64,000 nt of DNA, from the NCBI RefSeq assembly GCF_037975245.1, contig NC_092576.1, positions 4,913,501-4,977,500 on the forward strand, read 5' to 3'. Position numbers and translations under genes: made by a program. Every line of letters starts with the position of its first letter. Positions within the stretch are counted from its first letter, which is position 1. This stretch comes from Apostichopus japonicus (Eukaryota; Echinodermata; Holothuroidea; Aspidochirotida; Stichopodidae). Positions 1-64,000 of the stretch are shown here, piece by piece. The notes under the pieces were generated by a model. That model made no database searches. It was not told the origin of the DNA and saw only the letters and a list, made by a program, of their open reading frames with translations.

Positions 1-211
1 GCTACGCCCCTGGTTGCTACTCATCGTTCCTTGTAATTGTTATTGTTTCAATTTTTATATTTATTTCAATTGCTTAAGAATTACCTCTCGTAGTTTTCAA
101 TTATCTCTTTCATCTCTTAGAGGGTCATCTCTCTGTTTATTTATTTTTTTCATATTCTACAGTTACGCTTTCGTTTGCGCAATTCAACAGACAGACAGAG
201 AATCAAAAATA

Positions 212-403
212 AATTTGTTTGCAAATATGAATCGATCATCAACTTAAATAACCATTTGTTTCCTTTCGTCGCAGATCTATATATAACATTTCAAGATCAC
301 AGAATCTCTTTCGCCCAGTCTGACTGATATTTGAGTTCTTAAATCCGCGAAAACCGGCAAAGTTGAAGAAAATCAAGAAGATTTTCAAACAATATCTCTC
401 CAT
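212..403 (-). pseudogene. Relic of type 1/2 receptor exon 1 (signal peptide + Ig1)
   Basis: Read on the minus strand from the ATG at 403, this matches the first exon of the intact receptors further right: a start of the form MERYCLKIF, a hydrophobic signal peptide, then the SVR...ERDSVIL strand of the first Ig domain. It is broken. One extra base after the codons for GFKN shifts the frame, the segment after the first cysteine is altered, and about ten extra bases lie near 240-250. To its left the similarity stops and is replaced by sequence like that around 13.75-13.86 kb, so no donor site or downstream exon remains here. I read it as the remnant of another type 1 or 2 gene cut by an old rearrangement. 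Confidence 0.75.
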
Positions 404-2282
404 GTTGAAACAAAAGCTGCTTGTAGTTTTACCTCTTTACTGATTGTTCCTTTTTCGCTGTTATATTCGTTTTCAACTCGACAAACTAATTAATCTGATG
501 AACATGAAACTGAAAGAACTTTCTGTTACAACCACCTTGTATTCAGATCACAGAAAAACATTTTATCATCGATAGTAAATGAAAGTAAAATATGCTCATT
601 TCTTGGCAACGATTAAACCCCCAATCGATGTACTACCCCCCCCCCCCTCACCCTCACAATATGTTTATGTACCAGAGGTTTCCCGCACCGTGGTATAATC
701 AAACTTGAAGCAGGCAGTTATGTCATATTTCCGACATCCCTCTTTTGTTTGCCATAACCATACGAATTAAAGACATTGCGTCTGGCCCAGTGTGGCAATG
801 TATCACAAATACAGAACATCAAACGGCAATAAATCATTCTCATGTATGCAGCAAGCATGTTTGAAGGTCGTCAGCTTCAAGAAAAGCTTCCAAACACTTC
901 CCCCAAGTTGATTACTTTTAACCTTTGACATGCATTTTAACCTCGTATACTTTCACATTCGGGTTATTGATTAAGATACAAATTTACACGTTATACGTTA
1001 CCTTTAAAAAAAGTGTCTTTTTCGCGAGTCACGTATGCACTCCTTCAGGAATACACATGCACGTTTGATGCCCGTTATCTTTAAGACGTAGGAGAAGTCT
1101 TGAAAAAAACGGTTCATCTATAATTATCTCGCGTTACCCCCTCACACATACACACAAAAGTACGTTTTATCCTCAACTAAAAATGTACAATCTAACCAAT
1201 GTTATTGGTTTATTACGTTTCACCGTCGATTAGTGAAGGTCATGTGTATGCAAATGTTCAATTGAGTACAATATCCATTGGTCCCAGTAAATTGACGTGT
1301 AGAGATTACACATGGTAGACGCATCCGTGAAGAAAACGCCTACGACGAGAGACTCAATCATTCCATGTTTGGAAAGTAGACTTATACTACAAAATACCAA
1401 ACTTTCTTTCACCCTGATGGCATGGAATAGGACAGCATTACAGCGTACAGCAACAACATTTTTTTTTACAAACGGTAAAGTCAATGTATGCAAGTCAACC
1501 ATTTATCTGTTAAAATCAATCTGTGTTGAATCAATCCGGACCAGGTAGGTGGTCTAATTCTTTCCTGTCTGAATGTAAGAAATACATCAACTTAACAATT
1601 TTACCATCGACTGATAAATGTTTGGGTAGTAGATATAGTTACGTCAACTGGATCATATGACTTCACTATATGGGATATCCAAAGGTGCATACTTGCAAGT
1701 GCGGTTGAAGAAAATGAAAAAAATCAATAAATGTAATATGATTCAATAATTATTCACTTACAAAAGTGTAATTATTTTACAAAACGAACCCGAAATAATA
1801 GGTGGTTTGTAATAATTGCAAATGAAAGCTAATAGCGAATCAAGTCATTTTAAGAGTCAAAGTATAGAATATACTAAGTATAGTCCAGTTTGCTTTAAAA
1901 GGAAACTAATCATGTGTTGATGCATTATAAACAGCGATGATTAAAACCTAACTGCAACTAATAACAATCAATAAAAAATAATATTAATGAATTCAGTAAG
2001 AAGAAAAGTAATATAATTTCAATCGGTAGGTAGAGTGTGCAATGTACCATGTTATGTTAATGCTTAGTTGTTATCCACTGTTTTTACTTGTATAATTATC
2101 TTCTACTCATGCCTTATTTTTGTTATAATGGTTACGTAATGTATACAGTTCGGGTTCTGTCTCTCGTAAGTTTCAATTAACTCTTCGAATGTCATCTCTA
2201 TTTTGGTGTCAATACGGTTACGTTTGCTTTTCCGCAGTTTACCAAATAGAGCTGTCAGGTACTGTAAGTAATATAACACGGT
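404..2282. other. Upstream flank of a lost type 1 gene, no gene seen
   Basis: This stretch aligns by eye with 7.3-10.1 kb and 34.9-37.7 kb, the upstream flanks of the two type 1 genes, but is more diverged. It lacks the roughly 700-bp insertion found at 7847-8549 and the U2-like insertion found at 9742-9933, so it holds the empty site of both (near 950-965 and near 2085-2100). Open frames here are short and not shared with the other copies. Confidence 0.65.
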
Positions 2283-2497
2283 ATTTGATATATAAGTCCC
2301 AAAAACTTGCTAACACCCGTAATCGCAATGCATGTTAGGAAATTGATCTTTCACATTTAACTTACTGTAAAATGTATCGTCTGAATATGGTTTCAACAAA
2401 TCGTCTATGACATGAGACATTAGAATAGTAATCTAATTACTGCAACAAAACTCCTATTCTTAACTTTACATACTGTATGTATTTCAAAATCTTTGGG

Positions 2498-5400
2498 TTA
2501 TGATGTAATTGCTTTGTAGTACGTCAAGTTCGGATTCTCTCTGTTTATTACGATGTCGTGGTTTTCATTGGCCGGTTCAAGGTCATGATACTCATGATTG
2601 TCACTCGATACTGTGATATCTTCAGTAAAACAATCAGCTGTAACAATTTGAGCTGATGGACCCGGTGGATGTATTTCATTGTTGATCGTGGAAACATCTG
2701 TGCAAGAACATCGTGACTTTATCCTGCCAATTAAAAATAATAGAATCAGTCATTTCACCTCTGAAATGGCTAGATAACGTAAAGTCGTAGGTAACTATGT
2801 AAAGGCGCAACGCCGTTTCTTCTTTTCTGTGTAACTATGAGAGCAATTTCATATATCAGAAAATCAAAGTCTATATCCGATTTTTTTAAAATTATGACTT
2901 GACATCTAAACTTCCCGTTTAGTAACACAATTATAACCACTAATTGCTGGAGCAGAGAGAATTGGAAACCCACACAATGACATACGGACTCACACACGCA
3001 CGCAGACACACAAGACACGTTTTGACCCTCAATCAGTCATGGACTTCCAGCCACCCTGGCACACCCGCCATTGGTTACACCCCTCCCTGAATGTAGCTAT
3101 ACACAGGAAAATTAACCATGTCACTGTTGCAATGGCAACTGAAATATCTCCATATGTTCCAACTGGCAAAGGAACTACAATATCTCATCATCTCTATGGG
3201 AGCGATGAGATAACAAGTATAATTAAGTATAATTACAATACCCATTATATACACTAGGTGGTTAATTAGTTATAACTTTAACATTCATCAGATACACTTG
3301 ATGGTTAGTTTAATAGTTAGTTATAACTGGAATGCACCGTAACACACGTCATGCACACTAGGTGGTTATACTTAGTTATAACTGTCAATACACTATAACA
3401 CACATCATATGCACTGCATGATTAATTAGTTATAACTTCAATACACCGTAACACACGTCATGTACACTAGGTGGTTACTTAGTTATAACTGTCAATACAC
3501 TATAAAACACATCATGTGCACTGCATGATTAATTAGTTATAACTTCAATACACCATAACACACATCATGTACACTTGGTGGTTAATTTGGTATTACTACC
3601 AACACACTGTAAGGAATGTCACAAACATACAAGATATAATGTAATTATGATAACTTCTTTATTTATAAGATCAAATACTACCTGCTGATAAAAAACCCAC
3701 ATGTAAACGCTAGCAGTATTAAGAGGAAGCAAATGACGGCAACCATGAATGACCAAACCAAATCCTTCTTCTCGGCATCATCTAGCAACAGATCGTAATA
3801 TGAAAAATGGAGAGATATTTATATCAAATTATCTCATAAATAAAGTTAACTTTAGTTCATTAGATATGTGGTTTCATATGGTATGTTCTTCTTCATACCT
3901 GTATTTAACAAAACTTATGCAGTAACTAATGTTAAGAATGTATTTGGAAATGATACATTCATCTTTAATTTTCTGTCTAAAAGAACTTGGGCATGACTCA
4001 ATGTGAAGCTCACCACTTAAACTGACCTATTTTATCATTGACAAAATTAAAGAGTTCTTCAAGGCATGCACTTACGGGTGGTATTAATTTACAGGTGTTT
4101 TACACCCAAAGACTTAACATTACTTACTTTATGTTTTATTAAAGAGTCTTCATATAGTAACGATGAAATACACAATTATGATACAACAAACTATATTTAC
4201 TACTATATTGCTATCCTAGTCATTTAAACATTTCGGTGTCTTAGCCTTGTATGAAAATCCCATCCCGGCGATCGCCATTGTCTACCGTCTACCTCTCATC
4301 GTAGGGAAATGTTCATTAAGCACTTTCAACACCATATATATTGGTTACTGATTGATTGATTTGCAATTTTTATCGAACAGTTTATTATTTATTATTTTAT
4401 CCCGATTAGCTTTAGAAGTGATTTATTCAGACCGTATTAATTATCTTCACTTCCACAACATTTGTTTTTAGTTTTGCAAAAGGTAGGCGTAATGAGAACT
4501 TATGAAAGCTTCAATGCAGTTGAAAGAGTATAATTTTAAAAGCGAGGCTACTTCATTAAGTAATTCTTGATTTGTTTTTCGTAAAGCCCAATATCCATTA
4601 CATATTCACCTGAGCTCTCAAAGATGATAAAGTTGATAGTCAGGTTCTGACTGACATATGCTATCCCTCTAAACTGACATGAAATATTGACGTGAGTTCC
4701 AGCTGGTAGTAGATGTAATGTAGATTCTGAGTCTGTGGTGTTTAGCTTCTCCTTGTTTGGTTTGTATAGTACAGTGTGTACATTGGATGGGTCTACATCT
4801 TCACCATTCACAACCCACGTTAGGCTAGCAGGTGGTCTTGATCCAACCGCCAAACATGTTATCTCCAGAGGCTCGCCCGCTTTTACCACGTGATTATATG
4901 TACTTCGCGGATCACTAAATGTTTGCTCGTCAAATGACAACAAAAGCTCTGGGATCACTGAAAAAGGAAATAATCTAAGATATTTTTAAGTTGTCATTAA
5001 CACTTTGTTTTAATATTTTATTAATGATAGCTTATATATGTCGAGAAAGACGCTGATAAAGTAATTTTACCGCTCATGCTATATGCTAGTCCTATATGGT
5101 ATCATTTTTTAAATATTAAAGAAACCACAGAGGATGAAGTTCTCTCAAAATATGTTGCTAAAAACTTGACAACCACTGCCGTTACATGAAGTAATTAAAA
5201 CTGGAAGATATCATTTAATAAGAGTTGCAAGAATCTGTATTCTAGACGTCATCTATATCTTCCTAAGCTAACTGTTCGGTGCAATAAACACAGTGTAACC
5301 CAAAGTATCCTTCAATATAACATAGTTTATGAAAACCCTTTACAAAAAACACATTCATATACAGAGCTGCTCTTTTTATCCATGTTGGACTATTAAAGCC

Positions 5401-7301
5401 ATTGTTATAATATGTCTACTCTTTCATCTTTTGTTTATTTGATTTTGTGTTCAATGTTTCGTTTACGAAACATGACCTCACTTTCTTTTCTTTTTTTATT
5501 GTCGCTATTCCTTTTTCTGAATGTTAACTTCGAACGATTACTATTTTTTATAATTTGCGTAAAATATCACCTGCAAACACAAGTGACCTAAAGTAAGAAG
5601 TTCTCATCGATCGAGATACACACACATGACAATGTCGCTAAATATATACACAATAAGTACTATACTAACATCGTCTATTATTGCACCCGTTGGGGTGACA
5701 AGTATTGCAAGAGCAAGGTCCAAACAACTTTCTGGGTGAGAGAAACAGCAGTGTTGTAATACTTCTAACGCTTGTGTTTGAGAAACTTAAAATCTATGAG
5801 GGTAGCGCATTTGATCCCAAGGGTATGTCCTTCTACTCAGATAAAACGGTACATGTTTCAGTTTAAGTTTGACTTTAATAATGAAAATAATTTGGAATTA
5901 TTACAACAAAAATTACATAATACTAAACACAGGATTATTCCTAAGTTTTATGTCCTTGGTATTAACTAATAAGTAACAAATATTGTAGGAGCAGGACTCT
6001 AACAACTCCCTGGTAAGATAAACAATAGCATTGTAATACTGACTTTATAAACAAAAATAATATGGAATTATTACAACAAAAATTACTTAATACTAAACAC
6101 AGGATTATTGCTAAGTTTAAAGTCCTTTGTATTAACTAGTAAGCAACTTATAAGTTACAAATATTGTAAGAGCAGGACCCTTACAACTCGATCCCTGGTA
6201 AGATAAACAATGCCTGGTAATACTGACTTTATAAACAAAAATAATTTGGAATTATTACAACAAAAATTACTTAATACGAAACACAGGATTATTGCTAAGT
6301 TTTAAGTCCTTGGTGTTAACAAGTAAGTCACTAATAAGTAACAAATATTGTAAGAGCAGGACCCGAACAACGCCTCTTAAGATAGAAAATAGCATTGTAA
6401 TATTGTCTTTATAAAAAAAGGAATTATTACAACAAAAATTACTCAATACGAAACACAGGATTATTGATAAGTTTTAAGTCCTTGGTATTAACTAGTAAGT
6501 AACTAATAGGTAACAAATAGTGTAAGAGCAGGACCCGAACAACTTCCTGGTAAGATAGAAAATAGCATTGTAATGCTGACTTTATAAAAAAATGGAATTA
6601 TTACAACAAAACTTACTTAATACGAAACCCAGGATTATTGCTCAGTTTTAAGTCCTTGGTATTAACTAGAAAGTTACTAATAAGTAACAAATAGTGAAAG
6701 AGCAAGACCCATACAACTCCCTGGTAAGAAAGACAGAAGTATTGTAATACTACTTAATATTGAGAAACTTACAATCTATAAAAGTAGAGCATTTGATCCC
6801 AGAAATATCCTCCTTTTACTGAGATGCAACTGTACATGTTTCAATACAAGCCTAACGTCATGGATGAAAATATTAAGAAAATATTTAATACAGGATTATT
6901 TTTAATATTTAGGTCCTTGCCATTAACTAGGACTGTCAATTCCTAACACGACAGGGAGTTTTAATGTTTATTTACTTACCTTCTATTGTCACGTTATAGC
7001 GCACAACATGGGTATAATTACGGGTACATCTATACAATCCTTGATGATTGAATGTAACATCCAAGATTGATAATGAGTAGTTATTTGATAAATGGACACC
7101 CGACAAAAAATAAACCAGAAATTCATTTGCAAATATGACTCGATCGTTAAGAAACCATTTGTTTCCTTTTGTCGCAAAACCATTACATTCCAAGATTACA
7201 GAATCTCTTTCGACCACTCTGACTGATATTGGGTTTTTAAATCCATTAACACCGGCAAAGTTGAAAAAAATCAAGATGATTTTCAAACAATGTCTCTCCA
7301 T
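2498..7301 (-). CDS. Type 1 two-Ig receptor, complete (gene A)
   Basis: Four exons on the minus strand: 7301-6980, 4957-4610, 3781-3682 and 2723-2498, giving a predicted 331-aa type I membrane protein. Every intron is GT-AG and the phases are 1, 1, 2. Residues 1-19 are a signal peptide. Ig1 (about 20-107) has the Cys of ILECN, Trp of NKWF and Cys of LYRC. Ig2 (about 108-223) has ITC, LTWVV and ISC, with a C2-like pattern. A helix at about 232-255 crosses the membrane. The 74-residue tail has EYHDL and ends LTYYKAITS, where Thr324-x-Tyr326-x-x-Ile329 fits an ITSM. Several NxS/T sequons lie in both Ig domains. I chose Met at 7301 because type 2 genes start at the same place; an upstream Met (7313) is in frame. 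Family knowledge suggests an inhibitory-type receptor. The ligand is unknown. Exon 3 appears to use an acceptor 18 nt downstream of the one used in type 2, whose AG is AT here. Confidence 0.85.
3240..3610. repeat. ~54-bp minisatellite in intron 3 of gene A
   Basis: Imperfect tandem units alternate motifs such as GGTTAATTAGTTATAACT and ACACACATCAT. About seven units are visible. The same family sits in the third intron of every type 1 and type 2 copy and differs in unit number from copy to copy. Confidence 0.8.
5700..6950. repeat. ~175-190-bp tandem repeat in intron 1 of gene A
   Basis: The phrase TTGTAAGAGCAGGACCC recurs in variant form near 5701, 5981, 6161, 6341, 6512 and 6690, each followed by ACTTTATAAA, GGAATTATTACAACAAAA and CACAGGATTATT blocks. 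The spacing is 175-190 bp. Type 2 introns carry only one or two copies, so the array expanded within type 1. Confidence 0.8.
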
Positions 7302-7846
7302 GTTGAAACACAAGCCGCTTTTAATTTTGCCCCTTGACTTATTGATCGTTCTGTCTGTTGTATTCCTTACAAATTATTACGAAACTGAGAGAACATTAGT
7401 AACTTCCTCTTACGACCACCTTTTATTCAGATCATAGAAAAAACATTTCGTAATCGAAAGTAAATGAAATTAAAATATGCTCATTTCCTGGCAACGATTA
7501 AACCCCCAATCGATGTCCTTCCCCTCCCCTTCCCCCTCATATTATGTGTATGTATCAGAAATGTCTCGCACCATGGTATCTTCATACTTGAAGCAGGCAG
7601 TTATGTCATATTTACGATATCCCTCTGATATTTGCCATAGCCAAAAGGAGTTATTGTCATTGACATCTGACCCAGAGTGGCAATGTATCACAAGTACAGA
7701 ACATCAGACGGTAATATTCCATTCTCGACTCATGTATACGCCACGATGTTTGAAGGCCGTCAGCTTTAAGAGAAGCTGCCAAAACACGTTTTGTGCTCCC
7801 CTGCCCCCCCCCCCTTCATTAATTGACCTCGTGTACTTTTGATTTC
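7302..7846. other. Upstream flank of gene A, no gene seen
   Basis: This is the presumed promoter side of gene A, since transcription runs to the left. It is conserved at 34873-35416 and, more diverged, at 404-960. It carries a C-rich run near 7506-7540 and another near 7797-7814. I could not identify a core promoter element with confidence. Open frames on the plus strand here are matched in the duplicate but look like chance frames. Confidence 0.5.
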
Positions 7847-8549
7847 AGGGGCGGATGCAGGATTTGTGACAGGGGGAGGCCAGCCGCGACTGAACGTAAG
7901 ACTATCTAAGCGGAGCGCCACCATCGGTTGGCACGGAGCGTACCATAACATTTTTGGCTTTACAAACCCCCCAGATGGCCGGAAACGGCACTTCCCGAGT
8001 ATTCTAAGCTGCTTGTACCTAGCCTGAAAATATGGATCTCATGTCTGCAATTTCTCAATTGATGAGAAAAAAACAATCTATGAAATATGGTAATACATAT
8101 CAGATGAGTTGAGATGATACAAAAATCATAATGCCTTTAGCCCCCAATTCCCCTCCCGTTCCGTCACCACTGTTTGATGCAGGGCCGGATCCAGGATTCT
8201 GGAAGGGTGAGGGGTTTGGCCTCTAGTGATCCTAGGGTCTAAAGAGAGTGGATGCCCTCTATCCATTGTGAAATTCTCGAACACCACCTCAATTTTGAAA
8301 CTTTTCGGTCTGAAAATTTAGATTTTTAGGCATTTTTGGCAAGTGTAGGACGCGTGCACACTATAGTTCATTTGACGGAAAAGACGCACCTGGCTGACTT
8401 GTAAGGATAACAGCCCTTCTGACGTCCCTAAATGTTTAAAATTGGCGTTTAATTTAATTATTTTTTTTCTCTCTTTTTTTCTCTCTTTTTTTTGGGCCAA
8501 GAGCAGGGGGGTCCGGACCCCCTGGACCCCCCCTATGGATCCGCGCCTG
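7847..8549. mobile_element. Non-autonomous mobile element, probably composite
   Basis: The ends read AGGGGCGGATGCAGGATTT and GGATCCGCGCCTGG, an inverted GGATnC-bearing pair. The paralogous flank at 950-965 reads straight from CTTTCACATTC to GGGTTATTGATTAAG without this block, so the segment is an insertion; GATTTC and GATTTG flank it and may be a target duplication. A second set of ends begins at 8181 (AGGGCCGGATCCAGGATTC), suggesting one element nested in or joined to another. No transposase frame is present. It is shared with 35417-36133, so insertion preceded that duplication. Confidence 0.65.
8181..8549. mobile_element. Inner terminal-inverted-repeat element
   Basis: This segment starts AGGGCCGGATCCAGG and ends GGATCCGCGCCTGG, so its ends form an imperfect inverted repeat around GGATCC. 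It has a pyrimidine-rich run (8460-8492) and a GGGGGGTCCGGACCCCC-like palindromic region near its right end. It has no coding capacity. Confidence 0.5.
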
Positions 8550-9741
8550 GATTTGGGTTACAGATTAAGATACAAAATGACATGATAGATGGTTTCGGTC
8601 ATTTGGCGTTTGCGCTCGCAATTCTGTCCATTAGTCACAGATGCACTCTGTCAGGCATACACACACACACGTACGAGGAGTCTTGCAGCACGTTTTCTTA
8701 AGACTCTCTCGCATATAACCTCACAAGTACACACAAAAGTACGTTTTAACCTCAACTAAAAACGTACCATCGATCTGATGTGTATTGGTTTCCATATTTC
8801 ACCGGCGACTAACGAAGGTCATGTTTATGCAAACGTTTAATGGAGTACAATATCTGTTGCCACAATACATTATATGTAAAGATTTCACATGGTAGACGCA
8901 TCCGTGGAGAATACCCCTACGATGAGAGACTCAATCACCCATGTTAGGAAAGTAGACTATTGTAACAATATACCAAACTGTCTTTCACTCTGATGGCATG
9001 GAATAGGACAGCATTACAGAGTACAGTAACAGCATTCTTACGACGGGAACGTCAATGTATGCAATGCAACATTTTATCAGTGTTGAACCAATCTTGACGA
9101 TAATCTATAACTACATCCGGGAAGGTGAGACCCAGCGAGGGAATGGTGAGAGGGAATATTGTACAGGCCAGTGGCACGCGCAAAGAGGTGGGTGTCAGAT
9201 CCAAACACTTCCCCCACCCCCATCGTCAGTCAGGAATGATTCAGTCCCGTAATCTTTTACATTCAGTTGGGAACGAATTAGACCAAGCTGAGCGGAACTC
9301 CGTTTTCAACTTCACATGATTTCAATTGTGGTGGGCTGATCTAGGCAAGGGGGCACGAACCTTTATGGAAGGGTTTCCTGGATCAGGTATACGCCTACGA
9401 TGAGAGACTTAATCATTGAATGCTTAGAAGGTACAGAATATAGGTGGTTTGTAATAATTTCAAATGAAAGCTAATAGCAAATCAAGTCATTTTAAGAGTC
9501 AAAGTATAGAATTTATTAAGTATAGTCTAGTCCAGTTTGTTCTAAATGGAAATGTATAACGTGGTGACATCATAAACAACGACGATTAAATCCTAACTGC
9601 AACTAATAACAATCAAAAACTTATTGAATTACTGAAGTCAGGACGAAGAAAAGTAATATAATTTCAATTGGTAAGTAAAGTGTGCAATGTACCATGATGT
9701 TATGTTCATGTTTAGTAGTTATCCACTATAACACTTGTTTA
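8550..9741. other. Upstream flank of gene A continued
   Basis: This continues the flank seen at 960-2085 and is repeated at 36134-37326. It contains no gene, RNA gene or repeat that I can name. The short plus-strand frames are not preserved in the more diverged copy. Confidence 0.5.
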
Positions 9742-9933
9742 ATCGCTTCTCGACCTTTTGGCTAAGAACATGTGCAGTATGTGTTCTTTTCGAGGGGAAT
9801 ATTGATGCACACCCAACGATGATCACACAGTCACAGTCCCGATGCAAGGGGACTGGGGTTGAGAGCGGATCAGTCGGTCGGTAGTTTGGTTTTCGTGCCC
9901 AGGTTATTTCCTGGGCGACTTTTTCTTAAAAAG
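9742..9933 (+). mobile_element. U2 snRNA-headed SINE-like insertion, copy 1
   Basis: The first 48 or so bases (ATCGCTTCTCGACCTTTTGG...) closely follow the 5' end of U2 snRNA, including the CTTTTGGCTAAGA stretch and the GTATGTGTTCTT region. After that the sequence is unrelated to U2 and ends with a short hairpin (GCCCAGG/CCTGGGC) and CTTTTTCTTAAAAAG. The paralogous flank at 2085-2100 goes from TACTTGTATAAT to TATCTTC without it, and TAAT lies at both edges (9740-9743 and 9934-9937) as a possible target duplication. It therefore looks like a retroposed chimera with a U2-derived head rather than a U2 gene. SINEs with snRNA-derived heads are known in other animals. Confidence 0.6.
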
Positions 9934-10100
9934 TAATTATCTTCTACTCATGGCTTAAAAGTTTTGTTATGGGTTTGCAGGTCGGTTTCTGTCACTCGTA
10001 GTTTTCCTTTACCTCTTCGATGGTTATCTCTCTACTTTCGTTTTAATACGGTCACGCTTTCTTTTCCGCAGTTTCTATCGTTGTCAGCTGTTCATTTTCC

Positions 10101-10102
<2 letters not shown>

Positions 10103-10183
<81 letters not shown>
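10103..10183. repeat. (TA)n array
   Basis: Uninterrupted AT dinucleotide repeat of 81 bp, directly abutting the 3' end of the Penelope-like element. Confidence 0.95.
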
Positions 10184-10185
<2 letters not shown>

Positions 10186-11140
10186 CAATGTTCTGCGTAG
10201 CACTGAGAATTCTAGTAGAAAAATAGTAAAGTTTGCTAGTGCTAATGATAAAGAAAACTAACACGACGTTTCGGGTATAAACCCTTTAACAAAGTGAGCA
10301 AAAAGACTACTAAAACTGTAAACAGCGAACGAAGAAAGATAAAATGGTCCAATGCACACACATGAAAGAAGCGAAAAGTAGCAGGGTAAAAGGACTTACA
10401 ACAAATCGAATTTAGAGTTTAAACCATAAGGGGATAAGGTGCCAAGTCGGAAAATTAGTCTATTTTCGGATTTAAGACGATCGATATCAGTGCCTCTGGA
10501 AGACAGAGCACACGTAACTGAAAAGTCAGTGATCTTACAGGGGGAGGGGGAATTGAAGTGAGAGGCGACAGGGTAACCAGGAAACTTGGATTTGATGGAG
10601 CGTAAGTGTTCGGTAATACGATCTGCCAGTCTACGCTTGGTTTCACCTATGTAAAGTAAATTACAACGTTTACATATGATAACATAAATTACATTAGTGG
10701 AGATACAAGAAAAGTGATGTTTAATTATAAAAGAGTTTTTAGGGCCAGTGATACGAAGCATAGTGTTTGAGGTGACATATCTGCAGGTATTACATCTACT
10801 ACGGTTACAAGGGTAGGTGCCAGGAGTGTCGACAGGGATGGGCTGAGGATGCGATGCCCTCACCAAATGATCCGCCAGGTTGTTCAGTCGCTTGTAAGCT
10901 GTAATAGGCATCTCCGTGAAAACTTCCTTGGTGGTGGGGTCACGTGTGAGAGTTTTGAAGTTCCTGTATACGGTGTGGCGAATGTGTTGAGATAAGGGAT
11001 GGAAAGGAAGTGTGAGGGGAATGCGGTCGGTGTTAGTGACGTCGTTGGTGGGTTCCAGAGTCGACTCTCGGCTGACGAGGTTAATGCGTTGATTGGCGGT
11101 GGTTATAACTGAGGGAGGGTATCCCCGAGATCGGAAGAAA

Positions 11141-11142
<2 letters not shown>
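10186..11142 (-). mobile_element. 5'-truncated Penelope-like element
   Basis: The element is on the minus strand and lies between two (TA)n arrays. Its 3' part is non-coding and holds a GGGT-TTAT-ACCC hairpin followed by GAAACGTC (10284 down to 10265), the arrangement seen in the hammerhead-like motifs of Penelope-like elements. The catalytic CTGATGA half appears degraded. The reverse-transcriptase part is missing; sequence similarity stops at the (TA)n boundary near 11142. Both sides being (TA)n suggests insertion into, or repair within, a TA microsatellite. It is absent from the equivalent place at 37.68-37.86 kb. Confidence 0.8.
10396..11141 (-). pseudogene. GIY-YIG endonuclease part of a Penelope-like polyprotein
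   Basis: The open frame enters from the (TA)n edge at about 11141 without a start and ends at 10396, about 248 residues. The early part (FRSRGYP, then PLTLPFHPLS) matches the linker after the reverse transcriptase. A cysteine-rich stretch (YPCNRSRCNTC, later HHFSC) follows. The GIY-YIG domain reads VIYVIICKRC and LYIGETKRRLADRITEHL and would nick target DNA for priming. The frame is intact but lacks the polymerase, so it cannot encode a working element alone. Any Met start is internal and meaningless for the family. Confidence 0.85.

Positions 11143-11211
<69 letters not shown>
11143..11211. repeat. (TA)n array
   Basis: Uninterrupted 69-bp AT dinucleotide repeat at the broken 5' edge of the Penelope-like element. 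Confidence 0.95.
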
Positions 11212-11213
<2 letters not shown>

Positions 11214-13583
11214 GTCACCATTATCCTGGTTAATATTAAACTGATTTTCCACCTCATTCCTGGTTAAATCACCCCTTTCCTTGTTAATATGCCACCTTAT
11301 TCTCCATTTAAGTTGCAATGCATTCAAATTGAGAAACAGCAAAACATAAATTATAGAACAACATCATCAATGTTACTGATAGCTAACTTTATTTGCATCT
11401 CCATTACTTTTGAATTTTGAGTACTAAGTGAACTTTCGCAATTTAGTTTAATTAAATCCTCAAATATTAATACAATGAATTAATGTAAGAAATGCAATAC
11501 TGAAATCAAAATTTTTAGGACATATTTACAGCATCACCATCTTCACATGCTGAAGCTCTGATTGCTCGACATCAACTGTGAAATGTAACAGGGATACCAA
11601 GACCTTGATTAGCACTTTTGCACAAGGATACAACTTGAAAATCACTTGAACAGTTTTCAGTACAGAACAAGAAATGGACCCTATACCTCTCTCTTGAAAT
11701 ACTCGATCAAAGCCTTTCTCCCTTGTTATGAAAAAATTCAGCCCTGTGTCAGTAGCTTCTTTTCTTTAAAGGTATGCTGTATTAGCCCCAAATTCAAATG
11801 TGGTCACCTTTGGTCAGAATTCTTAAACTGTTTTTATTACAACCTTTGAGGAAATTTTCCCATTCAGTCATCTTGTGTGTTCCTTAAAAATGTCTGAGAA
11901 CAATTGGAAGGTACTTTTTGAAAAATTCTTGCCATTATAGCGTGCTATAATTTGGGGCATATACTGACTACCATTAAACTATAGATAGGAAGGTCTTAGA
12001 AGATCTTTGTTCACATTGTTGTTGATAAGGATGACCTAATACCAAATTGATTTTTTTAAATTTAATTATTTACTTATTGGTAATTAATTCATATTTTTAA
12101 TTTACTTACAATTATATTTTACCACTTTGCACGGGCAAACCGAACATCTGCAAGACAATTAGGCTTCCAACGATACCATAAATGTTTTAGTAATAAGCTC
12201 ATCCTTGGACCTCACATACTTGTGCAAATTATTTTAACTCCAATAGAAAGTGGTAAGTTAAGCTTATTATAATCGCAAGAAAGATTAATTTGAAAAGATT
12301 TTGAGCTAACAGTTAAGTAGTTAAAGAATAGACCAAAGTGTCCTTGAACATGAAATTCCTGATACTCCGACCCCGAATGACCATAATTATGATCACGTTT
12401 TGCATACATCCACATGTCCGTCGGTGGACTCAGGAAGAAGCATTTCCAAACAATTAACTAAACCGACCCCTAAATGACCTTTGACATAAAATTCCTGAGC
12501 ACTTCCACATGTCTCTTCATCACAGGCCATCTCTATGCAAGTTTCATTGAAGTTGTACCAACAGGTATTATCAATTGTGGACAGAGAGATGAATTGAAAT
12601 GCAAAACATCAAATTGTTTCTCATAAAAACAGCTACAATCACATTCTTGATGTGCATCATCCAAGCCAAAGACATCCTTCTACTATTGCAAAGCTGTGTT
12701 ACTTGGTAGCCTCTCTCAATTTCTCATTTTCACCTCTTCCAGTTTGTACCAATCTAGGAAGGAATGAAACAATTAAAGTATTAAATGGTGTGTTAACGAA
12801 CTAGAATGAAAAGAAGATTAATCGCTTTCTTCAGTCTAATAGTTTGTGCCATGCTTTTTGAAAACCTAATCCTAACCCTAATTTAATCTTGGAATAATTC
12901 TCTGAGTTGGTCAGTCTTATTTCTGTTTGGGTTTGTTTTCCACAGGGCATTTTATGTGGTTTTTAACCCCAGGCTCCTTTGACGTTTAGTAACCTGTTAG
13001 GTTAGGTTTGTGTGTAAAGTAGGCTAACCTTATACTAATACTAGCTGATACCATGTAGTGATTTGAGATTAGCAACTAACCTTAATTGAATTGAATTTGA
13101 CGTGGTAGTTATTATAATAAATGGTCTAGCTGTGATACAGGAGGGCTACACAATATGATTATCAACATATAATTCCACTTTTATACTTTTAAAATCAATT
13201 TTAAGGCTAAATATAAACCTCAAACAATTATCTGTAGTGTAGGGTAGTCCTGTCCTACCCTTACCTAGCCTATAAAATGTGAGTTCAATCAGGGAGTTGT
13301 TCTAACAAATACCTTGTATAATATCGTTCGCCCAGCTATTAGTATTACCCTGGCTATATGTACATAGGCTGGCTGGGGAGTTTAAGTGATCGACCAGGGA
13401 GTTGCAGTAACATCATCTTGGATCGACAGCGGCAATAGACACTATACATGCCTTATCACTGCACTGGCCTAGCCCATGACCTATGCACGTGATATTCAAT
13501 GAACACAAGCTTAACGTGAGGCCTAGGTCTAACTTACGCCAGACCTATTTATGCATTAATTGAGCCTAGGACTAATGATCCGG

Positions 13584-13585
<2 letters not shown>
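11212..13585. other. 2.4-kb segment unique to this unit, unrecognised
   Basis: This lies between two (TA)n arrays and has no counterpart in the other units, where a single (TA)n array occupies the place. Two short phrases recur inside it (AAATTCCTGA near 12354 and 12490, each followed by an ACATGT within 70 bases), suggesting a degenerate repeat. Frames are short (longest under 80 codons) and I recognise no protein. It is probably unclassified transposon sequence. Confidence 0.5.

Positions 13586-13659
<74 letters not shown>
13586..13659. repeat. (TA)n array
   Basis: Uninterrupted 74-bp AT dinucleotide repeat at the right edge of the unit-specific insertion. Confidence 0.95.
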
Positions 13660-13662
<3 letters not shown>

Positions 13663-14109
13663 ATATACATTTTAGAAGTGTTTAGTTAGTATGCATTGTC
13701 CCGTTAGTGAAATGCTCTTCTGTAATATATACAGTTCGGGGTTTTCTTTCTTTTCAACTGCCCCTTGTAGCTTTAGTTAGCTCTTTATCTCTTTGAGGGT
13801 CATCTCTCTGATTTTTTGTCATGTTCTATGGTTTCACTTTCTTTTCCTCAATGCAACAAAGCACGTTGTCAGCTAATTAGTATTCAAAGGTATTTGATAT
13901 ATATATATATAGAACAAATATATGTTTACACCCGTTGTCCGTATGCTTGGCAGGAAATGGATGTTTTTCCATGTTTATCTTAATGCAAACTGTATCGTGT
14001 GAAGATAGTTTCAACGTTTCGTCTATAACATAACAAATGTGAAAAATAATCAAACAACTACAACAAAAGTTCCTATTCTTGACTTTACATAAGTTTTTAA
14101 TAATCTTGG
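13660..14109. other. Downstream flank of gene B
   Basis: From about 13910 this matches 37870-38062, downstream of gene E, and more loosely 2283-2497, downstream of gene A. That shows type 1 and 2 genes share an ancestral unit border. No AATAAA-type signal was found close to the stop codon. Confidence 0.45.
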
Positions 14110-17100
14110 TTATGATGTAATCTTTTTGTAATATACACAGTTCGGATTCTCTCTGTATATCTGCCTGCTGTAGTTTTCATTTGACTGTTCCATCTCCTGA
14201 TAATCCTGATTGTCATTAGGAGATGTCACATGGTCGGTAAAATAACCATGTGTTACGGCTTTGTGACATTCAGTTGTCATAATTTGAGCTGATGGACTCA
14301 ATGGTTGCGGTTCATTGTTGATCGTGGAAACGTCTGTAGTCGAGCATTGTGAGGTATTCCTGCGAATTAATAAAAATAATATAATTATTCATATCACGTC
14401 TGAAAAAGCTTGAGAAGATAATTTGCAGAGGCAACACGGTAATGAAACAACGCCGTTTCTTCGTTTTGTGTATCTAAGATGAAAATCAGAAAATATATTT
14501 TATACTGGGTGATTAATTAGTTAAAACTATATACACTACAATACACATCATATACACTGGATGGTTAACTAGTTATCACTGCAATACACTATACCACACA
14601 TCATAAACACTGGATGGTTAACTTAGTTATAACTGCAATACACCGTAACAAACATCGTATGCGATGGATAGTTAATTAGTTATACCTGCAACACATTATG
14701 ATACACATCACATACACCGGATGGTTATAACTAGTTATAACTGCAATATACCATAACACACATCATAAACACTGGATGGTTAACTAGTTATAACTGTAAT
14801 ACACTATAACACACATCATTAACACTGGATGGTTAACTAGTTATAACTGCAATACACCGTAACCCGCATTATATGCACTGGATGGTTTATCAGTTATAAC
14901 TACAACACACTAAATACATATTGTATACACTGGATGGTTTATTAGTTATAACTGCAATACACCACAACACACGTCATGTACACTAGTTGGTTAATTAGTT
15001 ACAACTGCTAACACACTGTAACAATGTCATGTACACACATATGATATCATGTAATTATGTTAACTTCTTTATTTATAAGATCAAATACTACCTGCTGATA
15101 AAAATCCCGCATGTAAACGCTAGCAGTATTAAGAGGAAGGAAATGACGGCAACCAATGACCAAACCAACAAATCTGAATCCTTGGTCTCGACATAATCTT
15201 GCAAAGAATCATCTTCTGAAACTATGGAGGGATAAATTATAACAAATTCATGTCTCAACTAAAGTTAACTCAATACTTTAGGAATATAGTTGTACGATAT
15301 TATCTTCTTCAATTTTCTGTTCAATTGAGCTTATGTCCGAGTCATGTGAAGGACACCTTTTATACTGAGCTATTTTCACTTTGGCAAACCCAACGTTGTT
15401 GTAAAAGGCATGCACCTAAGGGTGATTTAAATGTACCCGTCGCATGTTTCACACGCAAAGGCTAACAGTTCATTACTTATCTTAAGTTTTTCTTAAACGG
15501 AAATGTTGAATGACAACGATAACAGTAGAAACAAATAGCGTTTCTAGTATCGTAATTGTGTATTTTATTGTTGTAAGAAAAGGACTTTTCAATTAACTTG
15601 AGAAAGCATTGCTGTCGTCAATGTTCATCATCTGCATGAATGTTAGGGAAATGTACATTAAACACAACACTATAGATATTGATAATTGATTGATTGATTT
15701 ACGTTGACTACTTAGTAGTTTAACTTTAGTAATTATTGATGATAGCCGGAAAGGTTATCTTTACATCCAAAAGACTTGTTAATTTGGCTAAATGAAGGCC
15801 TAAGGTAAACTTACTATAGCACTAACAAACGGGAAGTGTATAATATTAAAGTCGAGACTTATTCATTAATGATTATGAATTTAAGTTTTGTATAAGTTAA
15901 TGTAGTTTACCTGATATATCTGAGATCCCAAAGAAGATGAAGTTGATGGTCAGGTTCAGACTGACTAATTCTATCCCTTTAAACTGACATGAAATGTTAA
16001 CGTGAGTTCCAGTTGGTAGTAGATGTAATGCAGATTCCGAGTCTGTGGTGTTTAGCTTCTCCTTGTTTTGTTTGTATGGTACATTGTGTACATTGGGAGG
16101 GTCTACATCTTCACCATTCACAACCCACGTTAGGCTAGCAGGTGGTCTTGATCCAACCGCCAAACATGTTATCTCCAGAGGCTCACCCGCTATTACCACG
16201 TGATCATATGTACTACGTGGTTCACTAAATGTAATCTCGTCAAATGACAACGTTAGCTCTGGGATCACTGAAAAAGGAAATAATTCAAGATTTTTGTTGA
16301 AATTAACAATTTTTGTTAATATTTTATCACTATTTCACAAATGTCAAGAAAAACGTTGAATGTAGCCATTTGAACGCTCATGGAATTAGCTCTCCCTGTA
16401 TGGTGTCCTATTTTTCATGTTAATGAAAAACAGAGTAAGAAGTTCTCTCAAAGTAGTGTGCTGAAAACTTGACAACCATTGCCTTTAAGTCAATAAAGCT
16501 GCAGGAAATGATTTTACAAAACCTTCAAAGAACATTTATATTTTAGAAGCTATCACCTTTGTTCTAGACTGACTGCTGTGGGCTATACAACAAGGTACAA
16601 CCTACAATATCCTGCAATGTTACATAATTTTAGAATTATACTCCTTTAAAAAACACGTTTTTATACAGAAATGCTCATTTGATCCACCTTGGACTTTTAA
16701 AGCCATTGTTATAATCTGTGTACTCTTTCAAAATTTGTTTATTTGATTTTGTTCTCAATTGTTCGTTTACGAAACAAAACCTCACTTTCTTCAATTTTTG
16801 GTAATTGTCTTATTCCCTTTCTAAATCTTAACTTCTATGTTTCCTATTTTACTCAGATAAAACTGCACATATTTCATTGTAATTTTGAATTTATGAGTGA
16901 AACTAATTTGGAATCATTACAACATAAACTACATGATACAAAACAGGGGATTATTGCTAAGTGTTAGGTCCTTGGAAGTAACTCGAACTGTAAATTCCTA
17001 ATAAGTAACAGATATTGTAAGAGCAGGACCCACAGCAACTCCCTCGTAAGAGAGACAGCATTATTGCAATACTAATACGCTCATGTTTGAGAAATTTACA

Positions 17101-17643
17101 ATGTAGGAGCGTGGAGCATTTGATTCTAGGTACGTCCTACTTCTACTGAGATACAAATGTACATGTTTCAATACAAGTCTAACGACATAGATAAATAATT
17201 TGGAGTTATTACAACAAAATGACATAATATGAAATACAGGATTATTTCTAATTTTTAGGTCCTTGACATTAACTAGGACTGTCAATTCCTCACACGACAG
17301 GAAGTGTTTTTATTTACTTACCTTCTGTTGTCACGTTGTAGCTCACAACATGGGTATTATAACGTATACATCTATACAATCCTTGATGATTGAATGTAAC
17401 ATCTGAGATTGATAATGAGTAGTTATTTGATAAGTGGAAACCCGACAAACGATAAAGCACAATTGTATTTGCATATATGAGTTGATCGTCAAGATACCAT
17501 TTGTTTCCTTTTGTCGCATTATCATTACATTCCAAGATCACAGAATCTCTTTCGACCACTCTGACTGATATTGTATTATGAAATCCATGAAAACCGGCAC
17601 AGTTGAAGAAAATCAAAAAGATTATCAAACAATATATCTCCAT
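14110..17643 (-). CDS. Type 2 two-Ig receptor, complete (gene B)
   Basis: Exons on the minus strand: 17643-17322, 16267-15911, 15215-15092 and 14359-14110, phases 1, 1, 2, predicting 350 aa. Met at 17643 starts MEIYCLIIF, a signal peptide of about 19 residues. Ig1 has ILECN, NKWYL and LYRC. Ig2 has ITC, LTWVV and ISC. A stalk of acidic residues (EDDSLQD) leads to a membrane helix at about 243-266. The 82-residue tail has four tyrosine sites of interest: DYQEM (YxxM, a PI3-kinase SH2-type site), ENYSRQ, IYREN (YxN, Grb2-type) and the C-terminal CVYYKKITS, where Val343-x-Tyr345-x-x-Ile348 fits an ITIM. Compared with type 1, exon 3 begins 18 nt earlier, at TTTCAG. Signalling roles are inferred from motifs only. 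Confidence 0.87.
14505..15035. repeat. ~54-bp minisatellite in intron 3 of gene B
   Basis: Nine or so imperfect units of the family GGATGGTTAACTAGTTATAA followed by CTGCAATACAC and ACACATCAT. Same family as in the type 1 introns, but a different unit count and variant order. Confidence 0.85.
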
Positions 17644-17745
17644 ATTGAAACAAAAACCCCTCTAAATTTTAACCTCTTTACTTGTTGTTAGTTCTTGCCT
17701 TTGTATTTCTTTTCAGTTCGACGAAATAATGAATCTCATTCACAA

Positions 17746-17977
17746 ATTCTGAGTCTGTGGTGTTTATCCTCTCCTTGTTTGGTAACAATAGTACATTGTT
17801 TTCATTGGATGCGCCTATTACAGCTTCGTCATTCACAATCCACGTTAGGCTAGCAGGAGGCCTTGTTCCAATCGCCGTACATTTTATACCCAGCAGCTCG
17901 CCCGCTATTACAACGTACAGTCATAAGGACTTCGCGATTCACCAAATGTATGCTCGTCAACGTAAGCTCTGGGATCC
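17746..17977 (-). pseudogene. Relic Ig2 exon upstream of gene B
   Basis: Minus-strand reading keeps the exon-2 acceptor (CCAG at the right edge) and the IPEL, RPPASLTWIV and NKERINTTDSE landmarks of the C2-type domain, but frameshifts lie between them. It stops at the TDSE position, so the second half with the ISC cysteine is missing. The break lies about 100 bp upstream of the start of gene B. The same relic with the same break is at 41631-41868 and 51094-51320. It is what remains of a further receptor gene once lying to the right of type 2. Confidence 0.75.
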
Positions 17978-18664
17978 CTGGAATGGAAAATAATCTAAGA
18001 TATTTTAACATGTTCCAATTTGAATTCATATTTTATCAATATTCTTTCACTTATGTCAAGACAAACGTTGAATGAATCCATTTTCCGCTAATGGTATTTA
18101 CTGTTCCTGTATGACCTCATATACTTAACATGTTGAGGAAAACGCTGAGTAAGATGTTCTCTGAAAATATTATCCTAATTTTTGCCGACTTGACAACCAG
18201 TTCCTCTACATTAAAGTCATTAAAACTGCAAGGTTTTATTTGATAAGAGTTGCAAAGAATATGTATGACTGTTTACGTCATTTCTTTCTCCCTAGTAAGC
18301 TAACTGTTCGGTAAAATAACCCAAAGTACAACCCACAATATCCTGCAATATAACAAAGGTTTAGAATACTCCATTTGAAAAAACACGTTTAAATACAGAC
18401 CTGCTCTATTTTATCCAAATTGAAGTATTAGCGCCTTGGTTATAATCATTTTATTCTTAAAACTTTTACTTCTTTGATCTGTTTCAAACATTCTCCTACT
18501 AAACATGACCTAACATTTTGTTTTTCTTTATTCCTTTTCTGAATCTTCACTTCTACAGCTTCTGTATTTCAGTAAAATCATCAACGTCTAATCCTTCATA
18601 TTCGACAAAATAAGATGCTTAACTTTTAGATCCTTCACAGATATGATTATAAATTTCTAAGGTG

Positions 18665-18868
18665 TCAGGAGGTCACAATCTTGTCAAAATGTTTCCTTTC
18701 TACAGGAAGGCTGTATATAATTACAACATGGGTATTGCTATCATAACTACTACCCACACCTATGCACATACCATGCTGATATAATGAGAAGTCGCCTGGC
18801 AGTAAGCCGATACCTGTCAATGAAACAACAGTAAGCAATTTCCCGAATAACGGTAGATTATCAAACAC
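18665..18868 (-). pseudogene. Possible relic Ig1 exon of the lost gene
   Basis: The minus-strand frame contains LTGIGLLPGDFSL, then SNTHVVIIYSLPVERK. This parallels LSGVHLSNNYSL and THVVSYNVTTEGK of the intact first exons, and it lies the right distance (about 0.7 kb) upstream of the relic Ig2 exon. The tyrosine-x-cysteine region is altered and no donor or signal peptide is convincing. A nearly unbroken copy is at 52003-52206. Homology is by eye and weak. Confidence 0.4.
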
Positions 18869-21154
18869 TAAGAATCATTTTCCCCTCTTATTTTTGCGAT
18901 CTTTCGTCTGTAGGTGACAGAAGCAAACCATGGGTAGTGGACCCATCAAAATCAACGCTAGCGAGTTAAAAAGAAACTCTTCAGACGGAGAAAAACTTAC
19001 TTTCAGCCACATTTATTGTTTATTGTTCATCAGATGTCAATCATGTCATTATACTATTTTTTTTTTGGTGACAAGTCGATGTTGACTAACGACATGAAAG
19101 CGATAGTTCCATAAATACATCCTGCTATCAACCAAAAATTTAAAAAACGACCATGGGCTGTCAAGCACTGCAGTGGAGTGTTAAGTTTCAACAAGATTTT
19201 CCACGGAGTTGCATATCTCATCGAAACCGTCCATCAACCAATTTATCACGTGACCTTACAGAATGTTATGTTAAAAATTAAAAACAAGGACATTTCGTGT
19301 ATTGCACGCCATACCTTGGCCATTTATTGTTTGAGTACAATGCAGATGAAAAACAATATTCAGTTTGACGTTTAGGAATCAATTAAGTGGCCGACTTAAA
19401 AGCTGAGGCTACTGGATTCTGGATTCATGTATAGTATATGTGTTTTATAATTTAAAGTCACCTTTCTTCAACTTTTCTTTACATCTATTGGTTACAAATC
19501 GCTTTGTTTTACATTGCTTATAATTGTCTGGACTATTTTGGATGAAATTAGGCTAACTGCAGAAAGTATAACGGCTGAGTACTTAAGCCAATACTAGTTT
19601 TTGTTATAATCCTATTTGAATAATTCTCACAATTTAAAAGTATCCGCATGCACAAGTACTTCAAAATGTGTGCAATAAATCTTCAAAAAACAGGACAAAC
19701 ACGATTCAATTTCTTTGTTGTGACTTACAGTGCTTTTTCATTTTTTGTTTCATTTCTTTTAAGAAATAGTTCACCTCTCGAGTACTTTTTCCCGATCATG
19801 TTTACAAAATTATCAGTTTCGACAGAGCCCCGGCGAAGCCTTCTATCACATGGTAACAATAATTTCATTGTTTGTGCTGTTGCTAAGCATTGCATATCAC
19901 ATATTTCATAAATGTCTCACTGCTGAATTAGTGTGCTTAGTAATCAGTGACAAAGCAAAACAAATATCAGCAATAAGAGAGAAATGAATGATTGAAAAGT
20001 GATTTTTTTTCTGTGATAAAGCAAGCGTGCTCACCCTGGGCCCCAATCACCTCACATCGATACTAAAACTGTGTATGACCACAACCGTGCTATGTCGTGT
20101 GAGGTATCTTGAGTTCCGTGGAGAGGAAAGATACGCTACACACATGATTGAACTTAAAGGATAGTTAGCAATCTATAGCGTTTTATAAGCTGATAATAAT
20201 CGATAGTCGTACACAAATTATTATGCCACCATTATAATAAAACATAGTTTACAACATTCAAAGTATGGATTTTCACAGTTAAATTTGTCAGACAAATACA
20301 CCCTTTAAGTTACCCATAAAGGAGCCTGGACATGAAAATGTATCACGGATGATTATGGATAATAATTAGGAACCTTGTCATGCAAAGGATGTGGGACATT
20401 TGGTATATCCAATAGATATCCTAGTGAAAAGCCCACAGTGGGAGTGAAGTGATTGTTAAGATATATTAAATAAACTCGTAAAATATCTATAAAGATACCC
20501 ATTACAGTAAAGACATATAGATTGAATATTTTGAATAGTTACAATGTCTTATTATTATGTCTCAAGAAAACGCCTACGTAATATTTAAACATGCCCATCA
20601 GCTGTAGGTATTTTATGACGTTTAAGTACTGACCAGTGATATAGTTGTACATTTGTGTAAACCAAACAGAAACGCCCACGTAAAACTATACGTAATCATA
20701 CGCATTGGCAAACAGATCTATTGACGTGCAAATATATGTAGTCACATGTTCATACATTTATGTAAAACCTAAATATAATCGCGTAAAACATGTGCAATGG
20801 CATCCATCAGTACGTTGACTCAAATTCTAGTACTCGAGTGTTCCTCTAGGAAATAAAATTACAATTTTTTAACTAAATTCCTCATATAAACTGTAAACCA
20901 AAATGCATCTTATATTTACATTTGTTTCGATATAAAGACAATCTTAAATAATAATGATCCCTTTTCTGCAATATTTGTTTTTATCATCATTTATTATACC
21001 GGCAAACCCTCAGCTAAAAAATGGTACCATTGGACCTTCCCATCATATGGTAGCTGATGGCTATCAAAGCTCTTTCAAATTTTGCGAGATTGACCGTTTA
21101 GATTTAGGGCTAGAATAGGTCGCAGGTTAGTATAGTGCTCCCCGACCGAATAAA

Positions 21155-21341
<187 letters not shown>

Positions 21342-21420
21342 TGATGAACAACTAAAATACTGCTACATTTTCTCAGTGTATGAACAAGTGAGTTGAAATT
21401 GTTTTCATGTAACTGTCTTT

Positions 21421-21480
21421 TAGCGCCGTCGAACCACTGTTGTTGATGTTGGCGCTATATAAATATTTCTTCTTCTTATT
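21421..21480 (+). mobile_element. SINE-type 3' tail
   Basis: AGCGCCGTCGAA... to ...GGCGCTATATAAATAT followed by TTCTTCTT. The AGCGCC/GGCGCT pair forms a terminal hairpin before a simple-sequence tail, the usual form of invertebrate SINE and LINE 3' ends. No tRNA-like head is recognisable upstream. Copies lie at 45231-45290 and 54586-54647. Confidence 0.5.
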
Positions 21481-23501
21481 TTAATATTAACAAGGAAACT
21501 TGAAATCGTATACCGCAGTTTACCATGTACATGCCATACAAAACGATTAAAATAAATTACAGGATTGTCAAATATATAGCATATATGCATGCATAGGATA
21601 TAGACCTATGTGTAACTTCAAAAAACGTTCTTTGCTTTTACGCATGGTAGAATACGGTAATTTCGCGTGTTCCCTACCTTACTGTACACGTGTTATAAAT
21701 ATGTAGCTGCATTGATAGACACCGTATAGTTGCTGTGTTCATTTAATCAAAGTGTGACAATTTTTTTCAATCGTAATTTTAATCCACAAAGCCTTAACGG
21801 AAACGACAAAAATTAACACAGTGAAACTAAGAACATTCAATTTTTTATTTTGAGACATTTTAGTGGATTTTACTTGACCCATTTTAACGGAATTATACAT
21901 TAAACTTCAACGTATTCGTTAATATTTGGGGACCTTTTTCATTGCTTCGTTCAATTTGATTCCCGACTCTACAGGACCTGGTATCATTCGCCTCTATTTC
22001 TGGCAAAAAAATGGTCAAATCATCGATGATATTAAATTGCTAATGGATAGAACTAAAAAGCTTAGCATTATCAGCGAGAACGTCATCATTGGTATCTTTT
22101 AAAAGAACGTTAATAACGTCACTCTGGCGCATTTAGCGCATACCATCATAACATGTAGTACATATATACGTCAAACAATAAAGCCAATAACAGATTCGCT
22201 CATTAAGGAGCCACTTAATGAACTTGTTTATCACTATTTCAATCCGAATGAAAATGAAAGTTTCTCCATAGGTACTTTAAGGCAGGAAATGAAAATAAAG
22301 TAAAATCTTCAGTTATATTAAGGACGGGATACTTTTGAAGATCATGTCCTTTATAACCGGTCATAACATTATGAACATAACAGCCGTAGGTATACTAACA
22401 TCAAACAGCAAGTAATTAAAATAAAGGAAAAGTTTGTTACGTGACTTTCAAATTTGAGTGTCAATACTAGTGTTTATAGGTCCTGTACTGAACGGTTGGG
22501 TAATCAGGCAGTGCCTGGTGGCTCATATCAGTAGTAGGCCTATGACCACTAGCATCCACTATTACCTCCAAATCAAACCAACTAATTTGTTGTTGTATTT
22601 TGTTCCTGAAATTCCGATACCGCAGATATTAAAGATATTAAAATTTAATCCATTTAAAACAGCAGACATTCTTGCATTTACTTATTTTAGATATTTACAT
22701 GCACTGACACTTAAGTGGTGCGAATTCTCATTCGTAACACGTTAACCAAGATACACGTAAGACATCTTTAATAAAGATATACATCAGAACTCATGAAAAC
22801 GTATCTGTGAGTTGAAAAGTCTCATTCATGACAATGTCATGTTTTATATACAAAGAAACGCCCATGTAAAGCCTGTGCAATGAGACTCTTCAGAAGACAA
22901 TCTATACTGGAGTGTAAAAAGGATTGTCACATGTTTATACTTTTAAGATCAATTAAAAGGAAACGTTTATAGAACATGCAGTACCATGCTATCCATCAGG
23001 GAAAAAGTCCTATATTTGGGTGTTAACATTCAAATTCAAAGCCCTTTGTATTAACAACAACAAAAACACTCAAATCGTCTTAGTTAAACATCAGAGCACC
23101 TTTCATTATCATATTAATTCACATTAGGATGCTTAGAATATAATATAGACTTACATTCCAATTCTCCGATATTTTTGATTGCTAAACGAGGCCTTATAAT
23201 TTGAGAAAAGGGAAACTTTTGAGATTTTAACAAAAATTGGATGTTTGTGTTCCCTATTTCTCAGTCCCCAATTTCTCACTCCCCAGATCGAGTTCGCTGC
23301 TCCTCTAGTTTTGAGATTACTAAGTTTATTCTGCATAGAAAGAATGAGGTATGAGATGCGAATGCATATACTAAAGCAAAGGCATTAAACAATAAACAAC
23401 CAAAGAAAAAAACTTAAGTTAATGTCTTTCGTAGTTCTTCGCCATCTCAGATTTCTGTAGCTAGTTTGTGCCATTGATAACTAATTATGTATTGTCTATA
23501 A

Positions 23502-26500
23502 CTACTTAGAGTGATAAAGTGTACGGTCATGGCTTACTGAGTGCATATTCTTCTCATATATATTATCTGCACCTATCTCCTGGTACTCATCCTCAGCATT
23601 TTCTTCAATAAAATAACTTTCGCAGTTTTCTGTTTGTAGTTCACTTCCATCACTATCGAACATCTCATCTGGCCTTTCTTGTTCGTCATTTGTCACACAA
23701 CCGTCCATGTTGAAGGCTTGTGGATTTTTCTTTAGTTTCCTTTCAATCGAATAGAAATATAATTTAAGAGAGGAGAGGAGAGGAGAGGAGAGGAGAGGAG
23801 AGGAGAGGAGAGGAGAGGAGAGGAGAGGAGAGGAGAGGAGAGGAGAGGAGAGGAGAGGAGAGGAGAGGAGAGGAGAGGAGAGGAGAGGAGAGGAGAGGAG
23901 AGGAGAGGAGAGGAGAGGAGAGGAGAGGAGAGGAGAGGAGAGGAGAGGAGAGGAGAGGAGAGGAGAGGAGAGGAGAGGAGAGGAGAGGAGAGGAGAGGAG
24001 AGGAGAGGAGAGGAGAGGAGAGGAGAGGAGAGGAGAGGAGAGGAGAGGAGAGGAGAGGAGAGGAGAGGAGAGGAGAGGAGAGGAGAGGAGAGGAGAGGAG
24101 AGGAGAGGAGAGGAGAGGAGAGGAGAGGAGAGGAGAGGAGAGGAGAGGAGAGGAGAGGAGAGGAGAGGAGAGGAGAGGAGAGGAGAGGAGAGGAGAGGAG
24201 AGGAGAGGAGAGGAGAGGAGAGGAGAGGAGAGGAGAGGAGAGGAGAGGAGAGGAGAGGAGAGGAGAGGAGAGGAGAGGAGAGGAGAGGAGAGGAGAGGAG
24301 AGGAGAGGAGAGGAGAGGAGAGGAGAGGAGAGGAGAGGAGAGGAGAGGAGAGGAGAGGAGAGGAGAGGAGAGGAGAGGAGAGGAGAGGAGAGGAGAGGAG
24401 AGGAGAGGAGAGGAGAGGAGAGGAGAGGAGAGGAGAGGAGAGGAGAGGAGAGGAGAGGAGAGGAGAGGAGAGGAGAGGAGAGGAGAGGAGAGGAGAGGAG
24501 AGGAGAGGAGAGGAGAGGAGAGGAGAGGAGAGGAGAGGAGAGGAGAGGAGAGGAGAGGAGAGGAGAGGAGAGGAGAGGAGAGGAGAGGAGAGGAGAGGCT
24601 TGTAACCTGTTGATATTAGTATTTATTGGAAACGAATGACCGACGAACGACGACAGATTCAAACCAGCACACGTTTTTTAAACTGTCGATATTGATTAAT
24701 ATCTACTAATAATTCAACTATGATTGCCTACCTCCCGCAAAATAATCCACATACAAAAGTGGCCATTAACACGAAGAAACAGACGCTGGAAGAAACCGAT
24801 ATCAACAACATCCACTCTTCTGTCGTGTTATTAAACCAGTTACCTTCGGAAAGAAGGACATCAGCTGCGAGTACAAAACATTAAATGGAACGATCTGAAG
24901 TCAAATATTCTCAAGAGGACACAGTCACTTAATAATCACTGTTTATGTAGAAAGTCCTCACCTCTAACATCCAATGCACAACATTTAAGATAAATATTGT
25001 TAAAATCATAACATCATTGAGAAAGTCCAAATTGGGGAAAATTGCATAATAAAATAATAAAAGCAATGGGATTTTACATGTTCTCGTAGTTAAGCTGCTG
25101 TACTAAACTCTTCTGATGCAAGATGCATCTGAAGTTTATATCTGATATACCTTACCCCGTAGTTCAATGTCAAGGTTATCTACAGATATATAATATTTGG
25201 ATTTTGGACTTTGGACTGGTTTGTGAGACACATCGTCATAGACAGCATTTATAGTTCGAAGACAAACCTACATTCAATACTTATAAAATCAAAGTTTGAA
25301 TAGGAGATGGGTCAACTGGTTAACTGACTTGAAAGCTCTACTTATTTAAAGTTTAAAGTTCTAACATGGCGTTTGAATATTTTCCGCATCAGGCTTTAAA
25401 TAGTAAGGGCTTGATAAATCTTACATAAGATGACAAGGATATTGCATCAAAGGTCTTCTACATTCTCTTCAGCCCAGCGGTTAAATTTAATAAAAACAAA
25501 TGTCACACTGCAAATTTTCCCTCCTACCTCTAAAAAAAGGTCATGGGTATGGGATGAACGTGTCCACTTACCCTCTTACTTAAATTCGATTATTTGAGTC
25601 AGTTGATAAACGATAAACAGTGCTTCCTCCCTTTCCAAAAAACAGAGATATAATATAGACAAATTAGAGACTGCAGTAGATAAATTATAAATTGATCGTT
25701 GGCTTACCTTGGAAATGTTGATCAAATATCCCACAAGGGACAAGGATGGTCACGTTGGAGCTGATAAACTCTATTCCTCTAAATTGACACGAAACATTGA
25801 CCTCATCACCAGAAGGAAGGAGATGTAATGTGGATGTTGAGTCGGTAATGTTTGGCCTCTCTTTGTTTGGTGTGTACATAACATCACGTACATTGGGATT
25901 GTCTAGGCTTACATCTTCGTCATTAACGACCCACGTTAGGCTAGCCGGGGGTCTCGATCCAACCGCAAGACATGTTATCTCGATTGGCTCTCTCGGATCA
26001 ATGACAATGATTTCCGGTGAGTGTCTCATCATACGGATAAACGTGTCATTGCCGAATGACAATGTAACCTCTGGGATAACTGAATAGTGAGAGATATATG
26101 CTACAAATTAAAATTGCACTGTAATGCTAATGTGCACAAAATTGATAAATAAACTGAAACTGACAATTAATCAATACATCGGAAGTTTTCACTACGGATG
26201 CTTTACACATGTTTCACTTGTTACTGAATATTCATGTAACCTCTTGCCGTTATTTTCTCGTCATGCCCATAAATGTATAATGATATATTAGAAATAGTAA
26301 TCGTTTGATAAATAAATTGAGACTGAAAATAAGAAATATTTTTAGAAGTTTAGAACTCTTTCATTTTCACAGCAGATATATCAAACATGGTTGACTATAT
26401 AGAAACTGAGTATTCATTTAAGTCACGTGTTGTAGTCACTTCATAGTCGTGCACATTAATACATAAATATCGTGTTACTTGATACCTTGGGGCATATCAG

Positions 26501-27607
26501 TTCGGGAATATGTTTTGCTTACGTGATGCACATTCTATTAAAATTAGACAACACTATTATCATTGTTTGTTTCTTACAATCAACAATAAATAAATTGTTA
26601 ATGCAATAGTAACATGTACGTGTCTTTTAGCATAAAAAACTGTTCACGCTGTTTAGCAATAAATTATCAAAGATTGGTTCACTTCACATTCAAGACTTGA
26701 TAAATATTAAAGTATTTCTCTTTGTCATAAAACCCTTCAGAGATGAGATTTAGGTAAGGATAAATATATATACACACATCAGGAAATGCTGTACATGGTG
26801 GTTATTTTGAATAATTTCGAAAAATATAAATGTACATTTGCCGGATGACAATTGTTTCGCTGAAACTTTGTAACTTCATATGAAGCTGTATACTTTGATA
26901 GCTGCCTAATCCGCAGATTGGAGTATCACCAGACGTTGCACTGAATGGCAACGCTATCTTAGCTGTTGCGCGTGTACTGTAGGCCTACTCATATGCTCGC
27001 ATTATATTAAACTTCCCTTAATCCACATGGGCCATCCTGTCCCCATCCCTGAGTATAACATCATCAGAGGAGCTCCAAAAATTATATGTACTTAATGTTC
27101 TTTGAAAGAGCGCTGAGAAGATGAAATAACAATTCAACATATCAATAAAGTTATGATCATGTTTTTTGAATAAGTCAATGAATATGATATATAGTTTATG
27201 TATACAAAGGGACCATGACCTGCATATGCACTGACTTATGACTTACCCGCCACACTCAAATTGTAGGCCACATTTGGTGAACCCTCGCATGTGCAGGTAA
27301 ACAATCCCTCGTGCTGGAACATAACTTCCTGTATTACTAGCGAGTAGTTTTCCGACAGAGAGACACCTTCTATTGGATGGGTGTTAATATAGTTGAAGTA
27401 AAGCAATTCACCGTCAAACCACCATAGTTTGGTTCCTTTCTTCTCAGATATATCACATTTTAAGATCACATGTGAACTAAGATGAACCACCTTGCGTGAT
27501 ACTTCAGTATTGGCTCTTACAATCTTAACTCTTAGGAAACCAGTAACGATAAATAAAACCAAGACTTTCAGATGTATCCTATCCATGATGACAATTTTGA
27601 AACTCAT
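23502..27607 (-). CDS. Type 3 two-Ig receptor, complete (gene C)
   Basis: Exons on the minus strand: 27607-27247, 26079-25708, 24864-24732 and 23739-23502, phases 1, 1, 2, predicting 367 aa (360 aa if Met at 27586, MDRIHLKVL, is the start; that Met heads the better signal peptide). Ig1 has ILKCD, KLWWFDG and LFTCTC. Ig2 has ITC, LTWVV and VSC. The stalk carries an NNTT sequon, and the helix runs at about 262-287. The 78-residue tail is acidic and differs from types 1 and 2: SYFIEE, EYQEI and NIYEKN, a YxxI-x5-YxxN pair that resembles but does not meet the ITAM rule, and no strict ITIM. The acceptor of exon 4 lies 27 nt after the long pentanucleotide array. Same domain plan as its neighbours, but clearly diverged. 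Confidence 0.85.
23767..24598. repeat. (AGAGG)n array, 832 bp, in intron 3 of gene C
   Basis: About 166 nearly perfect AGGAG pentamers on the plus strand. In the transcript it is a continuous CUCUC-type pyrimidine tract ending 27 nt before exon 4. The long open frame reading SSPLL through it is a by-product of the repeat and is not a gene. Confidence 0.97.
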
Positions 27608-28284
27608 TGAAACTCATTGCTAATCTCATGAGTTCCAGTTCATGACTACAATTCGTCATTACCTGTGAGACAAAATGAAATGGAATGCCGCGGTTAGCAT
27701 ATAAATGGAAAAGATTAGTAACATGAATTCACAAAGCAGTGAAAATAAAACTACTTGCTTTAAAAGTTGAATCTAACATAGTTGATGCAATTAGTTCAAG
27801 TGATCCGTGATAAATATGAATACATAATCAGATTTTCATTACTTCCTCTTTTCTTTACAGTGATTAAAAAGTCAGTGACATTTTAATATGGTTATTTAAG
27901 CAATTATTAAAGTTTTGTTAATGAAGTACCCGGATAAGTACCTAGATAATATTGAAAGGAACATTTTTATTTATGTCACAATGCACCTTTACAATATAAA
28001 CAGAAAAAACAAGTTTAACGAAACTAAAAGAATCATATTGTGTTCGAGTTAATATTCATATATCATATTGGTCAAGATGGCTGTCTTCTCTTTGTCGGTT
28101 CCAAACTTCATAATTAGGAATGTATCAACTGAAATAAATTATAGGTGCTCGTTGAACGTTCACCTACCTAGTGTACACATAATAAATACCTTCCCGGAAG
28201 GCAATGGTCACATCATTTGGTTATGTTACTGTAGTATTTAGCCTTTTTTTTTAAATATTTCCATGTTATGTTAATAGGTATAAA
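27608..28284. other. Upstream flank of gene C
   Basis: Presumed promoter side of gene C. It is conserved at 47574-48179 and 60866-61587, with small indels. No gene seen. Confidence 0.45.
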
Positions 28285-28990
28285 TTGGTCCTTCAGGGAA
28301 CAAATATATTTGCTAAGGGCGGTAGCGTTTTCGTGTTTTTTGTCACTGAAGGAAGTTTGAGTGTGTTTCGGTTGAATATTTTATGGCGTTTATTGTTGGG
28401 TGGGAAGTGTTTATCGACTAGTTTGTGGAATTCATTTCAGATATTAATGGTTACGCTTTTGCCAATAAGGGGGTTAAACCTGTTAATTTTACGTTGGAGT
28501 TTTTTCCGTTTTTCGGTATAGTTTCTTGGTGGTTTAGACGATATGAGTAGAAGCTATTATGGTAGACAGGGATGGCTTTATTGAACATATCTTGGTTTGA
28601 TAAAAGTTTGTTAAGACGATGTTTAAAACGTCGTGGGTGCTTTTCAGATATGAAGGAGGGTGATTAGAATTGGCATGTACATACAAAGGGGTGTTATTCG
28701 GTGTCGTAAAAGGGCCGTACTCGTTCTTAATAAGAATGAGGTTGACTTCGAGGTAATAGAAAACTTTGAGGTTGGCTTCAATGGTGAATTTTAGTTTATA
28801 CTTTCCAAATATTTGCACTAAAGATCCTTCTGTATTTGTTTTGTGACTCTTGGGTTCGTTAAATGCGGCGAGACGACCGTCTCTGTACAAACTGATGTTA
28901 TCTTTACTATATTTTGGGGTGATCTGGTACATCAGGTATGTGCCAACTAGCTCACATACTTCGGCACCGTCGAAGCTACCTACCCATGGT
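28285..28990 (-). pseudogene. Decayed reverse-transcriptase relic, copy 1
   Basis: Minus-strand reading gives the phrases GAEVCELVGTYL, LYRDGRLAAF, KFTIEANLKV and NHPPSYLKS, then after frame breaks [34 protein letters not shown]. These fit a family of invertebrate retroelement polyproteins with a C-terminal GIY-YIG, Penelope-like in type. The polymerase box expected as YRDD reads YRDG. There is a 4-base insertion near 28982 and an in-frame stop near 28436. It is therefore inactive. It is a shared old insertion, found also at 48180-48843 and 61588-62253. Confidence 0.7.
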
Positions 28991-30046
28991 GACAGCTGTT
29001 GGTTGTCCGACTATCTGTTACTGTACTTGCAACAAATCGCTTTTTTTCACATAAGTTTAGCAAAACTTTATGAAATATTCACCGGATGAGTTCCGTTCCC
29101 TCTGCTAAAGGTTAAAGTTGGCTATAAGTTCTCGAAAGATTGGTAAGTTAGTGGTAGATATACAATTACACAAACCTTATACAATTTAAACGGAGAATCA
29201 AGAAACTGAATAAGCTGAATACTTTATTTTGATTTATTGGCATCTATATTGAAATTTAACTTATACAACTCATTATTCGTGATAAACTTTTACACATGTT
29301 GTTCATTGTTTTACTATTAAACAAGTTATAAGACGATGATCTCTAACTTAGGCAGTCAAGTTTAGACAAAAAAGAACATAGCAAGTCAGTACTTATGTTG
29401 TATGTATTTTACTTTTATGATAGCGATATTAAAGCTAAAGAATGCTGAGAGGAGTGATGATTGAAACAAGAAACAAGCACTGTATACGGAAACATCAATG
29501 GACGTCGATTAGACGTTGATGAAGGCAGATTGCAAATCGACAAACCATCACAATTAATCACACTAAACAACAGTTGTAGGTTGCTTGCTGTTAAAGTTGT
29601 TGGAAAACTAATCCACGGGGACAACATTGAACTCCTAATGTTAACGCTGCAATGACTAAGCAATGACGTAAGGTTCATTCAGGATATATTTCCGTCGTTT
29701 ATAAAATAGTGAACGTGAAATATTTGTTGATGCAGTCGGGTCCTCTTAGATGAGTTATCTTGGAGAGCAAAATATCTTGATGTTTGAATATTTGGAGAAC
29801 AGAGATGAGAGGTGGAAGTACAAACTTGTCGAATCGGTATATAAGTCCCAAAAACTTGCTAACACCCGTAATCGCAATGCATGTTAGGAAATTGATGTTT
29901 CACATTTAACTTACTGTAAAATGTATCGTCTGAATATGGTTTCAACAAATCGTCTATGACATGAGACATTAGAATAGTAATCTAATTACTGCAACAAAAC
30001 TCCTATTCTTAACTTTACATACTGTATGTATTTCAAAATCTTCGGG
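28991..30046. other. Intergenic between gene C and gene D
   Basis: Conserved at 48844-49890 and 62254-63321. An 87-codon minus-strand frame (29678-29415) is repeated at 62953-62699, and is shortened by a 16-base deletion near 49350. Not recognised. The unit border with the type 1 block is at about 29836, within the phrase CGGTATATAAGTCCC. Confidence 0.5.
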
Positions 30047-33000
30047 TTATGATGTAATTGCTTTATAGTACACCACGTTTGGATTCTCTATGTTTATCTC
30101 GATGTCGTCGTTATTATTGGACGGTTCAAGGTCATAATACTTATGATTGTCACTCGATACTGTGATATCTTCTGTAAAACAATCAGCTGTAAAAATTTGA
30201 GCTGATGGACCCGGTGGATGTATTCCATTGTTGATCGTGGAAACGTCTGTGCACGAACATCGTGACTTTATCCTGCCAATTAAAAATAAAAGAATGAGTC
30301 ATTTCACGTCTGAAAAAGCTAGATAACGTAAAGTCATAGGTAACTCTGTAAAGGCGCAACGCCGTGTCATCTTTTCTGTGTAACTATGAGAGCAATTTCA
30401 TATATCAGAAAATCAAAGTCTATATCCGATTTTTTTTAAATTATGACTTGACATCTAAACTTCCCGTTTAGTAACACAATTATAACCACTAATTGCAGAA
30501 GCAGAGAGAATTGGAAACCCACACAATGACATACGGACTCACACACGCACGCAGACACACAAGACACGTTTTGACCCTCAATCAGTCATGGACTTCCAGC
30601 CACCCTGGCACACCCGCCATTGGTTATACCCCTCCCTGAATGTAGCTGTACACAGGAAAATTAACCATGTCACTGTTGCAATGGCAACTGAAATATCTCC
30701 ATATGTTCCAACTGGCAAAGGAACTACAATATCTCATCATCTCTATGGGAGCGATGAGATAACAAGTATAATTAAGTATAATTACAATACCCATTATATA
30801 CACTAGGTGGTTAATTAGTTATAACTTTAACATTCATCAGATACACTTGATGGTTAGTTTAATAGTTAGTTATAACTGGAATGCACCGTAACACACGTCA
30901 TGCACACTAGGTGGTTATACTTAGTTATAACTGTCAACACACTATAACACACATCATATGCACTGCATGATTAATTAGTTATAACTTCAATACACCGTAA
31001 CACACGTCATGTACACTAGGTGGTTACTTAGTTATAACTGTCAATACACTATAACACACATCATATGCACTGCATGATTAATTAGTTATAACTTCAATAC
31101 ACCATAACACACATCATGTACACTTGGTGGTTAATTTGGTATTACTACCAACACACTGTAAGGAATGTCACAAACATACAAGATATAATGTAATTATGAT
31201 AACTTCTTTATTTATAAGATCAAATACTACCTGCTGATAAAAAAACCCACATGTAAACGCTGGCAGTATTAAGAGGAAGCAAATGACGGCAACCAATGAC
31301 CAAACCAAATCCTTCTTCTCGGCATCATCTAGCAACAGATCGTAATATGAAGAAATGGAGAGATATTTATATCAAATTATCTCATAAATAAAGTTTACTT
31401 AGTTTATTAGATATTTGGTTTCATATGGTATGTTCTTCTTCATGCCTGTATTTAACAAAAATTATGCAGTAATCAATGTTAAGAGTGTATTTGGAAATGA
31501 TACATTCATCTTTAATTTTCTGTCTAAAAGAACTTGGGCATGACTCATTGTGAAACTGACCACTTAAACTGACCTATTTTATCATTGACAAAATTAAACA
31601 GTTCTTCAAGGCATGCACTTAAGGGTGGTATTTATTTACAGGTGTTTTACACCCAAAGACTTAACATTACTTATTTTATGTTTTATTAAAGAGTCTTCAT
31701 ATAGTAACGATGAAATACACAATTATGATACTATATTTACTACTATATTGCTATCCTAGTCATTAAACATTTCGGTGTCTTAACCTTGTATGAAAATCCC
31801 ATTCCGGCGATCGTCATTGGCTACTGTCTACCTCTCATCGCAGGAAAATGTTCATTAAGCACGTTCAACACCATATATATATATATTGATTACTGATTGA
31901 TTGATTTGCAATTATTATCGAACAGTTTTTTATTTATTATTTTATCCCGATTTGCTTTAGTAGTGATTTATTAAGACCGTTTGGTTATCTTCACTTCCAC
32001 AACATTTGTTTTTAGTTTTGCAAAAAGTAGGCGTAATGAGAACTTATGAAAGCTTCGATGCAGTTGAAAGGGTATAATTTTAAAAAGCGAGTCTACTTCA
32101 TTAAGTAATTCTTGATTTATTTTTCAAATAGGCAATATCCATAACTAATTCACCTGAGCTCTCAAAGATGACAAAGTTGATGGTCAGGTTCTGACTGACT
32201 AATTCTATCCCTCTAAACTGACATGAAATGTTGACGTGAGTTCCAGTTGGTAGCAGATGTAATGTAGATTCTGAATCTGTGGTGTTTATCCTCTCCTTGT
32301 TTGGTTTGTATAGTACATTGTGTACATTGGATGGGTCTACATCTCCACCATTCACAACCCACGTTAGGCTAGCAGGAGGTCTCGATCCAACCGCCATGCA
32401 TTTGATCCCCAGAGGCTTGCCCGTTTTTAACACGTAGTCATATGTACTTCGCGGTTCACTAAATGTATGCTCGTCAAATGACAACGAAAGCTCTGGGATC
32501 ACTGAAAAGGGAAATAATCTAAGATATTTTTAAGTTGTTATTAACACTTTGTTTTAATATTTTATTAATGATAACTTATATATATATATATATATGTCGA
32601 GAAAGACGCTGAATAAAGTAATTTTACCGCTCATGCTATTTGCTAATCCTATATGGTATCATGTTTTAAATAGTAAAGAAACCACAGAGTATGAAGTTCT
32701 CTCAAAATATGTTGCTAAAACTTGACAACCACTGCTTTTACATAAAGTAATTAAAACTGCAAGATATCATTTAATAAGAGTTGCAAGAATCTGTATTCTA
32801 GACATCATCTTTATCTTTCTAAGCTAACTGTTCGGTGCAATAACACACAGTGTAACCCACAACATCCTACAATAAAACATAGTTTTAGAATACTCTTAAC
32901 GTAAAACACATTCATATACAGAGCTGCTCTTTTTATCCATGTTAGACTATTAAAGCCATTGTTATAATATGTCTACTCTTTCAACTTTTGTTTATTTGAG

Positions 33001-34872
33001 TTTGTTCTCAATGTTTCTTTTACGAAACATGACCTCAATTTATTTTATTTTTTTATTGTCGCTATTCCTTTTTCTGAATGTTAACTTCGATACGCTTACT
33101 ATTTTTTATAATTTGCGTGAAATATCACCTGCGACCACAAGTGGCCTAAAGTAAGAAGTTCTCATCGATCGAGCTACACACATGATAATGTCGCTAAATA
33201 TATACACAATAAGTACTATACTAACACCGTCTATTATTGAACCCGTTGGGGTGATAAGTATTGCCAGAGCAAGGTCCTAACAACTTCCTGGGTGAGAGAA
33301 ACAGCAGTGTTGTAATAGTACAAACGCTTGTGTTTGAGAAACTTAAAATCTATGAGGGTAGCGCATTTGATCCCAAGGGAATGTCCTTCTACTCAGATAA
33401 AACGGTACATGTTTCAGTTTAAGTTTGACTTTATTAATGAAAATAATTTGGAATTATTACAACAAAAATTACATAATACTAAACACAGGATTATTCCTAA
33501 GTTTTATGTCCTTGGCATTAACTAATAAGTAACAAATATTGTAAGAGCAGGACTCTAACAACTCCCTGGTAAGATAAACAATAGCATTGTAATACTGACT
33601 TTATAAACAAAAATAAAATGGAATTATTACAACAAAAATTACTTAATACTAAACACAGGATTATTGCTAAGTTTAAAGTCCTTTGTATTAACTAGTAAGC
33701 AACTTATAAGTTACTTATAAGTTACAAATGTTGTAAGAGCAGGACCCTTACAACTCGATCCCTGGTAAGATAAACAATGCCTGGTAATACTGACTTTATA
33801 AACAAAAATAATTTGGAATTATTACAACAAAAATTACTTAATACGAAACACAGGATTATTGCTAAGTTTTAAGTCCTTGGTGTTAACAAGTAAGTCACTA
33901 ATAAGTAACAAATATTGTAAGAGCAGGACCCGAACAACGCCCTCTTAAGATAGAAAATAGCATTGTAATATTGTCTTTATAAAAAAAGCAATTATTACAA
34001 CAAAAATTACTCAATACGAAACACAGGATTATTGATAAGTTTTAAGTCCTTGGTATTAACTAGTAAGTAACTAATAGGTAACAAATAGTGTAAGAGCAGG
34101 ACCCGAACACCTTCCTGGTAAGATAGAAAATAGCATTGTAAAGCTGACTTTATAAAAAAAAAATGGAATTATTACAACAAAACTTACTTAATACGAAACA
34201 CAGGATTATTGCTCAGTTTTAAGTCCTTGGTATTAACTAGAAAGTTACTGATAAGTAACAAATAGTGAAAGAGCAAGACCCATACAACTCCCTGGTAAGA
34301 AAGACAGAAGTATTGTAATACTACTTAATATTGAGAAACTTACAATCTATAAAAGTGGAGCATTTGATCCCAGAAATGTCCTCCTTTTACTGAGATGCAA
34401 CTGTACATGTTTCAATACAAGCCTAACGTCATGGATGAAAATATTAAGAAAATATTTAGTACAGGATTATTTTTAATATTTAGGTCCTTGCCATTAACTA
34501 GGACTGTCAATTCCTAACACGACAGGGAGTTTTAATGTTTATTTACTTACCTTCTATTGTCACGTTATAGCGCACAACATGGGTATAATTACGGGTACAT
34601 CTATACAATCCTTGATGATTGAATGTAACATCCAAGATTGATAATGAGTAGTTATTTGATAAATGGACACCCGACAAAAAATAAACCAGAAATTCATTTG
34701 CAAATATGACTCGATCGTTAAGAAACCATTTGTTTCCTTTTGTCGCAAAACCATTACATTCCAAGATTACAGAATCTCTTTCGACCACTCTGACTGATAT
34801 TGGGTTTTTAAATCCATTAACACCGGCAAAGTTGAAAAAAATCAAAATGATTTTCAAACAATGTCTCTCCAT
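30047..34872 (-). CDS. Type 1 two-Ig receptor with frameshifted tail (gene D)
   Basis: Exons 34872-34551, 32501-32154, 31328-31231 and 30272-30047, same plan as gene A. The first exon encodes the same protein as in gene A. Ig2 has the same landmarks (ISCQF, LTWVV) but KCM in place of TCL. In exon 3 a run of seven T (six in gene A) adds one base at the end of the membrane helix. Exon 4 is then read in another frame and stops at 30183-30185, about 29 residues in, so the tyrosine motifs are lost. The original tail frame is still open to 30047 and would end VVYYKAITS, an ITIM. Leu is Pro in the middle of the helix. This is either a decoy-like variant, a dying gene or a homopolymer sequencing error. 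Confidence 0.75.
30789..31165. repeat. ~54-bp minisatellite in intron 3 of gene D
   Basis: Same units and almost the same order as in gene A (3240-3610). Confidence 0.8.
33245..34520. repeat. ~175-190-bp tandem repeat in intron 1 of gene D
   Basis: Five to six copies of the GTAAGAGCAGGACCC-headed unit, parallel to gene A. The second spacer has an extra ACTTATAAGTT unit near 33715 relative to gene A. Confidence 0.8.
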
Positions 34873-35416
34873 GTTGAAACACAAGCCGCTTTTAATTTTG
34901 CCCCTTGACTTATTGATCGTTCTGTCTGTTGTATTCCTTACAAATTATTACGAAACTGAGAGAACATTAGTAACTTCCTCTTACGACCACCTTTTATTCA
35001 GATCATAGAAAAAACATTTCGTAATCGAAAGTAAATGAAATTAAAATATGCTCATTTCCTGGCAACGATTAAACCCCCAATCGATGTCCTTCCCCTCCCC
35101 TTCCCCCTCATATTATGTGTATGTATCAGAAATGTCTCGCACCATGGCATCTTCATACTTGAAGCAGGCAGTTATGTCATATTTACGATATCCCTCTGAT
35201 ATTTGCCATAGCCAAAAGGAGTTATTGTCATTGACATCAGACCCAGAGTGGCAATGTATCACAAGTACAGAACATCAGACGGTAATATTCCATTCTCGAC
35301 TCATGTATACGCCACGATGTTTGAAGGCCGTCAGCTTTAAGAGAAGCTGCCAAAAAACGTTTTGTGCTCCCCCTGCCCCCCCCTTCATTAATTGACCTCG
35401 TGTACTTTTGATTTCA
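34873..35416. other. Upstream flank of gene D
   Basis: Copy of 7302-7846. No gene seen. Confidence 0.5.
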
Positions 35417-36133
35417 GGGGCGGATGCAGGATTTGTGACAGGGGGAGGCCAGCCGCGACTGAACGTAAGACTATCTAAGCGGAGCGCCACCATCGGTTGG
35501 CACGGAGCGTACCATAACATTTTTGGCTTTACAAACCCCCCAGATGGCCGGAAACGGCACTTCCCGAGTATTCTAAGCTGCATGTACCTAGCCTGAAAAT
35601 ATGGATCTCATGTCTGCAATTTCTCAATTGATGAGAAAAAAACAATCTATGAAATATGGTAATACATATCAGATGAGTTGAGATGATACAAAAATCATAA
35701 TGCCTTTAGCCCCCAATTCCCCTCCCGTTCCGTCACCACTGTTTGATGCAGGGCCGGATCCAGGATTCTGGAAGGGTGAGGGGTTTGGCCTCTAGTGATC
35801 CTAGGGTCTAAAGAGAGTGGATGCCCTCTATCCATTGTGAAATTCTCGAACACCACCTCAATTTTGAAACTTTTCGGTCTGAAAATTTAGATTTTTAGGC
35901 ATTTTTGGCAAGTGTAGGACGCGTGCACGCTATAGTTCATTTGACGGAAAAGACACACCTGGCTGACTTGTAAGGATAACCGCCCTTCTGACATCCCTAC
36001 ATGTTTAAAATTGGCGTTTAATTTAATTATTTTTTTTCTCTCTCTTTTTTTTCTCTCTTTTTTTTCTCCTTTTTTTTGGCCAAGAGCAGGGGGGTCCGGA
36101 CCCCCTGGACCCCCCCCTCTGGATCCGCGCCTG
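35417..36133. mobile_element. Composite non-autonomous element, copy 2
   Basis: Duplicate of the insertion at 7847-8549 with the same ends. The pyrimidine run inside (36028-36078) is longer by about 14 bases. Confidence 0.65.
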
Positions 36134-37326
36134 GATTTGGGTTACAGATTAAGATACAAATTGACATGATAGATGGTTTTGGTCATTTGGCGTTTGCGCT
36201 CGCAATTCTGTCCATTAGTCACAGATGCACTCTGTCAGGCATACACACACTCGTACGAGGAGTCTTGCAGCACGTTTTCTTAAGACTCTCTCGCATATAA
36301 CCTCACAAGTACACAACAAAAGTACGTTTTAACCTCAACTAAAAAACGTACCATCGATCTGATGTGTATTGGTTTCCATATTTCACCGGCGACTAACGAA
36401 GGTCATGTTTATGCAAACGTTCAATGGAGTACAATATCTGTTGCCACAATACATTATATGTAAAGATTTCACATGGTAGACGCATCCGTGGAGAATACCC
36501 CTACGACGAGAGACTCAATCATCCATGTTAGGAAAGTAGACTATTGTGACAAAATACCACACTGTCTTTCACTCTGATGGCATGGAATAGGACAGCATTA
36601 CAGAGTACAGCAACAGCATTCTCTACGACGGGAACGTCAATGTATGCAATGCAACAATTTATCAGTGTTGAACCAATCTTGACGATAATCTATAACTACA
36701 TCCGGGAAGGGGAGGACCAGCGAGGGAATGGTGAGATGGAATATTGTACAGGTCAGTGGCACGCGCACAGAGGTGGGTGTCAGATCCAAACACTTCCCCC
36801 ACCCCCATCGTCAGTCGGAGATGATTCAGTCGCGTAATCTTTTACATTCAGTTTGGAACGAATTAGACCACGCTGAGTGGAACTCCGTTTTCAACTTCAC
36901 ATGATTTCAATTGTGTTGGGGCTGATCTAGGCAAGGGGCACGAACCTTTATGGAAGGGTTTCTTGGATCAGGTATACGCCTACGATGAGAGACTCAATCA
37001 TTAAATGCTTAGAAGGTACAGAATATAGGTGATTTGTAATAATTTCAAATGAAAGCTAATAGCAAATCAAGTCATTTTAAGAGTCAAAGTATAGAATTTA
37101 TTAAGTATAGTCTAGTCCAGTTTGTTCTAAATGGATATGTATAACGTGGTGACATCATAAACAGCGACGATTAAATCCTAACTGCAACTAATAACAATCA
37201 ATAACTTATGGAATTACTAAAGTCAGGGCGAAGAAAAGTAATATAATTTCAATTGGTAAGTAGAGTGTGCAATGTACCATGATGTTATGTTCATGTTTAG
37301 TAGTTATCCACTCTACCACTTGTTCA
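36134..37326. other. Upstream flank of gene D continued
   Basis: Copy of 8550-9741. No gene or RNA gene recognised. Confidence 0.5.
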
Positions 37327-37507
37327 ATCACTTCTCGACCTTTTGGCTAAGATCATGTTCTCTTTTCGAGGGGAATAGTGTTGCACACCCAACGATGATC
37401 ACACAGTCACAGTCCCGATGCAAGGGGACTGGGGTTGAGAGCGGATCAGTCGTTGGTAGTTTGGTTTTCGTGCCCAGGATATTTCCTGGGCGACTTTTTC
37501 TTAAAAA
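37327..37507 (+). mobile_element. U2 snRNA-headed SINE-like insertion, copy 2
   Basis: Duplicate of 9742-9933. The U2-like head has lost about 9 bases of the GTGCAGTATGTG stretch and keeps CTTCTCGACCTTTTGG and CTAAGATCATG. The non-U2 body and the terminal hairpin are conserved. The loss of part of the U2 branch-point-flanking region argues against a working U2 gene. Confidence 0.6.
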
Positions 37508-37674
37508 GTAATTATCTTCTACTCATGGCTTAAAAGTTTTGTTATGGGTTTGCAGGTCGGTTTCTGTCACTCGTAGTTTTCCTTAACCTATTCGATGGTT
37601 ATCTCTCTACTTTCGTTTTAATACGGTTACGCTTTCTTTTCCGCAGTTTCTATCGTTGTCAGCTGTTAATTTTC

Positions 37675-37863
<189 letters not shown>

Positions 37864-38062
37864 GAAGAAGAAATATATGTTCACAAACGTTATCCGTATG
37901 CATGACAGGAAATGGATGTTTTCTCATGTTTATATTAATGCAAATTGTATCGTGTAAAGATGGTTTCAACGTTTCGTCTATAACATAACAATTGTGAAAA
38001 AATAATCAAACTACAACAAAATTTCCTAATCTTGACTTTACATATGTTTTTAATAATCTTGG

Positions 38063-41000
38063 TTATGATGTAATCTTTTGGTAATATACACAGTTCGGAT
38101 TCTCTCTGTATATCTGCTTGTTGTAGTTTTCATTGGACTGTTCCATCTCCTGATAATCCTGAATGTCATTAGGAGATGTCACATGGTCGCTAAAATAACC
38201 ATGTGTTACGGCTTTGTGACATTCAGTTGTCATCCTTTGAGATGATGGACTCAATGGTTGCGGTTCATTGTTGATCGTGGAAACGTCTGTACTCGAGCAT
38301 TGTGAGGTATTCCTGCGAAGTAATAATAATAATATAATTATTCATATCACGTCTGAAAAAGCTTGAGAAGATAATTTGCAGAGGCAACACGGTAATGTAA
38401 CAACGCTGTTTCTTCGCTATGTGTATCTTAGATGAATATCAGAAAATATATGTATACTGGATGGTTAACTAGTTATAACTGCAATACACTATTCGTAAAT
38501 GTAAGTTGGCCTGACGTTTCGATCAGGATCTTCTTCAGAGGCTAAATGACTAGTGGGCGAGCACTTGTCATCTAGCCTCTGAAGAAGATCCTGCTAGGAT
38601 CGAAACGTCAGGCCAACTTACTTTTACACATTCTCTTACACAGGCTCTCTAGTGGATAAGCAGTTTGCTAACAATTTTATGTTATTTTGCAATACACTAT
38701 AACACACATCAAACACTGAATGGTGAACTAGTTATATAACTGCAATACAACGTTACACACATCGTATGCACTTGATGGTTAATTAGTTATAACTGCAATA
38801 CATTATGATACACATCATATACACTGAATGGTTAACTAGTTATAACTGCAATACACTATAACACACATCGTAAACACTGGATGGTTAACTATAGTTATAA
38901 TTGCAATACACTAGAACACACATCAAACACTGGATGGTTAAGTAGTTATATAACTGCAATTCAACGTAACACACATCGTATGTACTGGATGGTTAAATAG
39001 TTATAACTACAATACATTATGATACACATCATGTACACTGGATGGTTTAACTAGTTATAACTGCAATACACTATAACACGCATCATAAACACTGGATGGC
39101 TAATCAGTTAATTACTACAATATACTATAACACACATCATAAACACTGGATGGTTAATCAGTTAATAAGTACAATATACTCAAATACACATCAAAGCACT
39201 GGATGGTTAATCAGTTATAACTACAACACACTAAATACACATTATATACACTGGATGGTTTATTAGTTATAACTGCCAATACACCCTTACAATGGCACAT
39301 ACACACATGTTAACCACATGTTAACTTCTTTATTTTCTAAGATCAAATACTACCTGCTGATAAACAACCCGCATGTAAACGCGAGCAGTATTAAGAGGAA
39401 GGAAATGACGGCAACCAATGACCAAACCAACAAATCTGAATCGTTTTTCTCGGCATCATCTTGCAAAGAATCATCTTCTGAAACTATGGAGGGATAAATG
39501 ATACCAAATTCATGTTTTAAGTAAAGTTAGTTCAATACTTTAGGAATATAGTTGAACGATATGATCTTCTTCAATTTTCTGTTCAATGGAGCCGAATCAA
39601 TGTGAATCACATCTTTTATACTAAGCTATTTTCACTTTGGCAAACCTAACGTTGTTTTTAAAGGCATGCACTTAAGGTCGTTATAAATGTACCAGTCACA
39701 TGTTTTACATGCATAGACTTAATAGTTCATTACTTATTTGATGTTTTCTTAAAGAGTCCTTTTCTTACAATAATGAACAATTAATTTTGGATTTAATTTT
39801 CGTAATGTTAATGTAGTTTACCTGATTCATCTGAGCTCTCAAAGAAGATAAAGTTGATGGCCAGGTTCTGACTGACTAATTCTATCCCTTTAAACTGACA
39901 TGAAATGTTGACGTGAGTTCCAGTTGGTAATAGAAGTAATGTAGATTCTGAGTCTGTGGTGTTTTTTCTCTCCTTGTTCTGTTTGTATAGTACATTGTGT
40001 ACATTGAATGGGTCTACATCTTCACCATTCACAACCCACGTTAGGCTAGCAGGTGGTCTGGATCCAACCGCCAAACATGTTATCTCCAGAGGCTCACCCG
40101 CTTTTACCACGTGATCATATGTACTTCGCGGTTCACTAAATGTATGCTCGTCAAATGACAACGAAAGCTCTGGGATCACTGAGAAAGGAAATATCTAAGA
40201 TATTTTGTAAGTTGTACTTACATATTATATCACTCTTCTTTCACATATGTCAAGAAAAACGTTGAATGTAGCCATTTTACTGTCATGGTATTTGCTGTTG
40301 CTGTATTGTGTCATATTTTACATGTTAATGAAAAACAGAGTAAGAAGTTCTCTCAAAGTAGTGTGCTGAAAACTTGACAACCAGTGCCTTTAAGTCAATA
40401 AAGCTGCAGGAAATGATTTTATTAAACCTTCAAAGAACATTTATATTTTAGAAGCCATCACCTATGTTCTAAACTGACTGCTGTGTGCTATACAATAAAG
40501 TACAACCTACAATATCCTGCAATATTACCTAATTGTAGAATTATACTCCTTTAAAAACACGTTTTAATACAGAGCTACTCATTTGAACCATGTTGGACTT
40601 TTAAAGCCATTGTTATAATCTGTGTACTCTTTCAAAATTTGTTTATTTGATTTTGTTCTCAATTGTTCGTTTACGAAACATAACCTCACTTTCTTCAGAT
40701 TTTGGTATTGTCTTATTCCTTTTCTGAATCTTAACTTCTACCCTTCCTATTTTACAAGTATTGTAAGAGCAAGGTTATCAAAAACTTCCTGGTGAGAGAA
40801 ACATCAGTGTTTTAATTTGGAATTATTACAACAAATATTACAAAATACTAAATACAGGATGATTCCTAAGCTTTAGGTCTTACTAGGACTTTACATTTCC
40901 AACAGGTAACAAAAATTGTAAGAGTAGGAACTTAACAACTCCCTGGTAAGAGGGACAGCATTAATGTAATACTACTTACGCTTATGCTTGAGAAATTAAC

Positions 41001-41530
41001 GAACTGGGAGCGTGGAACAATTGATTCTAGATATGTCCTTCTTCTACTGAGATACAACTGTACATGTTTCAATAAAAGCTTAACGCCATGAATGAAAATA
41101 TATTAAACATATATTCAATACAGTATTATTCTTAATTTTAAGGTCCTTGACATCACATAGGACTGAAAATTCCTAACACGACAGGAAGTTTAATGTTTAT
41201 TTACTTACCTTCTGTTGTAACGTTGTAGCTCACAACATGGGTATAATTACGGCTACATCTATACAATCCTTGATGATTGAATGTAACATCTAAGATTGAT
41301 AATGAGTAGTTATTTGATAAGTGGACACCCGACAAAGATGAAACCTGAAATGTATTTGAAAATATGATTCGATCGTAAAGAAACCATTTGTTTCCTCTTG
41401 TCGCAGAATCATTACATTCCAAGATCACAGAATCTCTTTCGACCAGTCTGACTGATATTGAATTATCAAATCCATGAAAACCGCCAAAGTTGAATAAAAT
41501 CAAGAAAATTATCAAACAATATCCCTCCAT
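38063..41530 (-). CDS. Type 2 two-Ig receptor, complete (gene E)
   Basis: Exons 41530-41209, 40178-39822, 39477-39354 and 38312-38063, phases 1, 1, 2, predicting 350 aa. It is the duplicate of gene B, with all frames open. Signal peptide MEGYCLIIF...; Ig1 with ILECN, NKWFL and LYRC; Ig2 with ITC, LTWVV and ISC. The stalk is EDDSLQDDAEKND, and the helix ends AFTCGLFISR. The tail keeps DYQEM, IYREN and CVYYQKITS (ITIM fit). Differences from gene B cluster in the middle of Ig1 (after NKWF) and around the TVLYK-type loop of Ig2, with few in the helix and tail. It looks functional. Confidence 0.87.
38455..39290. repeat. ~54-bp minisatellite in intron 3 of gene E
   Basis: Largest copy of this array. 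About twelve units are visible, interrupted by an insertion of about 200 bp (38493-38688). Confidence 0.85.
38493..38688. mobile_element. Insertion with hammerhead-like inverted repeat
   Basis: Long arms at 38501-38550 and 38567-38621 are near-perfect reverse complements separated by 16 bases. Each arm, read outward, contains CTGAAGA, a GATC-type hairpin, then GAAACGTC, which recalls the hammerhead ribozyme core (CUGANGA...GAAA) of Penelope-like elements, with one extra A before the hairpin. The insertion lies within the minisatellite, so the phrase GCAATACACTAT occurs on both sides. It is absent from gene B. Confidence 0.6.
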
Positions 41531-41630
41531 ATTGTACCAAAGCCGCTCTTAATTTTAACCTCTTTACGTATTGTTCGTTCTTGCTGTTGTATTCCTTTTC
41601 AGTTCGACGAAATAATGAATCTCATTCACA

Positions 41631-41868
41631 AATTCTGAGTCTGTGGTGTTTGTCCTCTCCTTGTTTGGTAAAATAGTACATTGTTTACATTGGATGCACC
41701 TATTACAGCTTCGTCATTCACAACCCACGTTAGGCTAGCAGGAGGCCTTGATCCACTCGCCATACATTTTATACCCAGCAGCCTGCTCGCTATTACACGT
41801 ATAGTCATAAGGACTTCGCGATTCACGAAATGTATGCTCGTCAAACGAAAAGGTAAGCTCTGGGATCC
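41631..41868 (-). pseudogene. Relic Ig2 exon upstream of gene E
   Basis: Second copy of the relic at 17746-17977 with the same left break. It retains SGSRPPASLTWVVNDE in one frame but is frameshifted on both sides. Confidence 0.75.
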
Positions 41869-42546
41869 CTGGAAAGGAAAATAATCTAAGATATTTTAAC
41901 AAAGTCCAATTTGAAATTATTATTATATCAACATTCTTTACCTTATGTCAAGACAAACGTTAAATGAATCTATTTTCCGCTAATGGTATTTACTGTTCCT
42001 GTATGGAACATGTTAAGGAAAACACTGAGTAAGATGTTCTCTCAAAATATTATCCTTATTTTTGCCGACTTGGCAACCAATTCCTCTACATTAAGGTCAT
42101 TAAAACTGCAAGGTATCATATGATAAGAGTTTCAAAGAATACGTATGACTGTTTACGTCATCTCTTTCTTCCTAGTAAGCTAACTGTTCGGTACAATAAC
42201 CCAGAGTACAACCCACAATATCCTGCAATATAACATAGGTTTAGAATACTCCATTTGAAAAAAACACGTTTATATACAGACCTGCTCTATTTTATCCAAA
42301 CTGAAGTATTAGCGCCTTGGTTATAATCTTTTTATACTTAAAACTTTCACTTCTTTGATCTGTTTCAAACATTCTCCTACTAAACATGACCTAACATTTT
42401 TGTTCTTTATTCCTTTTCTGAATCTTAACTTCTACAGTTCCTGTATTTCAGTAAAATCATCAACGTCTAATCCTTCATATTCGACAAAATAAGATGCTTA
42501 ACTTTTAGATCCTTCACAGATAGGACTATAAATTTCTAAGGTGTCA

Positions 42547-42750
42547 GGAGGTCACAATCTTGTCAAAATGTTTCCTTTCTACAAGAAGGCTGTATATAGT
42601 TACAACATGGGTATTGCTATCATAAATACTACCCACACCTATGCACATACCGTGCTGATATTATGAGAAGTCGTCTGGCAGCAAGCCGATACCTGTCAAG
42701 GAAACAACAGGAAGCGATGTTTCGAATAAGGGTAGATAATCAAACACTAA
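42547..42750 (-). pseudogene. Possible relic Ig1 exon, copy 2
   Basis: Parallel to 18665-18868, with further base changes that break the frame. Confidence 0.35.
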
Positions 42751-45051
42751 GGATCATTTTTCCCTCTTGTTTTTGCAGATCCTTCGTCCGTAGGTGACAG
42801 AAGCAAACCATGGGTAGTGGAATCCATCAACAGCAAAGCTAGTGAGTTAAAAAGAAACTCTTCAGACGGAGAAAAACTTACTTTAAGCCACATTTATTGT
42901 TTATTGTTCATCAGATGTCAATCATGTCATTATACTATTTTTTTTAGGTGACAAGTCGATGTTGACTAACGACATGAAAGCGATAGTTCCATAAATACAT
43001 CTTGTTATTATCCGAAAAATGAAAAGAAAACGACAATGGGCTGTCACGCACTGAAGTGGAGTGTTAAGTTTCAACAAGACTTTCCACGGAGTTGCATATC
43101 TCATCGAAACCGTCCATCAACCAATTTATCATGTGACCTTGCAGAATGGTATGTTAAAAATTAAAAACAAGGACATTACGTGTATTGCACGCCATATCTT
43201 GGCCATTTGTCGTTTGAGTACAATGCAGATGAAAAACAATATTCAGTTTGACGTTTAGGAATCAATTAAGTGGCCGACTTAAAAGCTGAGGCTACTGGAT
43301 TCTGGATTCATGTATAGTATATGTGTTTTATAATTTAAAGTCACCTTTCTTCACCTTTTCTTTACATCGGTTGGTTACAAATCGCTTTGTTTTGCAATGC
43401 TTATAATTGTCTGGACTATTTTGGATGAAATGAGGCTAACTGCAGCAAGAGTAACGGCTGCGTACTTAAGCCTATACTAGTGTTTGTTATAATCCTATTT
43501 GAATAATTCTTAAAATTTAAAAGTAGCCGCATGCACAAGTACTTAAACAATATGTGTGCAATTAATCTTCAAAATACAAGACACACACGATTCAATTTCT
43601 TTGTTGTGACTTACAGTGCTTTTTCATTTTTTGTTTCATTTCTTTTAAGAAATAGTTCACCTCTCGAGTACTTTTTCCCGATCATGTTTACAAAATTATC
43701 AGTTTCGACAGAGCCCCGGCGAAGCCTTCGATCACATGGTAACAATAATTTCATTGTTTGTGCTGTTGCTAAGCATTGCATATCACATATTTCATAAATG
43801 TCTGACTGCTTAATTAGTGTGCTTAGTAATCAGTGACAAAGCAAAACAAATATCAGCAATAAGAGAGAAATGTATGATTGAAAAGTGATTTTTTTTCTGT
43901 GATAAAGCAAGCGTGCTCACCCTGGGCCCCAATCACCTCACATCGATACTAAAACTGTGTATGACCACAACCGTGCTATGTCGTGTGAGGTATCTTGAGT
44001 TCCGTGGAGAGGAAAGATACGCTACACACATGATTGAACTTAAAGGATGGTTAGCAATCTATAGCGTTTTATAAGCTGATAGTAATCGATACTCGTACAG
44101 AAGTTATTATGCCACCATTATAATAAAACCTATTTTACAACATTCAAAGTATGGATTTTTACAGCTTAATTTGTCAGAGAGAAATGTATCATCAACACCC
44201 TTTAAGTTACCCATAAAAGAGCCTGGACACGAAAATGTATCATGGCTGATTATGGATAATAATTAGGAACCTTGTAATGCACAAGATGTGGGACATTTGG
44301 TATATCCAATAGAGGTCCTAGTGAAAAGCCCACAGTGGGAGTGAAGTGACTGTTAAGATATATTAAATAAACTCGTAAAGTATCTATAAAGATACACATT
44401 ACAGTAAAGACATATAGATTGAATATGTCCAATAGTCACAATGTCTTATTATTATGTCTCAAGAAACGCCTACGTAATATTTAAACATGCCCATCAGCTG
44501 TAGGTATTTTATGACGTTTAAGTACTGACCAGTGATATAGTTGTACATTTGTGTAAACCAAACATAAACGCCCACGTAAAACTATACGTAATCATACGCA
44601 TTGGCAAACAGATCTATTGACGTGCAAACAATATGTAGTCACATGTTCATACATTTATGTAAAACCTAAATATAATCGCGTAAAACATGTGCAATGGCAT
44701 CCATCAGTACGTTGACTCAAATTCTAGTACTCGAGTGTTCCTTTAGGAAATAAAATTACAATTTTTTAACTAAATTCCTCATATAAACTGTAAACCAAAA
44801 TGCATCTTATATTTACATTTGTTTCGATATAAAGTACAATCTTAAATAATAATGATCCCTTTTCTGCAATATTTGTTTTTATCATCATTTATTATACCGG
44901 CAAACCCTCAGCTAAAAAATGGTACCATTGGACCTTCCCATCATATGGTAGCTGATGGCTATCAAAACTCTTTCAAATTTTGCGAGATTGACCGTTTAGA
45001 TTTAGGGCTAGAATAGGTCGCAGGTTAGTATAGTGCTCCCCGACCGAATAA

Positions 45052-45083
<32 letters not shown>

Positions 45084-45084
45084 G

Positions 45085-45151
<67 letters not shown>
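45052..45151. repeat. (TA)n array, ~100 bp
   Basis: AT repeat with regular TATGTATA interruptions, paralog of 21158-21341. Confidence 0.95.
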
Positions 45152-45153
<2 letters not shown>

Positions 45154-45230
45154 ATGAACAACTAAAATACTGCTACATTTTCTCAGTGTATGAACAAGTG
45201 TGTTGTAATTATTTTCATGTAACTGTCTTT

Positions 45231-45290
45231 TAGCGCCGTCGAACAACTGTTGTTGATGTTGGCGCTATATAAATATTTCTTCTTCTTATT
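45231..45290 (+). mobile_element. SINE-type 3' tail, copy 2
   Basis: Same AGCGCC...GGCGCT hairpin and TTCTTCTT tail as at 21421-21480. Confidence 0.5.
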
Positions 45291-46934
45291 TTAATATTTA
45301 CAAGGAAACTTGAAATCATATACCGCAGTATACCATATACATGTCATAAAATACGATTAAAATAAATAACAGGATTGTCAAATATACAGCATGCATGCAT
45401 GCATAGGATATAGACCTATGTGTAATTATTCAAAAAACGTTCTTTGCTTTTACGCATTTACGGTAACTTCGCGTGTTCCCTACCTTACTGTACACGTGTT
45501 ATAAATATGTAGCTGCATTGATAGACACCGTATAGTTGCTGTGTTCATTTAATCAAATTGTGACCACTTTTTCAATCGTAATTTTAATCCATAAAGCCTT
45601 AACGGAAATGACCAAAATTAACACAGTGAAACTAAGAACATTCAGTTTTGTATTTTGAGACATTTAAGTGGATTATACTTGACCCATTTTAACGGAATTA
45701 TATATACTATAAACTTAAAAAAGTATTCTATACAATTTTGGAACATATTTCATTGCTTCCTTCAATTTATCTCCCGAGTTCTACAAGTATCATTCTTGTC
45801 AATTTCTGGCGGAATTCCGGTCAAATCATCGATAAAACTGAATTGCTAATGGATAGAACTAAAAAGCTTAGCATTATCAGCGAGAACGTCATCATTGTTA
45901 TCCTTTAAAAGAACGTTAATAACGTCACTCTGGCGCATTTAGCGCATACCATCATAACATGTATTACATATATACGTCAAACAATAAAGCCAATAACAGA
46001 TTCGCTCATTAAGGAGCCACTTAATGAATTTGTTTATCACTATTTCAATCCGAAAGAAAATGAAAGTGTCTACAATAGGTAGTTAAAGGCATGAAATGAA
46101 AATAACGTAAAACTTCAGTTTTTTTTTAAGACGGGATACTTTTAAAGATCATGTACTTTCTAACTGGTCATAACATTATGAGCACTAAAAGCAAACAGCA
46201 AGTAGTTAAAATAAGTGGTAAGTTTGTTACGTGACTTTCAAAGTTGAGTCTCAATACTGGTGTTTATAAGTACTGAACTGGTTGGGTAATCAGGCAGTGC
46301 CCGGTGATTCATATCAGTAGTAGTCCTATGACCACTAGCATCCATTATAACCTCTAAAGCAAACCAACTAATTTGTTGTTGTATTTTGTTCCTGGAAATT
46401 CCGATACCGCAGATATTAAAGATATTCAAATTTAATCCCTTCTTTTCCTATCAGGATACTATAACCAACGTAGTTGCAAATACTTTCAAATATTTGTAAT
46501 AAGACGATTGTCACTTTTATACACTGAAAAGAAGAATTATCAACAAAAACAAGAAATTACACAGATAAAAACAGTGAAATTAAATGTTGACTATCAACCT
46601 GTGTATTTCATTATTCGTATTCTTTTTTACTTTCTTCAATAGTTTGTCTCCTGAAATCCATTTAAAACAGCAGACGTTCTTGCATTTACTTATTTTAGAT
46701 ATGTACATGCACGGACACTTAATGCAAAGTGCTGCGAATTCTCATTCGTAACACGTTAACCAAGATACACGTAAAACATCTTTAATAAAGACATCCATCA
46801 GAACTCATGAAAACGTATCTGTGAGTTATAAAATTCTCATTCATGACAATGTCATGTTTTATATACAAAGTAATGCCCATGTTAACCATGTGCAATGAGA
46901 CTCTTCAGAAGACAATCTATACTGTAGTGTAAAA

Positions 46935-47291
46935 AGCAGTGGCGTAGGAAGGTACTTTTGAGTGGGGGGGGGGGCTGAAGACTGATGGCCGGCCTGGGGG
47001 AGGGGTCCCCCTCCCCTTTGGAATTTTTTGCATTTCCAGGTAGCCTCAGATGCAATTTGGTGCAATATAGCACACTTCAACACCCACTTCATTTTGTAAA
47101 CTTAATTTTGTATTTTCACCAGGCCTTAGATGCAATTTGGTGCTCCAAATGAGATTTTTTCTCATTTGGAAATGAAAAAGGGATTTTCTGACTTGCGAAG
47201 CGTGGGGGCGGAATGATACTTCCGCCCCTCCACATTTTTCACTGGGGGGGGGGCTGGCGCCCCCCCCCAGCCCCCCGGTTCCTACGCCCTT
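46935..47291. mobile_element. GC-rich TIR-type element at a deletion junction
   Basis: Ends GTGGCGTAGGAAGG and GGTTCCTACGCC are inverted repeats. The interior has G-rich and C-rich runs and the phrase GATGCAATTTGGTG twice. There is no transposase. The left flank matches sequence near 22918 and the right flank matches exon 1 of gene C at about 27325, so about 4.4 kb between those points is missing and this element fills the join. A relative lies at 60370-60698 in the opposite orientation. Confidence 0.7.
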
Positions 47292-47573
47292 GTCCTGTAT
47301 TACTAGCGAGTAGTTTTCCGACAGAGAGACACCTTCTATTGGATGGGTGTTAATATAGTTGAAGTAAAGCAATTCACCGTCAAACCACCATAGTTTAGTT
47401 CTTTTCTTCTCAGATATATCACATTTTAAGATCACATATGAACTAAGATGAACCACCTTGCGTGATACTTCAGTATTGGCTCTTACAATCTTAACTCTTA
47501 GCAAACCAGTAACGATAAATAAAACCAAGACTTTCAGATGTATCCTATCCATGATGACAATTTTGAAACTCAT
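47292..47573 (-). pseudogene. Type 3 receptor remnant: 5' part of exon 1 only (gene G)
   Basis: Minus strand from Met at 47573: signal peptide, Ig1 strands through ILKCD, KLWWFDG and NYSLVIQ, as in gene C. The exon is cut at that point, before the second cysteine, and runs into the mobile element at 47291. The open frame continues through the element to a stop at 47046, giving a 175-residue chimera with no disulfide partner, Ig2, helix or tail. The rest of the gene is deleted. The upstream flank is intact, so transcription could persist. Confidence 0.8.
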
Positions 47574-48179
47574 TGAAACTCATTGCTAATCTCATGAGTT
47601 CCAGTTCATGACTACAATTCGTCATTACCTGTGAGACAAAATGAAATGGGATGCCGCGGTTAGTATAGAAATGGGAAAGATTAGTAACATGAATTCACAA
47701 AGCAGTGAAAATAAAACTACTTGCTTTAAAAGTTGAATCTAACATAGCTGATGCAATTAGTTCAAGTGATCCGTAATAAATATTAGTAAATAATCAGATT
47801 TTTATTACTTCCTCTTTTCTCTCCAGTGATTAAAAAGCCAGTGACATTTGAATACGGTTATTTAAGCAATTATTAACGGTTTGTTTATGAAGTACCGGAT
47901 AAGTAGCTGGATAATAATGTAAGGGACCATTTTTATTTATGTTTCAATGCAGTTTACAATATAAACAGGAAACAAGTTTAACGAAACTAAAAGAATCATA
48001 TTGTGTTCGAATTAATATTCATATATCATATTGGTCAAGATAGCTGTCTTCTCCTTATCGGTTCTAAACTCTGTAATAAGGTATGTATCAACTGAAATAA
48101 ATTATAGGTGCTCGATGAGCGTTCACCTGCCAAGTGTGCACATAATATACACTTATACCCATTACTAACGGCAGTAGCG
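47574..48179. other. Upstream flank of gene G
   Basis: Copy of 27608-28284. No gene seen; a T-run of 16-17 lies at about 48180. Confidence 0.45.
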
Positions 48180-48843
48180 TTTTTTTTTTTTTTTTGTCAC
48201 TGAATGATGTTTGGGTGTGTTCCGGTTGAATATTTTATGGCGTTTATTATTGGGTGGGAAGTGTTTATCGACTATTTTGAGGAATTATTTTCCGATATTA
48301 ATGGTTACGCTCTTTCTTAAAGAGGGTTAAAGATGGTAATTTTACGTTGGAGATTTTTCCGTTTTTTCCGGTATAGTTCCTTGGTGGTTTAGACGATAGG
48401 AGTAGAAGCTGTTATTGAACGCTTGTTGGTAGACATGGCTGGCTTTATTGAACATATCTTGGTTTGATAACAGTTTGTTAAGACGATGTTTATAACGTCG
48501 TGGGTGCTTTGCAGATTTGAAGGAGGGTGATTAGAATTGGCATGTACTAAGTATTATTCGGTGTCGTATAAGAGCCGTACTCGTTCTTAATAAGATTGAG
48601 GGTGACTTCGAGGTAATTGACAACTTTGAGGTTGGCTTCAATGGTGAATTTTAGTTTATACTTTCCAAATATTTGCACTAAAGATCCTTCTGTATTTGTT
48701 TTGTGACTCTTGGGTTCGTTAAATGCGGCGAGACGACCGTCTCTGTACAAACTGATGTTATCTTTACTATATTTTGGGGTGATCTGGTACATCAGGTATG
48801 TGCCAACTAGCTCACATACTTCGGCACCGTCGAAGCTACCCAT
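48180..48843 (-). pseudogene. Decayed reverse-transcriptase relic, copy 2
   Basis: Minus strand from MGSFDGAEVCELVGTYL, in frame into the YRDG box, because the 4-base insertion of copy 1 is absent. It is broken shortly after NLIKNEYG. The catalytic box is again YRDG. Confidence 0.7.
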
Positions 48844-49890
48844 GGTGACAGCTATTGGTTGTCCGACTATCTGTTACTGTACTTGCAACAAATCGTTTTT
48901 TTTTTCACATAAGTTTAGCAAAACTTTATGAAATATTCACCGGATGAGTTCCGTTCCCTCTGCTAAAGGTTAAAGTTGGCTATAAGTTCTCGAAAGATTG
49001 GTAAGTTAGTGGTAGATATACAATTACACAAAACCTTATACAATTTAAACGGAGAATCAAGAAACTGAATAAGCTGAATACTTTATTTTGATTTATTGGC
49101 ATCTATATTGAAATTTAACTAATACAACTCATTATTCGTGACAAACTTTTACACATGTTGTTCATTGTTTTACTATTAAACAAGTTATAAGACGATGATC
49201 TCTAAATTAGGCAGTCAAGTTTAGACAAAAAAGAACATAGCAAGTCAGTACTTATGTTGTATGTATTATTACTTTTATGATAGCGATATTAAAGCTAAAG
49301 AATGCTGAGAGGAGTGATGATTGAAACAAGAAACAAGCACTGTATACGTCGATTAGACGTTGATGAAGGCAGATTGCAAATCGACAAACCATCACAATTA
49401 ATCACACTAAACAACAGTTGTAGGTTGCTTGCTGTTAAAGTTGTTGGAAAACTAATCCACGGGGACAACATTGAACTCCTAACGTTAACGCTGCAATGAC
49501 TAAGCAATGACGTAAGGTTCATTCAGGATATATTTCCGTCGTTTATAAAATAGTGAAGGTGAAATATTTGTTGATGCAGTCGGGTCCTCTTAGATGAGTT
49601 ATCTTGGAGAGCAAAATATCTTGATGTTTGAATATTTGGAGAACAGAGATGAGAGGTGGAAGTACAAACTTGTCGAATCGGTATATAAGTCCCAAAAACT
49701 TGCTAACACCCGTAATCGCAATGCATGTTAGGAAATTGATGTTTCACATTTAACTTACTGTAAAATGTATCGTCTGAATATGGTTTCAACAAATCGTCTA
49801 TGACATGAGACATTAGAATAGTAATCTAATTTCTGCAACAAAACTCCTATTCTTAACTTTACATACTGTATGTACTTCAAAATCTTCGGG
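48844..49890. other. Intergenic between gene G and gene F
   Basis: Copy of 28991-30046 with a 16-base deletion near 49350. No gene supported. Confidence 0.5.
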
Positions 49891-50993
49891 TTATGATGTA
49901 ATTGCTTTATAGTACACCACGTTTGGATTCTCTATGTTTATCTCGATGTCGTCGTTATTATTGGACGGTTCAAGGTCATAATACTTATGATTGTCACTCG
50001 ATACTGTGATGTCTTCTGTAAAACAATCAGCTGTAAAAATTTGAGCTGATGGACCCGGTGGATGTATTCCATTGTTGATCGTGGAAACGTCTGTGCACGA
50101 ACATCGTGACTTTATCCTGCCAATTAAAAATAAAAGAATGAGTCATTTCACGTCTGAAAAAGCTAGAGAACGTAAAGTCATAGGTAACTCTGTAAAGGCG
50201 CAACGCCGTGTCATCTTTTCTGTGTAACTATGAGAGCAATTTCATATATCAGAAAATCAAAGTCTATATCCGATTTTTTTAAATTACGATTGGACATCTA
50301 AACTTCCCGTTTAGTAACGCAATTATAACCACTAATTGCAGGAGCAGAGAGAAGATATAATTGGAAACCCACACAATGACATACGGACTCACACACACAC
50401 GCACATACATACACACGACACGTTTTGACCCCTCCCTCAGTGATGGACTTCCAGTCACCCTGATATACCCGCCATTGGTTAACCCCTCCCGAATGTAGCT
50501 ACTCAGGAAAATTAACCATGGCACTGTTGCAATGGCAACTGAAATATCTGTATATGGTCCAACTGGCAAAGGAACTACAATATCTCATAATCTCTATGGG
50601 AGCGATGAGATAACAAGTATAATTAAGTATAATTACAATACCCATCATATACACTAGGTGGTTAATTAGTTATAACTTTAACACTCATCAGATATACTTG
50701 ATGGTTAGGCCTAGTCAGTTATAACTGGAATGCACCGTAACACACGTCATGTACACTAGGTGGTTATACTTAGTTATAACTGTCAATACACTATAAAAAG
50801 AATTAACCAGAAATTCATTTGCAAATATGATTCGACCGTCAAGAAACCATTTGTTTCCTTCTGTCGCAGATCCATGACATTTCAAGATCACAGAATCTCT
50901 TTCGACCAGTCTGACTGATATTGGGTTATCAAATCCATTAAAACCGTCAAAGTTGAAGGAAATTAAGAAGATTATCAAACAATATATCTCCAT
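49891..50993 (-). pseudogene. Type 1/type 2 fusion remnant (gene F)
   Basis: What is left: exon 4 of type 1 at 50116-49891 (tail intact, ending VVYYKAITS), the start of its intron 3 minisatellite, and then, from about 50800, the 5' two-thirds of a first exon (Met at 50993, MEIYCLIIF, ILKCH, NKWFL, IIFANEFLVN). The Ig2 and membrane exons and the second cysteine of Ig1 are absent. The upstream flank is of type 2. In the first two units the matching points lie about 10-14 kb apart, so one deletion between a type 1 intron and a first exon explains it. The join is near 50795-50805, with ATAA-type microhomology. Confidence 0.8.
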
Positions 50994-51093
50994 ATTGAAA
51001 CAAAACCGCTCTTAATGTTAACCTCTTTACGCATTGTTTGTTCTTGCTGTTGTATTCCTTTTCAGTTCGACGAAATAACGAATCTTATTCACA

Positions 51094-51320
51094 AATTCTG
51101 AGTCTGTGGTATTTATCCACTCCTTGTTTGGTTTTTATCGTACATTGTTTACATTGTATGCACATAGTACAGCTTCGTCATTCACAACCCACTTTAGGCT
51201 AGCAGAAGGCCTTGATCCAATCGCCATACATTTTATACCCAGCAGCTCGCCCGCTATTACAACGTATAGTATGTACAACGTATGTATGCTCGTCAAATGA
51301 CAACGTAAGCTCTTGGATTC
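51094..51320 (-). pseudogene. Relic Ig2 exon, copy 3
   Basis: Third copy of the relic seen at 17746-17977, with the same left break and extra deletions near 51265. It confirms that the flank of gene F is of type 2. Confidence 0.75.
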
Positions 51321-52002
51321 CTGGAAAGGGAAATAATCTTAGACATTTCAAAATTGTCCAATTTGCATTAATATTATATCAATATTCTTTCACTTATGTC
51401 AAGACAATTGAATGCTATCATTTTCCGCTAATGGTATTTACTGTTCCTGTATGGTAGCACATACTTTACATGTTAAGGAAAACACTGAGTAAGATGTTCT
51501 CTCAAAATATTATCCTAATTTTTGCCGACTTGACAACCAATGCCTCTACATAAAGTCATTAAAACTGCAAGGTATCATTTAATAAGAGTTGCAATGAATA
51601 CGTATGACTGTTTACGTCATCTCTTTCTTCCTAGTAAGCTAACTGTTCGGTACAATAACCCAAAGTACAACCCACAATATCCTACAATAAAACATAGGTT
51701 TAGAATACTCCTTTAAAAAACACGTTGATATACAGACCTGCTCTATTTTATCCAAATTGAAGTATTCGCGCCTTGGTTAAAATCATTTTATTCTTAAAAC
51801 TTTGTTACTTCTTTGATCTGTTTCAAACATTCTCCTACTAAACATGACCTAACATTTTTTTTTCTTTATTCCTTTTCTGAATCGTAACTTCTACAGCTTC
51901 TGTATTTCAGTAATATCATCAACGTCTAATCCTTCATATTCGACAAAATAAGATGCTTAAATTTTAGATCCTTCACAGATAGGATTATAAATTTCTAAGG
52001 TG

Positions 52003-52206
52003 TCAGGAGGTCATAATCTTGTCAAAATGTTTCCTTTCTACAGGAAGGCTGTATATAGTTACAACATGGGTATTGCTATCATAACTACTACCCACACCTA
52101 TGCACATACCGTGCTGATATATTGAGAAGTCGCCTGGCAGTAAGCCGATACCTGTCAATGAAACAACAGTAAGCGATGTTCCGAATAAGGGTAGATAATC
52201 AAACAC
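52003..52206 (-). pseudogene. Possible relic Ig1 exon, copy 3
   Basis: The least broken copy: one open frame covers LTGIGLLPGDFSI through THVVTIYSLPVERK. Confidence 0.4.
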
Positions 52207-55200
52207 TAAGAATCATTTTCCCCTCTTGTTTTTGCAGATCCTTCGTCTGTAGGTAACAGAAGCAAACCATGGGTAGTGGAAACCATCAACAGCAAAGCTT
52301 ACGAGTTTAAAAGAAACTCGTCAGACGGAGAAACACTTACTTTCAGCCACATTTATTGTTTATTGTTCATCAGATGTCATTATACTATTTTTCTTGGTGA
52401 CAAGTCGATGTTGACTAACGACATGAAAGCGATAGTTCCATAAATACATCCTGTTATCATCCGAAAAATGAAAAGAAAATGACCATGGGCTGTCACGCAC
52501 TGCAGTGGAGTGTTAAGTTTCAACAAGACTTTCCACGGAGTTGCATATCTCATCGAAACCTTCCATCAACCAATTTATCACGTGACCTTACAGAATGGTA
52601 TGTCAAAAATTAAAAACAAGGAAATTTTGTGTATTGCACGCCATACCTTGGCCATTTGTCGTTTGAGTACAATGCAGATAGAAAACAATATTCAGTTTGA
52701 GGTTTAGGAATCAAAGTGGCCGACTTAAAAGCTGAGGCTACTGGATTCTGGATTGATGTATAGTATATGTGTTTTATAATTTAAAGTCACTTTTCTTCAA
52801 CTTTTCTTTCCATCGGCTGGTTAAAAATCGCTTTGTTAACATTAATTATGATTGTCTGGACTATTTTGGATGAAATGAGGCTAACTGCAGCAAGTATTAC
52901 GGCAGAGTACTCAAGCCAATACTAGTTTTTGTTATAATTCTATTTGAATAATTCTCACAATTTAAAAGTATCCGCATGGACAAGTACTTCAAAATGTGTG
53001 CAATAAATCTTCAAAAAACAGGACAAACACGATTCAATTTCTTTGTTGTGACTTACAGTGCTTTTTCATTTTTTGTTTCATTCTTTTAAGAAATAGTTCA
53101 CCTCTGGAGTACTTTTTCCCGATCATGTTTACAAAATTATCAGTTTCGACAGAGCCCCGGCGAAGCCTTCGATCACATGGTAACAATAATTTCATTGTTT
53201 GTGCTGTTGCTAAGCATTGCATATCACATACTTCATAAATGTCTGACTGCTTAATTAGTGTGCTTAGTAATCAATGACAAAGCAAAACAAATATCAGCAA
53301 TAAGAGAGAAATGTATGATCATTGAAATGTGATTTTTTTTTCTGTGATAAAGCAAGCGTACTCACCCTGGGCCCCAATCACCTCACATCGATACTAAAAC
53401 TGTGTATGACCACAACCGTGCTATGTCGTGTGAGGTATCATGAGTTCCGTGGAGAGGAAAGATATGCTACACACATGATTGAACTTAAAGGATGGTTAGC
53501 AATCTATAGCGTTTTATAAGCTGATAATAATCGATAGTCGTACACAAATTATTATGCCACCATTATAATAAAACATAGTTTACAACATTCAAAGTATGGA
53601 TTTCACAGTTAAATTTGTCAGACAAATACACCCTTATAGTTACCCATAAAAGAGCCTGGACATGAAAATGTATTATCATGATTATGGATAATAATTAGGA
53701 ACCTTGTCATGCAAAGGATGTGGGACATTTGGTATATCCAATAGATATCCTAGTGTAAAGCCCACAGTGGGAGTGAAGTGACCGTTAAGATATATTAAAT
53801 AAACTCGTAAAATATCTATAAAGATACCCATGAGAGTAAAGACATATAGATTGAATATTTCGAATAGTAACAATGTCTTATTAGTATGTCTCAAGAAACG
53901 CCTACGAAATATTTAAACATGATCATGCAGCCAAAAGTATTTTATGACATTTAAGTACTGACCAGTGATATAGTTGTACATTTGTGTAAAGCAAACAGAA
54001 ACGCCCACGTAAAACCTATGTAATCATACTCATTGGCAAACAGAATCTATTGACGCGCAAAAAATATGTAGTCACATGTTCGTAACATTTATGTAAAACC
54101 TAAACATATTATCATAAAACATGTATCATGGTACCATGTACCAAATAAATATACAATTTTTTAACTAAATTACTCCTATAAACTTTAAACCAAGATGCAT
54201 CTTATATTAACAGTTTGTTCATATAAAGACACTTTTAAATAATAATAATATAGGGTAACATCCTTTATCTGCAATATTTGTGTTTATCATCATTAATTAT
54301 ACCGATTTGGCAAACCCTCAGCTAAAAAATGGTACCATTGGACCTTCCCATCATATTGCAGCTGATGACTATCAAAAAACTTTCAAATTTTGCTAGATTG
54401 ACCGTTTATATTTAGAGCTAGAATAGGTCGCAGGTTAGCATAGTGCTCCCCAACCCATCTGTCAGCTCTCATAGACGGAATATTACGGTACCTATATATA
54501 TATTGATGGACAACTAAAATACTGCTAGATTTTCATCTCAGTGTTTGTACAAGTGAGTTGTAATAGTTTTCATGTAACTGTCTTTTAGCGCCGTTGAACA
54601 ACTGTTGTTGATGTTGGCGCTATATAAATATATCTTCTTCTTATTTTAATATTAACAAGGAAACTTGAAATCATATACCGCAGTATACCATATACATGTC
54701 ATAAAATACGATTAAAATAAATAACAGGATTGTCAAATATACAGCATGCATGCATGCATAGGATATAGACCTATGTGTAACTATTCAAAAAACGTTCTTT
54801 GCTTTAACGCATGGTAGAATACGGTAACTTCGCGTGTTCCCTACCTTACTGTACACGTGTTATAAATATGTAGCTGCATTGATAGACACCGTATAGTTGC
54901 TGTGTTCATTTAATCAAATTGTGACCACTTTTTCAATCGTAATTTTAATCCATAAAGCCTTAACGGAAATGACCAAAATTAACACAGTGAAACTAAGAAC
55001 ATTCAGTTTTGTATTTTGAGACATTAAAGTGGATTATACTTGACCCACTTTAACGGAATTATATATACTATAAACTTAAAAGTATTCTATACAATTTTGG
55101 AACATATTTCATTGCTTCGTTCAATTTAACTCCTGAGTTCTACAAGTATCATTCTTGTCAATTTCTGGCGGAATTCCGGTCAAATCATCGATAAAATTGA

Positions 55201-56726
55201 ATTGCTAATGGATAGAACTAAACAGCTTAGCAGCATCAGCGAGAACGTCATCATTGTTATCCTTTAAAAGAACGTTAATAACGGCACTGTGGCACATATA
55301 GCGCATATACCATCATAACATGTAGTACATATATACGTCAAACAGTAAAACCAATACCAGATTCGCTTATTAAGGAGCCACTTAATGAACTTGTTTATCA
55401 CTATTTCAATCAGAAAGAAAATGAAAGTTTCTCCATTGGTACTTTAAGGCAGGAAATGAAAATAAAGTAAAATCTTCAGTCATTTTTAGGACGGGATACT
55501 TTTGAAGATCATGTCCTTTTAAACCGGTCATAACATTATGAGCATAACAGCCGTAGGTACTAACAGCAAAAAGCAAGTACTTAAAATAAGTGTTAAGTGT
55601 GACTTGATAATTGAGTCTCAATACTGGTGTTTATAAGTCCTGTACTGAACTGGTTGGGTAATCAGGTAGTGCCCGGTGATTCATATCAGTAGTAGTCCTA
55701 TGACCACTAGCATCCATTATAACCTCTAAATCAAACCAACTAATTTGTTGTTGTATTTCGTTCCTGAAAATTCCGATACCGCAGATATTAAAGATATTAA
55801 AATTTAATCCCTTCTTTTTCTATCAGGATACTATAACTGTATTCTTTTTAATTTCTTCAATAGTTTGTCGCCTGAAATCCATTTAAAACAGCATACATTC
55901 TTGCATTTACTTACTTTAGATATGTACATGCACGGAAGTGGTGCGAATTCTCATTCATAACACGTTAACCAAGATACACGTAAGACATCTTTAATAAAGA
56001 TATCCATCAGAACTCATAAAAACTTATCTGTGAGTTGAAAATTCTCATTCATGACATTGTCATGTTTTATGTACAAAGAAACGCCCACGTAAACCCTGTG
56101 CAATGAGACTCTTCAGAAGACAATCTATACTAGAGTGTAAAAAGGTTTGTCACATGTTTATACTTTTACGATCAATTAAAAGGAAACGTTTATATAACAT
56201 GCAGTACCATGCTATCCATCAGGGAAAAAAGTCCTGTTTTGGGGTGTTAACATTCAAATTCAGAGCCATTGTTTTTAACAACAACAAAAACACTCAATTC
56301 GTCTTAGTTTAAACATCAGAGCACCTTTTATTATCATATTAATTCACATTAGGACGCTTAGAATATAATATAGACTTACATTCCAATTCTCCGATATTTT
56401 TGATTGCTAAACGAGGCCTTATAATTTGAGAAAAGGGAAACTTTTGAGATTTTAACCAAAACTTGATGTTTGTGCTCCCTATTTCTCAATCCCAATTTCT
56501 CACTCCCCCAGATCGAGTTCGTTGCTCCTCTAATTTTGAGATTACTAAGTTTATTCTGCATAGAAAGAATGAGGTATGAGATGCGAATGCATATATTAAA
56601 AGCAAAGCCATTAAACAATAAACATCCAAAGAAAAAACTTAAGTTTATGTCTTTCGTAGTTCTTCGCCTTCTCAGATTTCTGTAGCTAGTCTGTGCCATT
56701 GATAACCAATTATGTATTGTCTATAA
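52207..56726. other. Intergenic region between gene F and gene H
   Basis: Third copy of the 18869-23501 region. The (TA)n array is only about 15 bp here (near 54493), and about 60 bases are missing near 54125. A 107-codon minus-strand frame (56699-56376) directly downstream of gene H is broken in the gene C copy and is not recognised. No gene supported. Confidence 0.5.
54586..54647 (+). mobile_element. SINE-type 3' tail, copy 3
   Basis: Same hairpin and TCTTCTTCTT tail as at 21421-21480. Confidence 0.5.
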
Positions 56727-57000
56727 CTACTTAGAGTGATAAAGTATACGGTCATGGCTTACTGAGTGCATATTCTTCTCATATATATTATCTGCACCTA
56801 TCTCCTGGTACTCTTCCTCAGCATTTTCTTCAATAAAATAACTTTCGCAGTTTTCTGTTTGTAGTTCACTTCCATCACTATCGAACATCTCATCTGGCCT
56901 TTCTTGTTCGTCATTTGTCACACAACCGTCCATGTTGGAGGCTTGTGGATTTTTCTTTAGTTTCCTTTCAATCGAATAGAAATATAATTTAAGATAGTAG

Positions 57001-57618
57001 AGGAGAGGAGAGGAGAGGAGAGGAGAGGAGAGGAGAGGAGAGGAGAGGAGAGGAGAGGAGAGGAGAGGAGAGGAGAGGAGAGGAGAGGAGAGGAGAGGCG
57101 AGGCGAGGCGAGGCGAGGCGAGGCGAGGCGAGGCGAGGCGAGGCGAGGCGAGGCGAGGCGAGGCGAGGCGAGGCGAGGCGAGGCGAGGCGAGGCGAGGCG
57201 AGGCGAGGCGAGGCGAGGCGAGGCGAGGCGAGGCGAGGCGAGGCGAGGCGAGGCGAGGCGAGGCGAGGAGAGGAGAGGAGAGGAGAGGAGAGGAGAGGAG
57301 AGGAGAGGAGAGGAGAGGAGAGGAGAGGAGAGGAGAGGAGAGGAGAGGAGAGGAGAGGAGAGGAGAGGAGAGGAGAGGAGAGGAGAGGAGAGGAGAGGAG
57401 AGGAGAGGAGAGGAGAGGAGAGGAGAGGAGAGGAGAGGAGAGGAGAGGAGAGGAGAGGAGAGGAGAGGAGAGGAGAGGAGAGGAGAGGAGAGGAGAGGAG
57501 AGGAGAGGAGAGGAGAGGAGAGGAGAGGAGAGGAGAGGAGAGGAGAGGAGAGGAGAGGAGAGGAGAGGTGAGGAGAGGAGAGGAGAGGAGAGGAGAGGAG
57601 AGGAGAGGAGAGGAGAGG
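57001..57618. repeat. (AGAGG)n array with an inner (AGGCG)n block
   Basis: 618 bp in intron 3 of gene H. Positions 57098-57266 consist of about 34 AGGCG units in a row, flanked by AGGAG units, with one AGGTG near 57568. The gene C array has no such variant block. Confidence 0.97.
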
Positions 57619-60369
57619 CTTGTAACCTGTTGATATTAGTATTTATTGGGAAACGAATGACCGACGAATGACGACAGATTCAAACCAGCACACGTTTTTT
57701 AAACTGTTGATATTGATGAATATCTACTAATAATTAAACTATGATTGCCTACCTCCCTCAAAATAATCCACATACAAAAGTGGCCATTAACACGAAGAAA
57801 CAGGCGCTGGACGAAACCGATATCCACAATGTCCACTCTTCTGTCGTGTTATTAAACCAGTTACCTTCGGAAAGAAGGCCATCAGCTGCGAGTACAAAAC
57901 ATTAAATGGAACGATCTGAAGTCAAATATTCTCAAGAGGAAACAGTCACTTAATAAACACTGTTTATATAGAAAATCCTCACCTCTAACATCCAATGCAT
58001 AACATTTAAGATAAATATTGTTAAAATCATAATATCATTGAGAAAGTCCAAATTGGGGAAAATTGCATAATAAAATAATAAAAGCAATGGGATTTTACTT
58101 GTTCTCGTATTTAAGCTGCAGTACTAAACTCTTCTGATGCAAGATGCATCTGAAGTTTATATCTGATATACCTTACCCCGTAGTTCAATGTCAAGGTTAT
58201 CTACAGATATATAATTAATGGATTTTGGACTTTGGACTGGTTTGTGAGACACATCGTCATAGACAGCATTTATAGTTCGAAGACAAACCTACATTCAATA
58301 CTTATAAAATCAAAGTTTGAAAAGGAGATGGGTCAACTGGTTAACTGACTTGAAAGCTCTACTTATTTAAAGTTTAAAGTTCTAACATGGCGTTTCAATA
58401 TTGTCCGCATCAGGCTTTAATAGTAAGGGCTCGGTAAATCTTTCATAAGATGACAAGGAAATTGCATCAAAACTCTTCTACATTCTCCTCAGCCCAGCGG
58501 TAAAATTCAATAAAAAAAAATGTCACATTGCAAATTTTCCCTCCTACCTCTACAAAAAGGTCATGGGTATGGGATGAACGTGTCCACTTACCCTCTTACT
58601 TAAATTCAATTTTTTGAGTCAGTTGATAAACAGTGCTTCCTTTCCAAAAAAACAGAGATATAATATAGACAAATTAGAGACTGCAGTAGATCAATTATAA
58701 ATTGATCGTTGGCTTACCTTGGAAATGTTGATCAAATATCCCACAAGGGACAAGGATGGTCACGTTGGAGCTGATAAACTCCATTCCTCTAAATTGACAC
58801 GAAACATTGACCTCATCTCCAGAAGGAAGGAGATGTAATGTGGATGTTGAGTCGGTAATGTTTGGCCTTTCTTTGTTTGGTGTGTACATAACATCAAGTA
58901 CATTGGGACTGTCTAGGCTTACATCTTCGTCATTAACGACCCACGTTAGGCTAGCCGGGGGTCTCGATCCAATCGCAAGACATGTTATCTCGATTGGCTC
59001 TCTCGGATCAATGACAATGATTTCCGGTGAGTGTCTCATCATACGGATAAACGTGTCATTGTCGAATGACAATGTAACCTCTGGGATAACTGAATATTGA
59101 GAGATATATGCTACAAATTAAAATTGCACTGTAATGCTAATGTGCACAAAATTGATAAATAAACTGAAACTGACAATCAATCAATACATCGGAAGTTTTC
59201 ACTACAGATGCTTTACACATGTTTCACTTGTTACTGAATATTCATGTAACCTCTTGCCGTTATTTTCTCGTCATGCCCATAAATGTATAATGATATATTA
59301 GAAATAGTAATCGTTTGATAAATAAATTGAGACTGAAAATAAGAAATATTTTTAGAAGTTTAGAACTCTTTCATTTTCACAGCAGATATATCAAACATGG
59401 TTGACTATATAGAAACTGAGTATTCATTTAAGTCACGTGTTGTAGTTACTTCATAGTCGTGCACATTAATACGTAAATATCGTGTTACTTGATACCTTGG
59501 GGCATATCAGTTCGGGAATATGTTTTGCTTACGTGATGCACATTCTATTAAAATTAGACAACACTATTATCATTGTTTGTTTCTTACAATCAACAATAAA
59601 TAAATTGTTAATGCAATAGTAACATGTACGTGTCTTTTAGCATAAAAAAACTGTTCACGCTGTTTAGCAATAAATTATCAAAGATTGGTTCACTTCACAT
59701 TCAAGACTTGATAAATATTAAAGTATTTCTCTTTGTCATAACACCCTTCAGAGATGAAAATTTGGGTAAGGATAAATATATATACACACATCAGGAAATG
59801 CTATACATGGTGGTTATTTTGAATAATTTCGAAAAATATAAATGTACATTTGCCGGATGACAGTTGTTTCGCTGAAACTTTGTTACTTCATATGAAGCTG
59901 TATACTTTGATAGCTGCCTAATCCGCAGATTGGAGTATCACCAGACGTTACATTGAATGGCAACGCCATCTTAGCTGTTGCGCGTATAGGTCTACTCATA
60001 TGCTCGCATTATATTAGACTTCCCTTAATCCACATGGGCCATCCTGTCTCCATCACTGAGTATAACATCATCAAAGGAGCTCCAAAATGATATTTACTTA
60101 ACGTTCTAAGAAAAAGCGCCGAAAAGATGAAATAACAATTACATATCAATAAAGTTATGATCATGTTTTTTGAATAAGTCAATGTATATGATATATAGTT
60201 TATGTTAATACAGGGACCATGGCCTGCACTGACTTATGACTTACCTGCTACACTCAAATTGTAGGCCACATTTAGTGCATCCTCGCATGTGCAGGTAAAC
60301 AATCCCTCGTGCTGGAACATAACTTCCTGTATAACTAGCGAGTAGTTTTCCGACAGAGAGACACCTTCC

Positions 60370-60698
60370 AAGTGCGTAGGAGCCAGGGGGGGCTGGGGGG
60401 CGCCAGCCCCCCAGTGAAAAATATGGGGGGCGGAGGCGAAAGTATCGTTCCGCCCCCCCGCTCCACAAGTCAGAAAACCCCTTTTTCATTTCCAAATCAG
60501 AAAAAAATCTCATTTGAAGCACCAAATTGCATCTAAGGCCAGGTGAAAATGCAAAATTCTTTACAAAATGGAGTGGGTGTTGAAGTGTGCTATATTGCAC
60601 CAAATTGCATCTGAGGCCACCTAGAAATGCAAAAAAATTCCAAAGGGGAGGGGGACACCCCCTCCCCTTAGACCCCTCCCCCAGGCCGGCCATCAGCA
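60370..60698. mobile_element. GC-rich TIR-type element inside exon 1 of gene H
   Basis: It begins GTGCGTAGGAGCCAGGGGGG, and its interior matches the element at 46935-47291 in reverse orientation (GATGCAATTTGG-type phrases, C-rich runs, GGCCGGCCATCA near the right end). The right terminal inverted repeat appears truncated. About 70 bases of exon sequence present in gene C are missing at the site. Confidence 0.7.
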
Positions 60699-60865
60699 TT
60701 CTCAGATATATCACATTTTAAGATCACATGTGAACTAAGATGAACCGCCTTGCGTGATACTTCAGTATTGGTTCTTACAATCTTAACTCTTAGGAAACCA
60801 GTAACGATAAATAAAACCAAGACTTTCAGATGTATCCTATCCATGATGCCAATTTTGAAACTCAT

Positions 60866-61587
60866 TGAAACTCATTGCTAATCTCATGAGTTCCAGTTCA
60901 TGACTACAATTCGTCATTACCTGTGAGACAAAATGAAATGGGATGCCGCGGTTAGTAGGCTATAGAAATGGAACAGATTAGTAACAAAGCAGTGAAAATA
61001 AAACTACTTGCTTTAAAAGTTGAATCTAACATAGTTGATGCAATTAGTTTAAGTGATCCGTAATAAATATAATAAATATTAGTAAATAATCAGATTTTTA
61101 TTACTTCCTCTTTTCTCTCCAGTGATTAAAACGCCAGTGACATTTGAATACGGTTATTTAAGCAATTATTAACGGTTTGTTTATGAAGTACCGGATAAGT
61201 AGCTGGATAATAATGTAAGGGACCATTTTTATTTATGTTTCACTGCAGTTTACAATATAAACAGAAAAAAAAAAAGTTTAACGAAACTAGAAGGAATCAT
61301 ATTGTGTTCGAATTAAAATTCATATATCATATTGGTCGAGATTGCTGTCTTCTCCTTATCGGTTCTAAACTCGATAATAAGGAATGTATCAACTGAAATA
61401 AATTATAGGTACTCGTTAAGCGTTCAGCTACCTAGTGTACACATAATATATACTTTTCCGCAAGGCAAAGGTCACATAATTTGGTTATGTTACTGTAGGA
61501 GCTAGCTTTTTTTTAATAATATTTCCATGTTATGTTAAAAGATATAAATTGGTCCTTGGACAAAATATATTTGCTAAGGTAGGTTGT
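60866..61587. other. Upstream flank of gene H
   Basis: Copy of 27608-28284. No gene seen. Confidence 0.45.
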
Positions 61588-62253
61588 GTTTTTTTGTTTT
61601 TTTGTCAGTGAATAAAGTTTGGGTGTGTTTCGGTTGAATATTTTATGGCGTTCATTGTTGGGTGGGAAGTGTTTATCGACTATTTTGAGGAATTCTTTTC
61701 CGATATTAATGTTTACGTTCTTGCTAAAAGGGGGTTAAACATGGTAATTTTACGTTGGAGATTTTTCCGTTTTTTTTCCGGTATAGTTCCTTGGTGGTTT
61801 AGACGATAGGAGTAGAAGCTGTTATCGAACGCTTGTTGGTAGGCATGGCTGGCTTCATTAAACATATCTTGGTTTGATAACAGTTTGTTAAGACGATGTT
61901 TATAACGTCGTGGGTGCTTTGCAGACTTGAAGGAGGGTGATTAGAGTTGGCATGTACTAAGTATTATTCGGTGTCGTATAAGAGCCGTACTCGTTCTTAA
62001 TAAGATTGAGGGTGACTTAGAGGTAATAGAAAACTTTGAGGTTGGCTTCAATGGTGAATTTTAGTTTATACTTTCCAAATATTTGCACTAAAGATCCTTC
62101 TGTATTTGTTTTGTGACTCTTGGGTTCGTTAAATGCGGCGAGACGACCGTCTCTGTACAAACCGATGTTACCTTCACTATATTTTGGGGTGATCTGGTAC
62201 ATCAGGTATGTCCCAACTAGCTCACATACTTCGGCACTGTCGAAGCTACCCAT
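61588..62253 (-). pseudogene. Decayed reverse-transcriptase relic, copy 3
   Basis: Minus strand from MGSFDSAEVCELVGTYL through GLYRDGRLAAF and KFTIEANLKV to a stop at 62017. Downstream parts are frameshifted. The catalytic box is YRDG. Confidence 0.7.
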
Positions 62254-63321
62254 GGTGACAGCTGTTGGTTGTTCGACTGTCTGTTATTGTACTTGCAACA
62301 AATCGTTTTTTTTCCACATAAGTTAAGCCAAACTTTATAAAATATTCACCGGATGAGTTCCGTTCCCTCTGCTAAAGGTTAAAGTTGGCTATACGTTCTC
62401 GAAAGATTGGTAAGTTAGTGGTAGATATACAATAGCACAAACCTGATACAACTTAAACGGAGATTCAAGAAACTGAATAAGCTGAATAATTTATTTTTAA
62501 GTTTTATTTCTTGGCATCGATATTGAAATTTGACTTATACAACTCATTATTCGTGATAAATCTTTACACATGTTGTTCATTATTTTACTATTAAACAAGT
62601 AATAAAACGATGATCTCTAAATTAGGCAGTCAAGTTTAGACAAAAAACAACATAGCAAGTCAATACTTATTTTTTATTTATTATTACTTTTATGATAGCT
62701 AGATTAAAGCTAAAGAATGCTGAGAGGAATGATGATTGAAACAAGAAACAAATGCTTTAGACTGATTCATAAATGGACGTCGATTAGACGTTGATGAAGG
62801 CAGATTGCAAATCGACAAACCATCACAATTAATCACACTGAACAACAGTTGTAGGTTGCTTGCTGTTAAAGTTGTTGGAAAACTAATCCACGGGGACAAC
62901 ATTGAACTCCTAATGTTAACGCTGCAATGACTAAGCAATGACGTAAGGTTCATTCAGGATATATTTCCGTCGTTTATAAAATAGTGAAGGTGAAATATTT
63001 GTTGATGCAGTCGGGTCCTCTTAGATGAGTTATCTTGGAGAGCAAAATATCTTGATGTTTGAATATTTGGAGAACAGAGATGAGAGGTGGAAGTACAAAC
63101 TTGTCGAATCGGTATATAAGTCCCAAAAACTTGCTAACACCCGTAATCGCAATGCATGTTAGGAAATTGATGTTTCACATTTAACTTACTGTAAAATGTA
63201 TCGTCTGAATATGGTTTCAACAAATCGTCTATGACATGAGACATTAGAATAGTAATCTAATTTCTGCAACAAAACTCCTATTCTTAACTTTACATACTGT
63301 ATGTATTTCAAAATCTTGGAG
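62254..63321. other. Intergenic between gene H and gene I
   Basis: Copy of 28991-30046. The type 1 block begins at about 63113. No gene supported. Confidence 0.5.
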
Positions 63322-64000
63322 TTATGATGTAATTGCTTTATAGTACACCACGTTTGGATTCTCTATGTTTATCTCGATGTCGTCGTTATTATTGGACGGT
63401 TCAAGGTCATAATACTTATGATTGTCACTCGATACTGTGATATCTTCTGTAAAACAATCAGCTGTAAAAATTTGAGCTGATGGACCCGGTGGATGTATTC
63501 CATTGTTGATCGTGGAAACGTCTGTGCACGAACATCGTGACTTTATCCTGCCAATTAAAAATAAAAGAATGAGTCATTTCACGTCTGAAAAGGCTAGATA
63601 ACGTAAAGTCATAGGTAACTATGTAAAGGCGCAACGCCGTTTCTTCTTTTCTGTGCAACTATGAGAGCAATTTCATATATCAGAAAATCAAAGTCTATAT
63701 CCGATTTTTTAAAATTATGACTGGACACCTAAACTTCCCGTTTAGTAACACAATTATAACCACTAATTGCAGAAGCAGAGAGAGGAGAGAATTGGAAACC
63801 CACACAATGACTTACGGACTCACACACACACACACTTATACACGACACGTTTTTGCCCCTCCCTCAGTCATGGACTTCCTGGCACACCCGCCATTCGTTA
63901 CACCCCTCCCTGAATGTAGCTATACACAGGAAAATTAACCACGTCACTGTTGCAATGGCAATTGAAACATCTGTATCTGTTCCAACTGGCAAAGGAACTA
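63322..64000 (-). CDS. Type 1 receptor, 3' end only (gene I, leaves window)
   Basis: Exon 4 at 63547-63322 is open from its TTGGCAG acceptor to the stop and encodes the type 1 tail: KYYDLEPS near the middle and VVYYKAITS at the end, where Val-x-Tyr-x-x-Ile fits an ITIM. Intron 3 continues to the window edge and resembles 2724-3200. The membrane and Ig exons would lie beyond 64000, so I cannot say whether the gene is complete. Confidence 0.75.

What the first reader, a model, noticed from the sequence alone, without database searches (positions are those of the whole stretch)
2283..64000. Expanding tandem array of two-Ig, ITIM-type receptor genes in an invertebrate
Seen: at least five four-exon genes and several broken ones, all on one strand, built from three gene types repeated in fixed order. 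Family knowledge: the signal peptide, two Ig domains, helix and ITIM/ITSM-like tail plan is that of vertebrate paired or inhibitory receptors. Inference: an invertebrate inhibitory receptor cluster, possibly for self recognition or pathogen sensing, with fast birth and death of members. I do not recognise it as a named locus.
Basis: partly seen in the sequence, partly recalled or inferred. Interest (0 to 1): 0.9.

Follow-up and report, generated by a model that had tools for sequence, protein, structure and literature searches.

The report
Sea cucumber two-Ig receptor gene array
This stretch of what is almost certainly a sea cucumber chromosome holds repeated sets of three related cell-surface receptor genes, each with two antibody-like domains and a tail carrying signalling tyrosines, suggesting that echinoderms also expanded this kind of receptor by tandem duplication.

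Summary
On the minus strand lie five four-exon genes (four with an intact frame, the fifth frameshifted) and several broken ones, of three types in the order I-II-III. Each encodes a leader, two Ig domains, one uncharged transmembrane helix and a tail with conserved tyrosines. [quoted passage not shown] assembly size, scaffold number and longest chromosome fit the published assembly). The order continues through 17 gene positions over 144 kb, and relatives extend over 4.66-5.97 Mb of a 46-Mb chromosome. Full-length exons stay open despite divergence; pooled pN/pS is 0.53-0.68. Canonical ITIMs occur in 13 of 17 tails read (types I, II), one more is ITSM-like, type III has none; all 17 carry YxxPhi. 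An ITIM in any single tail is not beyond chance, and some plus-strand relatives have lost the C-terminal one; conserved tyrosines are the better evidence. Best reading: a germline-diversified, fast-turnover set of SH2-recruiting, probably inhibitory IgSF receptors. Expression, ligand and sign of the signal are untested. It fails tested features of KIR/LILR, FcoR and CgIgIT. The kind is known; I found no description of this echinoderm version in the paper listings seen.

The parts
2498..7301 (-). g1, type I, intact: E1 7301-6980 (leader+Ig1), E2 4957-4610 (Ig2), TM 3781-3682, tail 2723-2498
   Evidence: joined frame of 331 aa, GT/AG at all junctions
14110..17643 (-). g2, type II, intact: E1 17643-17322, E2 16267-15911, TM 15215-15092, tail 14359-14110
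   Evidence: 350 aa frame
23502..27586 (-). g3, type III, intact: E1 27586-27247, E2 26079-25708, TM 24864-24732, tail 23739-23502
   Evidence: 360 aa frame
30047..34872 (-). g4, type I, all four exons, frame broken in the TM exon (98 nt): E1 34872-34551, E2 32501-32154, TM 31328-31231, tail 30272-30047
38063..41530 (-). g5, type II, intact: E1 41530-41209, E2 40178-39822, TM 39477-39354, tail 38312-38063
   Evidence: 350 aa frame
47292..47552 (-). type III E1 remnant, cut short by an insertion; no E2, TM or tail found
49894..50993 (-). fusion remnant: open type I tail 50118-49894 joined to a truncated E1 50993-50787 whose upstream flank matches the type II genes
56730..60844 (-). type III, broken: E1 split (60844-60701 and 60377-60240) by an insertion, E2 59090-58743 open, TM 57885-57753 with an in-frame stop, tail 56966-56730 open
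63325..63549 (-). type I tail exon, open; the E1 and E2 searches show no exon between it and the type II gene at 5.000 Mb of C16
193..403 (-). type I/II E1 relic with stop codons
17747..17917 (-). E2 relic just upstream of g2 E1 (others near 41633-41866 and 51096-51266)

Best explanation
A tandem array of germline-diversified IgSF receptor genes of a sea cucumber, grown by duplication of a three-gene cassette (types I, II, III; about 27 kb between the first two) with loss of members and exchange of sequence between copies. Shown: gene structure, protein plan, copy map, open frames, shared tyrosines. Inferred: the proteins sit on the cell surface (probably of coelomocytes); the outer Ig1, the more variable domain by residue count, binds a cell-surface or microbial ligand; clustering leads a Src-family kinase to phosphorylate the tail; in types I and II the C-terminal V-Y-Y-x-x-I motif plus the upstream YxxPhi, 24 residues apart in type II, recruits a tandem-SH2 phosphatase (SHP-2-like) and dampens activation. 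Type III, with YQEI and no ITIM, more likely recruits Src-family or adaptor SH2 proteins and may be the non-inhibitory member of each cassette.
For: Intact spliced frames. Ig domains by Pfam and by sequence match to solved Ig proteins. Full-length exons without stops: 22 of 22 E1A, 16 of 16 E2, 9 of 9 T2, against neutral-simulation means of 4.9, 7.1 and 4.7. Pooled pN/pS 0.67, 0.54, 0.53, 0.68, 0.56 for E1A, E2, T1, T2, E2g. Splice donor GTAAG after 24 of the 25 E1 exons that reach their end, GTAAA in the other. Canonical ITIM in 13 of 17 tails read, ITSM-like in 1, YxxPhi in 17 of 17. Among type II tails four tyrosines are invariant in 9 and a fifth in the 8 aligned there; the YxxPhi tyrosine is shared by all three tail types in 5 representatives. 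No charged residue in the hydrophobic core of 9 TM exons. I-II-III order over 17 positions.
Against: No transcript was available to look at. In shuffled tails an ITIM or ITSM appears with P 0.065-0.249. The two type III tails have no ITIM. On the plus strand the 5.966-Mb tail leaves the frame before the motif, the 5.217-Mb tail has lost the C-terminal tyrosine (it has SEYQEI), and the 5.217- and 5.518-Mb tails run past the usual end; four more plus-strand tail matches also stop at residue 72 of the query, and three of six tail matches not fetched carry stops. YxxPhi also fits AP-2 endocytosis, and YQEM fits PI3K. The neutral simulation assumed independent copies and only full-length exons entered it; for T1 and E2g it is uninformative (P 0.50, 0.70). 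C-terminal block conservation in type II was not significant (p=0.07). Four of the 31 E2 matches, all short relics, contain stops.
Confidence: 0.55

Rival explanations
1. Adhesion or self/gamete recognition molecules: the Ig domains bind like domains on other cells, and the YxxPhi tyrosines serve endocytosis (AP-2) or weak SH2 docking, not inhibition.
For: The closest PDB sequences are mostly adhesion proteins: CEA, NCAM2, SYG-2, Roughest, contactin, IgLON. Type III tails have YxxPhi but no ITIM, and some plus-strand relatives lost theirs.
Against: Fast turnover and loose constraint (0.5-0.7) are unusual for developmental adhesion genes (inference). V-Y-Y-x-x-I is kept in minus-strand type I and II tails that are about half identical. 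Weaker PDB matches include Fc receptors, CD80 and CRTAM.
Confidence: 0.25
2. Activating or phagocytic receptors signalling through YxxM (PI3K), YxN (Grb2) and YQEI (Src SH2).
For: Five of nine type II tails have YQEM, the other four YQEI; eight of nine have YREN; type III has YQEI.
Against: No charged residue in the 9 TM exons for an ITAM adaptor; canonical ITIM in 13 of 15 type I and II tails.
Confidence: 0.15
3. A decaying repeat array, mostly pseudogenes without function.
For: Frameshifts, stops, insertions, truncations and a fusion remnant; four of six type III E1 exons broken.
Against: Four intact spliced frames in the window; open full-length exons and pN/pS below 1.
Confidence: 0.05

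Closest known systems
Oyster CgIgIT/CgIgIT2 (Crassostrea gigas)
   Same: Invertebrate single-pass Ig receptor with a tyrosine signalling motif. Two titles in a review's reference list call it an inhibitory receptor or inhibitory signalling (PMC11999971, passages)
   Different: Five Ig domains according to the same review, whose text speaks of an ITAM and ERK activation, at odds with those titles; here two Ig domains and an array of three gene types
Hydractinia Alr family
   Same: Clustered IgSF family, 41 members in one complex (PMC11999971, passages); ITAM and ITIM on candidate genes (PMC12065747, passages)
   Different: Cnidarian allorecognition genes with unusual V-set and I-set domains; here no link to allorecognition is known. 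Alr sequences were not compared
Botryllus FcoR (fester co-receptors)
   Same: Multigene type I receptors with canonical ITIM, hemITAM or core YxxI/L/V tails (PMC12065747, passages)
   Different: FcoR have V-Ig, sushi and two C2-Ig domains and 520-610 aa; here two Ig, no sushi found, 331-360 aa
Vertebrate KIR/LILR and other paired receptors
   Same: Few-Ig single-pass receptors with ITIM tails in clusters with birth and death (recalled)
   Different: No KIR or LILR among the PDB matches shown (Fc receptors, CD80 and CRTAM appear weakly); leader and Ig1 share one exon here, whereas KIR/LILR leader exons are separate (recalled); no charged-TM partner seen
Echinoderm TLR, NLR, scavenger-receptor and Sp185/333 families
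   Same: Large germline-encoded immune families in echinoderms (PMC13428168, passages)
   Different: Other domains; no IgSF expansion in echinoderms is named in the passages read

Membership tests
Immunoglobulin superfamily | Ig domain with conserved cysteines | tested here: met
   Pfam Ig_3, ig, C2-set_2 over cut-off; Cys pairs at 39/92 and 142/201 in types I and II, 44/98 or 100 and 150/211 in type III; no fold model
ITIM receptor | [SIVL]xYxx[IVL] in the tail | tested here: met
   13 of 17 tails read. Misses: two type III, g1 (ITSM-like), and the 5.966-Mb tail, which leaves the frame before the motif. Six further tail matches were not fetched
ITIM receptor | recruits SHP-type phosphatase and inhibits | not testable with these tools
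   no biochemistry or RNA data
Paired receptors | activating partner with charged transmembrane residue and short tail | tested here: inconclusive
   none in the 9 TM exons matched; other TM exons of the cluster were not fetched or are only candidates
KIR/LILR | sequence relationship | tested here: not met
   no KIR or LILR among the 60 shown of 122 PDB matches, nor among 22 and 6; PDB sequences only
KIR/LILR | leader peptide on its own exon(s) | tested here: not met
   E1 carries leader and Ig1 together in the four intact genes; the vertebrate layout is recalled
Botryllus FcoR | sushi domain and three Ig domains | tested here: not met
   Pfam finds Ig only in E1+E2; E1, E2, TM and tail join without further exons; an extra exon in an intron was not searched for with a sushi profile
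Oyster CgIgIT | five Ig domains | tested here: not met
   two Ig exons
Hydractinia Alr | sequence relationship | not tested
   no Alr sequence was compared

The most novel reading that the evidence does not exclude
One sea cucumber chromosome is a chromosome-scale IgSF receptor complex: many clusters share the leader-plus-Ig1 exon, and this 1.3-Mb cluster, with a cassette pairing two ITIM-tailed genes with one YQEI-tailed gene, is an echinoderm counterpart of the vertebrate leukocyte receptor complex that arose on its own.
Probability: 0.3. Interest if true: 0.85.

Novelty: new variant of a known kind. Interest (0 to 1): 0.6.

Why it matters
Echinoderm immunity is described in the review passages read as resting on TLR, NLR, scavenger-receptor and effector families (PMC13428168). 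A clustered, fast-changing IgSF family with ITIM-type tails would add inhibitory or tuning receptors to that picture, and with Botryllus, Hydractinia and oyster would suggest that the Ig-plus-ITIM design was expanded repeatedly. The exact exon map makes it testable in a farmed species whose coelomocytes can be sampled.

Tried and rejected
Diversifying selection on E2 and the tail: g1 and g4 differ by 8% in E2 and tail but 3.3% in introns, which suggested positive selection; but the tail's synonymous divergence is high too (dS 0.136 against dN 0.077), so exchange between copies explains it better. Pooled pN/pS is below 1 in all five exon sets. Duplicated haplotypes as an assembly artefact: the compared copies differ by several percent and carry lesions of their own; unlikely, not excluded for the most similar pairs. 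Transposon origin: the three Ig queries match Ig families and no mobile-element family in Pfam (a weak below-cut-off match to Adeno_E3_CR1, an Ig-like viral domain by recall, was ignored). RNA families above gathering score: none in the window. tRNAs: none.

Dropped rows: E1 copies not covering the query (relics at 4.9137 and 4.9643 Mb of C16, type III fragments), short E2 relics, and truncated tails were left out, so the open-frame counts are for full-length or nearly full-length exons. Six of the 21 tail matches were not fetched; three of those carry stops. E1 in the g3/g8 comparison is distorted by the insertion and not used. I first counted the 50-kb piece as a type I remnant with a missing type II; one search shows a I/II fusion.
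Full report
What is there. Stop-to-stop frames and self-comparison show Ig-like exons on the minus strand repeated through the window. Exons were bounded by reading the DNA and joined: g1 (type I, 331 aa), g2 and g5 (type II, 350 aa), g3 (type III, 360 aa) each give one open frame with GT/AG at every intron and phases 1, 1, 2. g4 (type I) has the same four exons but its TM exon is 98 nt and breaks the frame. This may be real or an error in a T run; two sister copies outside the window read in frame. The rest is broken: E1 of type III cut by an insertion (47 kb), a remnant joining a type I tail (94% and 91% to g4 and g1) to a cut E1 whose upstream flank matches the type II genes (94% and 92%) (50 kb), a type III gene with a split E1 and a stop in its TM exon (57-61 kb), a lone tail (63 kb), an E1 relic (0.2-0.4 kb) and E2 relics just upstream of E1 near 17.8, 41.7 and 51.2 kb.

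Protein plan. Each intact gene has a hydrophobic leader and Ig1 on one exon, Ig2 on the next, a TM exon and a one-exon tail. Pfam finds several Ig families above cut-off in the joined Ig parts of one type I, one type II and one type III gene. The nearest solved sequences are mostly adhesion-type Ig proteins: CEA, NCAM2, RAGE, Roughest, SYG-2 (one protein); contactin-1, CEA, IgLON members for the Ig1 profile; SYG-2 and Roughest for Ig2. Immune proteins appear lower: Fc gamma RIII and CD80, Fc epsilon RI alpha and CRTAM. No KIR or LILR is among those shown.

Whose genome. The window is C16:4913501-4977500 of a 671.58-Mb genome in 35 contigs. Contig C35 is a 16,099-bp mitochondrial DNA. Its genes read through with the echinoderm code (AAA=Asn); no other code was tried, and that the AAA codons fall where COX1 has asparagine is my recall of COX1. 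The genes run COX1, ND4L, COX2, ATP6, COX3, ND3, ND4, ND5, ND6 (reverse), cob, ND1, ND2 (names and the class-level meaning of the order are recalled). The published A. japonicus assembly has 671.60 Mb, 34 scaffolds and chromosomes up to 46.02 Mb (PMC10344927, passages); here 34 contigs besides the mitochondrion and a C16 of 46,036,110 bases. I take it as A. japonicus; the species is an inference.

Beyond the window. E2 DNA has 31 matches, all on C16 between 4.72 and 5.97 Mb. E2 protein has 31 at E up to 1e-6, all on C16 4.66-5.97 Mb, four short ones with stops. The type II tail has 21, all on C16 4.92-5.97 Mb, three with stops. E1A protein has 50 at E up to 0.001, of which the 23 strongest lie on C16 4.66-5.96 Mb. 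Such counts are lower bounds by the tool's own words. Put in order (with for one split E1), the minus strand from 4.916 to 5.059 Mb reads I II III, I II III*, (I/II)* III*, I* II III*, I II III*, I II III (star: broken or truncated by the exons seen): 17 positions. TM exons of two type II copies and TM and tail of three type III copies in this stretch were not fetched. Twelve E1 loci lie on the plus strand at 4.72-4.87 and 5.12-5.96 Mb; of these the gene at 4.789 Mb has no match to the three TM or tail exons nearby, and its best TM candidate is unlike them.

Selection and turnover. Full-length or nearly full-length exons with no stop: 22 of 22 E1A, 16 of 16 E2, 9 of 9 T2; simulated neutral means 4.9, 7.1 and 4.7; P 0.0000, 0.0000, 0.0015 in 2000 runs. 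For T1 (6 of 6) and E2g (5 of 5) the copies are too alike to tell (P 0.50, 0.70). The simulation treats copies as independent, which overstates it, and broken copies were left out. Pooled pN/pS: E1A 0.67, E2 0.54, T1 0.53, T2 0.68, E2g 0.56; pairs with dN above dS: 36 of 230, 13 of 120, 3 of 12, 4 of 35, 2 of 10. So constraint is real but loose, with no overall sign of positive selection. In E1 the stretch around columns 58-66 holds up to seven residues a site, but its pN does not clearly exceed pS. g1 and g4 are mosaic: 0.3% in E1, 3.3% in introns, 8% in E2 and tail (profile); in g2 and g5, by contrast, all four exons differ less than the introns (4.0-10.4% against 16.7%). Exon trees put the type I E1 copies together and leave the type II E1 copies spread out, with weak support for most forks. 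Together this fits duplication, exchange and loss.

Tails. Of the 17 tail exons read, 13 have a canonical ITIM, one (g1) an ITSM-like TYYKAI, and three neither: both type III tails and the plus-strand tail at 5.966 Mb, which leaves the frame just before the motif. The plus-strand tail at 5.217 Mb has lost the C-terminal tyrosine and counts only through SEYQEI; that one and the tail at 5.518 Mb run past the usual end. Four more plus-strand tail matches also stop at query residue 72 and were not read. All 17 have at least one YxxPhi. Shuffled tails give an ITIM or ITSM in 6.5-24.9% of cases, so one motif in one tail is weak evidence. In type II tails four tyrosines are invariant in 9, the fifth in the 8 aligned there, and the sixth is lost in one of 8; the C-terminal block is less variable than the rest only at p=0.07. 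Across five representative tails of the 17, the YxxPhi tyrosine is shared by all three types. None of 9 TM exons has a charged residue in its core. Motif definitions (ITIM, ITSM, AP-2, PI3K, Grb2, Src SH2) and the SHP-2 spacing argument are recalled knowledge.

How it most likely works. The receptors bind a ligand with the outer Ig domain, are phosphorylated by Src-family kinases, and in types I and II recruit an SH2 phosphatase that lowers activation; type III may dock other SH2 proteins. The sequence shows the plan and the shared tyrosines; ligand, cell type, phosphorylation and sign are inference.

What is known. Ig receptors with ITIM-type tails in invertebrates are described for Botryllus (FcoR; PMC12065747 passages), Hydractinia (Alr; same, and PMC11999971 passages) and oyster (CgIgIT; PMC11999971 passages, where the text speaks of an ITAM but cited titles of an inhibitory receptor). 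Nine topical searches of the paper library (one search was for the assembly) showed no title on an echinoderm IgSF-ITIM array; only the 2 to 25 best papers of each were listed, the library lacks most subscription journals, and Hibino 2006 on the sea urchin immune repertoire was not read.

Chromosome view. Outside the cluster, 32 of 40 E1B matches lie on C16, which is 6.9% of the genome (tandem copies are not independent). Of 69 C2-set_2 matches, 28 lie on C16 (five of them in this cluster) and 22 on C12 (150 of 356 candidates scored). A distant copy at 6.72 Mb has, by my reading, a leader-plus-Ig1 exon ending like E1, three C2-like exons and a TM exon; one at 29.2 Mb has a leader-plus-Ig1 and a second Ig exon. 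Pfam support is weak and below cut-off for the two exons of the first that were scanned (E 0.025 and 0.0049). This suggests a larger family on this chromosome.

Noticed in passing
G000 C16 and C12: IgSF exon matches are concentrated on two chromosomes: 32 of 40 E1B matches outside the cluster on C16, 50 of 69 C2-set_2 matches on C16 or C12.
   Followed up: partly
window 23768-24598 and 56999-57618: A nearly pure five-base repeat (831 and 620 bp) sits in the last intron right beside the tail exon of both type III genes, as a giant pyrimidine tract on the coding strand.
   Followed up: no
window 46996-47292 and 60369-60667: The same element of about 300 bp, in opposite orientation and 87% alike, abuts or interrupts E1 of two type III copies; the split E1 at 5.036 Mb of C16 is cut at the same residues as the one at 4.974 Mb, as if inherited by duplication.
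   Followed up: partly
window 10396-11214 (-): ORF with a GIY-YIG domain (E 7.8e-6), probably a Penelope-like element (recalled).
   Followed up: no
window 3317-3587, 14504-15023, 30866-31161, 38688-39284: 53-bp tandem repeats in the TM-to-tail intron of g1, g2, g4 and g5, the four type I and II genes with all exons.
   Followed up: no
window 17747-17917, 41633-41866, 51096-51266: Decayed E2-like exon about 100 bp upstream of E1, as if the genes arose by recombination inside an older gene.
   Followed up: partly
window 28534-29010, 48547-48873, 62017-62283: A repeated ORF of 88-158 aa; no Pfam match for the two copies scanned.
   Followed up: partly
G000 C29 (31,219 bp): Five broken COX1-like pieces with TGA codons on a small contig: mitochondrial insertion, contaminant or misassembly.
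   Followed up: no
L030 and L016: Genes at 4.789 and 4.656 Mb have Ig1 and Ig2 exons of this family but their best TM candidates are quite different, so tails may be swapped between clusters.
   Followed up: partly
L066, L067, L068 (C16 5.518, 5.217, 5.966 Mb): Plus-strand tails have altered C-terminal ends, with loss or change of the ITIM; the plus-strand group may be changing its signalling or decaying.
   Followed up: partly
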